From Blastopirellula retiformator (GTDB taxonomy: Bacteria; Planctomycetota; Planctomycetia; Pirellulales; Pirellulaceae), in contig NZ_SJPF01000006.1 in the NCBI RefSeq assembly GCF_007859755.1, positions 62,010 through 126,009 on the forward strand: DNA of 64,000 nucleotides, in the 5' to 3' direction. Each line of letters opens with the position of its first letter. Position 1 is the stretch's first letter. The position numbers and the translations under genes were made by a program. The notes under the pieces were generated by a model. It was not told the origin of the DNA. It was given only the letters and a program-made list of their open reading frames with translations, and made no database searches. Below, one piece after another: positions 1-64,000 of the stretch.

Positions 1-20
1 CAAAATGCCCAGAGCGAGTC

Positions 21-545
21 TTATTCGGCCAGTTCCGCTTCGGCGATTCGCTGGGTCAGGTAACGCAGCAAATCTCGAATCGAGATCACCGCGGTAACCC
101 GGCCGTCGACGTCGATGACCGGCAAGTGCCGATAATGACCGACATCCATCTGATGCACAGCAAAGGTGATCGGCGTGCTCTGATCGACCGTTTGCGGATC
201 AGGCGTCATGAACTTCGAGATTGGCTCGGCCAGATGATCCCGATAGTCGGGGCCCACGCGGATGAGCGCGTCTCGTTCGCTGAAGATGCCAATCGGGCGA
301 TGGTGGTCATCGGTGATAACCACCGCCCCAATCGCATTGGTCGACAAGACCGTCAGCACGTCCCCCAGCGGCGCATCGGGGGAAGAGGTTAGCGGCATCT
401 TCATCGGCAACTTTTTGATCGTGTCGCGCGAGAGCGCCGCCTCGACGCTGTTTTTCGGACTAGGCTCCAGGGCAAGCGGCTGTCCGCACGCTTCGCACTG
501 GTCGGCACCTTGATAATTTTCTGCGCCGCAGGCGAGACAATACAT
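21..545 (-). CDS. Zinc-ribbon plus tandem CBS-domain protein
   Basis: 174 aa. The start was placed at the ATG encoding MYCLACG, because the longer frame upstream only runs back over the 3' end of korB; that leaves 2 nt between the korB stop and this start. Residues 1-25 form a zinc-ribbon-like knuckle (CLAC then CEAC). Two CBS motifs follow at about 45-110 and 110-170, with the recurring pattern GIFSERDAL and HLPVID. CBS pairs commonly bind adenine nucleotides and act as regulatory modules. The tight linkage suggests an accessory or regulator of the 2-oxoacid:ferredoxin oxidoreductase, but that role is inference from position. It is the last gene of the reverse-strand kor operon visible here. 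Confidence 0.85.
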   Translation of the reverse strand: MYCLACGAENYQGADQCEACGQPLALEPSPKNSVEAALSRDTIKKLPMKMPLTSSPDAPLGDVLTVLSTNAIGAVVITDDHHRPIGIFSERDALIRVGPDYRDHLAEPISKFMTPDPQTVDQSTPITFAVHQMDVGHYRHLPVIDVDGRVTAVISIRDLLRYLTQRIAEAELAE

Positions 546-547
546 CG

Positions 548-1567
548 TTATTCCACCGTCCAGGTGTCTCCGGAGTTGAACAATTTGTCGAGGTCCCCTT
601 CCCCTTTCTCGGCTCGGGCTTGGGCGACTTGCTCGTTCAGCAAGTCGTCGTAGCGCGGAGCGTCGACGCACCGCAGCACGCCGATCGGTTCGGGGAATTC
701 AGGATAGCGCATTCGGCTTAGCAAATAAGCGAGGGTCGGCTGGGTAGCCTGTTCGTCGTGGAACAGCAGATCGTCCTCGGTGATCCCTTTACCAAGTTCG
801 ACCACCTCGGGATGCATGCCGTTCAGGCGAATTCCCTTGTCTCTATTCTTGCCGAAAATGAGCGGCTTTCCATGCTCAATTTCAATAACATTATCGGCTT
901 TCACCGCTTTGTCGGTTGCGTACTTATAGGCGCCGTCGTTGAAAACGTTGCAGTTCTGATAAACCTCGACGAACGAAACGCCAGGATGCTCAGCGGCTCG
1001 CTTCAGAGTGTCGGCCAGATGCTTGATGTGAACGTCAATCGAGCGGGCGACAAAGGTCGCTTCGCAACCAATAGCCAGCGAAAGCGGGCTCATAGGGTTG
1101 TCGATCGAGCCCATCGGCGTGCTCTTGGTCACCTTGCCCAGTTCCGACGTTGGTGAATACTGCCCCTTGGTAAGGCCGTAAATCCGATTGTTGAACAGGA
1201 CGATGTTCAGGTTCACGTTACGACGCACCGCGTGCATAAAGTGATTGCCGCCGATGCTTAGCGCGTCGCCGTCGCCGGTGATGACGAAGACGTTCAGGTC
1301 GGGCCGGCAGCTCTTGATGCCGGTCGCAAACGCGGGGGCGCGACCATGGATGCTGTGCATGCCGTAAGTGTTCATGTAGTACGGAAAGCGGCTGCTGCAG
1401 CCGATGCCGGAGACGAACACGGTCTTCTCGCGCGGCCACCCCAAGGTCGCCATCACTTTCTTCATTTGCGCGAGAATCGAATAGTCGCCGCATCCGGGGC
1501 ACCACCGCACGTCCTGATCGCTGCCGTAGTCGCCAGGCTTGAGGACGGGAAGTTCGACGGAAGCCAT
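548..1567 (-). CDS. korB: 2-oxoacid:ferredoxin oxidoreductase, beta subunit
   Basis: 339 aa, the usual length for a KorB-type beta subunit. It holds the thiamine diphosphate domain: a WCPGCGDYS motif near residue 22, the SGIGCSSRFPYY motif, and the GDGDALSIGGNHFMHAVRR TPP/Mg motif around 98-116. Conserved cysteines (C22, C25 and others) are the expected 4Fe-4S ligands. With KorA it would oxidatively decarboxylate 2-oxoglutarate or a related 2-oxoacid to the acyl-CoA and reduce ferredoxin. A ribosome site (AAGGA) lies about 9 nt before the ATG. It follows korA by 72 nt and precedes the CBS protein by 2 nt, so an operon is likely. Substrate cannot be fixed from sequence alone. Confidence 0.93.
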   Translation of the reverse strand: MASVELPVLKPGDYGSDQDVRWCPGCGDYSILAQMKKVMATLGWPREKTVFVSGIGCSSRFPYYMNTYGMHSIHGRAPAFATGIKSCRPDLNVFVITGDGDALSIGGNHFMHAVRRNVNLNIVLFNNRIYGLTKGQYSPTSELGKVTKSTPMGSIDNPMSPLSLAIGCEATFVARSIDVHIKHLADTLKRAAEHPGVSFVEVYQNCNVFNDGAYKYATDKAVKADNVIEIEHGKPLIFGKNRDKGIRLNGMHPEVVELGKGITEDDLLFHDEQATQPTLAYLLSRMRYPEFPEPIGVLRCVDAPRYDDLLNEQVAQARAEKGEGDLDKLFNSGDTWTVE

Positions 1568-1639
1568 GATTCAATTCCTTCTGGATATCTCTGTGTCTTT
1601 GTATGGTTGGCGGAAAGCGCGTGCGAAAACGGGCCGAGC

Positions 1640-3505
1640 TTACGGCAGCAGCGTCTTCGCTTTCTCGATGATCTCGGTAACGTGGAACGGCTTCCCTTGA
1701 ACCTTGTTCAGCGAGACCGCGTCGACCATGTACTGATTGCGAATCAGCAGCGACAACTGGCCCATGTTCAGTTCTGGGATCAACACCTTTTTGAAGCTCC
1801 CCAAGATCTCGCCCAGGTTCGCCGGGAACGGATTCAGCCAACGCAGATGGGCGTGGCTCACCTTGTGACCTTCGGCTTGCAGCTTGGTCACCGCCGTGCG
1901 GCACGATCCGTAAGGACCGCCCCAGCTAAGCACCAGCAGATCGCCTGACGGTTCGCCCATCACCTCTTGATCGCCAATCAGCTTGGCGACGTTTCGCACC
2001 TTTTGAGCGCGGGTGTCGGTCATGTGCTGATGGTTCTTCGGATCGTAGCTGACGTTGCCGGTACCATCCTGTTTTTCCAGGCCGCCAACGCGATGCATCA
2101 GACCTGGGGTTCCGGGGATCGCCCACGGCCGGGCGAGCATCTCATCACGTTCGTACGCCATGAACGGCTTCCCTTCGACCGGGCCTTCCGGATGCTTGAT
2201 CGAAATCGGCTCGAGGTCGTCGAAATTGACGATCCGCCACGGTTCCGAGCCGTTCGCTAGGTAACCGTCGCTGAGGATCATGACCGGCGTCATAAAGCGA
2301 GCCGCAACGCGCCACGCTTCGATCGCGACTTCAAAGCAATCGGCCGGGCTGCGAGCGGCGATCACCGGCATCGGGCATTCGCCGTTGCGGCCAAACATCA
2401 CCTGCAACAGGTCCGACTGCTCGGTCTTGGTCGGCAGACCAGTGCTCGGTCCACCGCGCTGCACGTCGACAACCAGCAGCGGCAATTCCAACATCACCGC
2501 CAGGCCCATCGCTTCGCCCTTGAGGGCGATGCCGGGACCGCTGGAGGTAGTCAGCGCCATGTGGCCCGAGTAAGCGGCGCCAATCGCCGAGCAAACGGCG
2601 GCGATCTCGTCTTCGGCCTGAAACGTGCGAACGCCGAAGTTCTTGTAACGGCTCAATTCGTGCAGAATATCGCTGGCCGGCGTGATCGGGTACGAGCCGA
2701 GGAACAAGTCCTTCTTGCTCAACTTGGCGGCCGTCATCAGGCCCCAAGCCAGCGCCTGGTTGCCGGTCATGTTGCGGTACTTGCCAGCCGGCAACTTCGC
2801 TTTGTCGACCTTGTACGAGCTGACGAAGGCGTCGGTCGTTTCGCCATAGTTGCGACCGGCGGTCAGTGCGCGGCGGTTCGCTTCGGCGATGGCCGGCAGC
2901 TTCTTGAACTTCGCTTCGATAAAGCGGAGGGTCGGGTCCAGCGAGCGACCGTACATCCAGAAGGCTAGGCCCATCGCAAAGAAGTTGCGGCAACGGTCGG
3001 CTTCTTTCTGGCTGAGATCGAGCCCGTCGACGGCGCGGCGGGTCAGGTCGGTCATCGGCACCTTGAACATCTGGTACGAAGCGAGCGAATCGTCTTCCAG
3101 CGGGTTCTCGGCATAGCCGGCTTGATCGAGCGACTTCTTGTCAAAGGCGTCGGCGTTGGCGATCAAAACGCCGCCGGCCTTCAGATCGGCGACGTTCGTC
3201 TTGAGGGCGGCCGGATTCATCGCCACCAAGGCGTCGACAGTTTCGCCCGGGGTGAAAATGTCGGTCGACGCAAAATGGACCTGAAAGCCGGAGACGCCGG
3301 CCAGGGTACCGCGCGGTGCGCGAATTTCGGCGGGGAAGTCGGGGAAGGTCGCGACGTCGTTGCCGGCCAGGGCCGACGTGTTGGTAAGCTGCGTTCCGGC
3401 AAGCTGCATGCCGTCGCCAGAGTCGCCGCAAAAGCGGACGGTCGCTTCTTCAATCTGCAGAACAGTTTTGGACTGCTCCGTTTCACTCTCAAATTCCGTG
3501 GACAT
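1640..3505 (-). CDS. korA: 2-oxoacid:ferredoxin oxidoreductase, fused gamma-alpha subunit
   Basis: 621 aa. An N-terminal gamma domain (about 20-190, with [14 protein letters not shown] and [13 protein letters not shown]) is fused to the alpha/pyrimidine-binding domain (from about 235: [17 protein letters not shown], then QAEDEIAA and [18 protein letters not shown]). This gamma-alpha fusion is the known layout for two-subunit KGOR/OGOR enzymes. The start is the ATG giving MSTEFES; an upstream in-frame GTG at 3544 would add 13 residues and is less convincing. No separate gamma or delta subunit is seen next to it. It acts with KorB in 2-oxoacid oxidation coupled to ferredoxin. Confidence 0.93.
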
Positions 3506-3634
3506 GGTTCGCCTTGCCGCTTGGCTAGTAAATTTCCTCTTCACAAAATTATTCCGTTCCGCATCGCTGAAAGCAAAAATGCGAAACCCTCAATTGCAAA
3601 GTCGCAGCGAGACCGGAGATCCCAATTCTCTTCG

Positions 3635-4099
3635 CTACGCTCCTTCGCGCTCGGCCGAACTTCGCTGCGTGGGAGGCAAGTTGTAAATCGCCTCCGGGAA
3701 GTTTTCGACCATAAAGTGCAGCACGCCGGCTGCCGATATCATGCCGACGGCGTGACCGTTGGCGTCGACCAGGGGCAATCTGCGATGCCCGCCAGCCGCC
3801 ATCTTCTTAATCGCCGCGGCGACGTGATCGTCGCGTCGCACCAACACGACGCTTCGTTTCATCCTCCGCGAAATTGGATCGCTCAACTCATCTCGATCAG
3901 CCATCAACTGTAGCGCGTCCCGCTCGGTGAAGATGCCGGTCAGGCGTCCGCCGGTGGTGACCAACACCGCTCCTACCTTGCGGTCGCTCATTTTGCACAG
4001 GACGGCGGCGACAGTTTCCGCCTCATCTACCGTTAGTGGAGCATCGGGATGCAAGCGCGTCACCGGCTCTGTCGTCAGCTGTAGCTGGAACTTAGTCAT
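3635..4099 (-). CDS. Tandem CBS-domain protein
   Basis: 154 aa made almost wholly of two CBS motifs: about 20-75 (VGAVLVTTGGRLTGIFTERDAL) and about 85-140 (HRRLPLVDANGHAVGMISA). The start is the ATG giving MTKFQLQL. The frame stays open upstream to 4396, but that stretch is a mobile repeat (4256-4403) and is not counted as coding. It lies 129 nt ahead of korA on the same strand, so the kor genes are bracketed by two CBS proteins. It probably senses adenine nucleotides; any effect on KorAB is inference. Confidence 0.85.
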   Translation of the reverse strand: MTKFQLQLTTEPVTRLHPDAPLTVDEAETVAAVLCKMSDRKVGAVLVTTGGRLTGIFTERDALQLMADRDELSDPISRRMKRSVVLVRRDDHVAAAIKKMAAGGHRRLPLVDANGHAVGMISAAGVLHFMVENFPEAIYNLPPTQRSSAEREGA

Positions 4100-4250
4100 G
4101 GATTTCCGCCCTGCCAACGTCAATTGATCGGCATTTCGTCGTCCAAAGCAGGCAAAACAGCCACCTGCAAGCATTGCGAACCGGGAGTTCAAGCGGAGAT
4201 TAACGGCTCCGTTTTTCGCTCCTGATTCGCTAGTCTTGGCCCCCAAATCG

Positions 4251-4408
4251 CTATCTGCCTGTTGAAAAATGCCATCGTGGCATTTTTCAACCTCGCCAGG
4301 CTCAGAGCATAGCTCTTCGCGGCTCGCAAAATAACGACTTACGTCGTTATTTTGGGATCGCATCCGTGCGATCACGCAGTCCGTCGAGAAAATCAACGGA
4401 CTGCTATC
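4251..4408. mobile_element. 148-bp five-hairpin non-autonomous element, copy 1
   Basis: The core runs 4256-4403 and is flanked by direct repeats ctatc (4251-4255 and 4404-4408), read as a target-site duplication. It matches the inverted copy at 44727-44874 with only about four mismatches. It is a row of five hairpins: tgaaaaatgcca/tggcatttttca; agagc/gctct; aaaataacgac/gtcgttatttt; gatcgca/tgcgatc; cagtccgt/acggactg. The ends are weakly inverted (ctgcctgttga against cagtccgttga). It encodes no protein of its own. It lies upstream of the CBS gene that heads the kor cluster. The transposase that moves it is not identified. Confidence 0.85.
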
Positions 4409-4606
4409 GAGCGCGTGCGCTGGGCAGGTTGCTGCATGTCGGCGGGCGTCGAGCGTTCTCTCTTCTCGGGGAAGGCAAGGCGCCGAATGATCGCCGACTT
4501 GGGCCGTGTGGCCGTCAGGTCGCCGTCGTTTCGCTCTTCAATCTACCAAGGCCGCAACAACCACTTAAACGCAAGATCAGCCCAACTAATCCAGGATTAA
4601 CAGAAT

Positions 4607-5482
4607 TTAATCTGCCAGTCTATGGCCATTTGGTTTGTCTTCGTCGTCTGGATGCGAATAAAACTTCGAAAGGTCGAAGCCCCCTTTCTGATCTTCCTCG
4701 ATCAGCTTCAATCGCGATTCAAGCGTGTTGACCCGCTGCGCTAGATTGTGGATCAGATCTTCCGCTTCTACATGCTTTTTGGGCTTAGGTACAGACGGGT
4801 ATTTAAGCTGCCGCTGCAAAGCGGAAAAGAGCAATAAGGGATCCTTATTGCGGTTTGCTAGCGCGATCCGTCCTTCACGCGTTCCAAAGATGGGCGGCTC
4901 GTCGGGCATCGTGCCGTTTCGCCGCCGCGATTGTTGCTCGATATAGTACTCGCTCCGCACATAAATCAGATCGGCCAGATCGATCATTCCGATCCGCCGG
5001 CGCAGCGATTCCAGGAAATGCCGCCAATTTTCGTCGTACATCGGATCGCCAGCCATCGCGGCGAGACCGCCGTCGTATTTCAGCCGGTGTCGGCAGAGAA
5101 CCTCAAACTGATAGACGAACATGGCGGCGGGAGTCGTCTTCTCGGCGGCGCGAAACTCGGCCTCGAGCTTCAAGACTTCTAATGCCACGCGAAAGTCGAA
5201 TCGCCCCCGATCATCTTCGGCCGCCGCGATCAGAAAGGTCTGATACGGGGCGAAATAGTGCGACAACCGCCGCATCGCCGAGTTGAACAGGCCCAAATGT
5301 CGCAACTCCGCCAGGAGAAAATCGATCGCCATTGGCAACTTGGTGGTCGCCAAGATCTCTTCCCGCACCGACTGCAAAATGTCTTGCAGCGGGGCGTTGT
5401 CCTCGATCTTTTCACGTAGCGATTGAAAGAAAAACGATTGTTCGATGTACTCTTCGCTCGGCAGCAGCGGAGTTTGCGTCAT
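4607..5482 (-). CDS. Conserved hypothetical protein with C-terminal coiled coil
   Basis: 291 aa, not assigned to a family I can name. No signal peptide or membrane segment is visible. The protein is rich in helix-forming stretches, and residues about 235-270 (IHNLAQRVNTLESRLKLIEE) look like a short coiled coil before a charged tail ending at NGHRLAD. It starts 24 nt after the esterase gene stops, on the same strand, so the two may be co-transcribed. Codon use looks like its neighbours. Probably a planctomycete-specific cytoplasmic protein. Function unknown. Confidence 0.75.
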   Translation of the reverse strand: MTQTPLLPSEEYIEQSFFFQSLREKIEDNAPLQDILQSVREEILATTKLPMAIDFLLAELRHLGLFNSAMRRLSHYFAPYQTFLIAAAEDDRGRFDFRVALEVLKLEAEFRAAEKTTPAAMFVYQFEVLCRHRLKYDGGLAAMAGDPMYDENWRHFLESLRRRIGMIDLADLIYVRSEYYIEQQSRRRNGTMPDEPPIFGTREGRIALANRNKDPLLLFSALQRQLKYPSVPKPKKHVEAEDLIHNLAQRVNTLESRLKLIEEDQKGGFDLSKFYSHPDDEDKPNGHRLAD

Positions 5483-5506
5483 GGATCGATCGGATCTGCC
5501 CAGGCG

Positions 5507-6349
5507 TTACGGGTCGGTGGCCGCAGGCGTCTGCAGCACTTCATTCAAAAATTTTACCGCTTCCTGCCGAGCTTGGGGACTCATGAATGAGCCGATATGC
5601 CCGGCGTTTTCAATTTCGCAGATCCGCGCGACGCAGCCCGCCATATCGAGTTCGGCGCACATCGACTTGACCGCGGTCAGCGGCGCCAGTTCGTCGGCGG
5701 TTCCATGAAAGAAGAACATCGGGGGAGTCTTCTCTGAGACAAACTTCGCCGGCGAGGCCTGCCGGTAGATCTCGGGCTTCTCGGCCCGGGTTCCCCCCAG
5801 AAAATAGGCGAGTCGAGCGCTTTTCGCTGGTTCCAGCGTCAGATCACAAGGAGTTCCTCCGGCGACGACCGCGCACAGGCCCTGGCTTGGATCGCTGGCC
5901 GTCATCGCCGTCAGGCAGATCAAGTGGGCGCCTGCCGAAAAGCCATATCCGGCGATCCGGTTGGGGTCGATGTGATAGTCGGCGGCGTGCTGTCGCAACC
6001 AGTCGAGGGCGGTCTTACAGTCGTCGAGCTGAGCCGGAAACTTGTGCATCGGAGCCATGCGATAGCCGATCGACGCCACGGCATAGCCGCTGCGGGCCAG
6101 TTGCAGCGCATGGATCGCCATTCGGCTCCGGTCCCCCGCGAGCCAAGCTCCCCCATGGACCATCAAGACCCCGGGAAACGGCCCCTCTCCTTCCGGCAAA
6201 TAAAAGTCGACCTTCAGGTCCTCCCCCCCAGGGGAAGCGTAAACGACATCGGTAACGATCTTTACCGGCGCTTGGGCCTGAACGAATTTGCCGAAAAATA
6301 GAGACGCAAGCGTCAAAAACGCCACGATCTGCCAGCGGTTCCTATTCAC
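5507..6349 (-). CDS. Secreted alpha/beta-hydrolase (esterase/lipase-like)
   Basis: 280 aa. The start is a GTG preceded by AGGGAG; a TTG-started frame reaching 6394 was rejected. Residues 1-27 form a signal peptide ending in VQAQA. The fold signature is clear: the HGGAW oxyanion motif near residue 65, the nucleophile elbow GYGFSAGAH near 135, an acid in the HGTADELAP stretch near 215, and the catalytic His in ENAGHIG near 245. This is the BD-FAE/acetyl-xylan-esterase-like branch, often acting on acylated carbohydrates. The protein is probably periplasmic. Its substrate is not evident from the neighbours. Confidence 0.88.
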   Translation of the reverse strand: MNRNRWQIVAFLTLASLFFGKFVQAQAPVKIVTDVVYASPGGEDLKVDFYLPEGEGPFPGVLMVHGGAWLAGDRSRMAIHALQLARSGYAVASIGYRMAPMHKFPAQLDDCKTALDWLRQHAADYHIDPNRIAGYGFSAGAHLICLTAMTASDPSQGLCAVVAGGTPCDLTLEPAKSARLAYFLGGTRAEKPEIYRQASPAKFVSEKTPPMFFFHGTADELAPLTAVKSMCAELDMAGCVARICEIENAGHIGSFMSPQARQEAVKFLNEVLQTPAATDP

Positions 6350-6532
6350 AACGACTCCCTGTTCGAGCGATTCGCCTATAATGCAGCAGGTCAAGCTCGC
6401 CTGACGTCATTATTAACCGCAGGCAAGCGACGACGTAACGATTTTTCGTCGCCGGCATCGCATATTTTCGGGCGAAAGCGATCCAGCGATCCTTAGACTC
6501 TTTTGACGATCTCAACGTTTCAGGTAAACAGC

Positions 6533-7741
6533 GTGACCCATCGTTTTTCATCGGTTCAGGCGGCCGTCGACGCTATTAGCCGTGGCGAAATTGTCATCGT
6601 CGTGGATGCGGAAGACCGCGAGAATGAGGGGGATTTTGTCGCCGCGGCGGAGAAAATCACCCCCGAGGCGGTCAATTTCATGATCACGCATGGGCGTGGA
6701 ATGCTGTGCGCCTCGATCCTGCCGGACGCCGGCGAGCGGCTCGATCTGCACCCGATCGTCGAGAACAACAACGCGCCGCTGCAAACGTCATTCATCACCC
6801 CGGTCGATCATCGCACCAGCAAGACCGGCATCACCGCCAAAGAGCGCTCCGACACCATTCTGGCGCTCGCCGATGCCAACAGCGCGGTCGACGATTTTGT
6901 TCGTCCAGGCCACGTTTATCCACTGCTGGCCAAAGAAGGTGGCGTGCTGCGTCGAGCGGGACACACCGAGGCAGCCGTCGACTTGGCTCGCATGGCGGGA
7001 CTTCGCCCGGCCGGCGTGCTGTGCGAAATCCTCGACGAAGCGGGAGACCGGGCCGACCGCGATCAACTGATCGAACTGGCGAAGAAATTCAAGCTCGAGA
7101 TCATCTCGATCGAGCAGCTGATCGCTCACCGTCGCGTCAACGAGAAACTGGTCGCCCGAGCCGCCGAGGCCGAACTGCCGACCAAATATGGCCCGTTTCA
7201 GATCGTGGTCTACACGGTCTCGTACGAAACGCAAGAGCCAGTGGCGCTGATCTTTGGCGAGCCCGATAAACAGGAAAAGCCCCCGCTGGTCCGACTTCAC
7301 TCCAGCTGCTTCACCGGCGACTTGATCAGTTCGCTCCGCTGTGACTGCGGCGACCAACTGCATATGGCGCTAAAACGGATCAGCGAAGAAGGCCATGGCG
7401 TTCTTGTGTACCTGCCCCAGGAAGGGCGCGGCATTGGGCTGACCCAGAAGATTCGCGCCTACTCGCTGCAAGATAGCGGTCTCGACACGGTCGAAGCGAA
7501 TCACGCCCTCGGCTTTAAAGCCGACATGCGCGATTACGGCATCGGCATTCAAATCTTGAAAGACCTCGGTCTTCGCAAAATCCGGTTGCTGACCAACAAC
7601 CCGAAGAAGACCGATGCGTTCATCTACGGCGGATTCGACCTGGAAGTGGTCGATCAGGTTCCGATGGCCTCTCCGGTCAACGAGTTCAACGAGAAGTACC
7701 TGGCCACCAAACGCGACAAAATGGGACACACGCTGCCATAG
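6533..7741 (+). CDS. ribBA: Bifunctional riboflavin biosynthesis protein RibBA
   Basis: 402 aa. The N-terminal half is 3,4-dihydroxy-2-butanone-4-phosphate synthase (DAEDRENEGD near 26, THGRGMLC near 53, RPGHVYPL and HTEAAVDLA). The C-terminal half is GTP cyclohydrolase II (zinc cysteines in SSCFTGD and RCDCGDQL, then EGRGIGL and LLTNNPKK). Together these supply both precursors of riboflavin. The start chosen is GTG giving MTHRFSS, with AGGT about 8 nt upstream; a TTG ten codons earlier is possible. No FMN riboswitch was recognised upstream, and no other rib gene is adjacent. Confidence 0.95.
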   Translation: MTHRFSSVQAAVDAISRGEIVIVVDAEDRENEGDFVAAAEKITPEAVNFMITHGRGMLCASILPDAGERLDLHPIVENNNAPLQTSFITPVDHRTSKTGITAKERSDTILALADANSAVDDFVRPGHVYPLLAKEGGVLRRAGHTEAAVDLARMAGLRPAGVLCEILDEAGDRADRDQLIELAKKFKLEIISIEQLIAHRRVNEKLVARAAEAELPTKYGPFQIVVYTVSYETQEPVALIFGEPDKQEKPPLVRLHSSCFTGDLISSLRCDCGDQLHMALKRISEEGHGVLVYLPQEGRGIGLTQKIRAYSLQDSGLDTVEANHALGFKADMRDYGIGIQILKDLGLRKIRLLTNNPKKTDAFIYGGFDLEVVDQVPMASPVNEFNEKYLATKRDKMGHTLP

Positions 7742-7802
7742 TCGCATGCGGCGCCCGTTTGCGCCGATCATGCCGATCGCAACGGTCAGGCAAAGCGAAA
7801 CG

Positions 7803-7847
7803 TTGCAAAAAGGAAGCGCCTGCGGCGACGTGTGGCGTTTTTGCATC
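7803..7847 (+). terminator. Possible terminator after ribBA
   Basis: An imperfect hairpin pairs tgcaaaaa...cgcc with ggcgtttttgca about 60 nt after the ribBA stop. The arms end in A-rich and T-rich runs, as in bidirectional intrinsic terminators. The interior is not fully paired, so this is tentative. Confidence 0.35.
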
Positions 7848-7897
7848 GCATAGTTTAGGACGGACCTTTCCCTCCTTTCCGCGATGGCTTCCCTCCA

Positions 7898-8983
7898 ATG
7901 CGTGCACTCTCCCTCCTGACGCTGGCCGCTTGCTGTTCGATCGCCCATGCCGCCACCACGGCGGTTCCGCCGGCGCTCGACATGGGCCGAGCCTTGATTG
8001 CCTCGGCCGCTCAGGCCGAAGAGGATATCCACGGTCCATCGGAACAGCAACACGCCGAAACCATGGCCCGCTTCCTGGCTCTGCGCCAACAGATCGCCGA
8101 CCAGCGGCCGCATGACTGGACCGAGATGCTGCTGGAGGATCGCTCGGTTTGGCTGTTTCACGCCATGCATCGAGAGATCCTGACCGGCCGCTTTGACGCC
8201 AAAGCCTCCGCCATTTCCGGAGCGCTAAACGGCGGCGACTACAACTGCGTCAGCGGCACGATTCTGTATGTAGCGCTAGCCGATTCGTTGGCGCTACCGG
8301 TTGTTCCGCTGCAAATCGAAGGGCACGTCTGGTGCCGCGTCGCCGGCGAAAAGCGGCTCGACGTCGAGTCGACCTGCCCCCAATGGTTCGAATTATCCGA
8401 AGAAATGCGGCTTGGCGCCCCCGGCATCGTGGCCGGATCGGCGGCCGCTCCCCTGTCGCGGAAAGCGCTGGTGGCCAAGCTTTACTACAACCGCGCGGTC
8501 GATCAGTTGGAGCAGCGCAACTTCGCTGCGGCGATCGACCTGCTGCAGCAAACGCTCAATCTCGATCCGACCGACGCCGCCGCCGAGCAAAACTTGCTGG
8601 CCGCCAAGAACAACTGGGCGGTCGAACTCGCCCAGCAGTCCAAGTTCGACGCGGCCGAACGCCTGCTGAAGGAAGTTGCCGACGTCGCCCCCGGCTATGG
8701 TCCGCTGCTGGCCAATCGCCGGCATATCCGCATCTTGAAAGTCCGTGAGACTTTGGCCGCCGGAGAGTTCGCCGATGCGCTGGAAACGGCGGTACTGGAC
8801 GATCCGCAGCACCAACTGCAATTGCGGTTTGAAATCTACCAGGCCTGGCTGAAGTCGCTCGTGCAAGCAGGCAAGCAAACGGCAGCGGAGCAGGTCTTCG
8901 CCCAGGCCGAAGTTGAGTTCCAGACCGACTGGCGATCGTCGGTCCGATTACAACGATTGTTGCGATCTCCCGCAGCTACGTAA
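7898..8983 (+). CDS. Secreted TPR protein with transglutaminase-like (SirB1-type) region
   Basis: 361 aa. Residues 1-19 are a signal peptide (LLTLAACCSIAHA). Residues about 75-165 resemble the transglutaminase-like/SirB1 region: GDYNCVSGTILYVALAD holds a candidate Cys, and IEGHVWCRV a candidate His. TPR-like helices follow from about 190 to 300 (FAAAIDLLQQTLNLDPTDAAA, then a second repeat). Catalytic activity is unproven. The protein may act as a periplasmic scaffold. No strong ribosome-binding site is visible, which is common in planctomycetes. It lies 156 nt after ribBA but a functional link is not obvious. Confidence 0.8.
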   Translation: MRALSLLTLAACCSIAHAATTAVPPALDMGRALIASAAQAEEDIHGPSEQQHAETMARFLALRQQIADQRPHDWTEMLLEDRSVWLFHAMHREILTGRFDAKASAISGALNGGDYNCVSGTILYVALADSLALPVVPLQIEGHVWCRVAGEKRLDVESTCPQWFELSEEMRLGAPGIVAGSAAAPLSRKALVAKLYYNRAVDQLEQRNFAAAIDLLQQTLNLDPTDAAAEQNLLAAKNNWAVELAQQSKFDAAERLLKEVADVAPGYGPLLANRRHIRILKVRETLAAGEFADALETAVLDDPQHQLQLRFEIYQAWLKSLVQAGKQTAAEQVFAQAEVEFQTDWRSSVRLQRLLRSPAAT

Positions 8984-9311
8984 AAGTATCGGCATTTGTG
9001 ATTTGCTTACCGGCAGATTTCGACCTACTTATTGATCTGGAGCCGCATCCGATCGTTCATGAGCGAGCGGCCTCGATTTCCCCCGGCGTCGGTTTCTCTT
9101 CATGAGAAATCGTTCGTCGCTCGTCCCCTGCACTCGACGTTTCGTCACCCTTTTCTTTCCGCTTAAGACGACTGTCAATACGCATGCTTGTATCTCACGT
9201 ATGATCTTCTAGCGATTACGATTTGCCAATATTAACAATTGAGAATCGCGCACATCGAGATGGGCGGAATGTGTCGCGGTTCGCAGGACATCGTGGAAAG
9301 CCAACGTAACC
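8984..9311. other. Gene-free stretch ahead of the PilZ-like gene
   Basis: 328 bp without a convincing reading frame or repeat. The last 120 bp are A/T-richer (taacaattgagaat near 9233) and could hold the promoter of the following gene. I see nothing else in it. Confidence 0.4.
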
Positions 9312-9779
9312 ATGGAGCTATCGACGACTGACTTCACTTCTAGCGATTTCATGGCGACGCCGCTCCGGGTCAATCTGAGCGAGCACGAACATGAGGTCCG
9401 CGTGCAGATCCGTTCCATCATTGGAGCCACGAGCAAGAATGCCCGGCTGGCGTACGCGGACCGGCGTCGCGATCAGCGATATCCCTTTCCACATTTGCTG
9501 TACGTCACGCCGGTCGATCGCTCGGGCAAGCCGCTCGTCGAAGAGACCGTGGTGGTGGTTGGCAAAACGCTGACCGAGCGCGGCATGGACTTTTACCACC
9601 AACAGCCGATTACGCATCGCCGCGTCATCGTCACGATCGAGACTCAGGCAGGCTACGTCGCCAGTTTGCTGATGGATCTCACCTGGTGCCGCTACACGAA
9701 ACAAGGTTGGTACGACAACGGAGGACGATTCCTCAACACGGTCCTCTCCCCTTTTCCCGAGGGATACTCCCAGATTTAA
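9312..9779 (+). CDS. PilZ-like domain protein
   Basis: 155 aa, no signal peptide or membrane segment. Residues about 50-60 carry RRRDQRYPF, resembling the RxxxR half of the PilZ cyclic-di-GMP motif. The second half, normally D/NxSxxG, would correspond to TLTERGMDF near residue 90 and is degenerate. A conserved tail (LLMDLTWCRYTKQGWYDNGGRF) fits small planctomycete PilZ-related proteins. Cyclic-di-GMP binding is therefore uncertain. An internal ATG (MATPLRVN) is an alternative start. It is transcribed alone and converges on the LRR gene across a shared terminator. Confidence 0.65.
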   Translation: MELSTTDFTSSDFMATPLRVNLSEHEHEVRVQIRSIIGATSKNARLAYADRRRDQRYPFPHLLYVTPVDRSGKPLVEETVVVVGKTLTERGMDFYHQQPITHRRVIVTIETQAGYVASLLMDLTWCRYTKQGWYDNGGRFLNTVLSPFPEGYSQI

Positions 9780-9806
9780 CCGGCGATGTATGTCGCAACC
9801 TACGAA

Positions 9807-9847
9807 AAAGAAGAGCGAGCGTCCCGCTGGGATCGCTCGCTCTTTCT
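9807..9847. terminator. Bidirectional intrinsic terminator
   Basis: A stem gagcgagcg/cgctcgctc with A-rich sequence on the left and TTTCTT on the right lies between the convergent PilZ-like gene and LRR gene. It can serve both strands. Confidence 0.8.
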
Positions 9848-9877
9848 TGTTGGTCAAAGCGGATGTGACGCAGGCGA

Positions 9878-11179
9878 TTAGCCTTCCTTCACTTCCAGCC
9901 CGGGGATCGCTTTCTTCAACTCTTCGACTCCCTTGTGGTCGATCTGCGCGAAGGCTATCGAGAGCTTCTTCAGGTTCTTCAGGTTTTTCAGGTACTGAAC
10001 CGACTCGTTGGTGATATCACCGTTGCTGTTGATCGACAGCTCTTCGAGATTCTCCAGACCGGCCAGGTGCGCCATCGCATCGTCGCCCAAGCCTTGATCG
10101 TCCAGGTTCAGCTTCTTCAAGGTCTTCATGTCCTTGATCTGCTCCAGACCATCCGCGGTCACGCGGGTGAACCATAGATTCAACGATTCCAGGGCCGGCA
10201 ACTTGGCGATATGCTCCATCCCGTCGTCGCCGAACGAGGTTTCGCTCAGGTCTAGCGACTTCAGCTTTTTCAACCCGGTCAGGTTGGCGATGCCCGGGCC
10301 TTCGATCGCCGTCTCTCGCAGCATCAAATGCTCCAGATCGGCCATGTCCTTCAGGTGAACCAAGCCTTCGTCGGTGATCAGCGCCCGGTAGAGTTCCAGC
10401 TTCTTCAGCTTGGCCAGCGGGGCGAGATGCTTGGCGCCTTCGTCGGTCATCGCGGTGCCGTTGGTCTCAAGCGTTTCAAGTTCGGTCATGTGCGAAATCG
10501 CCTCGAACCCGGCGTCGGTAATGTCCGTACCGCGCAGATTGAGGAACTTCATTTTGCTCAAGCCGGCCAGCTCTTTCAGGCCGGCGTCGCTGATTCGGGC
10601 GCCTTCCAACCGCAGGACCTGCAGGTTCTTCATCTTGGCGACCGTCGGCATCCCTACGTCATTGACCGCATCGTAACGCAGGTCGAGATACCGCAGCTTC
10701 GGCAGCGCCAACATCGATTCCAACGATTTGTTGGTGATGTTGGTGCGACGCAGTTGCAACACCGACAGCTCCGGCAGGGTCGCCAGCTTTGCGACCGCTT
10801 CGTCGGTGATCACCGTGTTGGCGGCGCTAAAGTCGCGCAGATCTTTCATCTGCGTGACGTTCTCAATGATCGTCTTGTCGTGAACGTCGGCGCCGTACAG
10901 CTTGAGCACCTTTACGTGCTTTAGCTTGCCGAGCGGGGCTAGTTGCTCGTCGCTAAACGACAAGGCCGACATGTCGGCGACCGTCACCACGCCCCGGTCA
11001 TCCTTGGTCAGGCGTCCCCCCAGTTCTTCGAGCGCCGCGACCGCTTCGGCGTCATCCGGCTCCACTTTCTCTGGCTCGACTTGGGCGGCGCCCCCCCCAG
11101 CATCGGGCGTCGACTTGGACGGACAACCAGTCGAAAAAACCAACAATCCAACGGCAAGCCAAACAGGCAAGAATCGCAT
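9878..11179 (-). CDS. Leucine-rich-repeat lipoprotein
   Basis: 433 aa. Residues 1-19 are a lipoprotein-type leader (LLVFSTGC), although Ser at -3 is a weak lipobox. A low-complexity linker is followed by about thirteen LRRs from residue 75 to the end, each of the form LxxLxLxxTxITDxGLxxL, close to the bacterial GALA/RNI-like type. The protein is likely anchored on the periplasmic or outer side and used for protein binding. GAGGAT lies about 12 nt before the ATG. The gene stands alone between a shared terminator and a divergent PQQ-propeller gene. Its partner is unknown. Confidence 0.85.
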   Translation of the reverse strand: MRFLPVWLAVGLLVFSTGCPSKSTPDAGGGAAQVEPEKVEPDDAEAVAALEELGGRLTKDDRGVVTVADMSALSFSDEQLAPLGKLKHVKVLKLYGADVHDKTIIENVTQMKDLRDFSAANTVITDEAVAKLATLPELSVLQLRRTNITNKSLESMLALPKLRYLDLRYDAVNDVGMPTVAKMKNLQVLRLEGARISDAGLKELAGLSKMKFLNLRGTDITDAGFEAISHMTELETLETNGTAMTDEGAKHLAPLAKLKKLELYRALITDEGLVHLKDMADLEHLMLRETAIEGPGIANLTGLKKLKSLDLSETSFGDDGMEHIAKLPALESLNLWFTRVTADGLEQIKDMKTLKKLNLDDQGLGDDAMAHLAGLENLEELSINSNGDITNESVQYLKNLKNLKKLSIAFAQIDHKGVEELKKAIPGLEVKEG

Positions 11180-11458
11180 TAGGCGGGCATCCTCTGTATC
11201 GAAGTAGGGGGAACGTAGCGCGAGGCAAAACGTCCTATTTTACGGAAAAACGCCTGCTCTCGCAACGAGCGTACCGGCGGCCGCCAATAGGCGAGAATCA
11301 ATCTCGGACGATGAAGAAAACGCAAAAAGTCTCAATTACCGTTTCAATTGGTAAGTTTGCTGTGACTTCTTCACCGCCAGCGACATCCAACGACAAGGTA
11401 TACTCAGGCTGCGCTGCCATCTCCCCCGCGTTTCTTACTAGGAATCAGGAAATCGCCC

Positions 11459-12778
11459 ATGATTCGGTCCGCTTCGTTGTTGCTATTGGCACTGATCACC
11501 GTCCCCGTTTCCGCCGCTGATTGGCCCCAATGGCTTGGTCCGCAGCGAGACAGCATCTGGCGCGAGAGCGGCGTCGTCGACAAATTCCCGCCATCGGGCG
11601 CTAAGATCAAATGGCGCGTGCCGGTCAGCTATGGCTACTCGGGCCCGGCGGTGTCGGATGGCCACGTTTTCGTCACCGACTATGTCAAGCAATCAGGCGA
11701 TATCACCAACAATCCTGGGGGCCCCGATGTGCTGACCGGGGTAGAGCGGGTCCACTGCTTGGACGTCGCCACCGGCAAAGAAATTTGGAAATACGAGTAT
11801 CCCCGCAATTACCGCATCAGCTATGGCGCTGGTCCGCGGGCAACTCCGACCGTCGATGGCGACAAAGTCTACACGCTGGGCGCCGAGGGAGACCTGATCT
11901 GCTTTAACGCCGCCAATGGCGAGGTCGTCTGGAAAAAGCTGCTGACGAAAGAATTTAAGTGCGACGCCCCATTCTGGGGTTATTCCTCCTCTCCGCTGAT
12001 CGATGGCGATACCCTGTATTGCTTGGTCGGGGGCGAAGGCTCGATCGCAGTGGCGTTCGATAAGAACACCGGCAAAGAGTTGTGGCGAGCCCTCTCGTCC
12101 ACTTCGCAAGGCTATTGCCCGCCGACGATGATCGAGTTCGGCGGCCAAAAACAATTGCTGATCTGGCATCCGCTGGCCCTTTGCAGTTTGAACCCCAAGA
12201 CGGGCGACGTTTACTGGTCGGTACAGTTGGAACCCTCCTATGCCATGTCGATTTCGCCCCCCCGCCAACAAGGCGACCTGATCTTCGCCGGCGGCTATAC
12301 CGACGCTAGCGTTCTGCTGAAGTTGACCGATGGTCCTGGCGCCGAGGTCCTGTGGCGCGGTAGCGGCAAAACGTCGATCGCCACCGCCAATGCTCCGCCG
12401 ATCATGAGCGGCAAGACGATTTATGGCGTCGACGGCGTCAGCGGTCAGCTGATGGCCGCCAAGGTTGAAGATGGCGAGCGTCTGTGGGAAACGCAGAAAC
12501 CGACCTCGCCCGAGCGTCGCCCCAAGCATGCGACCGCCTTTTTGGTGAAACTGGGTGAGTCGGGCGATCGCTATATCCTGGCGAGCGAAACAGGCGATTT
12601 GATCTTTGCCGACCTCACGCCGGAAGGGTACGACGAGATCAACCGCGCCCACATCCTGGAGCCGACCAACGACGCGTTTGGTCGTCCGGTCGTCTGGTCG
12701 CATCCGGCGTATGCCAACAAATCGGCCTATCTCCGGAATGATAAAGAGCTTGTCTGCGTCGACCTGGCGGCCGAATAG
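11459..12778 (+). CDS. Secreted PQQ-like beta-propeller protein
   Basis: 439 aa. A signal peptide (MIRSASLLLLALITVPVSA) precedes WPQWLGPQRD, the usual opening of this planctomycete family. At least five PQQ/BamB-like repeats follow: CLDVATGKEIWKYE, CFNAANGEVVWKK, AFDKNTGKELWRA, SLNPKTGDVYWSV and AKVEDGERLWETQ. Such propellers are structural or substrate-binding; true PQQ-enzyme active-site residues are not evident. Probably periplasmic. AGGAA lies upstream of the ATG. It is followed by a strong hairpin, so it is probably transcribed alone. Function unknown. Confidence 0.85.
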   Translation: MIRSASLLLLALITVPVSAADWPQWLGPQRDSIWRESGVVDKFPPSGAKIKWRVPVSYGYSGPAVSDGHVFVTDYVKQSGDITNNPGGPDVLTGVERVHCLDVATGKEIWKYEYPRNYRISYGAGPRATPTVDGDKVYTLGAEGDLICFNAANGEVVWKKLLTKEFKCDAPFWGYSSSPLIDGDTLYCLVGGEGSIAVAFDKNTGKELWRALSSTSQGYCPPTMIEFGGQKQLLIWHPLALCSLNPKTGDVYWSVQLEPSYAMSISPPRQQGDLIFAGGYTDASVLLKLTDGPGAEVLWRGSGKTSIATANAPPIMSGKTIYGVDGVSGQLMAAKVEDGERLWETQKPTSPERRPKHATAFLVKLGESGDRYILASETGDLIFADLTPEGYDEINRAHILEPTNDAFGRPVVWSHPAYANKSAYLRNDKELVCVDLAAE

Positions 12779-12819
12779 CCATCGTAGCCGCGCGAACCGC
12801 TCCCCAGATTGATCCCTCT

Positions 12820-12865
12820 AATGCCCCTGGCGGAAACTCGTTTCCGGCGGGGGCATTCCATTTTT
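12820..12865 (+). terminator. Intrinsic terminator after the PQQ-propeller gene
   Basis: Stem aatgcccc/ggggcatt with an inner ggaaa/tttcc pairing, followed by ccattttt. It lies about 40 nt past the stop codon. Confidence 0.75.
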
Positions 12866-12952
12866 GGCCCGTCTAGGAGAAAATCGCCTGTTTGCCTGGG
12901 AGCTTTGCTCCCAAGTTGTTCGATCGCTTGACTTTAAACCGAATACTGCGAC

Positions 12953-15900
12953 ATGTTTCCTGAAAACCAACAAAACGTGCAATTCCCGCAACTGGAAGCC
13001 GAAGTTCTGGATTTCTGGAAGTCGCAGAAGATTTACGAAAAATCGCTCGCTGCGCGGCGTGAAGGGCCCAAGTTCGTTTTCTACGAAGGCCCTCCCACGG
13101 CCAACGGCATGCCGCACCCGGGCCACTGCCTGACCCGCGCGATCAAAGACGTCTTCCCGCGATACCGCACCATGCGGGGCTACTACTGCGAACGAAAAGC
13201 TGGCTGGGACACCCACGGCTTGCCGGTCGAAGTCGAAGTCTGCAAAGAGATGGGGATCCACTCGAAGGAAGAGATTGAAAACTTCGGAGTCGAGCCCTTC
13301 ATCCACAAGTGCCAGGCCAGCGTCTGGCGCTACATGCAAGAGTGGGAACGCCTGACCGAGCGGCTCGGCTTCTGGCTGAAGCTGGACGAAGCGTACGTCA
13401 CCTATCACCAGAGCTACGTCGAAAGCGTCTGGTGGGCGCTGAAGAACTTCTACGATCGCGGGCTCCTCTACCAAGGGCACAAGATCGTCTGGTGGTGGGC
13501 GCAAGGTGGTACGGCCCTTTCCAGTGGTGAAGTCGGACAAGGCTATCGCGAAGTCGCCGACCCCAGCGTTTACGTTCGCTTTCCGCTGGTCGACGATCCC
13601 AAGACCGCGCTGTTGGTTTGGACGACGACCCCCTGGACGTTGCCCAGCAACCAGTTCGCCGCGGTTCACCCAGAGCTGGACTACTCCACCGTCGAAGACG
13701 AAGAGTCGGGCGAGCACCTGATCTTGGCGACCGCGTTGGTCGAGCCGCTGGCTGCCAAGACCAAGAAGACCTGGAAGACCGTCGCCACCTGCAAAGGCGC
13801 CGATCTGCTTGGCAAGCGTTACCTGCCGCCGTTCGACTACTACTACAAGACGCTGGGCGACGCCCAAGGGACGCTGGCCGACGGCAAGACGAAGCAGCAC
13901 TTGGCTTGGCGCGTCGTCGCCGCCGACTTCGTCACCACCGACAGTGGTACCGGCGTCGTGCATCAAGCGCCCGCCTTTGGTGAAGTCGACTACGAAGTCT
14001 TGCGTGACGAAGCGGAGCGTTTTGTCGCCGGCGAAGGGCCCGAGTTGATCTGCGCGGTCGGTCCTAACGGCAAGTTCACCGACGAGGCGCCCGACTACAA
14101 GGGACGCTGGGTCAAAGAAGCGGACAAAGACATCGCCCACGAATTGAAGGCGAAAGGCCGCTTGTTCCTGCTCGATCAGTATCTGCACGACTACCCGTTC
14201 TGCTGGCGGGCCGAAGAAGATCCGCTGATCCAATATCCGCGCAAGAGCTGGTTCGTTCGCACCACGCAGTTCAAAGACGAAATGCTGGCGAACAACAAGC
14301 AGATCAACTGGATGCCCGAGCACATCCGCGACGGGCGATTCGGCAACTTCTTGGAATCGAACGTCGACTGGGCCTTGTCGCGCGAACGCTACTGGGGCAC
14401 GCCGCTGCCGATCTGGGTTTGCGAAGAAACAGGCGAAATGGAAGCGATCGGCAACTATGCCGAACTGGAAGCGAAGCCGGGCGCGACCGGCTTTGAAGTC
14501 TGGGAAGCGGCCAAGAAAAAAAATCCCGATCTGGTCGAAGCCCTGAAGATCCACAAACCGTACATCGACGAAATCACCTACGATTCCCCCTTCGCGAAAG
14601 GCGCCAAAATGCGCCGCGTCAGCGAAGTTATCGACTGCTGGTTCGACTCTGGCGCGATGCCGTTTGCGCAGTGGGGCTATCCGTACAAGAACGAAGATCG
14701 CTTTGCGGAGCAGTTCCCGGCTGACTTCATCAGCGAGGCGATCGACCAGACCCGCGGTTGGTTCTACAGCCAAACGGCGATCAGCACGCTGCTGTTCGGA
14801 CAAGGTGGCGACGGGCAAACGGTCCAGCACGACTATCCTCATCCGTTTAAGAACTGCATCGTCCTCGGACTGATGCTGGGCGAAGACGGCAAGAAGATGT
14901 CGAAGAGCAAGAAGAACTATCGCGAGCCGAACGAGATCTTCGACAAGTACGGCGCCGACGCGTTGCGCTGGTACCTGTTCGCCAATCAGCCTCCCTGGAC
15001 GTCGATCCGCTACAACGAGCAGTCAATCAAAGACAGCATCCCCGAGTTCCTATTGCGGCTCTGGAACGTCTACAGCTTCTTCACGATCTACGCCAACATC
15101 GACGGCTTTGAGCCGGAGACGGCGGTCAGCGGCGAAGCGGGGCAATTGTCGGCGGCCGATTTGGCCAGCGGTAAAGGCTATCGTCCCTATGCCGAGCGAA
15201 GCGAACTGGACCGCTGGGTCTTGAGCGAACTGAACAAGGCGGTCGCCACCGTAACCGACCGCATGGACGCCTACGACAACTATGCCGCTTGCGGAGCGCT
15301 CATCGAATTTGTCGACGCGCTGAGCAACTGGTACGTTCGTCGCAGCCGCGATCGCTTCTGGAGCGGCGATAAACAATCGCCTGAGAAGCTGGACGCGTAC
15401 TGGACGCTGTACGAATGTTTGATCACCACCTGCAAGCTGATTGCTCCGTTCACGCCGTTTTTGGCGGAAGGACTGTGGCGCAGCCTGGCCGGCGTCTTCG
15501 GCAAGCGGGCGATCGAAAGCGTCCACCTGTGCGACTTCCCGGCGGTGGACGACAAGGCGATCGACGAGCAATTGTCGACCCGCATGAACCTGATCCGCGA
15601 AATCTCGTCGCTTGGTCGCAAGGCCCGCATGGACGAGAAGCTGAAGGTTCGACAGCCGCTGTCGCTGGTCGAAGTGGTGCTGGCCGACGCGACGCATCAG
15701 CCGTGGCTCGAGTCCCACGGCGGTTTGATCTGCGAAGAGTTGAATGTCAAGGAAGTCCGCTTCACGCAGGAAGGGCAAGAGTACATCGACTACCAGGTTC
15801 AGCCGAATTTCAAGCGGCTCGGCCCGAAGATCGGCAAGCTGCTTCCCCAAGTCAAGGCGGCCCTGGGCAAAGCTGATGGCGGCGAACTGTTGTCGCAGCT

Positions 15901-16318
15901 CGATAGCAGCGGCAAGATCACGCTGGAAGTTGGCGATCAGTCGATTGAACTCGACGGTGAGGACATCCAGGTTCGCCTGCAAGCGAAGCCAGGCTGGGCC
16001 GCCGCGCAAGGGAAGATGTGCGTTGTCGTGCTCAACAAAGAGCTGACGCCGGAATTGCTTCGCGAAGGTTACTGCAAAGACCTGGTTCGCTTGATCCAGG
16101 ATCAGCGGAAAGAGCTCGACCTGGCCTACACCGATCGCATTGAGATCGGCGTCGTGACCGAAGCGGAAGAGCTGCAGGAAGCGCTGACCGAGAACGGCGA
16201 TTACATCACCGGCGAAACGCTCGGTAACAGCCTCAACGCGAAGGCGTTGGCCGAAGTTGATCCGATCGAATGCGAAATCGGCGACTTCCCCGCCAAGCTG
16301 TACGTCAAGAAAGCGTAG
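12953..16318 (+). CDS. ileS: Isoleucyl-tRNA synthetase, type 2 (eukaryote/archaea-like)
   Basis: 1121 aa, longer than the roughly 930-940 aa of type 1 enzymes and typical of type 2. Class I signatures are present: HPGH at residues 55-58 and KMSKS at 648-652. The editing (CP1) domain holds [11 protein letters not shown] and [17 protein letters not shown]. The C-terminal anticodon-binding region includes [16 protein letters not shown]. Type 2 enzymes are known as the mupirocin-insensitive branch. Oddly, the usual zinc-cysteine pairs are missing: the segment [11 protein letters not shown] near 180 has no CxxC, and WVCEETGE near 487 keeps one Cys only. It is followed after 3 nt by purN. Confidence 0.96.
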
Positions 16319-16321
16319 CGC

Positions 16322-16954
16322 ATGAGCCACTCTGCCGACAACCCGCTGCGTGTGGCCGTCCTGATCTCAGGCGGCGGCACGACGCTGCGCAACCTGATCG
16401 AAAAGATCGCTACGGACAAGCTCTGGATCAAGATCGCCCTGGTCGTCGCTAGCACCGAAAAGGCGAAAGGCCAGCAGTACGCGATCGACGGAGACATCCC
16501 GATCTCGGTCGTCGATTGGAAGTCGTTCGATTCAACCGACGCGTTCAGCGAAGCGGTCTTTGGCGGTTGCCGCGCGGCCGGCGTCGACCTGGTCGTGATG
16601 GGCGGTTTCCTCAAGCATGTGCTGATCCCGGCGGACTTCGAGAACCGCGTCATCAACATCCACCCTTCGCTGATTCCCGCCTTCTGCGGCGAAGGATTCT
16701 ACGGCGCCCGCGTCCATCAGGCAGCGCTCGACTACGGGGTCAAACTAAGCGGCTGCACGATTCACCTGGTCGACAACCATTACGACAATGGCCCGGTCGT
16801 CGCCCAACAGTCCGTTCCGGTCTTGGCGGACGATGACGCTGACGCACTCGCCGCGCGGGTCTTTGCAGCCGAATGCGAACTCTATCCGCAAGTGCTGCAA
16901 TGGTTTGCCGAAGGCCGCGTGACGATTGACGGGCGAAAAGTCGCGGTGCGTTAG
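16322..16954 (+). CDS. purN: Phosphoribosylglycinamide formyltransferase (PurN-type)
   Basis: 210 aa. It transfers a formyl group from 10-formyl-THF to GAR in purine synthesis. The N-terminal loop is LISGGGTTLRNLI. The catalytic Asn and His sit in INIHPSLIPAF near 105-115, and the conserved Asp region is VDNHYDNGPVVAQ near 145-157. The start codon lies 3 nt after the ileS stop, so the two genes are probably co-transcribed. The GGG-T in place of the common GSG-S in the phosphate loop is a mild deviation. No other pur gene is adjacent. Confidence 0.9.
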   Translation: MSHSADNPLRVAVLISGGGTTLRNLIEKIATDKLWIKIALVVASTEKAKGQQYAIDGDIPISVVDWKSFDSTDAFSEAVFGGCRAAGVDLVVMGGFLKHVLIPADFENRVINIHPSLIPAFCGEGFYGARVHQAALDYGVKLSGCTIHLVDNHYDNGPVVAQQSVPVLADDDADALAARVFAAECELYPQVLQWFAEGRVTIDGRKVAVR

Positions 16955-16973
16955 GCATCTTCACTTTCGAATA

Positions 16974-17125
16974 GTAGCCCGAAGCGCGAGGGCTTGTTGA
17001 TTTAATCCAATTTTCCGAAATAGCAGCAGCCTTAGCGCCGCCCGACAAGTCGTAACGGCGCTTAATTGGTTGCAATTTTTGGGTTTGCGATTAAATCGAC
17101 AAGCCCGCGAGCGAGGGAAATGCGG
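16974..17125 (+). repeat. REP (family A) split by a mobile element
   Basis: The left half gtagcccgaagcgcga (16974-16989) and right half gcgagcgagggaaatgcgg (17107-17125) rebuild a REP identical to that at 32812-32842 once the 117-bp insert and one gcga copy are removed. Its hairpin has a CCC/GGG base, tandem G-A mismatches and a GCGA loop. Confidence 0.85.
16986..17110. mobile_element. 117-bp MITE-like element inserted in a REP
   Basis: The core (16990-17106) has 18-bp terminal inverted repeats (gggcttgttgatttaatc against gggcttgtcgatttaatc, one mismatch), and the direct repeat gcga flanks it on both sides. The interior holds an agcgccg/cggcgct hairpin and no reading frame. It is therefore non-autonomous. 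The responsible transposase is not in the window. Confidence 0.85.
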
Positions 17126-17212
17126 CCGCAAGTTGCTGTCGAATGTCGAAGCACGAACGACGAAACTATCTCAGTTCGTCATTCCGGTTTCGACATAGGT
17201 TATTTAGTCGAA

Positions 17213-17242
17213 CGCATTTCCCTCGCTCGCGCTTCGGGCTAC
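17213..17242 (-). repeat. REP (family A), inverted partner
   Basis: Reverse complement of gtagcccgaagcgcgagc... with the same GCGA-loop hairpin. Together with the split REP at 16974-17125 it forms an inverted pair (BIME-like) between purN and the thuA-like gene. The spacer contains aatgtcgaa/ttcgaca stretches seen beside other family A copies. Confidence 0.8.
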
Positions 17243-17250
17243 TATTGCGG

Positions 17251-18006
17251 CTAATCCCGCTTCTCAATCGGGCTCAACGACTCCGTCGGATTCCGACACT
17301 CGCCTAGATAGGTCGCCCCGCTCGGCTTCGCCCAGAGCGCCGCATTGGTCAGCACCTGCTGAATGTTGGCGTCGTAGTAGATCGGGTAGGTCTCATGCCC
17401 CGGGCGAAAGTAAAAGATCTTGCCGGCGCCGCGGGTGAAAGTGCAGCCGCTGCGAAAGACCTCGCCCCCCTCAAACCAACTGATGAAGATCACGTCGTCG
17501 GGCTGCGGGATATCGAAGTACTCGCCATACATCTCGGCATGCGGCAACTCAAAGTACTCGCCGCTTAGCCCGCTGGCGATCGGATGACCCGGCGCCGAAA
17601 TCCACAGCCGTTCTCGTTCGCCCGCTTCCCGCCAACGGAGCGAACAGCGAGTGCCGAGCAGCCGCTTAAAGATCTTCGAGTCATGCCCCGAGTGCAGCAC
17701 CACCAACCCCATTCCTTCCAGCACCCGCTGCTGCACCCGATCGACAATCTCATCCTGCACGTCGAGATGCTTGGCATGTCCCCACCAATAAAGCACATCG
17801 GTCGCGGCCAGCTTCTCGACGGTTAGTCCATGTTCTGGCTCGCCCAGCGTGGCGGTAGTCACCTCGGCGCCCGCGCCAAGTTTCTCGCGCAAGAACGTGG
17901 CGACCGCGTTGTGAATACCATCCGCGTAAAGCTTCCCAACATCCGGATTTTCCCGCTCGTGATGATATTCGTTCCAGATGCAAATCCGCAGCGGTGGGCT
18001 CGTCAT
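17251..18006 (-). CDS. ThuA-like trehalose-utilisation family protein
   Basis: 251 aa. The start is the ATG giving MTSPPLRI, with AAGGAG about 10 nt upstream. The glutamine-amidotransferase-like ThuA fold is indicated by [10 protein letters not shown] near 8-17, LYWWGHAKH near 72-80, [10 protein letters not shown] near 102-111 and [15 protein letters not shown] near 205-219. Family members are linked to sugar metabolism (trehalose, sucrose and glucosides); the biochemical reaction is poorly defined. It follows the XylR-like regulator on the same strand, with a REP pair between them, so sugar-dependent regulation is plausible. Confidence 0.85.
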
Positions 18007-18068
18007 AAGAATGCTCCTTCCAGGTTCCGACACACAAGAAAGAGTAACAAAGACAAGACGCCCAACAC

Positions 18069-18220
18069 TAGCCCGCTGCGTCAGCGAGGCAATGCGGCCG
18101 CAAGTGAATGACTAATGTCTAGATCCTGATGACTAATGAAGAGGGCGTTCTTCCAGCATTGGACATTAGGGCTTAGTCATTCGACATTTCCCTATCCATT
18201 CCCTCGCTGGCGGAGCGGAC
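18069..18220. repeat. Inverted pair of REP family A variants
   Basis: Left unit 18069-18097 (tagcccgctgcgtcagcgaggc...) and right unit 18196-18220 (ccattccctcgctggcggagcggac) are inverted copies of a related REP. Between them is gaatgactaatgtc and its inverted counterpart. The pair lies between the regulator and thuA-like genes. Confidence 0.65.
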
Positions 18221-18231
18221 GATTGTTGGGT

Positions 18232-19404
18232 CTACCGAAACCGCCGCGACGCGCCTTTCACATTCTGCGTGCGATACTGTCCCGGCGTTTGGCCCAGTTC
18301 GCGTTTGAAGACCACGCTCATGTATTCCGGGTGATCGTAGCCGGCGAGGGTGGCGATCCGTTCGAGCGGCAGGTCGGTTTCGCGGAGGAGTTGCCGCACT
18401 CGTTTCAGCTGGACGGCGCGGATTTCGGACTGCGGCGAACGGCCGATGTATTTGCGGAAGCGACGCTCGAGAATGCTGCGCGAGACCGGGACCTGCTTCA
18501 GCACATCTTCGACCGAGATACCGTCGCACGCGTGTTGGCGAATGTACTTCACCGCCGAGGCGACCAACGGATCATCGATCGCCAGCACGTCGGTCGATTG
18601 GCGGGTCACCACGCCGATTGGTTCGATCAGCTTGCTCATCTGCTTCGGCTCTTCGCCGCGCATCAAAGCGTCCAACATCGCCGCCGCTTCGTATCCGATC
18701 CGCTGCGGATTGGGCATGATGCTTGATAGCGGCGGGTCGCAGAGGTCGCAGACCAGCTCGTCATTGTCGACGCCGATCACAGCAATCTCTTCCGGCACCG
18801 CCACGCTGATCCGACGACAAGCGTCCAGCACATGCTGCCCCCGCATGTCGTTACAGGCCATGATCCCAATCGGCCGCGGCAGCGATTCGAGCCAACGGAC
18901 GATCTGGCTTTGTTGTTCGTCCCAGGTTAGCGCAGTCGTCGTGTCCCAGGGAGAGTGATACTGGTGGAAGTCGAAGCCGGCCTTCGTGACAACCGCCTTG
19001 AACCCCTCCTGACGGCGGGTCGACCAATTATGTCCTGTAAATCCGCAGAAGGCGAAATGGCGAAAACCCCTCTCTAGAAGGTGCTGGGCGCCCATCTTGC
19101 CGACCGCTTCATGATTGGTGCCGATCTGCGGCAATCCCTGATTGCCGTAGATGTCGGTCAGGTCGACCGTCGGAATCTTCAGGGCGCGAAGTTTCTCAGC
19201 CAGACTCGGCGTTGTCGACCGGGTGATGATGCCATCCCCTTCCCATTTCTCCAACCATGCGGGGGGCCGAACAACTAGCTCACGCAGGTCGACGTAGATC
19301 GACCAAGGCTCATTCGCCACGACGTATCGATTAATTCCACGTAAAACCTCTCGTCCGTAGACCAGCGACGTTTCGACAATCAGCATCACGCGGTGACGTT
19401 CCAT
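18232..19404 (-). CDS. XylR-like AraC family transcriptional regulator
   Basis: 390 aa. Residues about 5-270 are a LacI/periplasmic-binding-protein-type sensor (VMLIVETSLVYGREVLRGI; VIGVDNDELVCDLCDPPLSSI; RIGYEAAAMLDALM). Residues about 285-385 are an AraC helix-turn-helix pair (VSRSILERRFRKYIGRSPQSEI and LERIATLAGYDHPEYMSVVFKRELGQTPGQYR). This is the E. coli XylR domain order. It is expected to bind a sugar and control nearby genes, probably the downstream thuA-like gene and perhaps the divergent DUF1549 gene. The ligand is unknown. A paralogue with the same layout lies at 41808-42995. Confidence 0.9.
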   Translation of the reverse strand: MERHRVMLIVETSLVYGREVLRGINRYVVANEPWSIYVDLRELVVRPPAWLEKWEGDGIITRSTTPSLAEKLRALKIPTVDLTDIYGNQGLPQIGTNHEAVGKMGAQHLLERGFRHFAFCGFTGHNWSTRRQEGFKAVVTKAGFDFHQYHSPWDTTTALTWDEQQSQIVRWLESLPRPIGIMACNDMRGQHVLDACRRISVAVPEEIAVIGVDNDELVCDLCDPPLSSIMPNPQRIGYEAAAMLDALMRGEEPKQMSKLIEPIGVVTRQSTDVLAIDDPLVASAVKYIRQHACDGISVEDVLKQVPVSRSILERRFRKYIGRSPQSEIRAVQLKRVRQLLRETDLPLERIATLAGYDHPEYMSVVFKRELGQTPGQYRTQNVKGASRRFR

Positions 19405-19733
19405 GGAGCGTAACAGTTCTCAAGAATCAGCAATGGAAAGAATCTCAAACCGCCAATTATGAACCACGCTGGCAGGCATACGCAATGCGATATTGAGATA
19501 GGGAACCCTTTTTTGGGTCTACATTGCCGTTTTTTCCACTTTTCGCGGCCGCGGCAGAACCGTCGCCTGCAAAACTTCTCAATTTCGGATTTCGAAAACT
19601 CATTGAATCGAAACGCTCAAACAGGAAGAATTAGATCATGACGTGACCATCCATTGTCCCTTCTGATGATTTCGTCATCCCTGCCTAACGAGAATTCCTG
19701 CCGATCACACGTCCTTTCTGACGTTTCCGGAGC
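19405..19733. other. Divergent intergenic region
   Basis: 329 bp between the XylR-like gene and the DUF1549 gene, which face away from each other. It must hold both promoters. A short acccttttttgggt hairpin near 19505 is visible; no reading frame or REP was found. Confidence 0.45.
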
Positions 19734-22148
19734 ATGCAATTGAGACGTTTTATCCCCAAGCTCATCTTGCCGTTGGTTTGTCTTTCGGCGCTTAGCGCAA
19801 CCAGCTATGGCCAAGACGAAGTTGATTACGCGCGTGACATTCAACCGCTGCTAGCGAAACGATGTTACTCCTGTCATGGCCCCGGCGAGGGCGAATCGGG
19901 ATTGCAGATCGACACCCGCGAAGGTGCGCTGTCCGAAGCCGACTCGGGCATGGCCGCGATCGTGCCGGGCAAACCGGACGAAAGCGAATTGCTGCGCCGC
20001 GTCATGTCGACCGACGAATTTGAAGTGATGCCGCCGGAAGGCAAGCCGCTGAAAAAGGAAGAGATTGATCTGCTGCGTCAATGGATCAGCGAAGGCGCCG
20101 AGTGGAAGAAGCACTGGGCGTTTGAAAAGCCGGAACCGCATACTCCGCCCGAAGTGAAGCACGCCGATCTGGTCGAAAACCCAATCGACAACTTTGTGCT
20201 CAATCGCTTGGAGAAGAACGGTCTCGAGCCGAACCCCAAAGCGAATCGTCGCACGCTGATCCGTCGCGCCTACTACGACATAACTGGCCTGCCGCCGAGC
20301 TATGAAAAGATCGAAGCGTTCGCCGCGGACGAGTCGCCCGACGCCTATGAGAAGCTCGTCGATCGTTTGCTGGCGATGCCGCAATACGGCGAACGTTGGG
20401 GGCGTCACTGGCTCGACCTGGTCCGTTTCGCCGAAACCAACAGCTTCGAGCGCGACGGCGACAAGCCTGACGCTTGGAAGTATCGCGACTACGTCATTCG
20501 TTCGCTCAACGAAGACAAACCGTACGATCAGTTTTTGATCGAACAGTTGGCAGGCGACGAGTTGCCGAACGCCACGCCCGAATCGATCATCGCGACCGGC
20601 TACTATCGCTTGGGCGTGTGGGACGACGAACCTGCCGACCCGCTGCAAGGCGAATACGATCACTACGATGACCTGGTGAACACCACCGGCAAGGCGATGT
20701 TGGGCCTAACGATCAACTGCTCGCGGTGCCACGATCACAAGATCGACCCGATTCCGCAGGCCGACTACTACAAGCTGGTCGCCCTGATGCGCGACGTCGC
20801 TCCGTATGGCGCCCGCGGCAACATCTCCAATAGCCGCCGCGAGGTCACCTCGGACGAAGTTCGCAAGCAGCATGAAGCGGCCGATCGGAAGATCGGCGAC
20901 GTGCAAGGTCGACTCGACGACATCTATCGTCAGCTGGTCGACAAGTTGCCGGAAGATCAGCGGCGAGACGCTCGCAACCCGAAGAAGCGTCGTGAGTTCG
21001 CGAAGAAGATCGACGAGCTGCTCCCGGCGCAAAGCGAACAATACGCCAAGCTGCGGGAGGAACTGCAAGCCGCTCGCAACGAGAAGAACAAGCTGCCGCC
21101 GCGTCAATTTGCGATGGCGGTCAACAAGGCGCTCAATCCGCCGCCGTCGACCCACATCATGATGCGAGGCAACCCGCACGTGCCGGGCGACGAAGTGCAG
21201 CCGGGCTTCCCGGAGATCTTCGACGCGCCGGAACCGGAGATTGTTCCGCCGGCCGATGGCGAAACCTCGGGGCGTCGTTTGGCGCTGGCCAAATGGATCG
21301 CTTCGCCAGACAACATGCTGACGTCGCGGGTGATGGTCAATCGCTTCTGGCAACATCACTTCGGCCGCGGCATCGTCCGCTCGACCGACAACTTCGGCCA
21401 GCTCGGCAACCAGCCGACCCATCCGAAGCTGCTCGACTGGCTGGCTCTCGAGTTCGTCGATAGCGGCTGGAGCATGAAGAAAATGCACAAGCTGATCATG
21501 ATGTCGCACACCTATCAGATGTCGTCGGCCGGTACCGCAGAAGGCCTGGCGAAAGATCCGGCGAACGATCTGATGTGGCGTCACGACATGCGTCGTCTGT
21601 CGGCCGAAGAGATTTACGACTCGTTGCTGGTCGCCAACGGCACCTTCAATGACAAGATGTATGGGCCCAGCTACTACCCGAAAGTTTCGGACGAAGTGAA
21701 AGCGGGTCAGTCGCAGCCGGGCTCGGGTTGGCACGACTCGTCGGAAGAAGAACGTGATCGCCGCGCGATTTACATCTTCGTCAAGCGTTCGCTGATTCCG
21801 CCGATGCTGGCCAACTACGACTTCCCCGAAACCGACGCTTTGTGCCCAGAACGTTTCGCCACGACGCAGCCGGCCCAGGCGCTGGGGATGCTAAATGGCG
21901 CGTTCCTGAATGAGCAAGCCAAAGAGTTTGGCGACGTGTTGCGGAAGGTAGCCCCGGGCGACGTGCGTCAGCAAGTTGCGTTATCGATTGAAAAAGGACT
22001 GGGACGTGCGGCGACCGAAGCCGACATCCAATCTGGCGAACAATTGATCGCCAAGCTGAAAGAGAAGCATTCGTTGAGCGACGATCGAGCCCTTGATCTC
22101 TACTGCTTGATGGTGCTGAACTTGAACGAATTCATTTTTATTGACTAG
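19734..22148 (+). CDS. Cytochrome c/DUF1549/DUF1553 (PSCyt1-PSCyt2-PSD1) protein
   Basis: 804 aa. A signal peptide ends near SYGQ. A haem-binding CYSCH at residues 44-48 belongs to the PSCyt1 cytochrome domain. DUF1549 (PSCyt2) spans about 150-350 (RRAYYDITGLPPS, GERWGRHWLDLVRFAETN, a second haem motif CSRCH). DUF1553 (PSD1) covers about 510-770 (RLALAKWIASPDN, MVNRFWQHHFGRGIVRSTDNFG). The coiled region about 380-450 is charged. Such proteins are abundant in planctomycetes and almost always sit beside a DUF1501 gene, as here (66 nt). Likely periplasmic; the reaction is not established. Confidence 0.9.
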   Translation: MQLRRFIPKLILPLVCLSALSATSYGQDEVDYARDIQPLLAKRCYSCHGPGEGESGLQIDTREGALSEADSGMAAIVPGKPDESELLRRVMSTDEFEVMPPEGKPLKKEEIDLLRQWISEGAEWKKHWAFEKPEPHTPPEVKHADLVENPIDNFVLNRLEKNGLEPNPKANRRTLIRRAYYDITGLPPSYEKIEAFAADESPDAYEKLVDRLLAMPQYGERWGRHWLDLVRFAETNSFERDGDKPDAWKYRDYVIRSLNEDKPYDQFLIEQLAGDELPNATPESIIATGYYRLGVWDDEPADPLQGEYDHYDDLVNTTGKAMLGLTINCSRCHDHKIDPIPQADYYKLVALMRDVAPYGARGNISNSRREVTSDEVRKQHEAADRKIGDVQGRLDDIYRQLVDKLPEDQRRDARNPKKRREFAKKIDELLPAQSEQYAKLREELQAARNEKNKLPPRQFAMAVNKALNPPPSTHIMMRGNPHVPGDEVQPGFPEIFDAPEPEIVPPADGETSGRRLALAKWIASPDNMLTSRVMVNRFWQHHFGRGIVRSTDNFGQLGNQPTHPKLLDWLALEFVDSGWSMKKMHKLIMMSHTYQMSSAGTAEGLAKDPANDLMWRHDMRRLSAEEIYDSLLVANGTFNDKMYGPSYYPKVSDEVKAGQSQPGSGWHDSSEEERDRRAIYIFVKRSLIPPMLANYDFPETDALCPERFATTQPAQALGMLNGAFLNEQAKEFGDVLRKVAPGDVRQQVALSIEKGLGRAATEADIQSGEQLIAKLKEKHSLSDDRALDLYCLMVLNLNEFIFID

Positions 22149-22214
22149 CCAAACTGCTTTGCGGCGGCGATCGCTGTGATCGCCGTCACCAACGCAGGAA
22201 GGGAGTGACATACG

Positions 22215-23681
22215 ATGGCCAATTCATCACACGGCGACTTTTGCGGTCGGACGCGGCGCGAGTTCCTTTGGGAAGCAGGCGGTAAGTTTACCGGCCTCGC
22301 CCTGACGTCGATGCTGGCGCAAGATGGCTTCCTGACGAGCCAAGCGATGGGCTCGGAGTCGGGCAGCACGTTCCGGAACCCGCTGGCGGCGAAGCAACCG
22401 CACTTTCCGGCCAAGGCGAAGAGCGTCATCTTCCTGTTCATGTATGGCGGACCGAGCCACATGGACACATTCGATTACAAGCCGAAGCTGTATCCGCTGG
22501 ATGGCAAGACCGTGCCGGTGAAAACCAAAGGTCGCGGCGGCGCCAAGAACAAAGGTCGCGTCGTTGGTCCGAAGTGGAAATTCAAGCAATATGGCGAGTC
22601 GGGGCAGTGGGTCTCGGACCTCTTCCCGAACCTGGCCACGTGCGTCGACGACATCGCTTTCCTGAAGTCGATGACCGCCGAATCGCCGATCCACGGCTCG
22701 GCCATGTTGAACATGAACTCGGGACGCATCCTCAGCGGTTTCCCCTGCATGGGTTCGTGGGTTAACTACGGCTTGGGCAGCGTCAACGAAAACCTGCCGG
22801 GGCACGTGGTGATGCTTGATCCGACCGGTGGTCCGATCAGCGGCGCCAAGAACTGGTCGAGCGGCTTCATGCCGGCGACCTATCAAGGCTCGATCTTCCG
22901 CTCGAAGGGAGCGCCGATCATCGACCTGAAGCCGCCGCAAGGGATCACCCGCGACATGCAGCGCGACATCCTCGACACGCTGAAGGATTCGAACGATCGC
23001 CACCTGGCGTCGCGCGTCGACAACACCGACCTGGCGGCTCGCATCGCCAGCTACGAGTTGGCCTACAAGATGCAAGAGTCAGCGCCGGAAGCGGTTGATT
23101 TTGCCGACGAGACCGACGACACCCGCAAGCTGTACGGCTTGGACGATCCGCAAACCGAGGAATTCGGCCGCCGCTGCTTGATGGCTCGCCGTCTGGTTCA
23201 GCGGGGCGTGCGTTTCGTGCAGCTCTACTCGGGCGGTCACCACAACGACAACAACTGGGACGCCCACGGCGACCTGGAGAAGAACCACAACCGGCATGCC
23301 GGTCGTACCGACAAGCCGATCGCCGGTCTGTTGAAGGACCTGAAGCGAACCGGCCTGCTGGACGAAACGCTGGTGATCTGGGGTGGTGAGTTCGGTCGCC
23401 AACCGACGGCCGAATATGCCGAAGGAACCGGCCGCGATCACAACTCGTACGGTTTCACCATGTGGATGGCTGGCGGCGGGATCAAAGGGGGCGTCTCGGT
23501 CGGGGCCACCGACGAACTGGGCGCCGAAGCGGTCGAACGCCCGCTGAAGGTGAAAGACATGCATGCGACGGTCCTACATCAGCTGGGTCTCGATCCCAAT
23601 CATTTGAGCTACTTCTACAGCGGCCTGGATCAGAAGCTGGTCGGCGTCGAACATGTCGATCCGATTCACGAGATCGTCTAA
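22215..23681 (+). CDS. DUF1501 protein (Tat-exported, sulfatase-like fold)
   Basis: 488 aa. The leader has a twin-arginine motif (TRREFLWEAGG) followed by a hydrophobic stretch, so Tat export is likely. DUF1501 features include FLFMYGGPSHMDTFDYKP near 73-90, SPIHGSAMLNMNSG near 157 and DETLVIWGGEFGRQPTAE near 382, characteristic of the alkaline-phosphatase-like superfamily. AAGGGAG precedes the ATG. It is paired with the DUF1549/DUF1553 gene upstream, and a strong terminator follows, so the two form a bicistronic unit. The substrate is unknown. Confidence 0.9.
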   Translation: MANSSHGDFCGRTRREFLWEAGGKFTGLALTSMLAQDGFLTSQAMGSESGSTFRNPLAAKQPHFPAKAKSVIFLFMYGGPSHMDTFDYKPKLYPLDGKTVPVKTKGRGGAKNKGRVVGPKWKFKQYGESGQWVSDLFPNLATCVDDIAFLKSMTAESPIHGSAMLNMNSGRILSGFPCMGSWVNYGLGSVNENLPGHVVMLDPTGGPISGAKNWSSGFMPATYQGSIFRSKGAPIIDLKPPQGITRDMQRDILDTLKDSNDRHLASRVDNTDLAARIASYELAYKMQESAPEAVDFADETDDTRKLYGLDDPQTEEFGRRCLMARRLVQRGVRFVQLYSGGHHNDNNWDAHGDLEKNHNRHAGRTDKPIAGLLKDLKRTGLLDETLVIWGGEFGRQPTAEYAEGTGRDHNSYGFTMWMAGGGIKGGVSVGATDELGAEAVERPLKVKDMHATVLHQLGLDPNHLSYFYSGLDQKLVGVEHVDPIHEIV

Positions 23682-23709
23682 AACCCAACTTCAATATCGA
23701 AGCAGCGCG

Positions 23710-23743
23710 AGAGCTGGCCCGCTGGGCCAGCTCTCTTTTTTTG
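23710..23743 (+). terminator. Strong intrinsic terminator after the DUF1501 gene
   Basis: Perfect 12-bp stem (gagagctggccc/gggccagctctc) with a 3-nt loop followed by seven T residues. Confidence 0.93.
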
Positions 23744-23882
23744 CAAATAGCGTCCCATTTTTTGCAAATGCGCGGTTCCTGGCCTCCGCCGTCGGCCCCT
23801 CCTCTCCCTACATTCGTGGTAGGAATGTTAGAATTAAATCTGCAACTTTGGGCGGAAGGATTTCGATTCAGGAGGCAGGACG

Positions 23883-25472
23883 ATGGGCACGACCGTAGAT
23901 CTCACCCCGTATGGCATTAGTGTCGCGGATGTACGCCGCAATCTAGCCCCTTCGCGGCTTTATGAAGAAGCGATTCGCAACGACGAAAAGGCGGCCATCG
24001 CTGATTCCGGCGCCCTGATCGCCTACTCTGGCGTCAAAACCGGACGCTCTCCTCATGACAAGCGAATCGTCCGCTCTGACGAATCGGCCGACGAAATCTG
24101 GTGGGGTTCGATCAATATCCAGATCGACGAAGCGACCTACGAGATCAACCTGGAGCGGGCCAAGGACTACCTCAACACCCGCAAGGCGCTCTATGTCATC
24201 GACGCCTTCGCCGGCTGGGATCCGAAGTATCGGCTGAAAGTCCGCGTCATCTGCTCGCGTCCGTACCATGCTCTCTTCATGCACACGATGCTGATTCGCC
24301 CAACGCCGGAAGAACTGGCCGAGTTCGGCGAACCGGAGGTGGTGATCTACAACGCTGGGCAGTTTCCGGCCAATCAACACACGCCGGGGATGACGTCCAA
24401 GACGAGCGTCGACGTTAGCCTTGAAAAACGCGAAATGGTCATCCTGGGTACCGAATACGCCGGCGAAATGAAAAAGGGCGTCTTCACCATGATGAACTAC
24501 TACATGCCGAAAGTCGGCGTGTTGTCGATGCATTGCTCGGCGACGACCGACCCCAAGTCGGGGCACAGTTCGGTGTTGTTTGGCCTCTCGGGCACCGGCA
24601 AGACGACCTTGTCGGCCGATCCCAAACGGCAGTTGATCGGCGACGACGAACATTGCTGGTCGGATGACGGCATCTTCAATATCGAAGGGGGCTGCTACGC
24701 CAAGGCGATCGATCTGGCGCCCGATTCCGAGCCCGAGATCTTCCAGGCCCTCCGCTTTGGCGCAGTGCTGGAAAACGTCGTCTACGACGAAGACGATCAC
24801 CATGTCGACTTTAGCAATACCAGCATCACGCAAAACACCCGCGGCGCCTATCCGATCGAGTTCATTCGCAACGCCAAGATCCCCTGCGTGGCCGGGCATC
24901 CAAGCGACGTGATCTTCTTGACCTGCGACGCGTTCGGCGTGTTGCCTCCGGTCAGTCGGCTGACGCCGGAACAAGCGATGTACCACTTCATCAGCGGCTA
25001 CACCGCCAAAGTCGCCGGCACCGAAATGGGCATCACCGAACCGCAGGCGACCTTCAGTCCCTGCTTTGGCGGTCCCTTCCTGGTCTGGCACCCCGGCAAA
25101 TACGCTGAGCTGCTGGCCGAGAAAATGGCGAAGCACAACGCCAAGGTCTGGCTGGTCAACACTGGCTGGGCTGGCGGCGGTTATGGCGTTGGCTCTCGCT
25201 TCAAGCTGAGCTACACCCGCGCGATCATCGACGCGATCCATGCCGGCACGCTGAGCGACAGCCCCACCGAGACCGATCCCTACTTCGGCCTCGAGATGAT
25301 CACCGCCGTCCCCGGCGTCCCCGGCGAACTGCTGGTTCCCAAGACCAGCTGGCCTGATTCGGCCTCCTACGCCGCCGCCGCGCAAAAACTGGCGAATCTG
25401 TTCACGGACAATTTCCAGAAGTACGCTGGCGGCGTCAGCGAGGCCGTCCTCAACGCGGGCCCTATCAAATAA
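23883..25472 (+). CDS. pckA: Phosphoenolpyruvate carboxykinase (ATP)
   Basis: 529 aa, the usual size. It interconverts oxaloacetate plus ATP with PEP, CO2 and ADP. The kinase P-loop is GLSGTGKTTLSADPKR near 237-252, the metal/ATP site DDEHCWSDDGIFNIEGGCYAK near 258-278, and YSGVKTGRSPHDKRIV near 48-63 is the substrate-binding region. GGYTAK-type and WLVNTGWAGG motifs are also present. AGGAGG lies 8 nt before the ATG, a strong ribosome site. It sits alone between two terminators. It would control gluconeogenic carbon flow alongside KorAB. Confidence 0.96.
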   Translation: MGTTVDLTPYGISVADVRRNLAPSRLYEEAIRNDEKAAIADSGALIAYSGVKTGRSPHDKRIVRSDESADEIWWGSINIQIDEATYEINLERAKDYLNTRKALYVIDAFAGWDPKYRLKVRVICSRPYHALFMHTMLIRPTPEELAEFGEPEVVIYNAGQFPANQHTPGMTSKTSVDVSLEKREMVILGTEYAGEMKKGVFTMMNYYMPKVGVLSMHCSATTDPKSGHSSVLFGLSGTGKTTLSADPKRQLIGDDEHCWSDDGIFNIEGGCYAKAIDLAPDSEPEIFQALRFGAVLENVVYDEDDHHVDFSNTSITQNTRGAYPIEFIRNAKIPCVAGHPSDVIFLTCDAFGVLPPVSRLTPEQAMYHFISGYTAKVAGTEMGITEPQATFSPCFGGPFLVWHPGKYAELLAEKMAKHNAKVWLVNTGWAGGGYGVGSRFKLSYTRAIIDAIHAGTLSDSPTETDPYFGLEMITAVPGVPGELLVPKTSWPDSASYAAAAQKLANLFTDNFQKYAGGVSEAVLNAGPIK

Positions 25473-25502
25473 CGACAAATCGAAAATTCCGATGATTCGA
25501 GT

Positions 25503-25531
25503 AGGCCGCCAACGACTTGGCGGCCTTTCTT
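25503..25531 (+). terminator. Intrinsic terminator after pckA
   Basis: Perfect 10-bp stem aggccgccaa/ttggcggcct with a 4-nt loop and TTCTT tail, about 30 nt after the stop codon. Confidence 0.9.
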
Positions 25532-25722
25532 GCGCAGTGCCCCTTATCTGCGACAAGCGGCCCACGCCGTGGCGCAGCATGTTCCAGGAGTGCAACGCGT
25601 TCGCAATCGCATCGTTGTGCTCGAAACCGCACATCCGGCTGCCTGATAAGTCGCCCCATCAGGTAGTCGAATTTGGGCTGGATGCGTACCTTCAAACGCA
25701 TCCAGCCTTTTTTCTTTTCTTG
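25532..25722 (+). ncRNA. Candidate small RNA between two terminators (tentative)
   Basis: This stretch lies downstream of the pckA terminator, encodes no convincing protein, and ends in its own terminator at 25676-25722. It contains several local stems (cgcag/ctgcg; gcaacg/cgttgt; cctgat/atcagg). A terminator with no gene in front of it suggests a short transcript. No known RNA family was recognised. Confidence 0.3.
25676..25722 (+). terminator. Strong orphan intrinsic terminator
   Basis: Perfect 12-bp stem ggctggatgcgt/acgcatccagcc, an 8-nt loop and a TTTTTTCTTTTCTT tail. The nearest upstream gene, pckA, already has its own terminator. Confidence 0.9.
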
Positions 25723-25738
25723 AAGGCCAACACCTCTT

Positions 25739-25927
25739 TGGTTAGCCGCGATAGCTGTTGCGATCGGGGTCGACGAAGTCGGCAGGAAGCATCAGGCCGA
25801 GGCCGATGCTAGAGCGGCGGCAATTGACGCCGTTTGAGCGTGGATAACCTCCGATGTAATTTCGATCTCGGCTCGATGCTTCCGACGGCTGCGCCGCCCC
25901 GATAGCGAGAGCTATCGCGGCTAACCA
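25739..25927. repeat. Inverted REP pair, family B (BIME-like)
   Basis: The left arm tggttagccgcgatagct... and the right arm ...agctatcgcggctaacca are inverted copies, 28 of the outer 31 bases matching, and similarity continues inwards through ggaagcatc. The right unit is itself a hairpin (cgatagc/gctatcg). No reading frame is inside. Confidence 0.75.
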
Positions 25928-25946
25928 TCTCTTGAACGACGCCTTC

Positions 25947-26645
25947 TTACGGTTCCCACCACTTCGGGCAATGGGCCGACAGGTTCATCGCCAGGCGCAA
26001 CACGACCGTCACGATCAGGTAGGACGCGTAAATCATAAACCCAACGAAGAAGTCGACTTCAAAGCAGCCCATCGCCGCCCCAGCCCCAGCGGCGATACAG
26101 ACCGAGACCCAGAGGAGCAGATACGGGAACTCATCTTCGTTGATTCCGACGTACGGAATTACAAACGCGTACAACCCCCACAGCACCGCGAACGCCATCG
26201 AGCAGAGCGCCACGCGGATCCACAAGTCCGTTCCCTGGAACGGCTCCAGCTCATCATTCCGCGCGAACCAATAGGCGCCATAGACAATCGGCAGCGCCAG
26301 CGCGAGCGAGCCGATGATCAGGATCGGCGTCTTCGAGGCGTCCTCCATCGGGCGGACCACGAAGTACGCCAGGGCCAACACCAGCAGCGCCGCGAAGAGC
26401 ACGATCGCCAGGACCGTCGGCGAGAACTTGGCGTCTTCTCGCTTGATCGGTTCAAAGACCAGTCGCCCGGCCGTGTCTTTGACGCCTCCAAACGACTCCT
26501 TCTCATGAATCACGACCTGCTCGTCCATCGCCGGCACGCGGATCGTCTTCTTGCAGCTTGGACAGGGCCCCTCTTTGCCGGCAAATTTCTCGCTGACTTC
26601 GTACCGTTTAAAACAATGGGGACAAGTAACGCGTATTTTGTTCAT
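25947..26645 (-). CDS. Zinc-ribbon membrane protein
   Basis: 232 aa. Residues 1-40 form a zinc-ribbon of the MJ0042 type (CPHC at 9-12 and CPSC near 28). A soluble linker to about 75 is followed by roughly five hydrophobic segments (VLAIVLFAALLVLALAYFVV, IIGSLALALPIVYGAYW, and three more up to residue 220). The N-terminus is probably cytoplasmic. Function unknown. It is divergent from another zinc-ribbon gene (26887) whose N-terminus follows the same pattern, suggesting a related pair. The start is the ATG giving MNKIRVTCPHC. Confidence 0.8.
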   Translation of the reverse strand: MNKIRVTCPHCFKRYEVSEKFAGKEGPCPSCKKTIRVPAMDEQVVIHEKESFGGVKDTAGRLVFEPIKREDAKFSPTVLAIVLFAALLVLALAYFVVRPMEDASKTPILIIGSLALALPIVYGAYWFARNDELEPFQGTDLWIRVALCSMAFAVLWGLYAFVIPYVGINEDEFPYLLLWVSVCIAAGAGAAMGCFEVDFFVGFMIYASYLIVTVVLRLAMNLSAHCPKWWEP

Positions 26646-26886
26646 GAGGGAGAATATTCCGGTCGAGAAAAGCAGGAAAGTCGCTGCGTCTAGTTTGGCG
26701 TCCTACGCCGGCCCGTCAAGCAATGGGAGGGCAAACAACCTTTCGGCCCAACCAATAACGGAAAGACAAGATAAAGTCGTGGCGCTTCTTCATAAATTTG
26801 CGTTACACACACTGGCTACTAAACTAGAATATGCGGCAAAAAGCGGCCTCAGATCGATTGCCGCGGTTGTTTGCGATGAGGTATAC

Positions 26887-27483
26887 GTGTCTACATCCAA
26901 AGAAAAAGATCTGGTCTTTCTCTGTCCGAACGGACACAAGCTTCACGCCCCGCGTAAGCTGCAAGGACAAGCGGGCCAGTGCCCTCATTGTAACGTGAAA
27001 TTTCGGGTTCCGGTGGTCGATGGCGAAGATCCCACCGTCGGCGGCGACGCCTCGCGGCTCGATTCGTCCGTCGACGTCTCCAACGCGGCCAACAAACTGA
27101 TCGGTCCCAGCCTCAGCAGCATCTTTGACTCCTCCCCGACCGAGGTCGGCACTCGCGACGAAGCCGGCGCCTCCAACGTGCTTGGCCCCAGCGCCTCGCG
27201 CGGGTCGTCCCCCAGCGTCTTCGGCGCCCACAGCAAGCTCTTTCAAGAGTTTCTCCGACTTTGGAGCCTCCGCCGCGCGGGCGCAACGGTCGAAATTCAC
27301 CTGCCGGAAGGGGAAATCTACGTCCCTGAGTACTTCTCGCCCTCTCGCTCTTCCGCCGAATTTGGCTTCTTCGCCCGTAGTCCCCAGCCGGGCGACTACG
27401 CGATCAATCTGATTCCGTGGCACTGCGTCTGCCGCATCGTGCTGACCGGCATCAAAGAGCTGCCATCCGACTTGGCTGGTTAA
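26887..27483 (+). CDS. Zinc-ribbon-like conserved hypothetical protein
   Basis: 198 aa. The start is taken as the GTG giving MSTSKEKD, preceded by GAGGT at a suitable distance; the frame is open further upstream to 26551 but that part overlaps the divergent promoter region and lacks conserved-looking sequence. Residues 8-45 resemble a zinc ribbon (CPNGH and CPHC), followed by a Ser/Ala-rich linker (50-115) and a compact C-terminal domain (LFQEFLRLWSLRRAGATVEIHL). No signal or membrane segment. Function unknown. Confidence 0.65.
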   Translation: MSTSKEKDLVFLCPNGHKLHAPRKLQGQAGQCPHCNVKFRVPVVDGEDPTVGGDASRLDSSVDVSNAANKLIGPSLSSIFDSSPTEVGTRDEAGASNVLGPSASRGSSPSVFGAHSKLFQEFLRLWSLRRAGATVEIHLPEGEIYVPEYFSPSRSSAEFGFFARSPQPGDYAINLIPWHCVCRIVLTGIKELPSDLAG

Positions 27484-27631
27484 TCGGCGTTGCACTTGTG
27501 CGGTTAACCCCTTAACAGGGTGTATGTTGCGCCGCGATACACGCCTGGGCGAACGCTGCCGGCCACGTTAAAATGGGCCCGCAGAGAAGCAACCCGAGCG
27601 ACGCGACCAATTCGATAGGCGCCAGGTACAG

Positions 27632-28439
27632 ATGCAGGCAGACTCGACAATCCGCGTCGGCAGAATCCGAGTCGGCGCCGTCCGGTACTTAAATACCAAG
27701 CCGCTGGTTCACGGACTGGCCGCCGCCAACCCCGACATTGATCTGTCGTTCGATCTGCCGAGCCGGCTGGCCGATAAACTGGCCAGCGGCGATCTGGACG
27801 TCGCACTGATCCCCTCGGTCGAATTCTTCCAAGATCCCAGCTACTCGATCGTTTCCGACGCCTGTATCGCCTGCCGCGGCCCGGTCTGGAGCGTCAAGAT
27901 CTTCTTCCGCAAGCCGCCGGCCGAGGTTCGCACCTTGGCGTTGGACGAAGGCTCCCGCACCAGCGCCGCCCTTTCCAAAGTCTTGCTATCCGAACGTTTC
28001 GACTTGAAACCGCAAACCGTGCCGCTGCCGATCGATTCTGGTTTTGACTCGGTCGACGCCGACGCGGTGCTGATCATCGGCGATCGGGCGATCCACGCCC
28101 CGGCCGGCGACTTCGTCGAAATCTGGGATCTCGGCCAGGTTTGGCGACAGTGGTCGGGCAAGCCGTTTGTGTTCGCCGCTTGGGTCGCTCGGCCCGAGTT
28201 CGATACGCCGCAAATCGCCGCCGCCCTCTCGGCCGCCCGGGATGCCGGTCTTGCGCATCTGCAGGAAATCGCCGCCGCCGAAGCGCCACGGCATCGCCTG
28301 ACAGCCGAGCAGTGCTTAACATACCTGCGAGACAATTTACACTTTACCTTGGGGCCCGACGAAGAGAGCGGTTTGTCCCTGTTTCACGCCCACGCGGTGC
28401 AGCGAGGTCTAGCGCCGCCGAACGATCGATGGACGCATC

Positions 28440-28459
<20 letters not shown>
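27632..28459 (+). CDS. mqnA: Chorismate dehydratase (menaquinone, futalosine pathway)
   Basis: 275 aa. MqnA removes water from chorismate to give 3-enolpyruvylbenzoate, the first committed step of the futalosine route to menaquinone. The periplasmic-binding-protein-like fold is indicated by RIRVGAVRYLNTKPLVHGL at residues 10-28, the DVALIPSVEFF motif near 68, and LALDEGSRTSAALSKVLL near 100. The stop codon overlaps the start of mqnC by 20 nt, so the two are translationally coupled. The start is the ATG giving MQADSTIR. Confidence 0.92.
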
Positions 28460-29567
<1,108 letters not shown>

Positions 29568-29580
29568 CAAGTCGGCAATC

Positions 29581-29610
29581 GTAGCGCGAGGCGCGAGCGA
29601 GGGAAAAGCG
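29581..29610 (+). repeat. REP-like palindrome, family A variant
   Basis: gtagcgcgaggcgcgagcgaggg... keeps the GCGA loop and tail of family A with base changes in the left arm. It lies 14 nt after the mqnC stop. Confidence 0.6.
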
Positions 29611-29738
29611 ACGTCCACTCCCAAGGACGAACGTCGCCCCCGTTCGAACGGCCCCCCTCGTCTTCTTCGCGAACCTTCTTCCGCCACCGCGTCTCTTTGC
29701 CGCTGTACCTTTCGCTTCCTCCAACAGACCGACACCCG

Positions 29739-30371
29739 ATGCCCAACGAATGGTCCAAACCCGAGCATTCCCTCGCCTACATGCGGCGCGCCAAACGTCA
29801 AACGCAGCGTCAAATGGGGGACGAAACGCTGCTGGCCGAGCTGCCCGCCGATACCCGCCGGGTGCTGGATCTCGGCTGTGGCGCGGGGCATTTGATCGGG
29901 TTGGCGCTGCAGCGTTTCCCGCAAGCGACCGGCGTCGGCCTCGACTTCTCGGCGACGATGCTCGACCTGGCCCGCCAGCAGTTCACCGGCGAAACGCGGG
30001 TTGAATGGATCGAGCGGAGCCTCGACGATCCTCTCCCCCAGCTTGGCACCTTGGACGCCATCATCTCCAGCTTCGCCATCCACCACTGCAGCGATTCCCG
30101 AAAACGAGCCATCTACCAGGAAGCCTTCGCCGAGCTTCGTCCCGGCGGCGTCTTTTGCAACCTGGAACATGTCGCCTCGCCGACGGTGACGATGCACGAA
30201 AGATTCTTGAGCGAACTCCACATCCCGCTGGAAGATGACGACCCGTCCAACCAACTTCTCGATCTCCATACGCAACTCACTTGGCTCCGCGAAATTGGTT
30301 ATGAGGAAGTCGACTGCTACTGGAAGTGGCGCGAAATGGCCCTGCTGATCGGCAAACGCCCAAAGTTGTAG
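29739..30371 (+). CDS. SAM-dependent class I methyltransferase
   Basis: 210 aa. The start is the ATG giving MPNEWSKPEHS; a frame 14 codons longer exists but begins in the upstream untranslated stretch. SAM-binding motif I is VLDLGCGAGHLIGLAL near 42-57, followed by GVGLDFSATML near 66 and a motif IV region DAIISSFAIHHC near 104. This is the Methyltransf_11/25 type acting on small molecules. It lies after mqnAC, and a methylation step (MenG/UbiE-like) ends menaquinone synthesis, but the sequence does not show a clear UbiE signature. The stop codon TAG lies inside a REP. Confidence 0.85.
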   Translation: MPNEWSKPEHSLAYMRRAKRQTQRQMGDETLLAELPADTRRVLDLGCGAGHLIGLALQRFPQATGVGLDFSATMLDLARQQFTGETRVEWIERSLDDPLPQLGTLDAIISSFAIHHCSDSRKRAIYQEAFAELRPGGVFCNLEHVASPTVTMHERFLSELHIPLEDDDPSNQLLDLHTQLTWLREIGYEEVDCYWKWREMALLIGKRPKL

Positions 30372-30400
30372 CCCGACGCGCCAGCCGAGGGAATGCGGCG
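30368..30400 (+). repeat. REP family A overlapping a stop codon
   Basis: gtagcccgacgcgccagccgagggaatgcgg; the TAG of the repeat supplies the methyltransferase stop codon (30369-30371). It is followed by gaatgtcgaa/aatgacgaa words typical beside this family. Confidence 0.75.
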
Positions 30401-30602
30401 TCCATTCCCAATGACGAATGTCGAAACCAGAATGACGAATCAATTCCCAAAGCCCGAATGACGAACCGGACTGGACGATTCTCATTGTCCCGGGTGGCCC
30501 GACCAGTCTGCCAAGACTGGTTGGGTTGCGCAGCAACAAGATGCCTCACCATTCGGTCTGTACAACGACATCCGCAACCATCCCCAATCGCCCACAATCT
30601 TC
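30401..30602. other. Gene-free REP-associated spacer
   Basis: About 200 bp of simple words such as aatgacgaat and cgaatgacgaac that accompany family A REPs, then a cagtctgccaagactgg short palindrome near 30508. No coding evidence. Confidence 0.4.
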
Positions 30603-30899
30603 AGGCCCAACGGGCCGGCCCTAAAGTGGCCCAGGGCGAAGTCGCGCTTCGCGACGCAGCCCTGGGTTAGGCGATCGAACAAAACGCCAAGCCCTGCAGG
30701 GGGATCTAACCGGCGTCATGTGGGATCGCGACAACATAAATCCGCGCGGCGCCAAACGCCCATCTGCCGCCGGACCGGACCATTTATCTTTTTTAGATCG
30801 CCCCCTTGGGGCTTTTGATTCTCGCTTGCAACGTTTACCCAGGGCTGCGTCGCTGGCGCGACTCCACCCTGGGCTACTTTAGCGCGGCCCGTTGGGCCT
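30603..30899. repeat. Inverted pair of REP family C
   Basis: Left unit 30603-30667 (aggcccaacgggcc... gacgcagccctgggt) and right unit 30837-30899, its reverse complement with scattered changes. Each unit holds aggcccaacgggcc and cccaggg/ccctggg palindromes. The right unit overlaps the last codons of the ATPase gene. The spacer carries gatcgccccc/ggggc, which recurs in the second pair at 32977-33175. Confidence 0.75.
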
Positions 30900-32373
30900 T
30901 TTTTCTTAACCGCTGTTTGCGTATGCGTTTTGGCTGGCCCCTCCGGGGGCTTGGGTCTTCGGGACTGGACTGTCTCGCTGATTCGTGCGGTTCGACGGGA
31001 CTGGACCGTTTTGATTTTTCGGCGACGGGACTCGTGGACGACTCTTTTTTGTTCGCGGCGTTGTTGATGACTTGATTGTCGACGTCGTTTGGTGGGGTCT
31101 TGGTCCGCACAGCGGACCCTACGGGCGGTTTGTGCAACTCGGGCGGACGGGACTGGACTGTTTCGTTTTTTTCGGTCGGTGGACTTGGTTCCTGCTTGAC
31201 GTTCTTGTCTTCGGCAGGCACGGCCTGCCCTACGCTGGAGGTCGCTTCTTTTTTCAATTGGAAAGTGGCGAAGCCGCTTCGCCGGGCGGGGGTTACTTTT
31301 TCGATTTCGCCGGCTTCTTCTAGCCGCTCCCACGCGGCGGCGAACATCGTGCCGTTCATCCCGGCATGTTCGCGCACCGTTTGCTTCATCGCTCGGTCGG
31401 GGCCGAGGTTTTCGATCACGACGCGCAGTTTGGCGTCGTGCCGCTCGTCGCGGGTCAGCGCTTCGCGGGCGGCTTGTTCGTTCTTTAGCGACGAAGGGGA
31501 ACGAACATTGGTCTGCCATCTTCGGCCATTGGCATCATTCAGACGACCTTCTTCGACATCAACGCCCCACAGGTCATCTTGCCCGGCGTCGCCGCCGACG
31601 GTTAGCCACAACTTGTGCTGCCCGCTGCCCAGTTCATAACTTTGGCGGCGATTGACCAGCAGCCATTGCCGGGCCAGATCGTGACAGCCGGCGCTTTGCA
31701 AGTCGGTCACGTCGAGCGTTCGCGGGCGAATCGTCTTGCGCGTCGCGCAGCACAGAATCGGCGTCGCGCCGCACTCAAGACAACAGCGGATCATCGCCTG
31801 CAGGTGCAACGTGTGGGCCTGCTTGGTTTTGGCCGCGACGTCGAGCGGATCGATCATCACCACTTCCAACTCGTACTTGCCGATCCAAGTCCGCAGTTGC
31901 CGCAGTTGCGTTTCCAGATTCACGCTCGCCCCTTGCAGCGCGCAGACGAACCGCGGCGTTTCTTCCCGCTGTTTGCTGGTCATCCACCGCCGCGTCAGGT
32001 CGACTAGCGATCGCTTCGCTTGTTCGCCGCTGAAGAACCCAACGCGAAATTTTCGCTGGAGCGCGAATCGCCCTAAGAATTTGCAGCCTGTCGACAGGGC
32101 CGCCACCAGGTCGACCGCCAGCGACGTTTTCAAACATTTGCTCGGCCCGCAGATGACCGCCGGAGCGCCGCGCGAGAGCACGCCAGGCACCAGCCACTCG
32201 ACCTCGTTCGCCTGATCGAGCAGTTCGACCGAGGTGAACTCTTGCAGCGGTTTGTTGGTCGCTTCAAACCGGTCGACTGCCGCCTCGATCATCGGATCAG
32301 GCACGGCGACCGGAAACATCCCTTCCCCTTGCAACAACTCCCGCATCCGCTCGATCCGCTCACTACGATTCAT
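30874..32373 (-). CDS. RecA/RepA-like AAA ATPase with disordered repeat-derived tail
   Basis: 499 aa. The start is the ATG giving MNRSERIER, with GGAGG about 8 nt upstream; the longer frame to 32556 is rejected. Residues about 60-290 are a RecA-like ATPase: Walker A reads GPSKCLKTS near 75, with Leu where Gly is usual, and Walker B is EVVMIDPLD near 160. A conserved RQWLLVNRR follows near 235. Residues about 310-365 resemble a winged helix (TVREHAGMNGTMFAAAWERL). From about 375 the protein is a low-complexity Pro/Ser/Lys tail that includes two in-frame REP palindromes. Related ATPases seem common in planctomycetes; a role in DNA handling is only inference. Confidence 0.8.
   Translation of the reverse strand: MNRSERIERMRELLQGEGMFPVAVPDPMIEAAVDRFEATNKPLQEFTSVELLDQANEVEWLVPGVLSRGAPAVICGPSKCLKTSLAVDLVAALSTGCKFLGRFALQRKFRVGFFSGEQAKRSLVDLTRRWMTSKQREETPRFVCALQGASVNLETQLRQLRTWIGKYELEVVMIDPLDVAAKTKQAHTLHLQAMIRCCLECGATPILCCATRKTIRPRTLDVTDLQSAGCHDLARQWLLVNRRQSYELGSGQHKLWLTVGGDAGQDDLWGVDVEEGRLNDANGRRWQTNVRSPSSLKNEQAAREALTRDERHDAKLRVVIENLGPDRAMKQTVREHAGMNGTMFAAAWERLEEAGEIEKVTPARRSGFATFQLKKEATSSVGQAVPAEDKNVKQEPSPPTEKNETVQSRPPELHKPPVGSAVRTKTPPNDVDNQVINNAANKKESSTSPVAEKSKRSSPVEPHESARQSSPEDPSPRRGQPKRIRKQRLRKKAQRAALK
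31102..31123 (-). repeat. REP family E embedded in coding sequence, copy 1
   Basis: ggtccgc-aca-gcggacc followed by ctacg. On the reverse strand it encodes VGSAVRT (about residues 418-424) of the ATPase tail. The same palindrome class occurs between genes at 32548-32569. Confidence 0.8.
31213..31234 (-). repeat. REP family E embedded in coding sequence, copy 2
   Basis: ggcaggc-acg-gcctgcc followed by ctacg. It encodes VGQAVPA (about residues 381-387), in the same phase as copy 1. Confidence 0.8.
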
Positions 32374-32547
32374 GATTTTGCCTCCGAGAAAAGTTGAACG
32401 CGAAACCGACAGGAATGAGAAAAGAGGCCTGAATGAGAAGCAGGGTCTGGTCTCTTTTTCGCGAGTAAGGTTCCCACACGCGCAGCACGCGACCGCGAAA
32501 AAGCGACCTGACCCTTTTTCGAAGCGTGCGCGCAAACGCGCTGCCGT

Positions 32548-32569
32548 GGTCCGCACCGCGGACCCTACG
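32548..32569 (-). repeat. REP family E, intergenic copy
   Basis: ggtccgc-acc-gcggacc plus ctacg; a 7-bp stem with 3-nt loop and conserved tail, as in the two copies inside the ATPase gene. Confidence 0.75.
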
Positions 32570-32609
32570 AATTATTTCGAATCGTGATGTCGAAAACGCT
32601 GCACCAAGA

Positions 32610-32632
32610 CACTGCTGGACAAGCCAGCAGTG
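32610..32632. repeat. REP family D palindrome
   Basis: cactgctgg-acaag-ccagcagtg, a perfect 9-bp stem with 5-nt loop followed by gcac. Confidence 0.75.
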
Positions 32633-32811
32633 GCACACGTTTCGAACTAAAAACGACTACGTCAAATGGCCACGGCGAAGAGCGTCGCCGGCCGGCGGGA
32701 AGAAACGACGGGCATCCGTCACCCATGTTGCGAGAGGCATTAGCCCAAAAGTCGAGTAATTTGTCAAACTGATTTTGACCCGAGAAAACAAGGGTGAAAA
32801 CGCACGAAATA

Positions 32812-32842
32812 GTAGCCCGAAGCGCGAGCGAGGGAAATGCGG
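32812..32842 (+). repeat. REP family A, intact copy
   Basis: gtagcccgaagcgcgagc then gagggaaatgcgg. This uninterrupted copy is the reference that shows what the split REP at 16974-17125 looked like before insertion. Confidence 0.85.
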
Positions 32843-32871
32843 ACGGAAGCAAAGCGGAAAGCGGAAAAATA

Positions 32872-32902
32872 CTAACCCGAGTCGCGAGCCGAGGGAATGC
32901 GG
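32872..32902 (+). repeat. REP family A, second sub-type
   Basis: ctaacccgagtcgcgagccg then agggaatgcgg, in the same direction as the copy at 32812, about 30 bp away, and followed by the gaatgtcgaa/aatgacgaa words. Confidence 0.75.
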
Positions 32903-32976
32903 CGTCCATTCCAAAGGACGAATGCCGAACCCCGAATGTCGAATCAAATCCGGATGCCCGAATGACGAACGCCATG

Positions 32977-33175
32977 AGGCCCGGAGGGCCGGTCCAATCT
33001 AGCCTGGGGCGCAGTCGCGCCAGGCGACGCAGCCCCAGGTCAGTGCGTGAAATCAATCGTTGACGTTGGACGGGATCGTTCGTTCGTTTGGATCGCCCCT
33101 CCGGGGCTTTCGATCAGGATGGCGACGTGACCTGGGGCTGCGCCCCAGGCTAGGTTGGATCGGCCCTCCGGGCCT
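32977..33175. repeat. Second inverted pair of REP family C
   Basis: Left unit 32977-33039 (aggcccggagggcc... gcagccccaggt) and a shorter right unit 33130-33175 in opposite orientation. The spacer holds gatcgcccctccggggcttt, a variant of the spacer in the pair at 30603-30899. Confidence 0.7.
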
Positions 33176-33355
33176 GAAAACGGATGGGGGCGTTGTTGGC
33201 GGGGCAATCCGGACCTGACCGACATAACAGGGTCCCCTTCTCGGCGACACTCCCTCCACCTCGATTGCACCAGCTTGAGGTGCGTTAGAATCGTCTTTTC
33301 TGACGTGACGTTGTTCGTAGTTCTTCGTAAGACAACCTGTTCTCACGAGATAAAG

Positions 33356-33730
33356 ATGGCGAACTTTCGCTGTGAGCGTATTCTACTTCGCCTGAATGAA
33401 ATGATTCGCGACTTCGACCCCAACGGCGGTCTCGATCACGAAGAGCTCGCTTGGTCGTTAGGGGATCAAACGGATTATGGTCCCAATGATCCGCAAATGT
33501 GGGACTACGTCGTTGGGCCGGGTGAACGACCTCGCTGGCACTCCGCGATGGCTGGACTGAATACCTTACGTAGCCTGATAGAGCGTCTGGAGAATCCAGC
33601 TTTCTCGGCACAGCGAACGCCCGAAGCGGTTCAATCGCAACTGGTCGCCCTGCGAGCGTTGGAAGAGAAACTGGATCGGATCGATACCTACGATCGGAAG
33701 TTCTATCTGTTAGCCAAGGATTTAGGATAG
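33356..33730 (+). CDS. Small hypothetical protein
   Basis: 124 aa, start at the ATG giving MANFRCERI; the frame extends upstream but only into REP sequence. It is acidic and mostly helical in appearance, with an EELAWSLGDQTDYGPNDPQMW segment at about 31-51 and a C-terminal helix LVALRALEEKLDRIDTYDRKF. No signal peptide, metal motif or membrane segment. I do not recognise the family. It is isolated from its neighbours by repeats on one side and 160 bp on the other. Confidence 0.6.
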   Translation: MANFRCERILLRLNEMIRDFDPNGGLDHEELAWSLGDQTDYGPNDPQMWDYVVGPGERPRWHSAMAGLNTLRSLIERLENPAFSAQRTPEAVQSQLVALRALEEKLDRIDTYDRKFYLLAKDLG

Positions 33731-33891
33731 CGGTCTCCGCGCCCTAAATTCCCCTGCACGGCATTTTTCTCGCTGACGGTTTGGGGACAAAGCCCATTTC
33801 TTCCTTGCATTCCCCCGGGCGATGCTCGATAACAGACGGACCTAGATCTCACGCGATATCTTGCCTCCTATTCCCGCCTGGAGATCCGCTA

Positions 33892-35310
33892 ATGAAGTCG
33901 CCGTTTGGTCTGCTGTCGTTGGTTGTCATCACTTGCCTGTTCGCTCAGTCCTCTTTGGCAGGTGAGTTGCGATTGGCGACGTTTGCAATCGACGCCTCGC
34001 CGGAGGTTGGTTCGCCGCTAGCCTACGATCCGACGAAGGAAGTTACCTGGCCGCTTAGTTGTCGCGGGGTGGTGCTGACTGGCGCCGACAAGCCGATCGT
34101 GTTGTGTGCGGTCGATTGGATTGGGATTGCGAATGACTCCAGCCGATTGTTTCGCCAAAAACTGGCCGATGCGACCGGGACGACGATCGACCGAGTGGCG
34201 GTCCATACCTTGCATCAGCATGACGCGCCCCGTTGCGATTTTGGGGCGGCGAAGATCTTGGCGAAGTACAACGCCGAGAAGGTTCACTACGACGTCGAGT
34301 TTCTCCACGAGGTGATCGACCGCGCGGCCGCAGCCGCCAAAGCGTCGCTGCAGACTTCGACGTCGATTACCAGCCTGGCAATTGGTGCGGCCGAAGTGAA
34401 CGATGTCGCCTCGAATCGCCGGATGCTCGACGCCGAGGGAAAAGTGGCGATCACGCGCTATACCGCCTGCAAGGATCCCAAGATTCGCAGCTTGCCGGTC
34501 GGCGTCATCGATCCAATGTTGCGACTGGTCACGTTTTACCAAGGGGAAAAACCGGTCGCCGTGATCACCACCTACGCGACCCATCCGCAAAGTTACTACC
34601 GCACCGGCGGCGCCAATCCCGACTTCCCCGGCATGGCTCGCGACATGCGACAAGAGACGACCGGCGTATTTCATCTTCACTTCAATGGAGCTGGCGGCAA
34701 TATTGGCGCCGGCAAGTTTAATGACGGCTCGCGAGAAAATCGTCAGGTGTTGGCCGACAAAGTCGCCGACGCCATGCGGCGTGCCTGGGAGTCGCAGACC
34801 AAAACGCCAATCACCGCCGACGACGTCGGTTGGAACAGCGTCGCCGTTTTGCTGCCGGCCGCGGCGCATCTGGATGGCGAAGCCTTGGCGAAAGAAATCG
34901 CCAGCGAAGCGACGCCGCCTGCGTTGCGGGGGCACGCCGCCGACAAGCTCTCGTTTTCCAACAGCTTGAAGTCGGGCGAAAAAATCACGATCGGCTGCTT
35001 GAGCTTGGGCGATACCCGCGTCTTATTCATGCCGGGCGAGTTGTTCGTCGAGTATCAACTGGCCGCCCAGCAAATGCGGCCCGACCAGAACGTGTTGATG
35101 GCCGCCTATGGCGATTATGGTCCGTTTTACATCGGCACTCGGATCGCCTATTGGCAGGGGGGCTACGAGACCAGCGAGCGGGCGACCAACGTGTCGCCCG
35201 AGGTAGAACAGGTGCTGACCACCGCGATCGCGACCCTTCTGGAGGTTCCCGATACCCAAGTTCGGCCCAATGATTTCACCGACACGACCGGACCTGGCCT
35301 ACCGCAATAG
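33892..35310 (+). CDS. Secreted ceramidase-like (neutral/alkaline) protein
   Basis: 472 aa. The start is the ATG giving MKSPFGLLS, with GGAG upstream. A signal peptide ends near SSLAG. The sequence matches the pattern of the neutral/alkaline ceramidase N-terminal family: ATFAIDASPEVGSPL near 28, HTLHQHDAPRCDFG near 106 (a possible metal-binding His cluster) and TYATHPQSYYRTGG near 230. The usual serine nucleophile context is not seen (FNGAGGNIGAG instead), so lipid hydrolysis is uncertain. Probably periplasmic. It stands apart from its neighbours and no operon is evident. Confidence 0.75.
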   Translation: MKSPFGLLSLVVITCLFAQSSLAGELRLATFAIDASPEVGSPLAYDPTKEVTWPLSCRGVVLTGADKPIVLCAVDWIGIANDSSRLFRQKLADATGTTIDRVAVHTLHQHDAPRCDFGAAKILAKYNAEKVHYDVEFLHEVIDRAAAAAKASLQTSTSITSLAIGAAEVNDVASNRRMLDAEGKVAITRYTACKDPKIRSLPVGVIDPMLRLVTFYQGEKPVAVITTYATHPQSYYRTGGANPDFPGMARDMRQETTGVFHLHFNGAGGNIGAGKFNDGSRENRQVLADKVADAMRRAWESQTKTPITADDVGWNSVAVLLPAAAHLDGEALAKEIASEATPPALRGHAADKLSFSNSLKSGEKITIGCLSLGDTRVLFMPGELFVEYQLAAQQMRPDQNVLMAAYGDYGPFYIGTRIAYWQGGYETSERATNVSPEVEQVLTTAIATLLEVPDTQVRPNDFTDTTGPGLPQ

Positions 35311-35601
35311 TCGCCCAACGCGATAAACCAGGCAAATCGCGTTGCGTCCACGCATCATAAAACGTTCACTTCTTCGCGGCTTATAGTAGAAATACTGCAT
35401 CAACGCGGCGATTCTTTGCCAAGTTGCGACAGTATTTTCTCTCTTTGCTCATTTCAATCCGGTATCTTAAAGGTGGGCCTGCCAGAAAAACGGCTTCCTA
35501 GATTCGCCAAACGAACGGCTGCGGCGCCCGGCGCTGGCTGACCAGCGCCCCCCCGGCGGCGGCTGTTCTCTCCCACACACAACTGGATTGGAGGTGCGTT
35601 G

Positions 35602-36546
35602 ATGACGACATCCGCGAAAGCCCTCGCTGCGCTGCTGCTGCTCGCGATCCCAGCCTACGGCCAAGAGGTAAAACCGCCCACCAAAGAGACGCAACCGGCC
35701 GAAACCGCGGCGCCCAAGGCGTCTCTCAACCAAGACGAAACCGCCATTGCGGCGGCGATTGAGTCATACGTGATCGCCTTCAACAAAGGGGACGCAGAAA
35801 CGCTGGCGGCCCACTGGACGCCTGAGGGGACCTTCACCCCGCCTGGCGGCGAAACGCTAATCGGACGCAAAGCGCTGCAGGAGAGCTTTGCCGCCTACTT
35901 CGCCGAAAACAAAGAGGCGAAGATTGAACTGCTGGAGACCGCGGTCACCCAGGTCTCGCCCAGCGTCGCCAAGGAAGCGGGCGTCGCCCGGGTGATTGTG
36001 CCTGGCGGCGAGCCGAGCGACACCACCTATACCGCGATCCATGTCAAAACGTCGGAAGGTTGGAAGATCGACAGCATCGCCGAGCAAGCGCCCGCCGCGC
36101 TGCCGCCGAGTCATTATGAAGAACTGCAGGCGCTAGAGTGGATGGTCGGCCGGTGGGTCGATGCGGACGAAGCGTCTTCGATCGAGTCGACGACCCAGTG
36201 GACCAAGAACCGCAACTTTCTGACGACCTCGTTCAAAGTGGTGGTCGACGGGCAGGTTGAGTTTGAGGGGACGCAGGTGATCGGCTGGGATCCATACGCC
36301 CAGACGATTCGCTCGTGGGTGTTCGATTCGGACGGCGGTTTTGGGGCTGGACGGTGGACCAACCAAGGCAACCTGTGGACCGTGCAAACGATCAATGTCC
36401 TTTCGGATGGACGCCGCGGCTCGGCAACCCACATCTACGAGTCGATCGACGACAACACGATGCGGTTTGAATCGATCGGCCGCCAAGTCGATGGCGAACT
36501 GATGCCGAGCATCCCGCCGGTCACCGTGACGCGCGTCGCTGAGTAA
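35602..36546 (+). CDS. Secreted SnoaL/DUF4440-like protein
   Basis: 314 aa. The start is the ATG preceded by GGAGG; a TTG one codon earlier was not used. A signal peptide ends at AYG. Residues about 45-150 form a SnoaL/NTF2-like domain (AIAAAIESYVIAFNKGDAE, then HWTPEGTFTPPGG), as in SgcJ/EcaC-type proteins. Residues about 175-310 are a second beta-rich domain (MVGRWVDADEASSIEST; VIGWDPYAQTIRSWVFDSDGG) seen in similar planctomycete proteins. The domain is a generic small-ligand fold, so no reaction is proposed. The next gene, a repetitive secreted protein, starts 52 nt later. Confidence 0.8.
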   Translation: MTTSAKALAALLLLAIPAYGQEVKPPTKETQPAETAAPKASLNQDETAIAAAIESYVIAFNKGDAETLAAHWTPEGTFTPPGGETLIGRKALQESFAAYFAENKEAKIELLETAVTQVSPSVAKEAGVARVIVPGGEPSDTTYTAIHVKTSEGWKIDSIAEQAPAALPPSHYEELQALEWMVGRWVDADEASSIESTTQWTKNRNFLTTSFKVVVDGQVEFEGTQVIGWDPYAQTIRSWVFDSDGGFGAGRWTNQGNLWTVQTINVLSDGRRGSATHIYESIDDNTMRFESIGRQVDGELMPSIPPVTVTRVAE

Positions 36547-36598
36547 GACTCCGCCGCGTCGTTTCGTTCCCCCAAACATCCCAATAGGAATCTTTCCC

Positions 36599-38116
36599 AT
36601 GACTTTCAAATATGCAATCGGCGTCGCCGTCGTCCTGGCGGCTTCCCTTTCCGTAACGGACATATGGGCCCGCGGAGGTCGCTCCGGCGGCGGCGGTGGA
36701 GGCGGTCGCGTTGGCGGCGGGGGCGGCATCTCGCGTCCCAGCGGCGGCGGTGGAATTTCGCGTCCCAGCCCGGCGTCGCGCACCCCTTCGATGAGTCGCC
36801 CTTCCGCGTCGCGGCCGAGCGTCTCGCGGCCGAACATTTCGGCGCCTAGCGCTTCGCGGCCGAGCGTTTCTCGCCCTGACCATTCCAACCGCCCCAGCAT
36901 CAATCGCCCATCGACCGGCGGCAATACGCCGAATCTCTCTCGTCCCGATTTGTCGAATCGGCCGAACATCAATCGTCCCACGACCGGCGATCGGCCGAAC
37001 CTGACGAAGCCCGATCTCTCGAACCGCCCGAACTTGAATCGGCCCACGACCGGTGATCGGCCGAATTTGACCAAGCCTGACTTCGCCAACCGGCCCGACC
37101 TGAATCGTCCCGGAAGTGGCAATCGCCCTGACCTGTCGAACCGCCCGAACTTTTCGAGTCGGCCTTCTGGCGACGACCTGAAGAACTTCCTCGATTTGCC
37201 CGGCGGGGGAACGCGCCCCGGAACCGGTGATCGTCCTGACTTCGCCAATCGCCCCAACCTGGGCGACAAGACGAACATCGGCGATCGCGTCAATATCGGC
37301 GGCGGCGACAAAACGAATATCGGGGGAGATCGCATCAACATTGGAGGCGGCGATCGAACCAACATCAACATCGGCGGCGGCAACAAGGTCAACATTGGCA
37401 ACCGCGAAAACAACATCAATTCAATTCGCGATCACTGGTCGAACTACGACAACCGCCACTTTGGCAATCGGCCGTTCGGCAACGACTGGTGGGGCAATCC
37501 GCACTACCGCAACAATCCGTCCTGGCGGTGGCAAGCCGGTTGGAACCGCTACCCCGGCAACTGGTGCTGGCGACCGGCGGCGTGGGCTTCGTTTGGCACT
37601 TGGTTCGTCTGGAACTGGTCACAGCCGGTCGTTTATGACTATGGCACGAACGTCGTTTATCGCGACAACTACGTCTACGTCAACGATCAGCAAACGGTCA
37701 CTTACGAGCAGTACTACCAACAGGCCGACACGATCGCCGCCAGCATTCCGGCCGAGGCCGATCCTGCCGAAATCGAGTGGATGCCGCTCGGCGTGTTTGC
37801 GATCGCCGAAGAGAACGCCGTCGACACCGGCATGCTGATCCAACTGGCGGTCAGCAAAGACGGCATCATCGCCGGCACGTTTTATAACGACGCGACCGAC
37901 GATGGTCGTCCGTTGCAAGGAATGGTCGACAAAGACTCGCAGCGGGCCGCCTGGAAGTTCGCCGATGGCAAAAATCCGGACATCGTGATGGAGACGGCGA
38001 TTTACAACCTGACGCAGGACGAATCGACGGCGCTGGTCCACTTTGGCGAGGACCGCACCGAGTCTTGGCTGATGGTTCGCTTGCCAGAACCGGAGTCCGA
38101 CGCGACGACCAAATAG
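36599..38116 (+). CDS. Repeat-rich secreted surface protein
   Basis: 505 aa. A signal peptide ends near IWA. Residues about 25-55 are Gly-rich. Residues about 55-205 consist of Ser/Arg/Pro/Asn repeats (SRPS, NRPNINRPTTGDRPNLTKPD-type units of about 20 residues). Residues about 210-285 hold GDKTNIGGD/RINIGGG repeats with a beta-roll look. An aromatic stretch (NDWWGNPHYRNNPSWRW) and a structured C-terminal domain (about 385-495) follow. Planctomycete genomes label such proteins as mu-protocadherin-like cell-surface proteins. A structural role outside the cell is likely. Repeat number may vary between strains. Confidence 0.8.
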   Translation: MTFKYAIGVAVVLAASLSVTDIWARGGRSGGGGGGGRVGGGGGISRPSGGGGISRPSPASRTPSMSRPSASRPSVSRPNISAPSASRPSVSRPDHSNRPSINRPSTGGNTPNLSRPDLSNRPNINRPTTGDRPNLTKPDLSNRPNLNRPTTGDRPNLTKPDFANRPDLNRPGSGNRPDLSNRPNFSSRPSGDDLKNFLDLPGGGTRPGTGDRPDFANRPNLGDKTNIGDRVNIGGGDKTNIGGDRINIGGGDRTNINIGGGNKVNIGNRENNINSIRDHWSNYDNRHFGNRPFGNDWWGNPHYRNNPSWRWQAGWNRYPGNWCWRPAAWASFGTWFVWNWSQPVVYDYGTNVVYRDNYVYVNDQQTVTYEQYYQQADTIAASIPAEADPAEIEWMPLGVFAIAEENAVDTGMLIQLAVSKDGIIAGTFYNDATDDGRPLQGMVDKDSQRAAWKFADGKNPDIVMETAIYNLTQDESTALVHFGEDRTESWLMVRLPEPESDATTK

Positions 38117-38323
38117 CGGCGTCGCTGGCCGCAGACAACCGCACCGACCGGGCGATTCCCTACGAGATCGCCCGATTTTTTCGTGCGCGGTCCCGCCAAG
38201 CGTCTTGCGCAATTGGGATATATTTATGCGCATCCTATCACTTGGGATTCTCCCTCGCTCAGCCTACCATCGAAGCTATCTCCTGACATAAACTTCGCCC
38301 ATTTCTCGCTCAGACCGAACTGT

Positions 38324-40393
38324 ATGACGCCGCAGCTTCGCCCTCGACTTCGCTTGCTCGTTTTGCTCACGATCGCCGTCTTCTTCGCTAATTCCCCAGT
38401 TAGTGCGAAGCCGCCGGAAGATCGCCAGCAAATCGAAGCGGATTTGGCCGAAGCGCTCCTGCCCGCGCTGAAACGCCATCGAGGCGAAGCGGCGGTCGTC
38501 ATCAAACATCTGCCTAGCGGCGCGACCTTCGCCTTTCATGGCGATCGCCCTCAATCAACCGCCAGCCTGATCAAGTTGCCGCTGCTGATGGCGCTGTACC
38601 AGGCGGTCAACGAGAAACAGGTGACGCTCGACGCGCTGGTCGAAATGAAAAAAGAAGACCAGGTCCCTGGCTCCGGCATTTTGACTGGCCACTTCTCGCC
38701 GGGGCTGAAGCTTTCGGTCCGCGACGCCGCTCACCTGATGGTCACCTACTCCGACAACACCGCGACCAACCTGGTCATCGACCAAGTTGGCCTGCCGGCG
38801 ACCCGCAAGTTGATGAAGACGCTCGATTGCCCCAGCACGCAGCTCAACTCGAAGGTCTTCCGCCGCGACACCTCGATCGACATCGAAAGCAGCAAGCAGT
38901 ACGGCCTGGGCGTTACCTCGTGCGACGACATGATTCGCCTGCTGGAGCTGCTGCACAAGGGCGAGTTTATAGACAAAGCGACCTCGCAGGCAATCATCGA
39001 CCAGCTCGCCTTCGTCAACGACAAGTCGAAGGTGACCCGTTTTCTGCCCCCCGGCGTCAAACCGGCGCACAAGACCGGCGCCGTCAATGACGCCCGCACC
39101 GACGCCGGTATCATCCCGCTGCCGGAAGGGGCGCTGCTGTTTTGCGTGTTGACGCAGCAGAATGAAGACCGCAGTTGGGGGGACAAGAACGAAGCCGAAC
39201 TGCTGGCCGCCGAAATCGGCCAGGTCGCTTACCATTATTTCGCCGATGGCAAGATCACCGCACCCGCCCCGACCAGCACGACGCTCGCCCTCGGCGCTGA
39301 AGGAGAGTTGGTCGAAGCGCTGCAGCGGACGCTCAACGCCCGGATGAAACCATCGCCCCAGTTAGGCGTCGACGGCGACTTCGGTCCCAATACCGAAGCG
39401 GCGCTGATCCGCTTTCAATCGGACAAGGGGCTGATCGCCAATGGCGCCGTCGATCGTCAGGTCTGGAAGGCGCTCGGTCCGCTGGTGACCGAAGACGAAG
39501 CGGTCGCCGACATCGCCGAAGTCAACGCCGCCGTCGCCACCAAGGCCCCGGCCGATTCGCTCGAAGGTTTGCCGTTCGTCACGGCCAAGGCCTGGACGGT
39601 GATCGACCTCGACAGCGGTAAGACGCTGGGCGGCGACAATGCCGACGGAGTTCGCGACCCGGCCAGCGTCACCAAGATCATGACCGCCTATCTCGTGTTG
39701 CAGATGGCCGAGGAATCGCCGGAGTTGCTGGACGAAATCGTCACCTTCTCGCAGCGAGCCGACAAGACGCCAGGCTCAACCTCCGGCTTAAAAGTGGGAG
39801 AACAGGTCTCCGTCGGCGAGTTGCTGTACGGCTTGATGCTCCCTTCGGGCAATGACGCGTCGGTCGCCCTGGCCGAACATTTCGGCGATCGCCTATCCCC
39901 CGATCCGGCGAAGAAAGGACACGACGGCTTTGTCGCCGCGATGAATAGCCAAGCCGAAAAGCTCGGCATGACCCAGACCGGCTACGCGAACCCGCACGGG
40001 CTGACCGCCAAAGGGCATGTCACCACCGCCGCCGATATGGCGAAGCTGGGCCGAGCCGCGATGCAACTGGAGCGGTTCCGCGAGATCGTCGCCACGCCGC
40101 AGCGCGGCGCCACCGTCGAGTCAAAGACCGGCTACCAGCGGAACGTCATCTGGCGAAACACCAATCGCCTGCTGCACCAGGAAGGCTATTTCGGTGTGAA
40201 GACCGGCACCACCGGCCAGGCAGGCGCCTGCCTGGTTTCCTGCTGCGAGCGAGACGGCAAACGCGTGCTCATGGTGGCGCTTGGTTCCAGTTCGACCGAC
40301 TCCCGCTACGCTGATACCCGCAACCTCTATCGCTGGCTCTGGAACGAGTTGGCCAGCCAACCGGCCGAACCAGCGAAACCCATTGGCGGCTAA
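38324..40393 (+). CDS. Triple-domain fusion: class A beta-lactamase-like hydrolase, PG-binding domain, D,D-carboxypeptidase (S11)
   Basis: 689 aa. The start is the ATG giving MTPQLRPRL; a signal peptide ends near SAKP. Domain 1 (about 35-305) has SLIK at 81-84, an SDN motif near 140 and a KTG motif near 250, the class A serine-hydrolase set. Domain 2 (about 320-385) is a peptidoglycan-binding repeat ([27 protein letters not shown]). Domain 3 (about 415-675) is an S11 D-Ala-D-Ala carboxypeptidase with SVTK near 450, SGN near 512 and KTGTTGQAG near 627. Two active-site serines in one protein is unusual. It should trim peptidoglycan peptides in the periplasm. The M19 dipeptidase gene follows after 37 nt. 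Confidence 0.88.
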
Positions 40394-40430
40394 CGGCTCT
40401 ACCGCTTCTCTACTTTGACTGAATTGATAC

Positions 40431-41699
40431 ATGCACGACAACCATATATCCTGGCTGGCCGCGGCGCTGGTCACCTTGGCAGGCGTCTCCCCAATCCTGG
40501 CCGAGGACTCCACCTTCCAGCCGACTCCTCCCCAGTCGCGCGGCGACGTCGTCCTGACCGACGAAGCGAAGAAGTTGCACGAGGCGCTGCTGATGATCGA
40601 CGGGCACAACGACATGCCGTGGGAGATCCGCATCAAGGGCTCCAGCGATTTCGACAAGCTCGACATCAGCAAACCGCAACCGAAACTGCACACCGATATT
40701 CCACGACTGCGCGAAGGAAACGTCGGCGCCCAGTTCTGGTCGGTTTGGGTTCCGGTGTCGACGGGCTACGATGGCACGGCGCTATTGTCGACGCTAGAGC
40801 AGATTGATCTGGTCAAAGCGATGATCAAGCGGTACCCAGACGATATGGAACTGGCCCTGACGGTCGACGATATCGAGCGGATCTCGAAGGAAGGCAAGAT
40901 CGCCTCGCTGATCGGCGTCGAAGGGGGACACTGCATCGAGGATTCGATCGGCAACCTCGAACGCCTGTATGACCTGGGCGCTCGCTACATGACGCTCACC
41001 CACAGCGCCAGTCTCAGTTGGGCCGACAGTTGCACCGGCGAGAAGATCAGCGGCGGGCTCAACCCGTTCGGCGTGCATGTGGTCGAAACGATGAATCGCT
41101 TGGGGATGATGGTCGACGTTTCGCACGTTTCTCCGGCGACGGCGCATGCGGCGCTCGACGCCAGTAAGGCGCCGGTCATCTTCTCGCATTCGTCCGCAGC
41201 CGCGATCGCCGCATCGCCGCGCAACGTTCCCGACGACGTCCTGAAGCGGATGCCGGAAAACGGCGGCGTCGTGATGGTCAACTTTTTCTCGTCGTTCATC
41301 GTGCCGGAATCGGTCGCCCGTTATGAAGAAGGGAAAGCCCTGGAAAAGGAACTGACCGAAAAACATGGCGCCGAGCAGGCGGCCGTTTTGCTGCGTCGCT
41401 GGAAGAGCAAGAATCCGCAGCTGCCCGGCAACATCCACGACCTGCTTGACCACATCGATCACATCGTCAAAGTCGCCGGTTGGCGGCATGTTGGCATCGG
41501 ATCGGACTACGACGGCGTCACGCTGGTGCCGAAAGGACTGGAAGACGTCAGCCGCTATCCCTACATCACGCAAGGTTTGCTCGACCGCGGCTACACGCCC
41601 GAGCAGATCAAAGCGATCATGGGCGGCAACCTGATCCGCGCGATGCGCGAAGTCGAAGCGACCGCCAAAAAGCTGCAAGCGCAAGCGGCGGCGAAGTAA
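40431..41699 (+). CDS. Membrane dipeptidase (renal dipeptidase, M19)
   Basis: 422 aa. A signal peptide ends near ILAED. The M19 zinc ligands are visible: HxD in DGHNDMPWEIR near 57-67, Glu in GVEGGHCIE near 163-171, His in MMVDVSHVSPA near 224-234 and VIFSHSSA near 250-257, and GSDYDGV near 358-364. M19 enzymes cleave dipeptides, including those with a C-terminal D-residue. Its position 37 nt after a D,D-carboxypeptidase fusion suggests the two process cell-wall peptides together. That shared role is inference. It is followed by a hairpin REP that could end the transcript. Confidence 0.92.
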   Translation: MHDNHISWLAAALVTLAGVSPILAEDSTFQPTPPQSRGDVVLTDEAKKLHEALLMIDGHNDMPWEIRIKGSSDFDKLDISKPQPKLHTDIPRLREGNVGAQFWSVWVPVSTGYDGTALLSTLEQIDLVKAMIKRYPDDMELALTVDDIERISKEGKIASLIGVEGGHCIEDSIGNLERLYDLGARYMTLTHSASLSWADSCTGEKISGGLNPFGVHVVETMNRLGMMVDVSHVSPATAHAALDASKAPVIFSHSSAAAIAASPRNVPDDVLKRMPENGGVVMVNFFSSFIVPESVARYEEGKALEKELTEKHGAEQAAVLLRRWKSKNPQLPGNIHDLLDHIDHIVKVAGWRHVGIGSDYDGVTLVPKGLEDVSRYPYITQGLLDRGYTPEQIKAIMGGNLIRAMREVEATAKKLQAQAAAK

Positions 41700-41707
41700 C
41701 GGCAGGC

Positions 41708-41788
41708 GTAGGGTGGGTGGAGCAAACGCGCCGCCGCGCGCTTGCTCCACCCACTCTACATTGGCTTTAGCGCGGCCCGTTGGGCCTG
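41708..41788. repeat. Hairpin repeat followed by a REP family C fragment
   Basis: gtagggtgggtggagcaa pairs with ttgctccacccactctac (41708-41759) around a GC-rich loop, and then ttagcgcggcccgttgggcc (41767-41788) repeats part of family C. They lie between the convergent dipeptidase and regulator genes. Confidence 0.7.
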
Positions 41789-41807
41789 GTAAGAAATGGG
41801 CGAATTT

Positions 41808-42995
41808 TTAGTCCGCCATCAGCCGTTTTCGGAAGTTCCTCGGCGTTGTTCCAAAACTCTTGCGGAACGCGATCCCAAAGCGGGTGGCGTTGGAGAATCC
41901 GCAGGCGAGCGCCACTTCGGTGATCGACATCTCGCGATTACCGAGCAACTCGCGGCCGCGTTCTAGTTGCACGCGGCGGATTTCTTCGGCCGGAGAGCGG
42001 CCAAGGTATGAGCGGAATTGCATTTCCAGACTCCGCCGCGAGATCGGCACTTCGCGGAGGACGTCGGCGACGCTGATGCCGCGCTGCGTATGTTTTTGGA
42101 TGAAGCGGAGCGCTCGGACGATCATCGGGTCGTCGATCGCCAACACGTCGGTCGACTGGCGACTGACCACGCCATGCGGCGAGATCGTCAGCGGCGTAGT
42201 CGACGCAGGCTGACCCTCCATCATCCGATGGATCATCGCCGCCGCCTCGTAGCCGATTCGTTCGCAGGCCAGCGAAATCGAAGAGAGCGGCGGCGTTGAA
42301 ACTTCGCAGAGCAGTTCGTCCGAGTCCCCCGCTAAAATCGCAATCTCGTCCGGCACGCGAATCGAGGTGAAGTGGCAAACCTCGGCCAACTGTCGCGCAT
42401 GATACGCGTCGACCGCCAACACCGCGATCGGCCGCGGCAGCGAAGTGAGCCAACGATTGACGCGCCGCTGTTGCTCACTCCACTTGATCTTGCGTCCCGC
42501 TCGATAGCCAGGCCGGTAGCTCTGGCACTCGAAACCCCGCTGTGTGACCGCTTGCTCAAACTCTTCCCAACGGCGGCTCGAATAGCGCTGACTGGGGGGC
42601 GCGAAAAACGCAAAGTTCGTGAACCCGCGAGCGACGAGATGCTCGACCGCCAATTCGGCCCGGGCGCCTTCATTGGTAATCACGCGTCCCACGCGGGGGA
42701 GATCGCCATAGACGTCGTCGACGTTGACCGAGGGCAGTTTTTTCTCGACGATTTGATCGGCTTGCAGCCGCGTCGAAATGCGGGCGATGATGCCGTCCCC
42801 TTTCCAGCCGTCAGGCAGCGAGGACCGCTGCTCATGGTCGCGGGGATCGATCAGCAGGTGCCAGAACGTATGTTTATCGGCATAACTGGCGATCCCGCGA
42901 ATGACGCGACGTCCCCAACTCGTCTCGGTCTCGACCATGACGGCGATCTGGCGGATCTGCAGTTTCTCGCCGCGGCGATGCGAATCAGGTTCCAT
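41808..42995 (-). CDS. XylR-like AraC family transcriptional regulator
   Basis: 395 aa, start at the ATG giving MEPDSHRR. The layout is as in the paralogue at 18232: a periplasmic-binding-protein-like sensor (QIAVMVETETSWGRRVIRGI near 17; ILAGDSDELLCEVSTPPLSSI near 215) and a C-terminal AraC double helix-turn-helix (ISRRSLEMQFRSYLGRSPAEEI, then ITEVALACGFSNATRFGIAF). It is divergent from anmK, with about 256 bp between the starts. It may respond to a sugar or amino sugar and control the salvage genes; this is inference from position. Confidence 0.88.
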   Translation of the reverse strand: MEPDSHRRGEKLQIRQIAVMVETETSWGRRVIRGIASYADKHTFWHLLIDPRDHEQRSSLPDGWKGDGIIARISTRLQADQIVEKKLPSVNVDDVYGDLPRVGRVITNEGARAELAVEHLVARGFTNFAFFAPPSQRYSSRRWEEFEQAVTQRGFECQSYRPGYRAGRKIKWSEQQRRVNRWLTSLPRPIAVLAVDAYHARQLAEVCHFTSIRVPDEIAILAGDSDELLCEVSTPPLSSISLACERIGYEAAAMIHRMMEGQPASTTPLTISPHGVVSRQSTDVLAIDDPMIVRALRFIQKHTQRGISVADVLREVPISRRSLEMQFRSYLGRSPAEEIRRVQLERGRELLGNREMSITEVALACGFSNATRFGIAFRKSFGTTPRNFRKRLMAD

Positions 42996-43251
42996 CAAAA
43001 CGACGTGCCAATGGGTGGTGGTGAACGAGACAAGAGGAGCGGCAGGGCCAAACGTTTCTCCGCAAGGACGACTTGGCGGATGCGCAAACGCGATCTAGAA
43101 TTCTCTCTATATCACCACGCTTCGGCAAGCCGACTATTTGGAAGCAGATCCTTCGTTCTGCAAAGAGCGGCAGGATTCGCCCTGCTATTTCGTGTAGGAT
43201 GCCTGTTAGAGCTTTCTATTGACGAACAACCAGACGCCGACTGTTGTGGCA

Positions 43252-44331
43252 ATGAATAAACAACATTTTGCAATTGGGCTGATGAGCGGCACCTCCGCTG
43301 ATGGAGTCGACGCGGCGCTGATCAGCACCGATGGCGAAAGCGACGTTGATTTTCTCGGCGGGCTCACGCTCCCCTATCCCGAGCAACTGCGGGCTCGCGT
43401 GCTCGAGGCTTCGCAGCACAACGTCCGGATCGATGAGCTATTGCGCGTGGAGCGCGAGCTGACGCTCCATCACGTCCAGGCGGTCAAAGCGCTGATCGCG
43501 CAACTGGGCGACGCGGCTCGGCACGCGGCGATCATTGGCTTTCATGGCCACACGGTACGCCATTTTCCAGGCGAAGGACTCACGCTGCAGCTGGGCAATC
43601 CCTGGCTGTTGGCCGAGCAAACCGGCATTCAGGTCGTCTCCGACTTTCGCCGCCATGACATGGCCCGCGGAGGACAAGGGGCGCCGCTCGTCTCGCTATT
43701 CCATCGGGCGATCTTCGCCAACGAAACGGAACCGGTCGTCGTGCTGAACCTCGGTGGCGTCGCCAACGTCACCTGGCTTGGTCCCAACGGTGAGATCATC
43801 GCCGGCGACTCCGGCCCGGGGTGCGGCCTGCTGGACGAATGGGTCCAGGAGATGGCCGACATCAGTCACGACGAGGATGGCCGCTTGGCGCTGAAAGGAA
43901 AAGTGCACGAAGGGATCGTCCGCGAAGCGCTCTCGGTCGACTTCTTCCGCAAGCCGCTGCCGAAGTCGGCCGATCGATTTGATTTTGATCATGTCGACGT
44001 CTCGGGGCTCAGCGTCGAGGATGGCGCCGCCACGTTGTGCGCCGTCACCGTGCAAGCGATCAGCGGCGCCGTTTCTCGGATGGCGCAAGAACCGGCCGTA
44101 CTATGGGTCACCGGCGGCGGCGTCCATCATCCGGTCATCATGAAGATGCTGGTCGACCGCTTCACAGACGTCCGCTCGATCAGCCAACGGGGCCTCTCGC
44201 CCGATACGCTCGAAGCGGAATGCTTCGCCTGGCTCGCCGTCCGCCACCAGCTTGGTCTGCCGCTGACGATCCCAGAAACGACCGGCTGCAGCGAACCGAC
44301 CATCGGCGGCAGCATCACGCCGCTGCAGTAA
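43252..44331 (+). CDS. anmK: Anhydro-N-acetylmuramic acid kinase
   Basis: 359 aa. AnmK opens and phosphorylates 1,6-anhydro-MurNAc to MurNAc-6-P. The nucleotide-binding motif is IGLMSGTSADGVDAALI at residues 8-24, with GFHGHTVRHFPG near 98, VVSDFRRHDMARGGQGAPL near 127 and a second phosphate motif in VVVLNLGGVANVT near 159. The start is the ATG giving MNKQHFA; an upstream TTG frame would add 11 residues. It lies near murQ and a BadF-type kinase, completing two entries into MurNAc-6-P. The XylR-like gene is divergent. Confidence 0.94.
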   Translation: MNKQHFAIGLMSGTSADGVDAALISTDGESDVDFLGGLTLPYPEQLRARVLEASQHNVRIDELLRVERELTLHHVQAVKALIAQLGDAARHAAIIGFHGHTVRHFPGEGLTLQLGNPWLLAEQTGIQVVSDFRRHDMARGGQGAPLVSLFHRAIFANETEPVVVLNLGGVANVTWLGPNGEIIAGDSGPGCGLLDEWVQEMADISHDEDGRLALKGKVHEGIVREALSVDFFRKPLPKSADRFDFDHVDVSGLSVEDGAATLCAVTVQAISGAVSRMAQEPAVLWVTGGGVHHPVIMKMLVDRFTDVRSISQRGLSPDTLEAECFAWLAVRHQLGLPLTIPETTGCSEPTIGGSITPLQ

Positions 44332-44370
44332 AACTAACCCGAGGCGCGAGCCGAGGGAATGCGGCCCCCA

Positions 44371-45012
44371 TCATTTACGGTCCTGCGCCTCGAGTGTGTA
44401 AATGATCGCGCCTACCAGCGCTACCTCGTCATTCAAGTCGCGTCCGCTGCCTAGTTCCGCCCACCACGCTTCGCGTGACGCCCCCATTTCGTTCAACCGC
44501 CGCGTCGCCCAATACTTCAATTGCCGCATCACTTCTTTAGGATGTACGTCGGCCGCGACCACGACGTGAACGTGATTCGAACGGCAGTTGACCGCGTGAA
44601 GGATCCAATTCCGAAAATGGCAGTGATCGCCAATCGCTTGCTCGACGACCTGCCGTTGCTCAAGATTCAGGAATACCTCCTCCTCTTTCATTGACTGCGT
44701 CGCCGCTCGTTGCCGAATCTTGTTAGCAGTCCGTTGATTTTCTCGACGGACTGCGTGATCGCACGGATGCGATCGCAAAATAACGACGTAAGTCGTTATT
44801 TTGCGAGCCGCGAAGAGCTATGCTCTGAGCCTGGCGAGGTTGGAAAAAGCCACGATGGCAGTTTTCAACAGGCAGTTAGGACGTTGGTCACCGCGAGACT
44901 TTTTCACCCACCCGCGATCGTCCCCCGGCAACCAACTGCCGTAGGTTCGCCTTGTCAAGAAATAGGCCAATGGTGCGGGAAGCGGCGGTTCGTTTGGGCG
45001 ACGAATATTCAC
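44371..45012 (-). pseudogene. REP-associated (RAYT/Y1-type) transposase, interrupted
   Basis: Two halves lie in the same frame. The N-terminal part (GTG at 45012; [20 protein letters not shown] at 16-35) ends at GDQRPN. The C-terminal part runs from KIRQRAATQSMKEEEV to YTLEAQDRK and holds the HUH motif HVHVV in CRSNHVHVVVAAD and a candidate catalytic Tyr in AIIYTLEA. Removing 153 bp (44722-44874) gives an uninterrupted protein of about 162 aa, a normal size. The insert is a multiple of three but adds one in-frame TAG at about 44818. Family features are those of single-strand HUH/Y1 nucleases that act on REPs. Probably non-functional now. Confidence 0.85.
44722..44879 (-). mobile_element. 148-bp five-hairpin non-autonomous element, copy 2
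   Basis: The core runs 44727-44874 and is flanked by gttag on the plus strand (ctaac read with the gene) at 44722-44726 and 44875-44879. It is the inverted counterpart of the copy at 4256-4403 and differs at about four positions. It interrupts the RAYT gene. Copy 1 has a different duplication (ctatc), so the two are separate insertion events. Confidence 0.88.
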
Positions 45013-45127
45013 ATTGCCTACGCTGAAAGAATAGCGAAGTGCGAAGCGTTCGTGTCAATGTAGCAGCCGGGTTGGAGTGGTGCACGCATTCCCTCGGCTC
45101 GCGCCTCGGGTTAGTGTTTCTGCGGTT

Positions 45128-46123
45128 TTACCGCAGAACGTTTAGCTCTCCGGCGAACTGGCCGTTGGCGGCTAGTTCGAGACAGGCATGAGTTGGGTCT
45201 TGCAGATGACGCAGCTGGACGGCGATTCTGCGGGCGATCAGTTCCTTTGCGAACTTCTCGCGGAAATAGTCGCCTGATTGGAACAGGCCGCCGGAGATGG
45301 TGAGCGGAATGCGGCCGTTGCGGTAGGTAACGAGCGTCAGTTCGATGCGGCTGCGAACGCGTTCGACCAGATCGACCAATTGGCGGATTGCCTGATCAAC
45401 AAGCAGATCTGCGATCGATTCACCATCGACGGCCAACTCGATTACAGGCTGGGCGAGTCCGGCGATCAAGGCGCGTTGATCCTCGGCCGCGGACAGTCGA
45501 TCAAGCGCTTCGGTCAATGAGCCGACGTGCCACTGCTGGCAAACCAGAATGGCCATTGGATCAAGCATAGGACCAAACTCCAGCGCCTCTAGCGCACAAC
45601 GCAACGCCTGCCTACCTAGCGTAAATCCACTCCCCTCATCCCCGATCAAAGGCCCCCAGCCGCCGAGGATGACGATTTGCCCTTCGGCGTCTCGACCGAT
45701 GCCGACCGAGCCGGTGCCGGCGACAATGCCGATGGCCTGCGTGTCGCTGGTTTCCGATTGCAGCAACGGGATCAGATCAGGCACAACATCGCACTTTGTC
45801 GCCACGCCGGCTGACAGAAGGCGTGTAGCCAGTTCGCGACGGAAGGAGAGATCAAGCGTGCCGGCGATCGCCAGCAAGGCCCGCTCACATGTTGTAACGC
45901 GAGCGCCCGCTTCTTCTTTGGCCAGCCGAACGCTTTCGACAATGGCGGCGACCGCCGCATCCATTCCGGTGGTGCGTGGATTGCTGCCGCTCGAAACGCC
46001 GCGGCCAAGAACATGCAGTTGTCCGCTAGGGCCGACCGCGCCCAGATAGCAAGAGGTCTTCGTCCCCCCGCCGTCGACGCCAAGATAGAAAGTACGCTGG
46101 TCCGTGGTTGTTTCGGGCGGCAT
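45128..46123 (-). CDS. BadF/BadG-type amino-sugar kinase (NagK/MurK-like)
   Basis: 331 aa. The phosphate-1 motif is GVDGGGTKTSCYLGAV near 14-29; GIVAGTGSVGIGRD near 130 and GGWGPLIGDEGSGFTLG near 149 are typical of the BadF/BadG/BcrA/BcrD family, which includes GlcNAc kinases and the MurNAc kinase MurK. It starts 15 nt after the murQ stop on the same strand, so an operon is likely. Next to MurQ it would make MurNAc-6-P (MurK role) or GlcNAc-6-P (NagK role); sequence alone cannot decide. No PTS component is adjacent. Confidence 0.85.
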   Translation of the reverse strand: MPPETTTDQRTFYLGVDGGGTKTSCYLGAVGPSGQLHVLGRGVSSGSNPRTTGMDAAVAAIVESVRLAKEEAGARVTTCERALLAIAGTLDLSFRRELATRLLSAGVATKCDVVPDLIPLLQSETSDTQAIGIVAGTGSVGIGRDAEGQIVILGGWGPLIGDEGSGFTLGRQALRCALEALEFGPMLDPMAILVCQQWHVGSLTEALDRLSAAEDQRALIAGLAQPVIELAVDGESIADLLVDQAIRQLVDLVERVRSRIELTLVTYRNGRIPLTISGGLFQSGDYFREKFAKELIARRIAVQLRHLQDPTHACLELAANGQFAGELNVLR

Positions 46124-46138
46124 CGCCGGCGCCTTGTC

Positions 46139-47053
46139 TTAGGCCGGCGAGCTTCCCTCGCCAGCGGTGCGTAACGCTTGTTTCAAATGGCCGTCCGCTT
46201 GTTCCAACAAGCGGCAGGCTTCTTCCGGCGTCTTGTCGGCCAGGTAGACGAAAATCGCCGTCTTCACTTCGCCCCCGCACCGCTTCAGCAACTGATCGGC
46301 TTCGGCTTCGCCCAGATCGGTCGCGGCGCCAACGATCCGAATCGCGCGAGCGTGCAACTTGATGTTGCTTGCTCGCAGGTCGACCATCAGGTTACCGAAC
46401 GTCTTGCCAATTCGAATCATGGCGCCGGTGCTGAGGATATTCAAGACCATCTTGGTCGCGGTGCCTGCTTTCATGCGGGTCGAGCCGCTAACGACTTCGG
46501 GACCAACGACCGGCGTGATCGCCAGATCGCAGCGCGACGCCAGTTCGTTATTATCGTTACAAGCCAAGCCAATCGAAAACGCGCCGATCTGCTGCGCGTA
46601 GTCGAGTCCGCCAACCACATACGGCGTGCGTCCGCTGGTCGCGATGCCGACGGCGACATCTTTGCCAGAAAGCTGTATGCCCTGCAGATCTTGCACCGCC
46701 AGTTCAGGATGATCTTCGGCGCCTTCGACCGCGGTAGTCAGCGCGATCGGGCCGCCGGCGATCAAGCCGACCACCTGCTTGGGATCCGAGTTAAACGTCG
46801 GCGGACACTCCGAAGCGTCAAGCACGCCTAAGCGGCCCGAGGTGCCGGCGCCAAAGTAAATCAGTCGCCCACCTTTGGCCAAGCGATCGGCGATGACATC
46901 GATCGCATCGGCGATCGGCTGCGTCTGTTTGGCGACCGCTTGAGCGACTCCGGCGTCCTGACCGTTGATCAACTGGACGATTTCATACGTCGTGAAATCA
47001 TCGAGCGACTCCGAGGCCGGATTAATTGCTTCGGTGGTGAGATGCTTGAGCAT
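46139..47053 (-). CDS. murQ: N-acetylmuramic acid 6-phosphate etherase
   Basis: 304 aa, the usual size. The start is the ATG giving MLKHLTTEA; a longer frame to 47125 is upstream sequence. MurQ removes D-lactate from MurNAc-6-P to give GlcNAc-6-P. The SIS domain is clear: [19 protein letters not shown] near 64-82 with the acid/base region [19 protein letters not shown] near 114, and [20 protein letters not shown] near 189-208. First gene of the murQ-kinase pair and divergent from an SSS symporter gene, with about 265 bp between starts that should hold both promoters. Confidence 0.95.
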
Positions 47054-47318
47054 GTGAGTCTGCGATGAGTGTCCGACAGCTGAGATATTTTCAACACTTC
47101 CGAGTGTAACCGCGGGGTATCGCAATTCAAAGAAAACCTGCGCAAAGCGTAGAAATTACTGCGCTTTTGCGCCTAGCGATCCGACCTTGGCGATATAGAC
47201 TAACATGGAAAGAAAACCGCGTATCAATCGCCACTTGCGCGTTCGTAGGCAGGGACTGAAATGGCGGTTTTCCCACCTGGCTCCTCGTCGCTCGTTCGGG
47301 TCTTTCGCAACGGATTCT

Positions 47319-48824
47319 ATGATCTCTATCGCATCACTGGCGATTTCTCCGGTCGATATCGGCATCATTGGTTGCTACATCGTCGCCACCACGTTGTTCG
47401 GCGTCTGGTTGGGGCGGGGACAGAGTTCGACGACGCAGTTTTTCCTCGGTTCCCGCGACATGCCGTCGTGGGCGTTGCTTCTGTCGATCGTCGCTACCGA
47501 AACCAGCACCGTCACCTTCTTAAGCGTCCCCGGCAAGGCGTTCATTCCCGGCGGCAACTTCTCGTTCCTGCAACTGGCGATCGGCTACATCATTGGCCGG
47601 ATCGCGGTGCTGACCTTTCTGTTGCCGCTCTACTTTCGTCATGAAGACTCGACCGCCTACGCGGTCTTGCAGCGGAATTTTGGTCCGTCGACCCGCAAAC
47701 TCGCTTCGCTCTTCTTCTTGGGAGCCCGCACCCTGGGAGACGGCTTGCGGTTGTTTCTGACGGCGCTGGCGCTACAGCAGGTCGTCGACATTCCGTTTGC
47801 AGTCAGCGTGATGATCTTGGCGATCGCTACGGCCGTTTACGCGCTGTGCGGCGGCGTGCGGTCGGTCATTTGGAACGACTGTTTGCAATTCACCGTGTAC
47901 ATGAGCGGGGCGCTGTTGGTGATGGGACTGATTTTCTATCGCTTGCCCGGCGGCTTTGATCAGTACTGGCAATTCGCCGCCGACACGGGTCGCTTGCACC
48001 TGTTTGATCTCGCCTTCCTGCCGAGCGACGGTCACTTGACGCTGTGGGCCGGCATCTTTGGCGGCGGCGTGTTGAGCCTGGCGACGCATGGCGCCGATCA
48101 GTTGATCGTGCAGCGTTACCTGTGCGCCAAGAATCAACGGGCCGCCGGCTGGGCCCTGTTTTGGAGCGGGCCGATCGTCTTTTTGCAGTTCGCACTGTTC
48201 CTGGCGATCGGCGTTGGGCTGGCTTGCTACTTCACGCAGTTCAATCCCGAGATGCTCAGTCTGGCCGGCGATCAAGCGTTCGCCCGGTTCATTGTCGACG
48301 ACCTGCCGATCGGCGTGCGCGGCGTCATTTTGGCGGCGGTCTTCGCCGCGGCGATGTCGACGTTGTCCAGCTCGGTCAACTCGTCGGCAAGTTCCCTGCT
48401 CGATGACCTGGGAGGAGACGCTTGGCGTCACCTGCCCGACGTTCGGCGTCTTCTTCTGGGTCGCAGTTTTACGTTGGTTTTCACCATCCTGCAGGCGGTC
48501 GTCGCGACTGGCGCCTATTGGTTCGCGTTCGGCAATTCGGTCGTCGACCAGGCTCTGGCGATCGCCGGATTTTCGGCCGGCCTGCTATTGGGACTTTTTC
48601 TGGTCGCCATCGTGATCGGACGGATCCCTAGTTGGCAAGCCAACACGGCGCTGATCTGCGGCGCAATTGTCATTCTGACTATCAAATACTCGACCAACGT
48701 CAGCGGCTATTGGTACGCTCCGCTCGCCGCCAGCAGTACGTTTTGCGTCGCCACGCTCTTATCGAAAATTCTTCCCAGCGAAGCGGCGCTGCCGCGAGGA
48801 ACTCCCGCCGAGGAACACTCATGA
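47319..48824 (+). CDS. Sodium:solute symporter (SSS family)
   Basis: 501 aa. The start is the ATG giving MISIASLAIS; upstream codons are charged and unlikely to precede the first membrane helix. About thirteen membrane segments are visible, as expected. SSS signatures include FFLGSRDMPSWALLLSIVAT near 41-60 (with the ETST that follows), and VFAAAMSTLSSSVNSSASS near 344-362, the region of the sodium-site serines. Stop and next start overlap (ATGA), coupling it to the AmiE/NamZ-like gene. It could import MurNAc or another cell-wall sugar released by that enzyme; the substrate is inference. Confidence 0.88.
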   Translation: MISIASLAISPVDIGIIGCYIVATTLFGVWLGRGQSSTTQFFLGSRDMPSWALLLSIVATETSTVTFLSVPGKAFIPGGNFSFLQLAIGYIIGRIAVLTFLLPLYFRHEDSTAYAVLQRNFGPSTRKLASLFFLGARTLGDGLRLFLTALALQQVVDIPFAVSVMILAIATAVYALCGGVRSVIWNDCLQFTVYMSGALLVMGLIFYRLPGGFDQYWQFAADTGRLHLFDLAFLPSDGHLTLWAGIFGGGVLSLATHGADQLIVQRYLCAKNQRAAGWALFWSGPIVFLQFALFLAIGVGLACYFTQFNPEMLSLAGDQAFARFIVDDLPIGVRGVILAAVFAAAMSTLSSSVNSSASSLLDDLGGDAWRHLPDVRRLLLGRSFTLVFTILQAVVATGAYWFAFGNSVVDQALAIAGFSAGLLLGLFLVAIVIGRIPSWQANTALICGAIVILTIKYSTNVSGYWYAPLAASSTFCVATLLSKILPSEAALPRGTPAEEHS

Positions 48825-51124
48825 AATATCGCTTGTTGATCTGGACCGCGTTGCTCTTGGCGTCCCCTTGTTCCGCCTGGGCGCAACTGCCTCATGCGAC
48901 GCCGAACGAAGTCGGCATGCAGGCCGACTTTGGCGCCGATATCGAGCGTCAGGTCGCTATCGCCCTTGAAGAGAAGAAGATGCCGGGCTGCGTCGTGTTG
49001 GTCGCTCGCCAAGGCAAGATCGTCTTTGAAAAAGCGTTCGGCAATCGGCGAATTACTCCGACGGTCGAAGCGATGACGACCGACACGCTGTTCGATATGG
49101 CCTCGATCACCAAGCCGATCGCCACCGCCACCAGCATCATGCAACTGATCCAGCGCGGCGACGTCCGCTTGAACGAGAAAGTCTCGACCTACCTGCCCGA
49201 GTTCAAGGGGCATGGCAAGGAAAACGTCACCGTCGAGCAGTTGATGATCCACGTCGGCGGTCTGACGCCTGACAACGCCCTGGCCGACTACAAGAACGGT
49301 TGGCCCGAAGCGTACGAGAAAATCTGCGATTTGAAGTTGCTCTCGCCGGCGGGAGACAAGTTCCGCTATTCGGACGTCGGCTTCTTGGTGCTCGGCGAGA
49401 TTGTCGCCCGGGTTAGCGGCAAGCCGCTTGATCAATACGCAAAAGAGAGTATCTTCGAGCCGCTCGGCATGCAGCAAAGCGGTTACAACCCGTCGCCGGA
49501 GCTGTGCGAAAAAGCGGTCACCACCGAAGAGGTCGATGGCCAGTGGCTGAAAGGAACGGTTCACGATCCGCGGGCTCGCGCCATGGGAGGCGTCGCCGGC
49601 CACGCCGGTCTGTTTAGCACGGCCGACGACATCGCGATCTACGCTCAGGCGATGCTCGACGCCCGTATCGGCGGCGAGAATACGGTCCTGAATCCGCAGA
49701 CGCTGGCCAGGATGACCAGCCCGCATGACGCCGTCGGCAACAACCGCGGCCTGGGCTGGGACAAGCAAAGCGTTTACTCCCGCAATCGGGGCGACCTGAT
49801 GACGCCGGCCGCTTATGGCCATGGCGGCTTTACTGGAACGGCCCTGTGGATTGATCCTGGTTTGGATCTGATCGTGCTGTTCCTCTCCAATCGGGTTCAT
49901 CCCAACGGCAAGGGATCGGTCAACGATCTGGCGGGCAAGATCGGCACGATCGCCAGCGGCGCTTGTTTACCGAAGGCGCAGACCTCCCCTGCCCTGTCGA
50001 CCAAGCTCGGCATCGACGTGCTGGCCGACAGCAAATTCGCGGCCTTGAAGGGACAAAAGGTGGGCGTAATCGGCAACCATACCAGCCGCACCAAGTCGGG
50101 AGAATCGATCGTCGAACTGATGGCCAATTCGCCCGACGTCGAACTGGTCACCATCTTCAGCCCAGAGCATGGCTTCTTCGGCGCGCTCGATCAATCGGAG
50201 ATCGGCGACACCGTCGACCCGAAGACCGGCGTGGCGGTGAAAAGCTTGTACGGCAAGACGCGGAAGCCGACGCCCGAAATGCTGAAAGGGATCGATAGGC
50301 TCGTCTTTGACATTCAAGACGTCGGCTGCCGGTTCTACACGTACATCTCGACGATGGGGCTGGCGATGGAAGCGGCCGCCGAGAACAACATCAAGTTCGT
50401 CGTGCTCGATCGCCCCAACCCGATCAACGGCGTGACGATGGAAGGTCCGATGCTGGACGACGCCAAAGAGTCGTTCGTGGCCTTCCACGCGCTACCGATT
50501 CGGCATGGGATGACGATCGGCGAGATCGCCCAGTTGCTCAACGCCGAGAAGAAATTGGGCGCCGACCTGACCGTCGTCAAAATGGCAAACTGGCGGCGCG
50601 ACGCCATGCTGTTTGATACCGGCCTGCCGTGGCGAAATACCTCGCCCAACATGCGCTCGCTGACCGAGGCCCTGCTTTACCCCGGCGTCGGCATCTTGGA
50701 AACGACCAACATCTCGGTCGGTCGCGGTACTGATACGCCGTTCGAGCAAATCGGCGCTCCCTGGATCAACGGTCCCGAACTGGCCGCCGCGATCGAAGCG
50801 TACGAGCCCCCGGGCGTACGAATCGTACCGATCGAGTTCACGCCGACCAGCAGCAAGTACGAAGGCGAACTTTGCAACGGCGTCAACTTTGTGATCACCG
50901 ACTGGGAAACCTTTCGCCCGGTGCAATTGGCCTGGTCGCTGGCCGCCGCACTGAGGAAAACCTATCCCCAAGAGTGGGAAACGAAACGACTGCCGACGCT
51001 GCTCGGCAGTGCGTCGGTCCTGAAGCAGATCGAAGCGGGCGATTCTCCCGAGACGATCACCAAGTCGTACCAGGCGGGGCTCGACGAGTTTACCCAACGT
51101 CGCGAAGCCTTCCTGCTGTACTAA
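48821..51124 (+). CDS. Fusion of AmiE-like serine hydrolase and NamZ-like exo-N-acetylmuramidase (DUF1343)
   Basis: 767 aa. A signal peptide ends near AWA. Residues about 25-380 are a beta-lactamase-family serine hydrolase: SITK at 95-98, a YSD motif in FRYSDVGF near 186, and GHGGFTGT near 328. Residues about 385-765 match DUF1343/NamZ: GVIGNHTSRTKSGES near 411, FSPEHGFFGALDQ near 447, FDIQDVGCRFYTYISTMGL near 497 and VLDRPNPI near 527. In Bacillus the AmiE amidase and the NamZ muramidase are separate but linked genes with murQ. Here they are one secreted protein, and the start overlaps the symporter stop. It should release MurNAc from peptidoglycan ends. Confidence 0.88.
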   Translation: MKYRLLIWTALLLASPCSAWAQLPHATPNEVGMQADFGADIERQVAIALEEKKMPGCVVLVARQGKIVFEKAFGNRRITPTVEAMTTDTLFDMASITKPIATATSIMQLIQRGDVRLNEKVSTYLPEFKGHGKENVTVEQLMIHVGGLTPDNALADYKNGWPEAYEKICDLKLLSPAGDKFRYSDVGFLVLGEIVARVSGKPLDQYAKESIFEPLGMQQSGYNPSPELCEKAVTTEEVDGQWLKGTVHDPRARAMGGVAGHAGLFSTADDIAIYAQAMLDARIGGENTVLNPQTLARMTSPHDAVGNNRGLGWDKQSVYSRNRGDLMTPAAYGHGGFTGTALWIDPGLDLIVLFLSNRVHPNGKGSVNDLAGKIGTIASGACLPKAQTSPALSTKLGIDVLADSKFAALKGQKVGVIGNHTSRTKSGESIVELMANSPDVELVTIFSPEHGFFGALDQSEIGDTVDPKTGVAVKSLYGKTRKPTPEMLKGIDRLVFDIQDVGCRFYTYISTMGLAMEAAAENNIKFVVLDRPNPINGVTMEGPMLDDAKESFVAFHALPIRHGMTIGEIAQLLNAEKKLGADLTVVKMANWRRDAMLFDTGLPWRNTSPNMRSLTEALLYPGVGILETTNISVGRGTDTPFEQIGAPWINGPELAAAIEAYEPPGVRIVPIEFTPTSSKYEGELCNGVNFVITDWETFRPVQLAWSLAAALRKTYPQEWETKRLPTLLGSASVLKQIEAGDSPETITKSYQAGLDEFTQRREAFLLY

Positions 51125-51299
51125 GCTGGGGCCTATTTTCTATACAGCCGATATGCTTTCTCCTCGGAATGAGCGCAGCCGATTATCGACGGCGGACGTC
51201 ACTGCTTGCGCATTACGCGGCACGTTCCCTGCTTTTCCCTAACGGTCAATCTGAGCTACGCTGGGTTCTGTCCGTGGACGCCGCGCCAATGCCTTCGCA

Positions 51300-53930
51300 A
51301 TGCGACCCGATGGGAGTCAGCCAAGCGTGTCAAACTTGCTCGCCCCGAATTTGCAATCTCGCTACTTTCCCGTTTTCATCTTCGTTTTTTCGGCCTTCTC
51401 GTCTGCCTGCATGGGGGAGGACCGCCTAAAGTGGACCGAACTGCCGCCGCTACCAAACCAACTTGGGGTGGCTGGCCCATTCGCCGGCGTCCACCAAAAC
51501 GGGTTAATCGTCGCCGGGGGCGCAAATTTTCCCCGCCCCGTTTGGAAAAATAGTAAGCAGTGGGTCGACCAGATCCATGTGCTGACGAAACAAGATGGTC
51601 AGTACCAGTGGCGCGACGGTGGATCGCTGCCGCGGCCGATCGCGTATGGGGCCAGCGTCTCGACGCCGGAGGGGGTTTTGTGCATCGGCGGAAATGACGC
51701 CCAGCAAACCTATCGCGACGTTTTTCTGCTCCGCTGGGATGGCCAGCAAGTCAGCGCGACGCCCGGTCCGCCATTGCCGTCGCCCTGCTCTTACGTACAA
51801 GCGGCGCTGATCGACCAAACGGTCTACGTTACGTGCGGGCAAAAAGAGCTGGGTCTGTATAGCGCCACCAACCAACTGTGGGCGCTCGATTTGGCGAATC
51901 TATCGGCTACCGATTCCAACGTCTGGCAACCGCTGCCAGCGCTCCCCGGTCCGACGCGGGCCTTCGCCTTGGTCACGGGGCAGCACGATGGCTTTCGCGA
52001 TTGCTTGTACGTCATCGGCGGGCGTCGTCAGGAGGCCGGCAAGACGCAGTTCTTGCGCGACGTCTGGCGGTACGAACCAATCTCTCGCCAGTGGAAACAA
52101 CGCCGCGACGCTCCCCGCGTCGTCATGGCAGGCGAGGCGATCGGCAGCGGGCAAAGTCACATCCTGGTGGTCGGCAGCGCCGATGAGAGCAACTTCGATA
52201 AGTCGGATGAGTTGCAGGACGATCATCCCGGCTTCCCGCGCGAGGCGCTTAGTTATCACACGATTACCGACGCCTGGTCGACGGCCGGCGAAACGCCCGA
52301 AAACCTGGTCACCACCACCGCCGTCCGCTGGGACGGCGCGATCATCTTGCCCAGCGGAGAAGTCCGCCCGCGCGTTCGCTCGCCCCATGTCTGGCGAATT
52401 GAGACCGTCTCGTCGACCGCCAGTTTCGGCACGCTCAACTACCTCGTGCTGCTGGTTTACCTGACGGGGATGGTCGGCGTTGGGGTCTACTTCGCTCGGA
52501 TGAATAAGAACACCGACGACTTCTTCCGGGGCGGTATGCGCATTCCGTGGTGGGCGGCCGGCTGCAGCATCTTCGCCACGATGCTCAGTTCGCTCACCTT
52601 CACCGGTCTTCCTTCCAAGGCGTACGCGCAAGACTGGGCGTTTGCGCTCGGCAACTTTGCAATTCCGCTGGTGGCGATTCTGGCCGTCTATGGTGCGCTT
52701 CCGTTTTACCGCCGCATCGACGCAACCAGCGCCTACGAATATCTCGAGAAACGTTTCGGCCGCTCGGTTCGCATGTTCGCCAGCGCCAGCTTTGCGCTCT
52801 TTCATACGTTTCGCATGGGGGTGGTGATGTCGCTGACCGGACTGGCGCTGGCGATTGCAACGCCGCTGACGCCGGCTCAGTCGGTGCTGCTGATGGGCGT
52901 ACTAAGCATTCTCTACTGCACGCTTGGCGGTATCGAAGCGGTGATTTGGACCGATACCATCCAGACCTTTGTGCTGCTCGGCGGCGCGGTGCTGGCGCTC
53001 AGCTTGTTGATTGCCGGCGTCGATGGCGGGGTGAGCGGCTTTCTCTCGATCGCCACAGCCGAAAGCAAGTTCAACCTGGCCAACTTGCACTGGGATGCGA
53101 CCGACACGCAGACGGCGCTCTGGGTAGTGGTGATCGGGGCGATCGCACAAAACGTTTCCTCGTACACCGCCGATCAAGCCGTCGTGCAGCGGTACATGAC
53201 GACGCCGACGCAGTCGCTGGCTGCGCGGTCGATCTGGACCAACGCCGTGTTGGCGGTCCCGGCGACGATCCTCTTCTTTGGCATTGGCACGGCGCTGCAC
53301 GCTTACTACCAAAGCCATCCCGAAAAGCTTGATCCGACGATCACCACCGATCAAATCTTCCCGCTGTTCATCGCCCGCGAAATACCAGCCGGGCTGGCGG
53401 GTCTGATCGTGGCGGGGATCTTCGCCGCCGCGCAGTCGACCGTTTCGACCAGCATGAACTCGACCGCCACCGCGGTCGTCACCGACTTTCTGCGCCCGCT
53501 GCGCATCTGTCGCAGCGAACAAGGGTATCTCAACGCCGCCCGGCTCTGCACGCTGCTGATCGGCGTAGCCGGAACGTCGCTGGGACTGATGTTCGCCGAT
53601 CCGTCGATTCGTTCGTTGTTCGACGCCTTCATGCAGGTGATCGGGCTGTTCATGGGCGTCCTCGGCGGGCTGTTTCTGCTGGGGGCGTTGACGCGACGCA
53701 CCACCGAAGCCGGCGCCATGATCGGCGCGCTCGTCGGCGCCGGCGTGATGTTCTCGCTATGGAAATACTCTTCCGTCAGCGGGTATCTCTTCACGGCAAT
53801 CGGCATTACCGTCTGTTTTGTCGTGGGGTACCTGGCCAGTTGTTGTCTGCCGCCTGGCGAAAAGAACCTGGCCGGATTGACGCTGATTGACAATCCTCCG
53901 CCGGTTTCTGAATCGCCGACGGCTTACTAA
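51300..53930 (+). CDS. Fusion of kelch mutarotase-like domain and SSS symporter
   Basis: 876 aa. Residues about 12-40 are a hydrophobic leader. Residues about 40-380 are a kelch-type beta-propeller of the cyclically permuted mutarotase (NanM/YjhT) kind ([42 protein letters not shown]). Residues about 385-860 form an SSS sodium symporter ([40 protein letters not shown]). A GTG at 51327 with GGGAG upstream (giving MSNLLAPNL) is a real alternative start. The propeller would face the periplasm and could equilibrate sugar anomers next to the transporter. Substrate is unknown; context suggests an amino sugar or sialic-acid-like compound. Confidence 0.85.
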
Positions 53931-54127
53931 CCGACTTTTCGGGATGGCGAAGATGGCGCCTTCGGCGACAAAATCGCGCTGGTCAACGGATTAATGTTCC
54001 CCGTTGCCAGACTGCCAGTTCGCGCAAACTCGTCGATTTGCCATTCGCCGCAGCGCCCCCTCAGGCGTACAATTCCCCCAGTAGCGACTATCTCTCTTCT
54101 CGCCCCCACATATTGCGGAGCACCACC

Positions 54128-54934
54128 ATGGCGATTCCTGTCCTCGAACTGATCGATCTTCTGTGGGGCAAGTTTCGCGCCATGAATCCTCAGGCCGAGC
54201 AGATCGTCGACTTGCTCTCGGCCCGCGGCGATTCTCTACAGAACGACCATATCGCGTTTCGCACCTTCAACGATCCGCGGATCGGGGTTGCGGAACTCGC
54301 CAAGTCGTTTGTGGCCGCAGGATACGTCGTGGGCGACGAGTACCACTTTGAGGCGAAGAAGCTGTACGCTCAGCATTTTGAACATCCCGACCCGGCGCTG
54401 CCGCGGATCTTTATCAGCGAACTCTTGCTCGAAAAGTTCGACGCGCCGGTTCGCAAGATAGTTGAGCGCATGGTTGATCAAGTCGATCAACAGGTGCGGG
54501 ATGACAATCACCCGCTTTGCATCGCCGGTCGGATTTGGCAGTCGTCGTATTCAGATTGGCGGCAATTGCGCGACGTCAGCGAGTACGCCGCGTGGATGGC
54601 GGCCCACGGTTTCTGTGCCAATCACTTCACCGTCTTCGTCAACGCGTTGACTTCGGTTTCGTCGCTACAGGAACTGAACCAACTGCTGGTGGAACATGGG
54701 TTCGAGCTCAATCAGGAAGGGGGCGTGATCAAAGGCTCGCCGGAAGTCTTTCTGGAACAATCGTCGACAATGGCGTCGACCGTGTCGGTCCAGTTTTCGG
54801 ATGGAGTGCACCGGGTCCCCGGCTGTTACTACGAGTTCGCCCGGCGATATCCGCTCCCCAGCGGCGAACTCTTTTCGGGGTTTGTCGCCAAGAGCGCCGA
54901 CAAAATCTTTCAAAGCACCGACAGCCGCAGTTAA
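54128..54934 (+). CDS. DUF1338 protein (HglS-like 2-oxoadipate dioxygenase/decarboxylase)
   Basis: 268 aa, start at the ATG giving MAIPVLELI. The VOC-like DUF1338 metal ligands are visible: His in NDHIAFRTF near 40, His in CANHFTVFVN near 163 and Glu in CYYEFARRYPL near 238. Characterised members (HglS/YdcJ) convert 2-oxoadipate to D-2-hydroxyglutarate in lysine breakdown. The stop codon overlaps that of astB on the other strand (shared TTAA). The position beside an arginine-type catabolic operon supports a role in amino-acid breakdown, but the exact substrate is not settled. Confidence 0.85.
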   Translation: MAIPVLELIDLLWGKFRAMNPQAEQIVDLLSARGDSLQNDHIAFRTFNDPRIGVAELAKSFVAAGYVVGDEYHFEAKKLYAQHFEHPDPALPRIFISELLLEKFDAPVRKIVERMVDQVDQQVRDDNHPLCIAGRIWQSSYSDWRQLRDVSEYAAWMAAHGFCANHFTVFVNALTSVSSLQELNQLLVEHGFELNQEGGVIKGSPEVFLEQSSTMASTVSVQFSDGVHRVPGCYYEFARRYPLPSGELFSGFVAKSADKIFQSTDSRS

Positions 54935-56250
54935 GCGATCAGTCGCTTGTTTCCCAGAATACGCCCCAACTCATCCAGCGACTCCTCCACTTCGTCGGCC
55001 AGTCGCGGGTCGGCCAGGTCGGCGATCGACAGTCGCTCGCGATAGTGCGTCTCGATCCAATCGCTGAGGCGCTGATGGAGTTTGGGGGTCCATAAGATCG
55101 CCGGCGGGATCGCCGCCAACTCCTTATCGGTCAGCACGACGCGCAGTCGCAAGCAAGCGGGGCCGCCCCCATTGCGCATGCTTTGCCGGACGTCGACAAA
55201 CTCGCACTGGGCAATCGGGTTCGTTTCGGCTAGCAGCCGCTCAATCAACTTCCGTGCGGCGTCAGACCGCTCACACTCAGCCGGGCAGACCAGCGTCATC
55301 GTCTCGCCGGTTGAGAGCAGTTGGCTGTTAAAGAAATAGGTTCGCACCGCTTCTTCCAGCGGTAGTTCCGCTTCGGAAATCTCGAGCGTCGTCAGCTCAC
55401 CGCCGAACTTCTCGTTCAACTCTTGCAAGACCGACGCCTGATCGGCGAAGGCGTGCTCGTGCACCAGGTGGACCGACGTGTTGCCGACCGCGATCACGTC
55501 GTTATGAAAAACCCCGGCGTCAATCGCGCGGCGGCTTTGCTGGGCCAAGACCGTCCGCTGAGGCCAAAGTTGATGCTGCTGCGAGATCCACTCGGCGGCC
55601 AAGCGCGTTTGGCGAGCCGGAAAACGCCCTTCGGCATCGTCCGCTTCCCCTTCCCGTCCATAGACGAACATTTCAACGCCACGATCGGCGTGACGCTGGC
55701 AAAACCGGGTATGATTGGCGGCGCCTTCGTCGCTAAAATTCGCCGCGTCGGGCAACGGATCATGCACGACAAAATATCTCGAATCGGCGAAAATTTCGCG
55801 TAACATCCGCGTCGTCGGCGCCGCCTCGATCCGCCGATGCGGCATCGTCCGCAGATTGGCTGGCGTCAAATGTACGCGACCGTCGGTCGTGTCGGCGCTC
55901 GGCGAAACGGTCGCCGCGTTGGCCGCCCACATCGCCGCAGCGCTGTAGGCGACGCTCAAGAGCTTCGGCTTCTGTTTGGCGACTTGCTTGATCACCTCAT
56001 GCCGCTCGCCGGTAAAGCCGCACTCGCTTAAACATTCCCAGTGCGGTCGCCGCTGCGGCGGTAAGATCGCTTGCGCCACTCCCATATTCGCCACGCGGCG
56101 CATCTTAGCCAAGCCTTCCAAGGCGGCCTGCCGCGGCGATGAGACTTGATGGCGATGCGATAGCGACGCCAGGTTGCCCGCCGACAGTCCGCCAAAATGA
56201 TGCGTCGGCCCCAACAGGCCATCAAAATTGACTTCGCATGCGGATGTCAC
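54931..56250 (-). CDS. astB: N-succinylarginine dihydrolase
   Basis: 439 aa, matching AstB length. The start is a GTG overlapping the astD stop (GTGA); the longer frame to 56406 runs back over astD. AstB signatures are EVNFDGLLGPTHHFGGLSAGN-type N-terminus (residues 6-26), MWAANAATVSPSADT near 107, HNDVIAVGN near 244 and SMRNGGGPACLRLRV near 362. It removes CO2 and two ammonia from N2-succinylarginine to give succinylornithine. Last gene of the reverse-strand ast operon, with 4-nt overlaps upstream, and it converges on the HglS-like gene. Confidence 0.94.
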   Translation of the reverse strand: MTSACEVNFDGLLGPTHHFGGLSAGNLASLSHRHQVSSPRQAALEGLAKMRRVANMGVAQAILPPQRRPHWECLSECGFTGERHEVIKQVAKQKPKLLSVAYSAAAMWAANAATVSPSADTTDGRVHLTPANLRTMPHRRIEAAPTTRMLREIFADSRYFVVHDPLPDAANFSDEGAANHTRFCQRHADRGVEMFVYGREGEADDAEGRFPARQTRLAAEWISQQHQLWPQRTVLAQQSRRAIDAGVFHNDVIAVGNTSVHLVHEHAFADQASVLQELNEKFGGELTTLEISEAELPLEEAVRTYFFNSQLLSTGETMTLVCPAECERSDAARKLIERLLAETNPIAQCEFVDVRQSMRNGGGPACLRLRVVLTDKELAAIPPAILWTPKLHQRLSDWIETHYRERLSIADLADPRLADEVEESLDELGRILGNKRLIA

Positions 56251-57680
56251 GACTGGCTCTCCGGCAACTTGTCGGCCGGAACCAGTCCGGCGACCGGCAC
56301 GCTGCAAAAGTCGGCGGCGAAATAACCGGCCGGGCGATAGTTGCCGCTGGCGCCGGTTCCTCCGAAGGGAAGCCGGCCGCTGGCCCCGGTGGTCGGCACG
56401 TTCCAATTGATCAGCCCCGCGTTGACCTCGCGGCGGAACTGCTCAAACGCCGCCTGGTCTCCGCCCAGCAGCCCCGCCACCAGACCGAAGCGGGTGTCGT
56501 TCGCCTCGGCGATCGCCGCCGCGAAATCATCCACCCGCACAACCTGCAGCAACGGCCCAAACATTTCCTCATCCGTTCGCACGCTGCAATGGGTAACGTC
56601 GATCAGCCCCGGCGAAAGAAACGCCGCGCTATTTGGCAACTGCCGACTCGCCAACAGCTCGACCGCGCCGCCGGCGATCAAACGCTGTTGTTCGCTCAAG
56701 ATGCGTTCGGCCGCCGCCGCATGAATCAGCGGCCCCATGAAGGGCTCTGGAATTGCGTCGGCCGCATCAACCACAATTTGGGCAGTCTTTTCTCGCAAGG
56801 CGGCGAGAAACTGCTCGCATGGTCCGACCAAGATCAACCGCCGCACGCAGGTACAACGTTGCCCCGAAGTAATAAACGCCGATTGAATCACTTGGTCGAC
56901 CTGCGTCAGGTTTTCATCCGGCTCAAGCACGACCAATGGATTGTTTCCTCCCAGCTCGAGCGCCAGCAGCACCTCGGGGCGATGGACCAGCGTCTCCCGC
57001 AACTTCAGCCCGGTTGGCAGACTGCCGGTGAAGAAGAGCCCCCGCAGGCCAGGGTGCTCGGCGATTCGCCGTCCCGTTTGGGCGTCTCCTTGCAGCAGAT
57101 TGAAAACGCCCGGCGGCACGCCGGCTTCTTCCCAGAAGCGAGTCATTAGCTCAGCGACGTGCGGCGTCAGTTCGCTTGGTTTGAACAACACGCAGTTGCC
57201 CGCCAATAGCGCCGGGACAATTTGTCCGTTGGCGATATGAGCCGGAAAGTTGAAGGGGCCGAATACCGCGACCACGCCCAGCGGACGATACCAGGTTCGT
57301 CCGATGCGGGCCTTCAGGTCGATCGACTCTTCGGCACGGCGACGCACGTGGGCATCAATCGTCACCTCAATCTTGCCGACCGTCGCGTCGACTTCTGACG
57401 CGGCATCCCACCGCGGCTTGCCCACCTCGGCCGAGATCGCGTCGGCCAGTTCGGTCCGATTCAGACGGACGATTTCGGCGAATGCCCGCAATAGTTCCGC
57501 ACGAGCTTCGACCGTTTGGACGCCCCAGGCCGAAAGAGCGTCCGAAGCGGCTGCAAACGCAGCGTCAACGTCGGCGCCGGCGGCTGCTGCGCCTTCCCAC
57601 ACCGTCTCTCCGTTGGCAGGATTGGTCGACGCGAACGTCTGCCCTGCCCCATTTTTCCACTTGCCGCCCATGTACAACAT
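56247..57680 (-). CDS. astD: Succinylglutamate semialdehyde dehydrogenase
   Basis: 477 aa aldehyde dehydrogenase. Signatures: GVVAVFGPFNFPAHIANGQ near 134-152, LELGGNNPLVVL near 241-252 with the catalytic Glu, and the catalytic Cys in SGQRCTCVRRL near 272-282. FNFPAHLPNGH-like sequence and overall length are typical of AstD. It oxidises N-succinylglutamate semialdehyde with NAD. It starts 2 nt after the astA stop and overlaps astB by 4 nt. A related aldehyde substrate cannot be ruled out, given the nearby HglS-like gene. Confidence 0.92.
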   Translation of the reverse strand: MLYMGGKWKNGAGQTFASTNPANGETVWEGAAAAGADVDAAFAAASDALSAWGVQTVEARAELLRAFAEIVRLNRTELADAISAEVGKPRWDAASEVDATVGKIEVTIDAHVRRRAEESIDLKARIGRTWYRPLGVVAVFGPFNFPAHIANGQIVPALLAGNCVLFKPSELTPHVAELMTRFWEEAGVPPGVFNLLQGDAQTGRRIAEHPGLRGLFFTGSLPTGLKLRETLVHRPEVLLALELGGNNPLVVLEPDENLTQVDQVIQSAFITSGQRCTCVRRLILVGPCEQFLAALREKTAQIVVDAADAIPEPFMGPLIHAAAAERILSEQQRLIAGGAVELLASRQLPNSAAFLSPGLIDVTHCSVRTDEEMFGPLLQVVRVDDFAAAIAEANDTRFGLVAGLLGGDQAAFEQFRREVNAGLINWNVPTTGASGRLPFGGTGASGNYRPAGYFAADFCSVPVAGLVPADKLPESQS

Positions 57681-57682
57681 GA

Positions 57683-58732
57683 CTACGCCTCCACTCGCAG
57701 GTCGACGTATCGCAGCGCATCGCCCGGCCTAACTTGCAACGCTTCGGCCAGCGTCTGTTCGATCACCAAGCCGTCCTCGCGCAGAAAGAGCAAGCCGCCG
57801 GCCGCCAGAAAAGGACCGCCAACGGTCGTCGCGATACACCTGCGAAACGCTCCCATGTCTTCAAAATGCGTTTCAATTTCTACAATGGCGTCGACGCGGC
57901 TGTCGCGCACCGCCCGGATCTCTTCTCGCTTGCACTGCAGGATGGGGCCGGCTTCAAAGATGTCGACCAGGTCATGCCACTCCAGGCCTTCTCCTTCGAG
58001 CAATCGCCGAGCCGGCGCGGTGAAGTGATGGACTTCGCCGATCGACGCTTGAGCCGCCGGCGGAAGGAGTCCGACATAGATCGGATGCCGCGGCATTAGC
58101 GTTTCGATGAACTCTTTGTTGTAAAGACTCAGCATGTCGGCGTTGGGAAAGTCGATCCCCAAGAAGTGATGGGCGAGCGAGTCCCAGAACGGACACGATC
58201 CATCCTCGTTGATCACGCCGCGCATCTCGGCGATGACTTCGCTCTCGAACAGATCCGGAAAGTTCGCCATGAACAGAAACCGGCAGAGCGAAAGCACCCG
58301 ACCTGTTCCGCCGCCGCGAAACTCGCTCCGTAGGAAGAGACTGCCGATCTCGGTTGGCCCGTCGTGCTCGCGCACCAGGTACAGGACCTCATGTTCGTAC
58401 CGCAGGCCCAGCGTCTCCGACTCGTGCACTTCGGTCCGCAGTTGGTAGGCGTAATTCGGTTTGAAGCCGCCGACCTTCGGCACGATGCCGCAGGTACCGA
58501 CGATCTCGCCGCTCCGCTTTTCCTCCATAACGAACAAGAACAACTCGTGCTGAACGGAATCGTCTTCCATTTGAGAGAAAGACCGCACCGCCTGCTTCAT
58601 GCGCTTCTCCATCAGCGACTCGTCGCGGGGAAGCGTTGTCAGTCCGGTCGCGGTCAGTTTAGCCAACGCATTGACTTGACTCAGGTCTTCCATTTGAATC
58701 GGACGCACGACGAGCAACGGTTCTTGGCTCAT
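57683..58732 (-). CDS. astA: Arginine N-succinyltransferase
   Basis: 349 aa, the usual size. The start is the ATG giving MSQEPLLVV, which overlaps the aminotransferase stop codon (ATGA). It opens with VVRPIQMEDLSQVNALA. The GNAT-like family signatures are EIGSLFLRSEFRGGGTGRVL near 146-165, FWDSLAHHFLGIDFPNAD near 203-220, HFTAPARRLLEGEGLEWHD near 258-276 and VDIFEAGPIL near 278. It transfers succinyl from succinyl-CoA to arginine, the first step of the AST pathway. Tight coupling on both sides supports a single operon. Confidence 0.92.
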   Translation of the reverse strand: MSQEPLLVVRPIQMEDLSQVNALAKLTATGLTTLPRDESLMEKRMKQAVRSFSQMEDDSVQHELFLFVMEEKRSGEIVGTCGIVPKVGGFKPNYAYQLRTEVHESETLGLRYEHEVLYLVREHDGPTEIGSLFLRSEFRGGGTGRVLSLCRFLFMANFPDLFESEVIAEMRGVINEDGSCPFWDSLAHHFLGIDFPNADMLSLYNKEFIETLMPRHPIYVGLLPPAAQASIGEVHHFTAPARRLLEGEGLEWHDLVDIFEAGPILQCKREEIRAVRDSRVDAIVEIETHFEDMGAFRRCIATTVGGPFLAAGGLLFLREDGLVIEQTLAEALQVRPGDALRYVDLRVEA

Positions 58733-60141
58733 GCAGGACTCCCACTCGATTCCTGATGCGAACGCAACAAGGTTTGCTCCAGGATGTCGCAAACCGCTTC
58801 GATCTCGTCATCGGAGACCGCCAACAGCGACGGCAGAAAGCGAATCCGAGTCGGATCCGATCCCGCGGCGAAGGCGATCACGCCGGCCGAGAACAGCTCG
58901 GTCAACACCCGTTTCGCCGCCGCGGCCGAACCATCGAGCGCCGTCAGCGCCACCATGCCCCCCACGCCGAACGGCCCGCGAATCAGTTCCGGATGGCGCT
59001 GATTCAGTTTCTCGAAGCGAATGCAGAACCGACGATGAATTTGGGCATTGCGACCATCCGGGCCATAGAAGCCGCCATGCTGAAGCCGGTCCAGAATGTA
59101 CTTGGCCGCCAGCAGCGCCGTTGTCGAACTGGTAAACGTCTGGCTCAGCAGTCCTGGTTTGGGGTTCATGGCGCCACCGAACAGCGTCGCGCAAACCTGC
59201 GTCATTTTGCCGACGGTCACGATATCGGCGTACTGATCGAGCCCGAGCATCTGATAGGCGAAAGGCGCCAGAGTGCGACCGAAGGTTTGGATCTCGTCAA
59301 AATAGATCGGCACGCTCGCGCTACGTAGTTCTTCGCACAGCGCGGCAAAGAACGACTTTGGCGCCGTTCGATAGCCCCCTTCGCCTTGCACCAGCTCCAT
59401 GATGAAACCGCAATGGGCGCCCGGGTAGCGGGTCAGATACATGCGAAGCGCGGCGACGGCGTCGTGCTGGCTTTCTTCGCCGGCATCAGGATTGTAAAAC
59501 GGCACGAAGTCGACCGGGATCGTCGCCGGCAGCCCGGCCCGGTATCGCGGCCGATCGGTAATTTGCGACAAAACGATCGAACGCCCGGCGAAGGCATGGT
59601 CAAACGCCAAGATGCGGTGTGAGCCGGTCCGATGCTGGAACAAAATCTTCAGCGCGTTCTCATTCGCCATTGCGCCGCTGGAGGTCAAAAAGCAATGGTC
59701 GATCGGGGCGCCTTGCCCGCGAGCGAGCGTGACCAACCGCTGGCAAACTTCCAGCGACTCCCGGTTCTGCTGCAGATTCCCCTGCATTACGGTGTCTTCG
59801 ATCGCCGCATCGGTCAGCACGTCGACCAACTCGGGCAGGCTGTGCCCACAGACATGGACGCCAATGCCCGAGATCATGTCGTACTTGACGCTGCCGTCAG
59901 CCAATTCGACCAAACTGCCGCGGCCGATGCCGCTGCCGAGAAACGGATAGTAGAGCGGGTTACCGCGGAGATCGGCGAATTGCGAGAGCGCCGCTTCGTA
60001 ATCGGCCTGCAGCTCTGGCAGCGGATCGCGACGAGCCAGCTTTTCGGAATGTTCCGCTAGAGCCTCGCGGAGGAGTCGTTTGGCCTCGACGACTCTGGGG
60101 TCGGCTTTCAACATTTCCGCAGTCAACTTCGGCTGATCCAT
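58729..60141 (-). CDS. Class III aminotransferase (AstC-like role)
   Basis: 470 aa, about 60-70 aa longer than typical AstC/ArgD owing to an N-terminal helical extension (about 1-55). The start is the ATG giving MDQPKLTAEM, with AGGAG upstream. PLP features: SSGAMANENALKI near 158 binds the phosphate, IYFDEIQTFGRTL near 275 holds the Asp, and TVGKMTQVCATLFGG near 302 contains the PLP lysine. Within the ast operon it should be the succinylornithine transaminase. The length and sequence are unlike standard AstC, so a lysine or ornithine 6-aminotransferase activity is also possible. A MITE ends 12 nt before its start codon. Confidence 0.85.
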   Translation of the reverse strand: MDQPKLTAEMLKADPRVVEAKRLLREALAEHSEKLARRDPLPELQADYEAALSQFADLRGNPLYYPFLGSGIGRGSLVELADGSVKYDMISGIGVHVCGHSLPELVDVLTDAAIEDTVMQGNLQQNRESLEVCQRLVTLARGQGAPIDHCFLTSSGAMANENALKILFQHRTGSHRILAFDHAFAGRSIVLSQITDRPRYRAGLPATIPVDFVPFYNPDAGEESQHDAVAALRMYLTRYPGAHCGFIMELVQGEGGYRTAPKSFFAALCEELRSASVPIYFDEIQTFGRTLAPFAYQMLGLDQYADIVTVGKMTQVCATLFGGAMNPKPGLLSQTFTSSTTALLAAKYILDRLQHGGFYGPDGRNAQIHRRFCIRFEKLNQRHPELIRGPFGVGGMVALTALDGSAAAAKRVLTELFSAGVIAFAAGSDPTRIRFLPSLLAVSDDEIEAVCDILEQTLLRSHQESSGSPA

Positions 60142-60153
60142 CCCACTTGCTCC

Positions 60154-60314
60154 TAGAGCGTTTTTCTGATCGCTGTAGCGTTTCTGGCGCCGGTGAGGCA
60201 AGCTGGTCAAGGCGACCGAAGCAGGCGAATCCTCAAGATTCGTCGATGCAGGTCAACGCCGACCAGCGCGGCCGCAACCAGCCAGAACGATACAGATGGA
60301 GGAAAACCGCTCTA
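60154..60314. mobile_element. 161-bp MITE-like inverted repeat with TA ends
   Basis: Ends tagagcg...cgctcta; the arms (gagcgtttttctgatc and gaggaaaaccgctc) are imperfect inverted copies that continue through gctggtc/gaccagc to a central gcgaatc-ctcaa-gattcgt hairpin. TA at both tips is consistent with an IS630/Tc1-type target duplication. It encodes nothing. It fills most of the gap between the M20 gene and the aminotransferase. Confidence 0.65.
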
Positions 60315-60384
60315 AAGGTTGACGACTTTCAATTATACGTGATTGCTCCGAAAAGAAGGGAAAATGTTCTCGCCGAAAGTTCGC

Positions 60385-61581
60385 CTAATTCCCGGCGCGA
60401 CTCTTGGTAATTAGGAAACTGGCCGATAGCTTCGCTCGTTCGGCCAGACTGGCCCGCCACATGTATTCGCCGGTCGAGTGGATATTGCCGCCGCGTACGC
60501 CCAGCGTGTCGACATTGGGAACGCCCAGGGCGGCCAAGCGGTTTCCATCGCAGACGCCGCCCGATCGCTGCCATTCAAGCCCGATCCCTAACGACTGACC
60601 ACACTGCTGGAATTGCTGCAACAGCGCTTCTTGCGGCAGGCTCAGCAACTTGGGCGGCGCCGAGAATTGGCCCTCTTGCTGCAGCGTGATCCCGTCACCC
60701 GCTGCGCCGCAAATCTTGGCGAGCGCCGCGGAGATCTCCGTCTCCAACTCGGGCCGCGGATAGCGGATATTCAGCCGTACCACGGCGACATCCGGCACGA
60801 CGTTGTAGGGCGAACCTCCGTCGATCCGCGCAACGTTGAACGTCGCGCCAGGCCAGCGTCCGTTGAGAGCGTGCAACTGCCGAGCGACCTCGGCCGCGGC
60901 GACCACGGCGTTGCGTCCCTGGTCAAACTCGCGACCGGCATGCGCGGATCGTCCCCGGGCGATGATCGAGAAATTGCCAGAGCCGCCCCGCTCGCCGACC
61001 AGATCGCCATTGGGCAGGCTCGGCTCGTAGACCATGCCGAAGTCCGCCCCGGCGGCGTATCGCCCAAACAGTTCGGCCGAGCAAGGAGAGCCGATCTCCT
61101 CGTCGCTGTTCAAAATCACTCGCCATCCCAGCCGGGTATCTCCCGAGGCCTCGACATACCGTTCGAACGCGAGCAGCGCGTACAGTAGGACGACCAGGCC
61201 TCCTTTGGCGTCGGCAACGCCAGGCCCGGCAATTTGCTCGTCGGTGCACGTGACCGTTTGAAAGGGGGAGTCGACCGGATAGACGGTGTCGAGATGAATC
61301 GCGAGCACCGCTTGCAGCGGCGATTCGGCGCGGCGAGAGATGACCAGCGCGTCTCCAACCGGCATTTCGACCGCTTCGCCGCTGGCGTTGATCTCGTGGT
61401 GCGGCGACAGCGGAAGGCGCAAAACGCTGCCGGCGATCTCCTCGAAACTCCGATCGACCTCATCGGCCAGACGCTGAACGCCTGCCAGGTGATAGGTCCC
61501 CGTATTAATCGACGCCCAGTCGATAAGCAGCTTTTCCATCGCAGCTTGCTGCGAGTCGAGCCACGTGATAGCTGGGTCCAT
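60385..61581 (-). CDS. M20 family metallo-hydrolase (possible AstE replacement)
   Basis: 398 aa. AAGGAG lies about 9 nt before the ATG. M20 metal-site motifs are in order: LAIHLDTVYPVDSP near 93, PGVADAKGGLVVLLYAL near 119, NSDEEIGSPCSAELF near 157, and GRSAHAGREFDQGRNA near 210 in the dimerisation domain. It is of the carboxypeptidase G2/ArgE-like type that hydrolyses N-acyl amino acids. First gene of the reverse-strand ast cluster. No M14-type AstE is seen, so it may remove succinate from N-succinylglutamate. That role is inference. Confidence 0.85.
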   Translation of the reverse strand: MDPAITWLDSQQAAMEKLLIDWASINTGTYHLAGVQRLADEVDRSFEEIAGSVLRLPLSPHHEINASGEAVEMPVGDALVISRRAESPLQAVLAIHLDTVYPVDSPFQTVTCTDEQIAGPGVADAKGGLVVLLYALLAFERYVEASGDTRLGWRVILNSDEEIGSPCSAELFGRYAAGADFGMVYEPSLPNGDLVGERGGSGNFSIIARGRSAHAGREFDQGRNAVVAAAEVARQLHALNGRWPGATFNVARIDGGSPYNVVPDVAVVRLNIRYPRPELETEISAALAKICGAAGDGITLQQEGQFSAPPKLLSLPQEALLQQFQQCGQSLGIGLEWQRSGGVCDGNRLAALGVPNVDTLGVRGGNIHSTGEYMWRASLAERAKLSASFLITKSRAGN

Positions 61582-61778
61582 GATTGAACTCCTTCAATGC
61601 CCCACCCCTGCGGCAAACATAGCATGCGAACCATAAGGAAACTATTTTCTGGCGGGGTGAATTTCCTGCTTTGCGCAGCCTCCGATTAAATAAAATCCTT
61701 GACGAAGGCCCTCCAAACGGACTATAACCATGCTTCTCTCCTCCACTATTTTTCCCGCCTTTCACACCGCCAATCTCC

Positions 61779-64000
61779 ATGCCACCACGGTACTACCAAC
61801 TTGGTTTTGCGCTGACGACGTGGATTTGCGCAATCGTCCAGATCGGCCAAGCGGAATCTCCCAGTCACCCACCGTTCGCCAAGGCGATTGAGCCCTACCT
61901 GACGAAAAACTGCGTTCATTGCCATGGCGCCGATGCGCAGGAAGGGGACTTCCGCGTCGACACCTTGTCGCAGGATGTCGGCGAAGGGGCCTCGGTCAAC
62001 CGCTGGCTGGAAGTGATCGAAAAGATCAACAATGGCGAAATGCCGCCCCCCGACGAGGCCGACTTGCCGACCGCCCAGCAAAACGCGGAAATCGTCGAAT
62101 GGCTGGCCGCGCGCATTGAAGAAGGCCGCACGGCGCGACTCGCCCAGAAACAGCCGGTCTCGTTTCATCGTCTCACCCGCGACGAATACGCCAACACGAT
62201 CGAAGACTTGTTTGGCGTCCAGTACGGCGTCGCCGACCCCGGCGGGCTCAACGAAGAGCCGGAATGGCATGGTTTTGAACGCATCGGCTCGGTCCTCTCG
62301 CTCTCGGCCTCGCATATCGAAAAGTATTATAGCGCCGCCGAAAAGATCCTGGAGGAAGCGTATCCAACCCGGCCGATTCCGCCAACGGTCGTTCGCAAAA
62401 ACGCCCTGAAACTACGCGGCGGTCCGTCAGGTCAGGTCGTCAAAGAGCTGGAAGAAAAAGGGATCGCCGATCAGGTCCGAGTCGACATGTGGCCCGGCCA
62501 CGAGATGCAAGGCGGTCGCCCGGGCCCGGACGGCGGCATGCTGAAAAACGGCGGCCTGTTCAAAGTTCGCATCAAAGTGAGCGGCCTCAAACCGCCAGGC
62601 GGTCGAGCCCCGCATCTGACGTTCTATGCCGACAAAATCGACCGCCTGCTGTTTGAACAAGACATTCTCGCTCCGGAAGATGAGCCGGCGATTGTCGAGT
62701 TTATGGCCGATTTGCCGGCCGGGGGTCATACCTTCAAAATGACCAACGACGTCCCAGGACCGTCGAACCTCCCTCGGTCAGGCCGTCACGGATCGCGTCC
62801 CTTCATCAGTCTGGAAGATGGACGCATTCCGTGGCAGCTAAAGCTGACCGACGAAGAAGGTTTGCCCCTTTATCCCTTCCTGATCGTCGATTGGGTGGAA
62901 TGGGAAGGCCCGCTTGAGCCCGCCGATATCGCCGCCAAACGAGCCCGCTTTATGCCTGCCGAAGATGGCAATAGGGATCAAGCGAAGGCCTGCTTGGCGC
63001 GGCTGTGCGACGCGGCGTTCCGTCGCCCGGTCGAGACCGCCGAGCTGGAGCAGTACTACAACATCGTCGAGGAAGAAATCGCCGCCGGCGCCGACTTCCG
63101 CCAAGCGATGAAGACCGGGATGCTGGCGATTCTCTGTTCGAAGAACTTTCTGTTCGTCATCGAAGGGGATCTAGCACAGCCGCAAGCGAAACTCAACGAC
63201 TTCGAGTTGGCGACGCGTCTCTCGTACCTGTTGTGGAGCACCATGCCGGATGAAGAATTGTTCGCCCTGGCCCGCGAAGGGAAATTGCGCCAACCAGAAG
63301 TTCTGAAGCAGCAGTTCGAGCGGATGATCGCCGACCCGCGGGCCGAAGAGTTCAGCCAAGATTTCTCGCGGCAATGGCTGCAAATGCACAAGCTCGGCAT
63401 GTTCCCGCCGAACAAAGAGCTGTATCCCGAATATGATCCGCACCTGGAACGGAGCATGGCCGGCGAGACGTTCGCCTTCTTCCAGGAAGTGCTTCACAAA
63501 AACCTGACTTTGCGTGAATTCATCGACTCGGACTGGACGATGGTCAACCCGCGTCTGGCGATTCACTATTCGATCGACGGGATCGAGAAAGACGAATATC
63601 AGCGGGTTGCATTGTCGCCCGAGGATCCCCGCGGTGGGCTGCTGACGCAAGCGGCGGTCTTGTCGCTCACGTCCGACGGAACGCGGCAGCGCCCGGTCCA
63701 TCGGGGCGTGTGGGTCATGCAATCTGTCTTTGGCAAATCGCCCCCTCCGCCGCCGGCCAATGTCGAGCCGATCGAGCCCAACCCGGTCGATTCTCCCAAG
63801 GCGACGATTCGGATGAAGCTTGAAGCGCACAAGCACGATCCCAACTGCGCCGCCTGCCACCGCAAGATTGACCCGCTCGGTCTGGCGTTTGACAACTTCG
63901 ACGCCATTGGACGTTGGCGCGAAGAGGAAGTGGTCCCCCAGGGTACCGGCGCCAATCCGCCGGTCGACCCCAGCGGCGTTTTGCCCGACGGCCGCTCGTT
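61779..64000 (+). CDS. Cytochrome c/DUF1592-type planctomycete protein (3' end outside window)
   Basis: At least 740 aa; no stop codon before the window edge. The start is the ATG giving MPPRYYQLG, with a leader ending near GQAES. A haem motif CVHCH (45-49) marks a PSCyt1-like domain. DUF1587 follows near 125 (FHRLTRDEYANTIEDLFG), then DUF1595/DUF1592 (AFRRPVETAELEQYY; LSYLLWSTMPDEELF; LQMHKLGMFPPN), and the DUF1588 motif CAACHRKIDPLGLAFDNFD near 690. These proteins are typically exported and sit in large planctomycete families of unclear function. The last domain (DUF1585) is expected beyond the edge. Confidence 0.9.
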   Translation, partial: MPPRYYQLGFALTTWICAIVQIGQAESPSHPPFAKAIEPYLTKNCVHCHGADAQEGDFRVDTLSQDVGEGASVNRWLEVIEKINNGEMPPPDEADLPTAQQNAEIVEWLAARIEEGRTARLAQKQPVSFHRLTRDEYANTIEDLFGVQYGVADPGGLNEEPEWHGFERIGSVLSLSASHIEKYYSAAEKILEEAYPTRPIPPTVVRKNALKLRGGPSGQVVKELEEKGIADQVRVDMWPGHEMQGGRPGPDGGMLKNGGLFKVRIKVSGLKPPGGRAPHLTFYADKIDRLLFEQDILAPEDEPAIVEFMADLPAGGHTFKMTNDVPGPSNLPRSGRHGSRPFISLEDGRIPWQLKLTDEEGLPLYPFLIVDWVEWEGPLEPADIAAKRARFMPAEDGNRDQAKACLARLCDAAFRRPVETAELEQYYNIVEEEIAAGADFRQAMKTGMLAILCSKNFLFVIEGDLAQPQAKLNDFELATRLSYLLWSTMPDEELFALAREGKLRQPEVLKQQFERMIADPRAEEFSQDFSRQWLQMHKLGMFPPNKELYPEYDPHLERSMAGETFAFFQEVLHKNLTLREFIDSDWTMVNPRLAIHYSIDGIEKDEYQRVALSPEDPRGGLLTQAAVLSLTSDGTRQRPVHRGVWVMQSVFGKSPPPPPANVEPIEPNPVDSPKATIRMKLEAHKHDPNCAACHRKIDPLGLAFDNFDAIGRWREEEVVPQGTGANPPVDPSGVLPDGRS

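What the first reader, a model, noticed from the sequence alone, without database searches (positions are those of the whole stretch)
4251..44879. A 148-bp element of five hairpins with target duplications at two sites
Positions 4256-4403 and 44727-44874 are inverted copies that differ at about four bases. Each is flanked by its own direct repeat (ctatc and ctaac). The different flanks show two independent insertions, so this is mobile DNA. It consists of five consecutive hairpins, an unusual modular design, and encodes nothing. Known: short non-autonomous elements move with the transposase of a larger relative. Inference: its partner transposase sits elsewhere in the genome.
Basis: partly seen in the sequence, partly recalled or inferred. 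Interest (0 to 1): 0.8.

Follow-up and report, generated by a model that had tools for sequence, protein, structure and literature searches.

The report
Mobile five-hairpin element, possibly RNA-coding
The two repeats are copies of a 149-base jumping DNA element present about 300 times in this planctomycete genome and probably moved by a borrowed enzyme; its five hairpins have been kept by matching changes in many related bacteria, which suggests that it carries a structured RNA rather than being junk.

Summary
Both copies are real (4255-4403 and 44727-44875, inverted). The element is 149 bp and its target duplication 4 bp (CTAT; TTAG), not 5. The genome has 296 core matches. Of 102 distinct copies examined, 74 carry an exact 4-bp duplication, 56 of them YTAR (15.9 of 102 expected for re-paired flanks). 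It is a non-autonomous transposon.

Partner family: IS1182-like transposases. Both ends (CWGYCYGTTGA) were found in 75 of 110 loci, 48 with an exact 4-bp duplication (reversed control: 1 of 110). In this genome I found only remnants. An IS4-family element inside several copies is not the parent: it lands in the tip of hairpin 1.

Unexpected: a model of the five hairpins matches 43 of 396 genomes of the order. Stems change by compensation (266 double-changed cells versus 64 shuffled), G-U outnumbers A-C 97 to 34 on one strand of an unfitted alignment, and the hairpin-4 loop has GGA in 29 of 29 genomes with 22 different stem arms. Five genomes of another genus hold an end-less relative in one slot of a tRNA array. 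I read it as a mobile structured RNA; CsrA binding is an untested guess.

The parts
4255..4403 (-). element copy 1, 149 bp; strand given is the one on which the structure is modelled (5' CAGTCCGTTGA ... CAACAGGCAG 3')
4251..4254 (.). target duplication CTAT, left
4404..4407 (.). target duplication CTAT, right
4261..4291 (-). hairpin 1 of copy 1; the same tip is the landing site of an IS4-family element in other copies
4295..4323 (-). hairpin 2 of copy 1
4327..4354 (-). hairpin 3 of copy 1
4356..4373 (-). hairpin 4 of copy 1, loop CGGA (4363-4366 on the minus strand)
4377..4403 (-). hairpin 5 of copy 1, made of the right terminal repeat and an inner inverted copy of it
44727..44875 (+). element copy 2, 149 bp
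44723..44726 (.). target duplication TTAG, left
44876..44879 (.). target duplication TTAG, right
44727..44753 (+). hairpin 5 of copy 2
44757..44774 (+). hairpin 4 of copy 2 (loop CGGA)
44776..44803 (+). hairpin 3 of copy 2
44807..44835 (+). hairpin 2 of copy 2
44839..44869 (+). hairpin 1 of copy 2 (two broken pairs against the model)

Best explanation
The two repeats are copies of a 149-bp miniature transposon. Its ends match those of IS1182-like DDE elements of about 1.5 kb, whose transposase presumably cuts and moves it, and it inserts mostly at YTAR with a 4-bp duplication (ends and duplications shown; catalysis inferred). What it carries between the ends is not debris of that transposase gene. 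It is a string of hairpins whose stems are maintained by compensatory change, with G-U tolerated on one strand and a conserved GGA loop in hairpin 4. The most likely reading is that the cargo is a structured RNA that has spread by borrowing a transposase, comparable to a eukaryotic SINE (inferred). An end-less relative at one position of a tRNA array in a sister genus is either a fixed old copy or a non-mobile form (not decided).
For: Genome: 296 matches to a 34-base core with up to 3 mismatches, 0 for the control. Duplication: 74 of 102 distinct copies, 56 of the 74 YTAR; re-paired flanks give 15.9. Partner: both ends in 75 of 110 loci, 48 of the 75 with an exact 4-bp duplication, control 1 of 110. 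The same-genus partner L204, whose sequence lies in a Blastopirellula marina DSM 3645 record, has CTAG|CAGCCCGTTGA on both sides. Ends change together: in family f8 both the IS (L215, L216, L219, L221) and small elements (L368, L369) have GTGGCC in place of GTTGA; L219 and L369 are from the same genome, G156. Structure: 43 of 396 order genomes, 26 of 144 genera at E<=0.001. In 33 matches at E<=1e-9, 92.9% of cells paired versus 74.7% shuffled, 266 double-changed cells versus 64, 46 of 55 pairs with a double change (alignment fitted to the model). Unfitted alignment of 34 sequences: GU 97, AC 34. GGA in the hairpin-4 loop in 32 of 33 rows, and in 29 of 29 genomes taking one row each, with 22 distinct 5' arms. 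An end-less relative in the same slot of a tRNA array in five genomes of genus g58.
Against: No transcript has been seen, and no sigma-70-like promoter was found in 4000-4700 around copy 1. The better folding energy of the modelled strand is mostly base composition: -5.7 kcal/mol observed, -4.4 in shuffles. Rows share ancestry, so the GU/AC and covariation counts are not independent; hairpin 4 itself shows no bias (GU 14, AC 15, partly misaligned). In the tRNA array the modelled strand is antisense to the tRNAs. In this genome neighbouring genes point into the hairpin-1 end (71 versus 32) with no bias at the other end (53 versus 45), so read-through would mostly make the other strand. No intact partner was found in the genome itself. 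There is no similarity between the small element and the partner elements beyond about 17-27 bp at the ends.
Confidence: 0.68

Rival explanations
1. Ordinary MITE: only the ends matter; the hairpins are inert filler, kept symmetrical by template-switch (quasi-palindrome) correction during replication, which makes matching changes on both arms without any function.
For: Ends and 4-bp duplications explain the mobility. Stable secondary structure is usual for bacterial MITEs (passage of PMC2229807). Shorter variants of 26 and 43 bp made of little more than ends exist in the same genome, each between TTAG and CTAG.
Against: Correction should act alike on both strands, yet GU exceeds AC 97 to 34 on one strand in an unfitted alignment. 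It should not hold a loop: GGA in 29 of 29 genomes while 22 different stem arms occur.
Confidence: 0.22
2. Transcription insulator: hairpins 1 and 3 (A-tract, stem, T-tract) act as bidirectional terminators, so insertions between genes are tolerated or useful.
For: 6 of 120 copies interrupt a coding frame versus 222 of 300 random window points. Convergent neighbours exceed divergent ones, 32 to 12 (p 0.004), and genes point into the hairpin-1 end 71 to 32 (p 0.00015).
Against: The pattern scan found no terminator-like site inside copy 1 (the scan wants the T-run after the stem, here it is part of it). Terminators do not need a conserved GGA loop in a different hairpin. Absence from genes and promoters is expected of any insertion after selection. 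The other end shows no gene bias (53 versus 45).
Confidence: 0.25
3. Deletion derivative of the IS4-family element (429-aa transposase) found with the same outer ends in this genome.
For: Two 1709-bp units carry the same outer ends; in L068 they share 31 of 32 and 128 of 137 bases with the small element.
Against: The IS4 unit is 1553 bp with its own ends (CAATAC.GTTCGGCAC) and lies in the tip of hairpin 1 in 7 of 9 copies or fragments, 6 of them with an exact 9-bp duplication, in both orientations. One further copy (L161) lies at another target and one (L166) has mixed flanks. Relatives in G030, G306 and G014 lie in other palindrome-like sequences. Nested insertion, not ancestry.
Confidence: 0.02

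Closest known systems
Bacterial MITEs (RUP, Correia/NEMIS, ERIC, CIR)
   Same: Under 200 bp, no protein, terminal repeats, target duplication, transcripts predicted to be highly base-paired; RUP has a proposed partner IS (passages of PMC2229807 and PMC3733652 seen)
   Different: Five separate hairpins; stems covary across many genera with strand-biased wobble and a conserved GGA loop; YTAR target. CIR elements also have two arms, a linker and a loop motif, with conserved properties in Caulobacter and Brucella, so a conserved loop by itself is not unprecedented
IS1182 / IS5-like insertion sequences
   Same: Terminal sequence and 4-bp YTAR duplication shared with DUF772 + DDE elements
   Different: No transposase gene; no similarity beyond the ends
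Csr/Rsm-type RNAs (CsrB, RsmY/Z)
   Same: GGA in the loop of a short hairpin, most often CA-N-GGA-UG, close to the CsrA consensus RUACARGGAUGU (passage of PMC4347634); 13 CsrA-domain matches in this genome
   Different: One GGA hairpin per element in most rows, a second in hairpin 1 of some; no binding data; mobile
Eukaryotic SINEs (recalled, no call)
   Same: Structured RNA gene spread by another element's enzyme
   Different: DNA-transposon ends and duplication here; no reverse transcription suggested

Membership tests
MITE | short, no coding capacity, high copy number | tested here: met
   149 bp in 93 of 102 copies; 296 core matches
MITE | target-site duplication | tested here: met
   74 of 102 exact 4 bp, 15.9 by re-pairing
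MITE | terminal inverted repeats shared with an autonomous element | tested here: met
   imperfect 11-bp ends, 8 of 11 alike between left and right by reading; shared with IS1182-like elements
MITE | actual movement by that transposase | not testable with these tools
   needs a transposition assay
IS1182 family (partner) | transposase over the NCBIfam cut-off | tested here: not met
   P0002, the truncated own copy: IS1182 model 163.2 bits, cut-off 270; IS5_4 94.7, cut-off 140. Hence 'IS1182-like'; intact relatives were not scored
IS1182 family (partner) | DUF772 and DDE domains | tested here: met
   PF05598, PF01609, PF13751 all over cut-off in P0002
IS4 family (as parent) | outer ends of the element are the transposon's own ends | tested here: not met
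   IS4 ends lie inside hairpin 1 with a 9-bp duplication
REP/RAYT or IS200/IS605 derivatives | insertion without target duplication (recalled) | tested here: not met
   4-bp duplication present; the GTAG/CGTC tags named in PMC3733652 were not tested
known Rfam families | score at or above gathering threshold | tested here: not met
   no match to the element in the window, nor at E<=5 over the element in L002, L364, L365, L366, L370
Csr/Rsm RNA | GGA-loop hairpins | tested here: met
   hairpin 4: 32 of 33 rows, 29 of 29 genomes
Csr/Rsm RNA | CsrA binding and regulation | not testable with these tools
   no experiment

The most novel reading that the evidence does not exclude
A mobile structured-RNA family of Planctomycetota, a bacterial counterpart of SINEs: an RNA with GGA-loop hairpins that proteins of the CsrA type could bind, spread to about 300 copies in one genome by an unrelated DNA transposase, with a settled copy in the tRNA array of one genus. 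In a genome with up to 13 CsrA domains it could act as a dispersed CsrA sink or put new genes under CsrA control.
Probability: 0.3. Interest if true: 0.82.

Novelty: new variant of a known kind. Interest (0 to 1): 0.62.

Why it matters
MITEs are usually treated as ends with filler. Here the filler itself looks maintained: five hairpins kept by compensatory change across many genera, with one loop motif held. If the strand bias means RNA, this is a natural set of hundreds of near-identical RNA genes in one genome that can be tested for expression and protein binding, and a case of an RNA made mobile by a borrowed transposase. It also links an IS family to its small partner through matching changes of the ends in a separate lineage.

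Tried and rejected
IS4 element as parent: first taken from matching outer ends, rejected after its own ends and 9-bp duplications were found. The other multi-copy transposase (406 aa, ends CACGGCGAT) and an IS1182 transposase over its cut-off at C4 (likely ends CAATGAGGCTGTGAGTTT) do not share the ends. Strand preference from folding energy alone: 18 of 18, then 28 of 33 sequences favoured one strand, but shuffles show most of it is composition, so I rest only on the GU/AC count. Promoter-like site: none in 4000-4700. Rfam: none. Literature: searches (terms in the calls) listed no paper whose title or abstract start describes this element. Papers were seen only as listings except PMC2266710 (outline, sections 6 and 8), PMC1525189 (outline with abstract), and PMC3733652, PMC4347634, PMC2229807 (passages). 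The library holds open-licence papers only.

Limits: the 102 copies are not a random sample of the 296: 30 best BLAST hits, 80 places from the lists (mostly exact core matches) and the transposase loci. 27 shorter BLAST rows were set aside and 3 repeats. Partner loci include places fetched from two collections (for instance L204 and L300), and two of the 75 pairs (L311, L330) have odd lengths and may be chance. In one search genes were called by a simple codon score; 120 distinct copies from 141 loci passed. One search scored 4 of 16 candidates in the own genome; searches scored all of theirs. One search kept the best 80 of 170. Searches scored at most 7 and 8 candidates per genome with strict filters, so misses are possible and copy numbers there are lower bounds. 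For one search, 10 of the 33 rows of A5 were left out for length (not 140-152 bases), then L360 and L361; identical sequences counted once.
Full report
What is there. The window holds two inverted copies of one element, 4255-4403 and 44727-44875. Aligning 31 copies and then 102 distinct copies puts the element at CTGCCTGTTGA...TCAACGGACTG, 149 bp in 93 of 102 copies, flanked by a 4-bp duplication. A 4-bp duplication fits 74 of 102 copies, a 3-bp one 1 and a 5-bp one 1; re-pairing left and right flanks at random gives 15.9 for 4 bp. The duplications are CTAG 18, CTAA 18, TTAG 16, CTAT 8, TTAA 4 and others 10, so 56 of 74 are YTAR; window copy 1 has CTAT.

Copy number and place. The own genome (6.2 Mb, 10 contigs, 97.3% complete) has 296 matches to a 34-base core with up to 3 mismatches and none for the reversed control. 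Copies differ from their consensus by 3.7% on average (93 copies, one out-of-register row included), which suggests a fairly recent burst. Of 120 copies with enough flank, 6 would interrupt a coding frame, against 222 of 300 random window points.

A false parent. Two 1709-bp units in the genome carry a 429-aa transposase between the same outer ends. It scores 216.9 bits on an NCBIfam IS4 model, cut-off 115. Comparing copies shows that the IS4 unit is 1553 bp with ends CAATAC.GTTCGGCAC. In 7 of 9 copies or fragments both flanks are the tip of hairpin 1 (CCATCGTGG and variants), 6 of them exact 9-bp duplications. Combining the strands with the flanks, four lie in one orientation and three in the other. 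One copy is at another site and one has mixed flanks. Relatives in G030, G306 and G014 lie in other palindrome-like sequences. So it lands in the element and did not give rise to it. Preference of IS elements for repeated palindromes is known (PMC1525189, abstract), and target specificity in IS4 subgroups is described (PMC2266710, section 6).

The partner family. One own transposase remnant (P0002, C1:769726-770961) has DUF772 and DDE domains and ends in TCAACGGGCTG|CTAG. Its 5' part is cut by what reads like an IS3-type element (by eye, not searched). Its relatives in the order (30 of 396 genomes with the own one) and in named genomes are mostly 1.4-1.5 kb. In 75 of 110 loci two facing CWGYCYGTTGA ends were found 1.0-2.2 kb apart (reversed sequence: 1 of 110), 48 of the 75 with an exact 4-bp duplication, 43 of these YTAR. 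L204, from the window's genus, lies in a Blastopirellula marina DSM 3645 record, which names the genus by inference. The element's left end (CTGCCTGTTGAAAAATGCCA) and right end (CAGTCCGTTGATTTTCTCG) resemble ends of L200 and L208. In family f8 both IS (L215, L216, L219, L221) and small elements (L368 at one end, L369 at both) carry GTGGCC instead of GTTGA, L219 and L369 in the same genome G156. In the own genome only P0002 and end remnants at C2:9120, C2:272543 and C4:293803 were found. The transposase may be lost, in the missing part, or different in detail.

Relatives of the small element. BLAST finds it in 10 of 60 genomes, the own included. A covariance model (R1) matches 43 of 396 genomes of the order, 26 of 144 genera, at E<=0.001. 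A broader model (R2) matches 11 of 392 genomes drawn from the phylum, five of them outside the order, two of those only at E near 3e-4. Of 30 order loci, 3 were too short to judge, 6 lack an IS-like start, and of the other 21, 10 have an exact 4-bp duplication.

Structure. On 33 model-aligned matches (32 distinct), 92.9% of cells pair versus 74.7% shuffled, 266 cells have changes on both sides versus 64, and 46 of 55 pairs show at least one double change; slid structures reach 35-40%. That alignment is fitted to the model. In an unfitted MAFFT alignment of 34 sequences the modelled strand has 97 GU and 34 AC cells (hairpin 5: 22 and 2; 4: 14 and 15; 3: 31 and 6; 2: 14 and 4; 1: 16 and 7), so wobble is tolerated on that strand more than on its complement. 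The loop of hairpin 4 contains GGA in 32 of 33 rows (the exception is a second copy in G072) and in 29 of 29 genomes with one row each, with 22 distinct 5' arms; in the other hairpins the commonest loop trinucleotide reaches 24 of 33 at most. In the own genome a simple pattern finds GGA there in 93 of 102 copies. In elements outside the order (L377, L386, L378, L387) hairpins with GGA loops recur at both places although the middle differs (by reading).

A settled form. In five genomes of genus g58 (L364, L365, L366, L370, L380) a relative without the IS ends occupies the same slot of a tRNA array, between tRNA-Asp(gtc) and a gene called Val(tac) or Cys(aca). In at least three further g58 genomes (G098, G130, G181) no match was found. 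Hairpin 2 is nearly identical to the window's in L364, L365 and L366; L370 lacks its tip and L380 most of it. Other stems have changed with compensation, and GGA is kept in the hairpin-4 loop of all five (by reading). It may be an old insertion kept by selection or a non-mobile form; the data do not decide.

Mechanism proposed. Shown: ends, duplications, partner family, siting between genes, hairpin conservation, strand bias, loop conservation. Inferred: the partner transposase cuts at the ends; the modelled strand is transcribed and the RNA is bound by a protein. The GGA loop, most often CA-N-GGA-UG, is close to the CsrA consensus, and the genome has 13 CsrA-domain matches (of 14 control genomes E. 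coli, B. subtilis and T. maritima had matches). I give CsrA binding about one chance in four.

Against this reading. No promoter-like site was found near copy 1. Genes tend to point into the hairpin-1 end (71 versus 32), which would transcribe the other strand. The tRNA-array copies are antisense to the tRNAs. Folding energy does not favour the strand much beyond composition. Hairpin 4, which carries the conserved loop, shows no GU bias of its own. The insulator and the inert-filler readings stay open.

Verdict. A new variant of a known kind, with a real prospect of something more unusual.

Noticed in passing
window 29577-45128 (copies at 29577, 30364, 32808, 32868, 44330, 45078): A second repeat family with core TAACCCGAGGCGCGAGCCGAGGGAATGCGGC on both strands, looking like a REP-type palindrome.
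   Followed up: no
window 33131-33175: Rfam Acido-Lenti-1 RNA (RF01687, 41.4 bits, cut-off 37), in the stretch that holds several copies of the repeat above.
   Followed up: no
L159, L160, L162-L165, L167: An IS4-family element uses the tip of hairpin 1 as its landing site with a 9-bp duplication.
   Followed up: yes
G000:C1:203451 (L252) and G000:C4:293882 (L259): Minimal variants of 26 bp (little more than the two ends) and 43 bp (palindrome of the left end), each between TTAG and CTAG.
   Followed up: partly
own genome G000: 13 CsrA-domain matches, many more than the single gene recalled for E. coli.
   Followed up: no
L364, L365, L366, L370, L380: A long tRNA array, 10 to 19 tRNA genes per ~3.1-kb locus, shared by five genomes of genus g58.
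   Followed up: partly
L367 1378-1619: Two identical 119-bp relatives of the element side by side, 4 bp apart, in a family f8 genome.
   Followed up: no
G000 C1, C2, C4, C5, C6, C9 (L057-L066): About ten copies of a second transposon family (~1260 bp, ends CACGGCGAT, 406-aa DDE transposase), one just outside the window at C6:60047.
   Followed up: no
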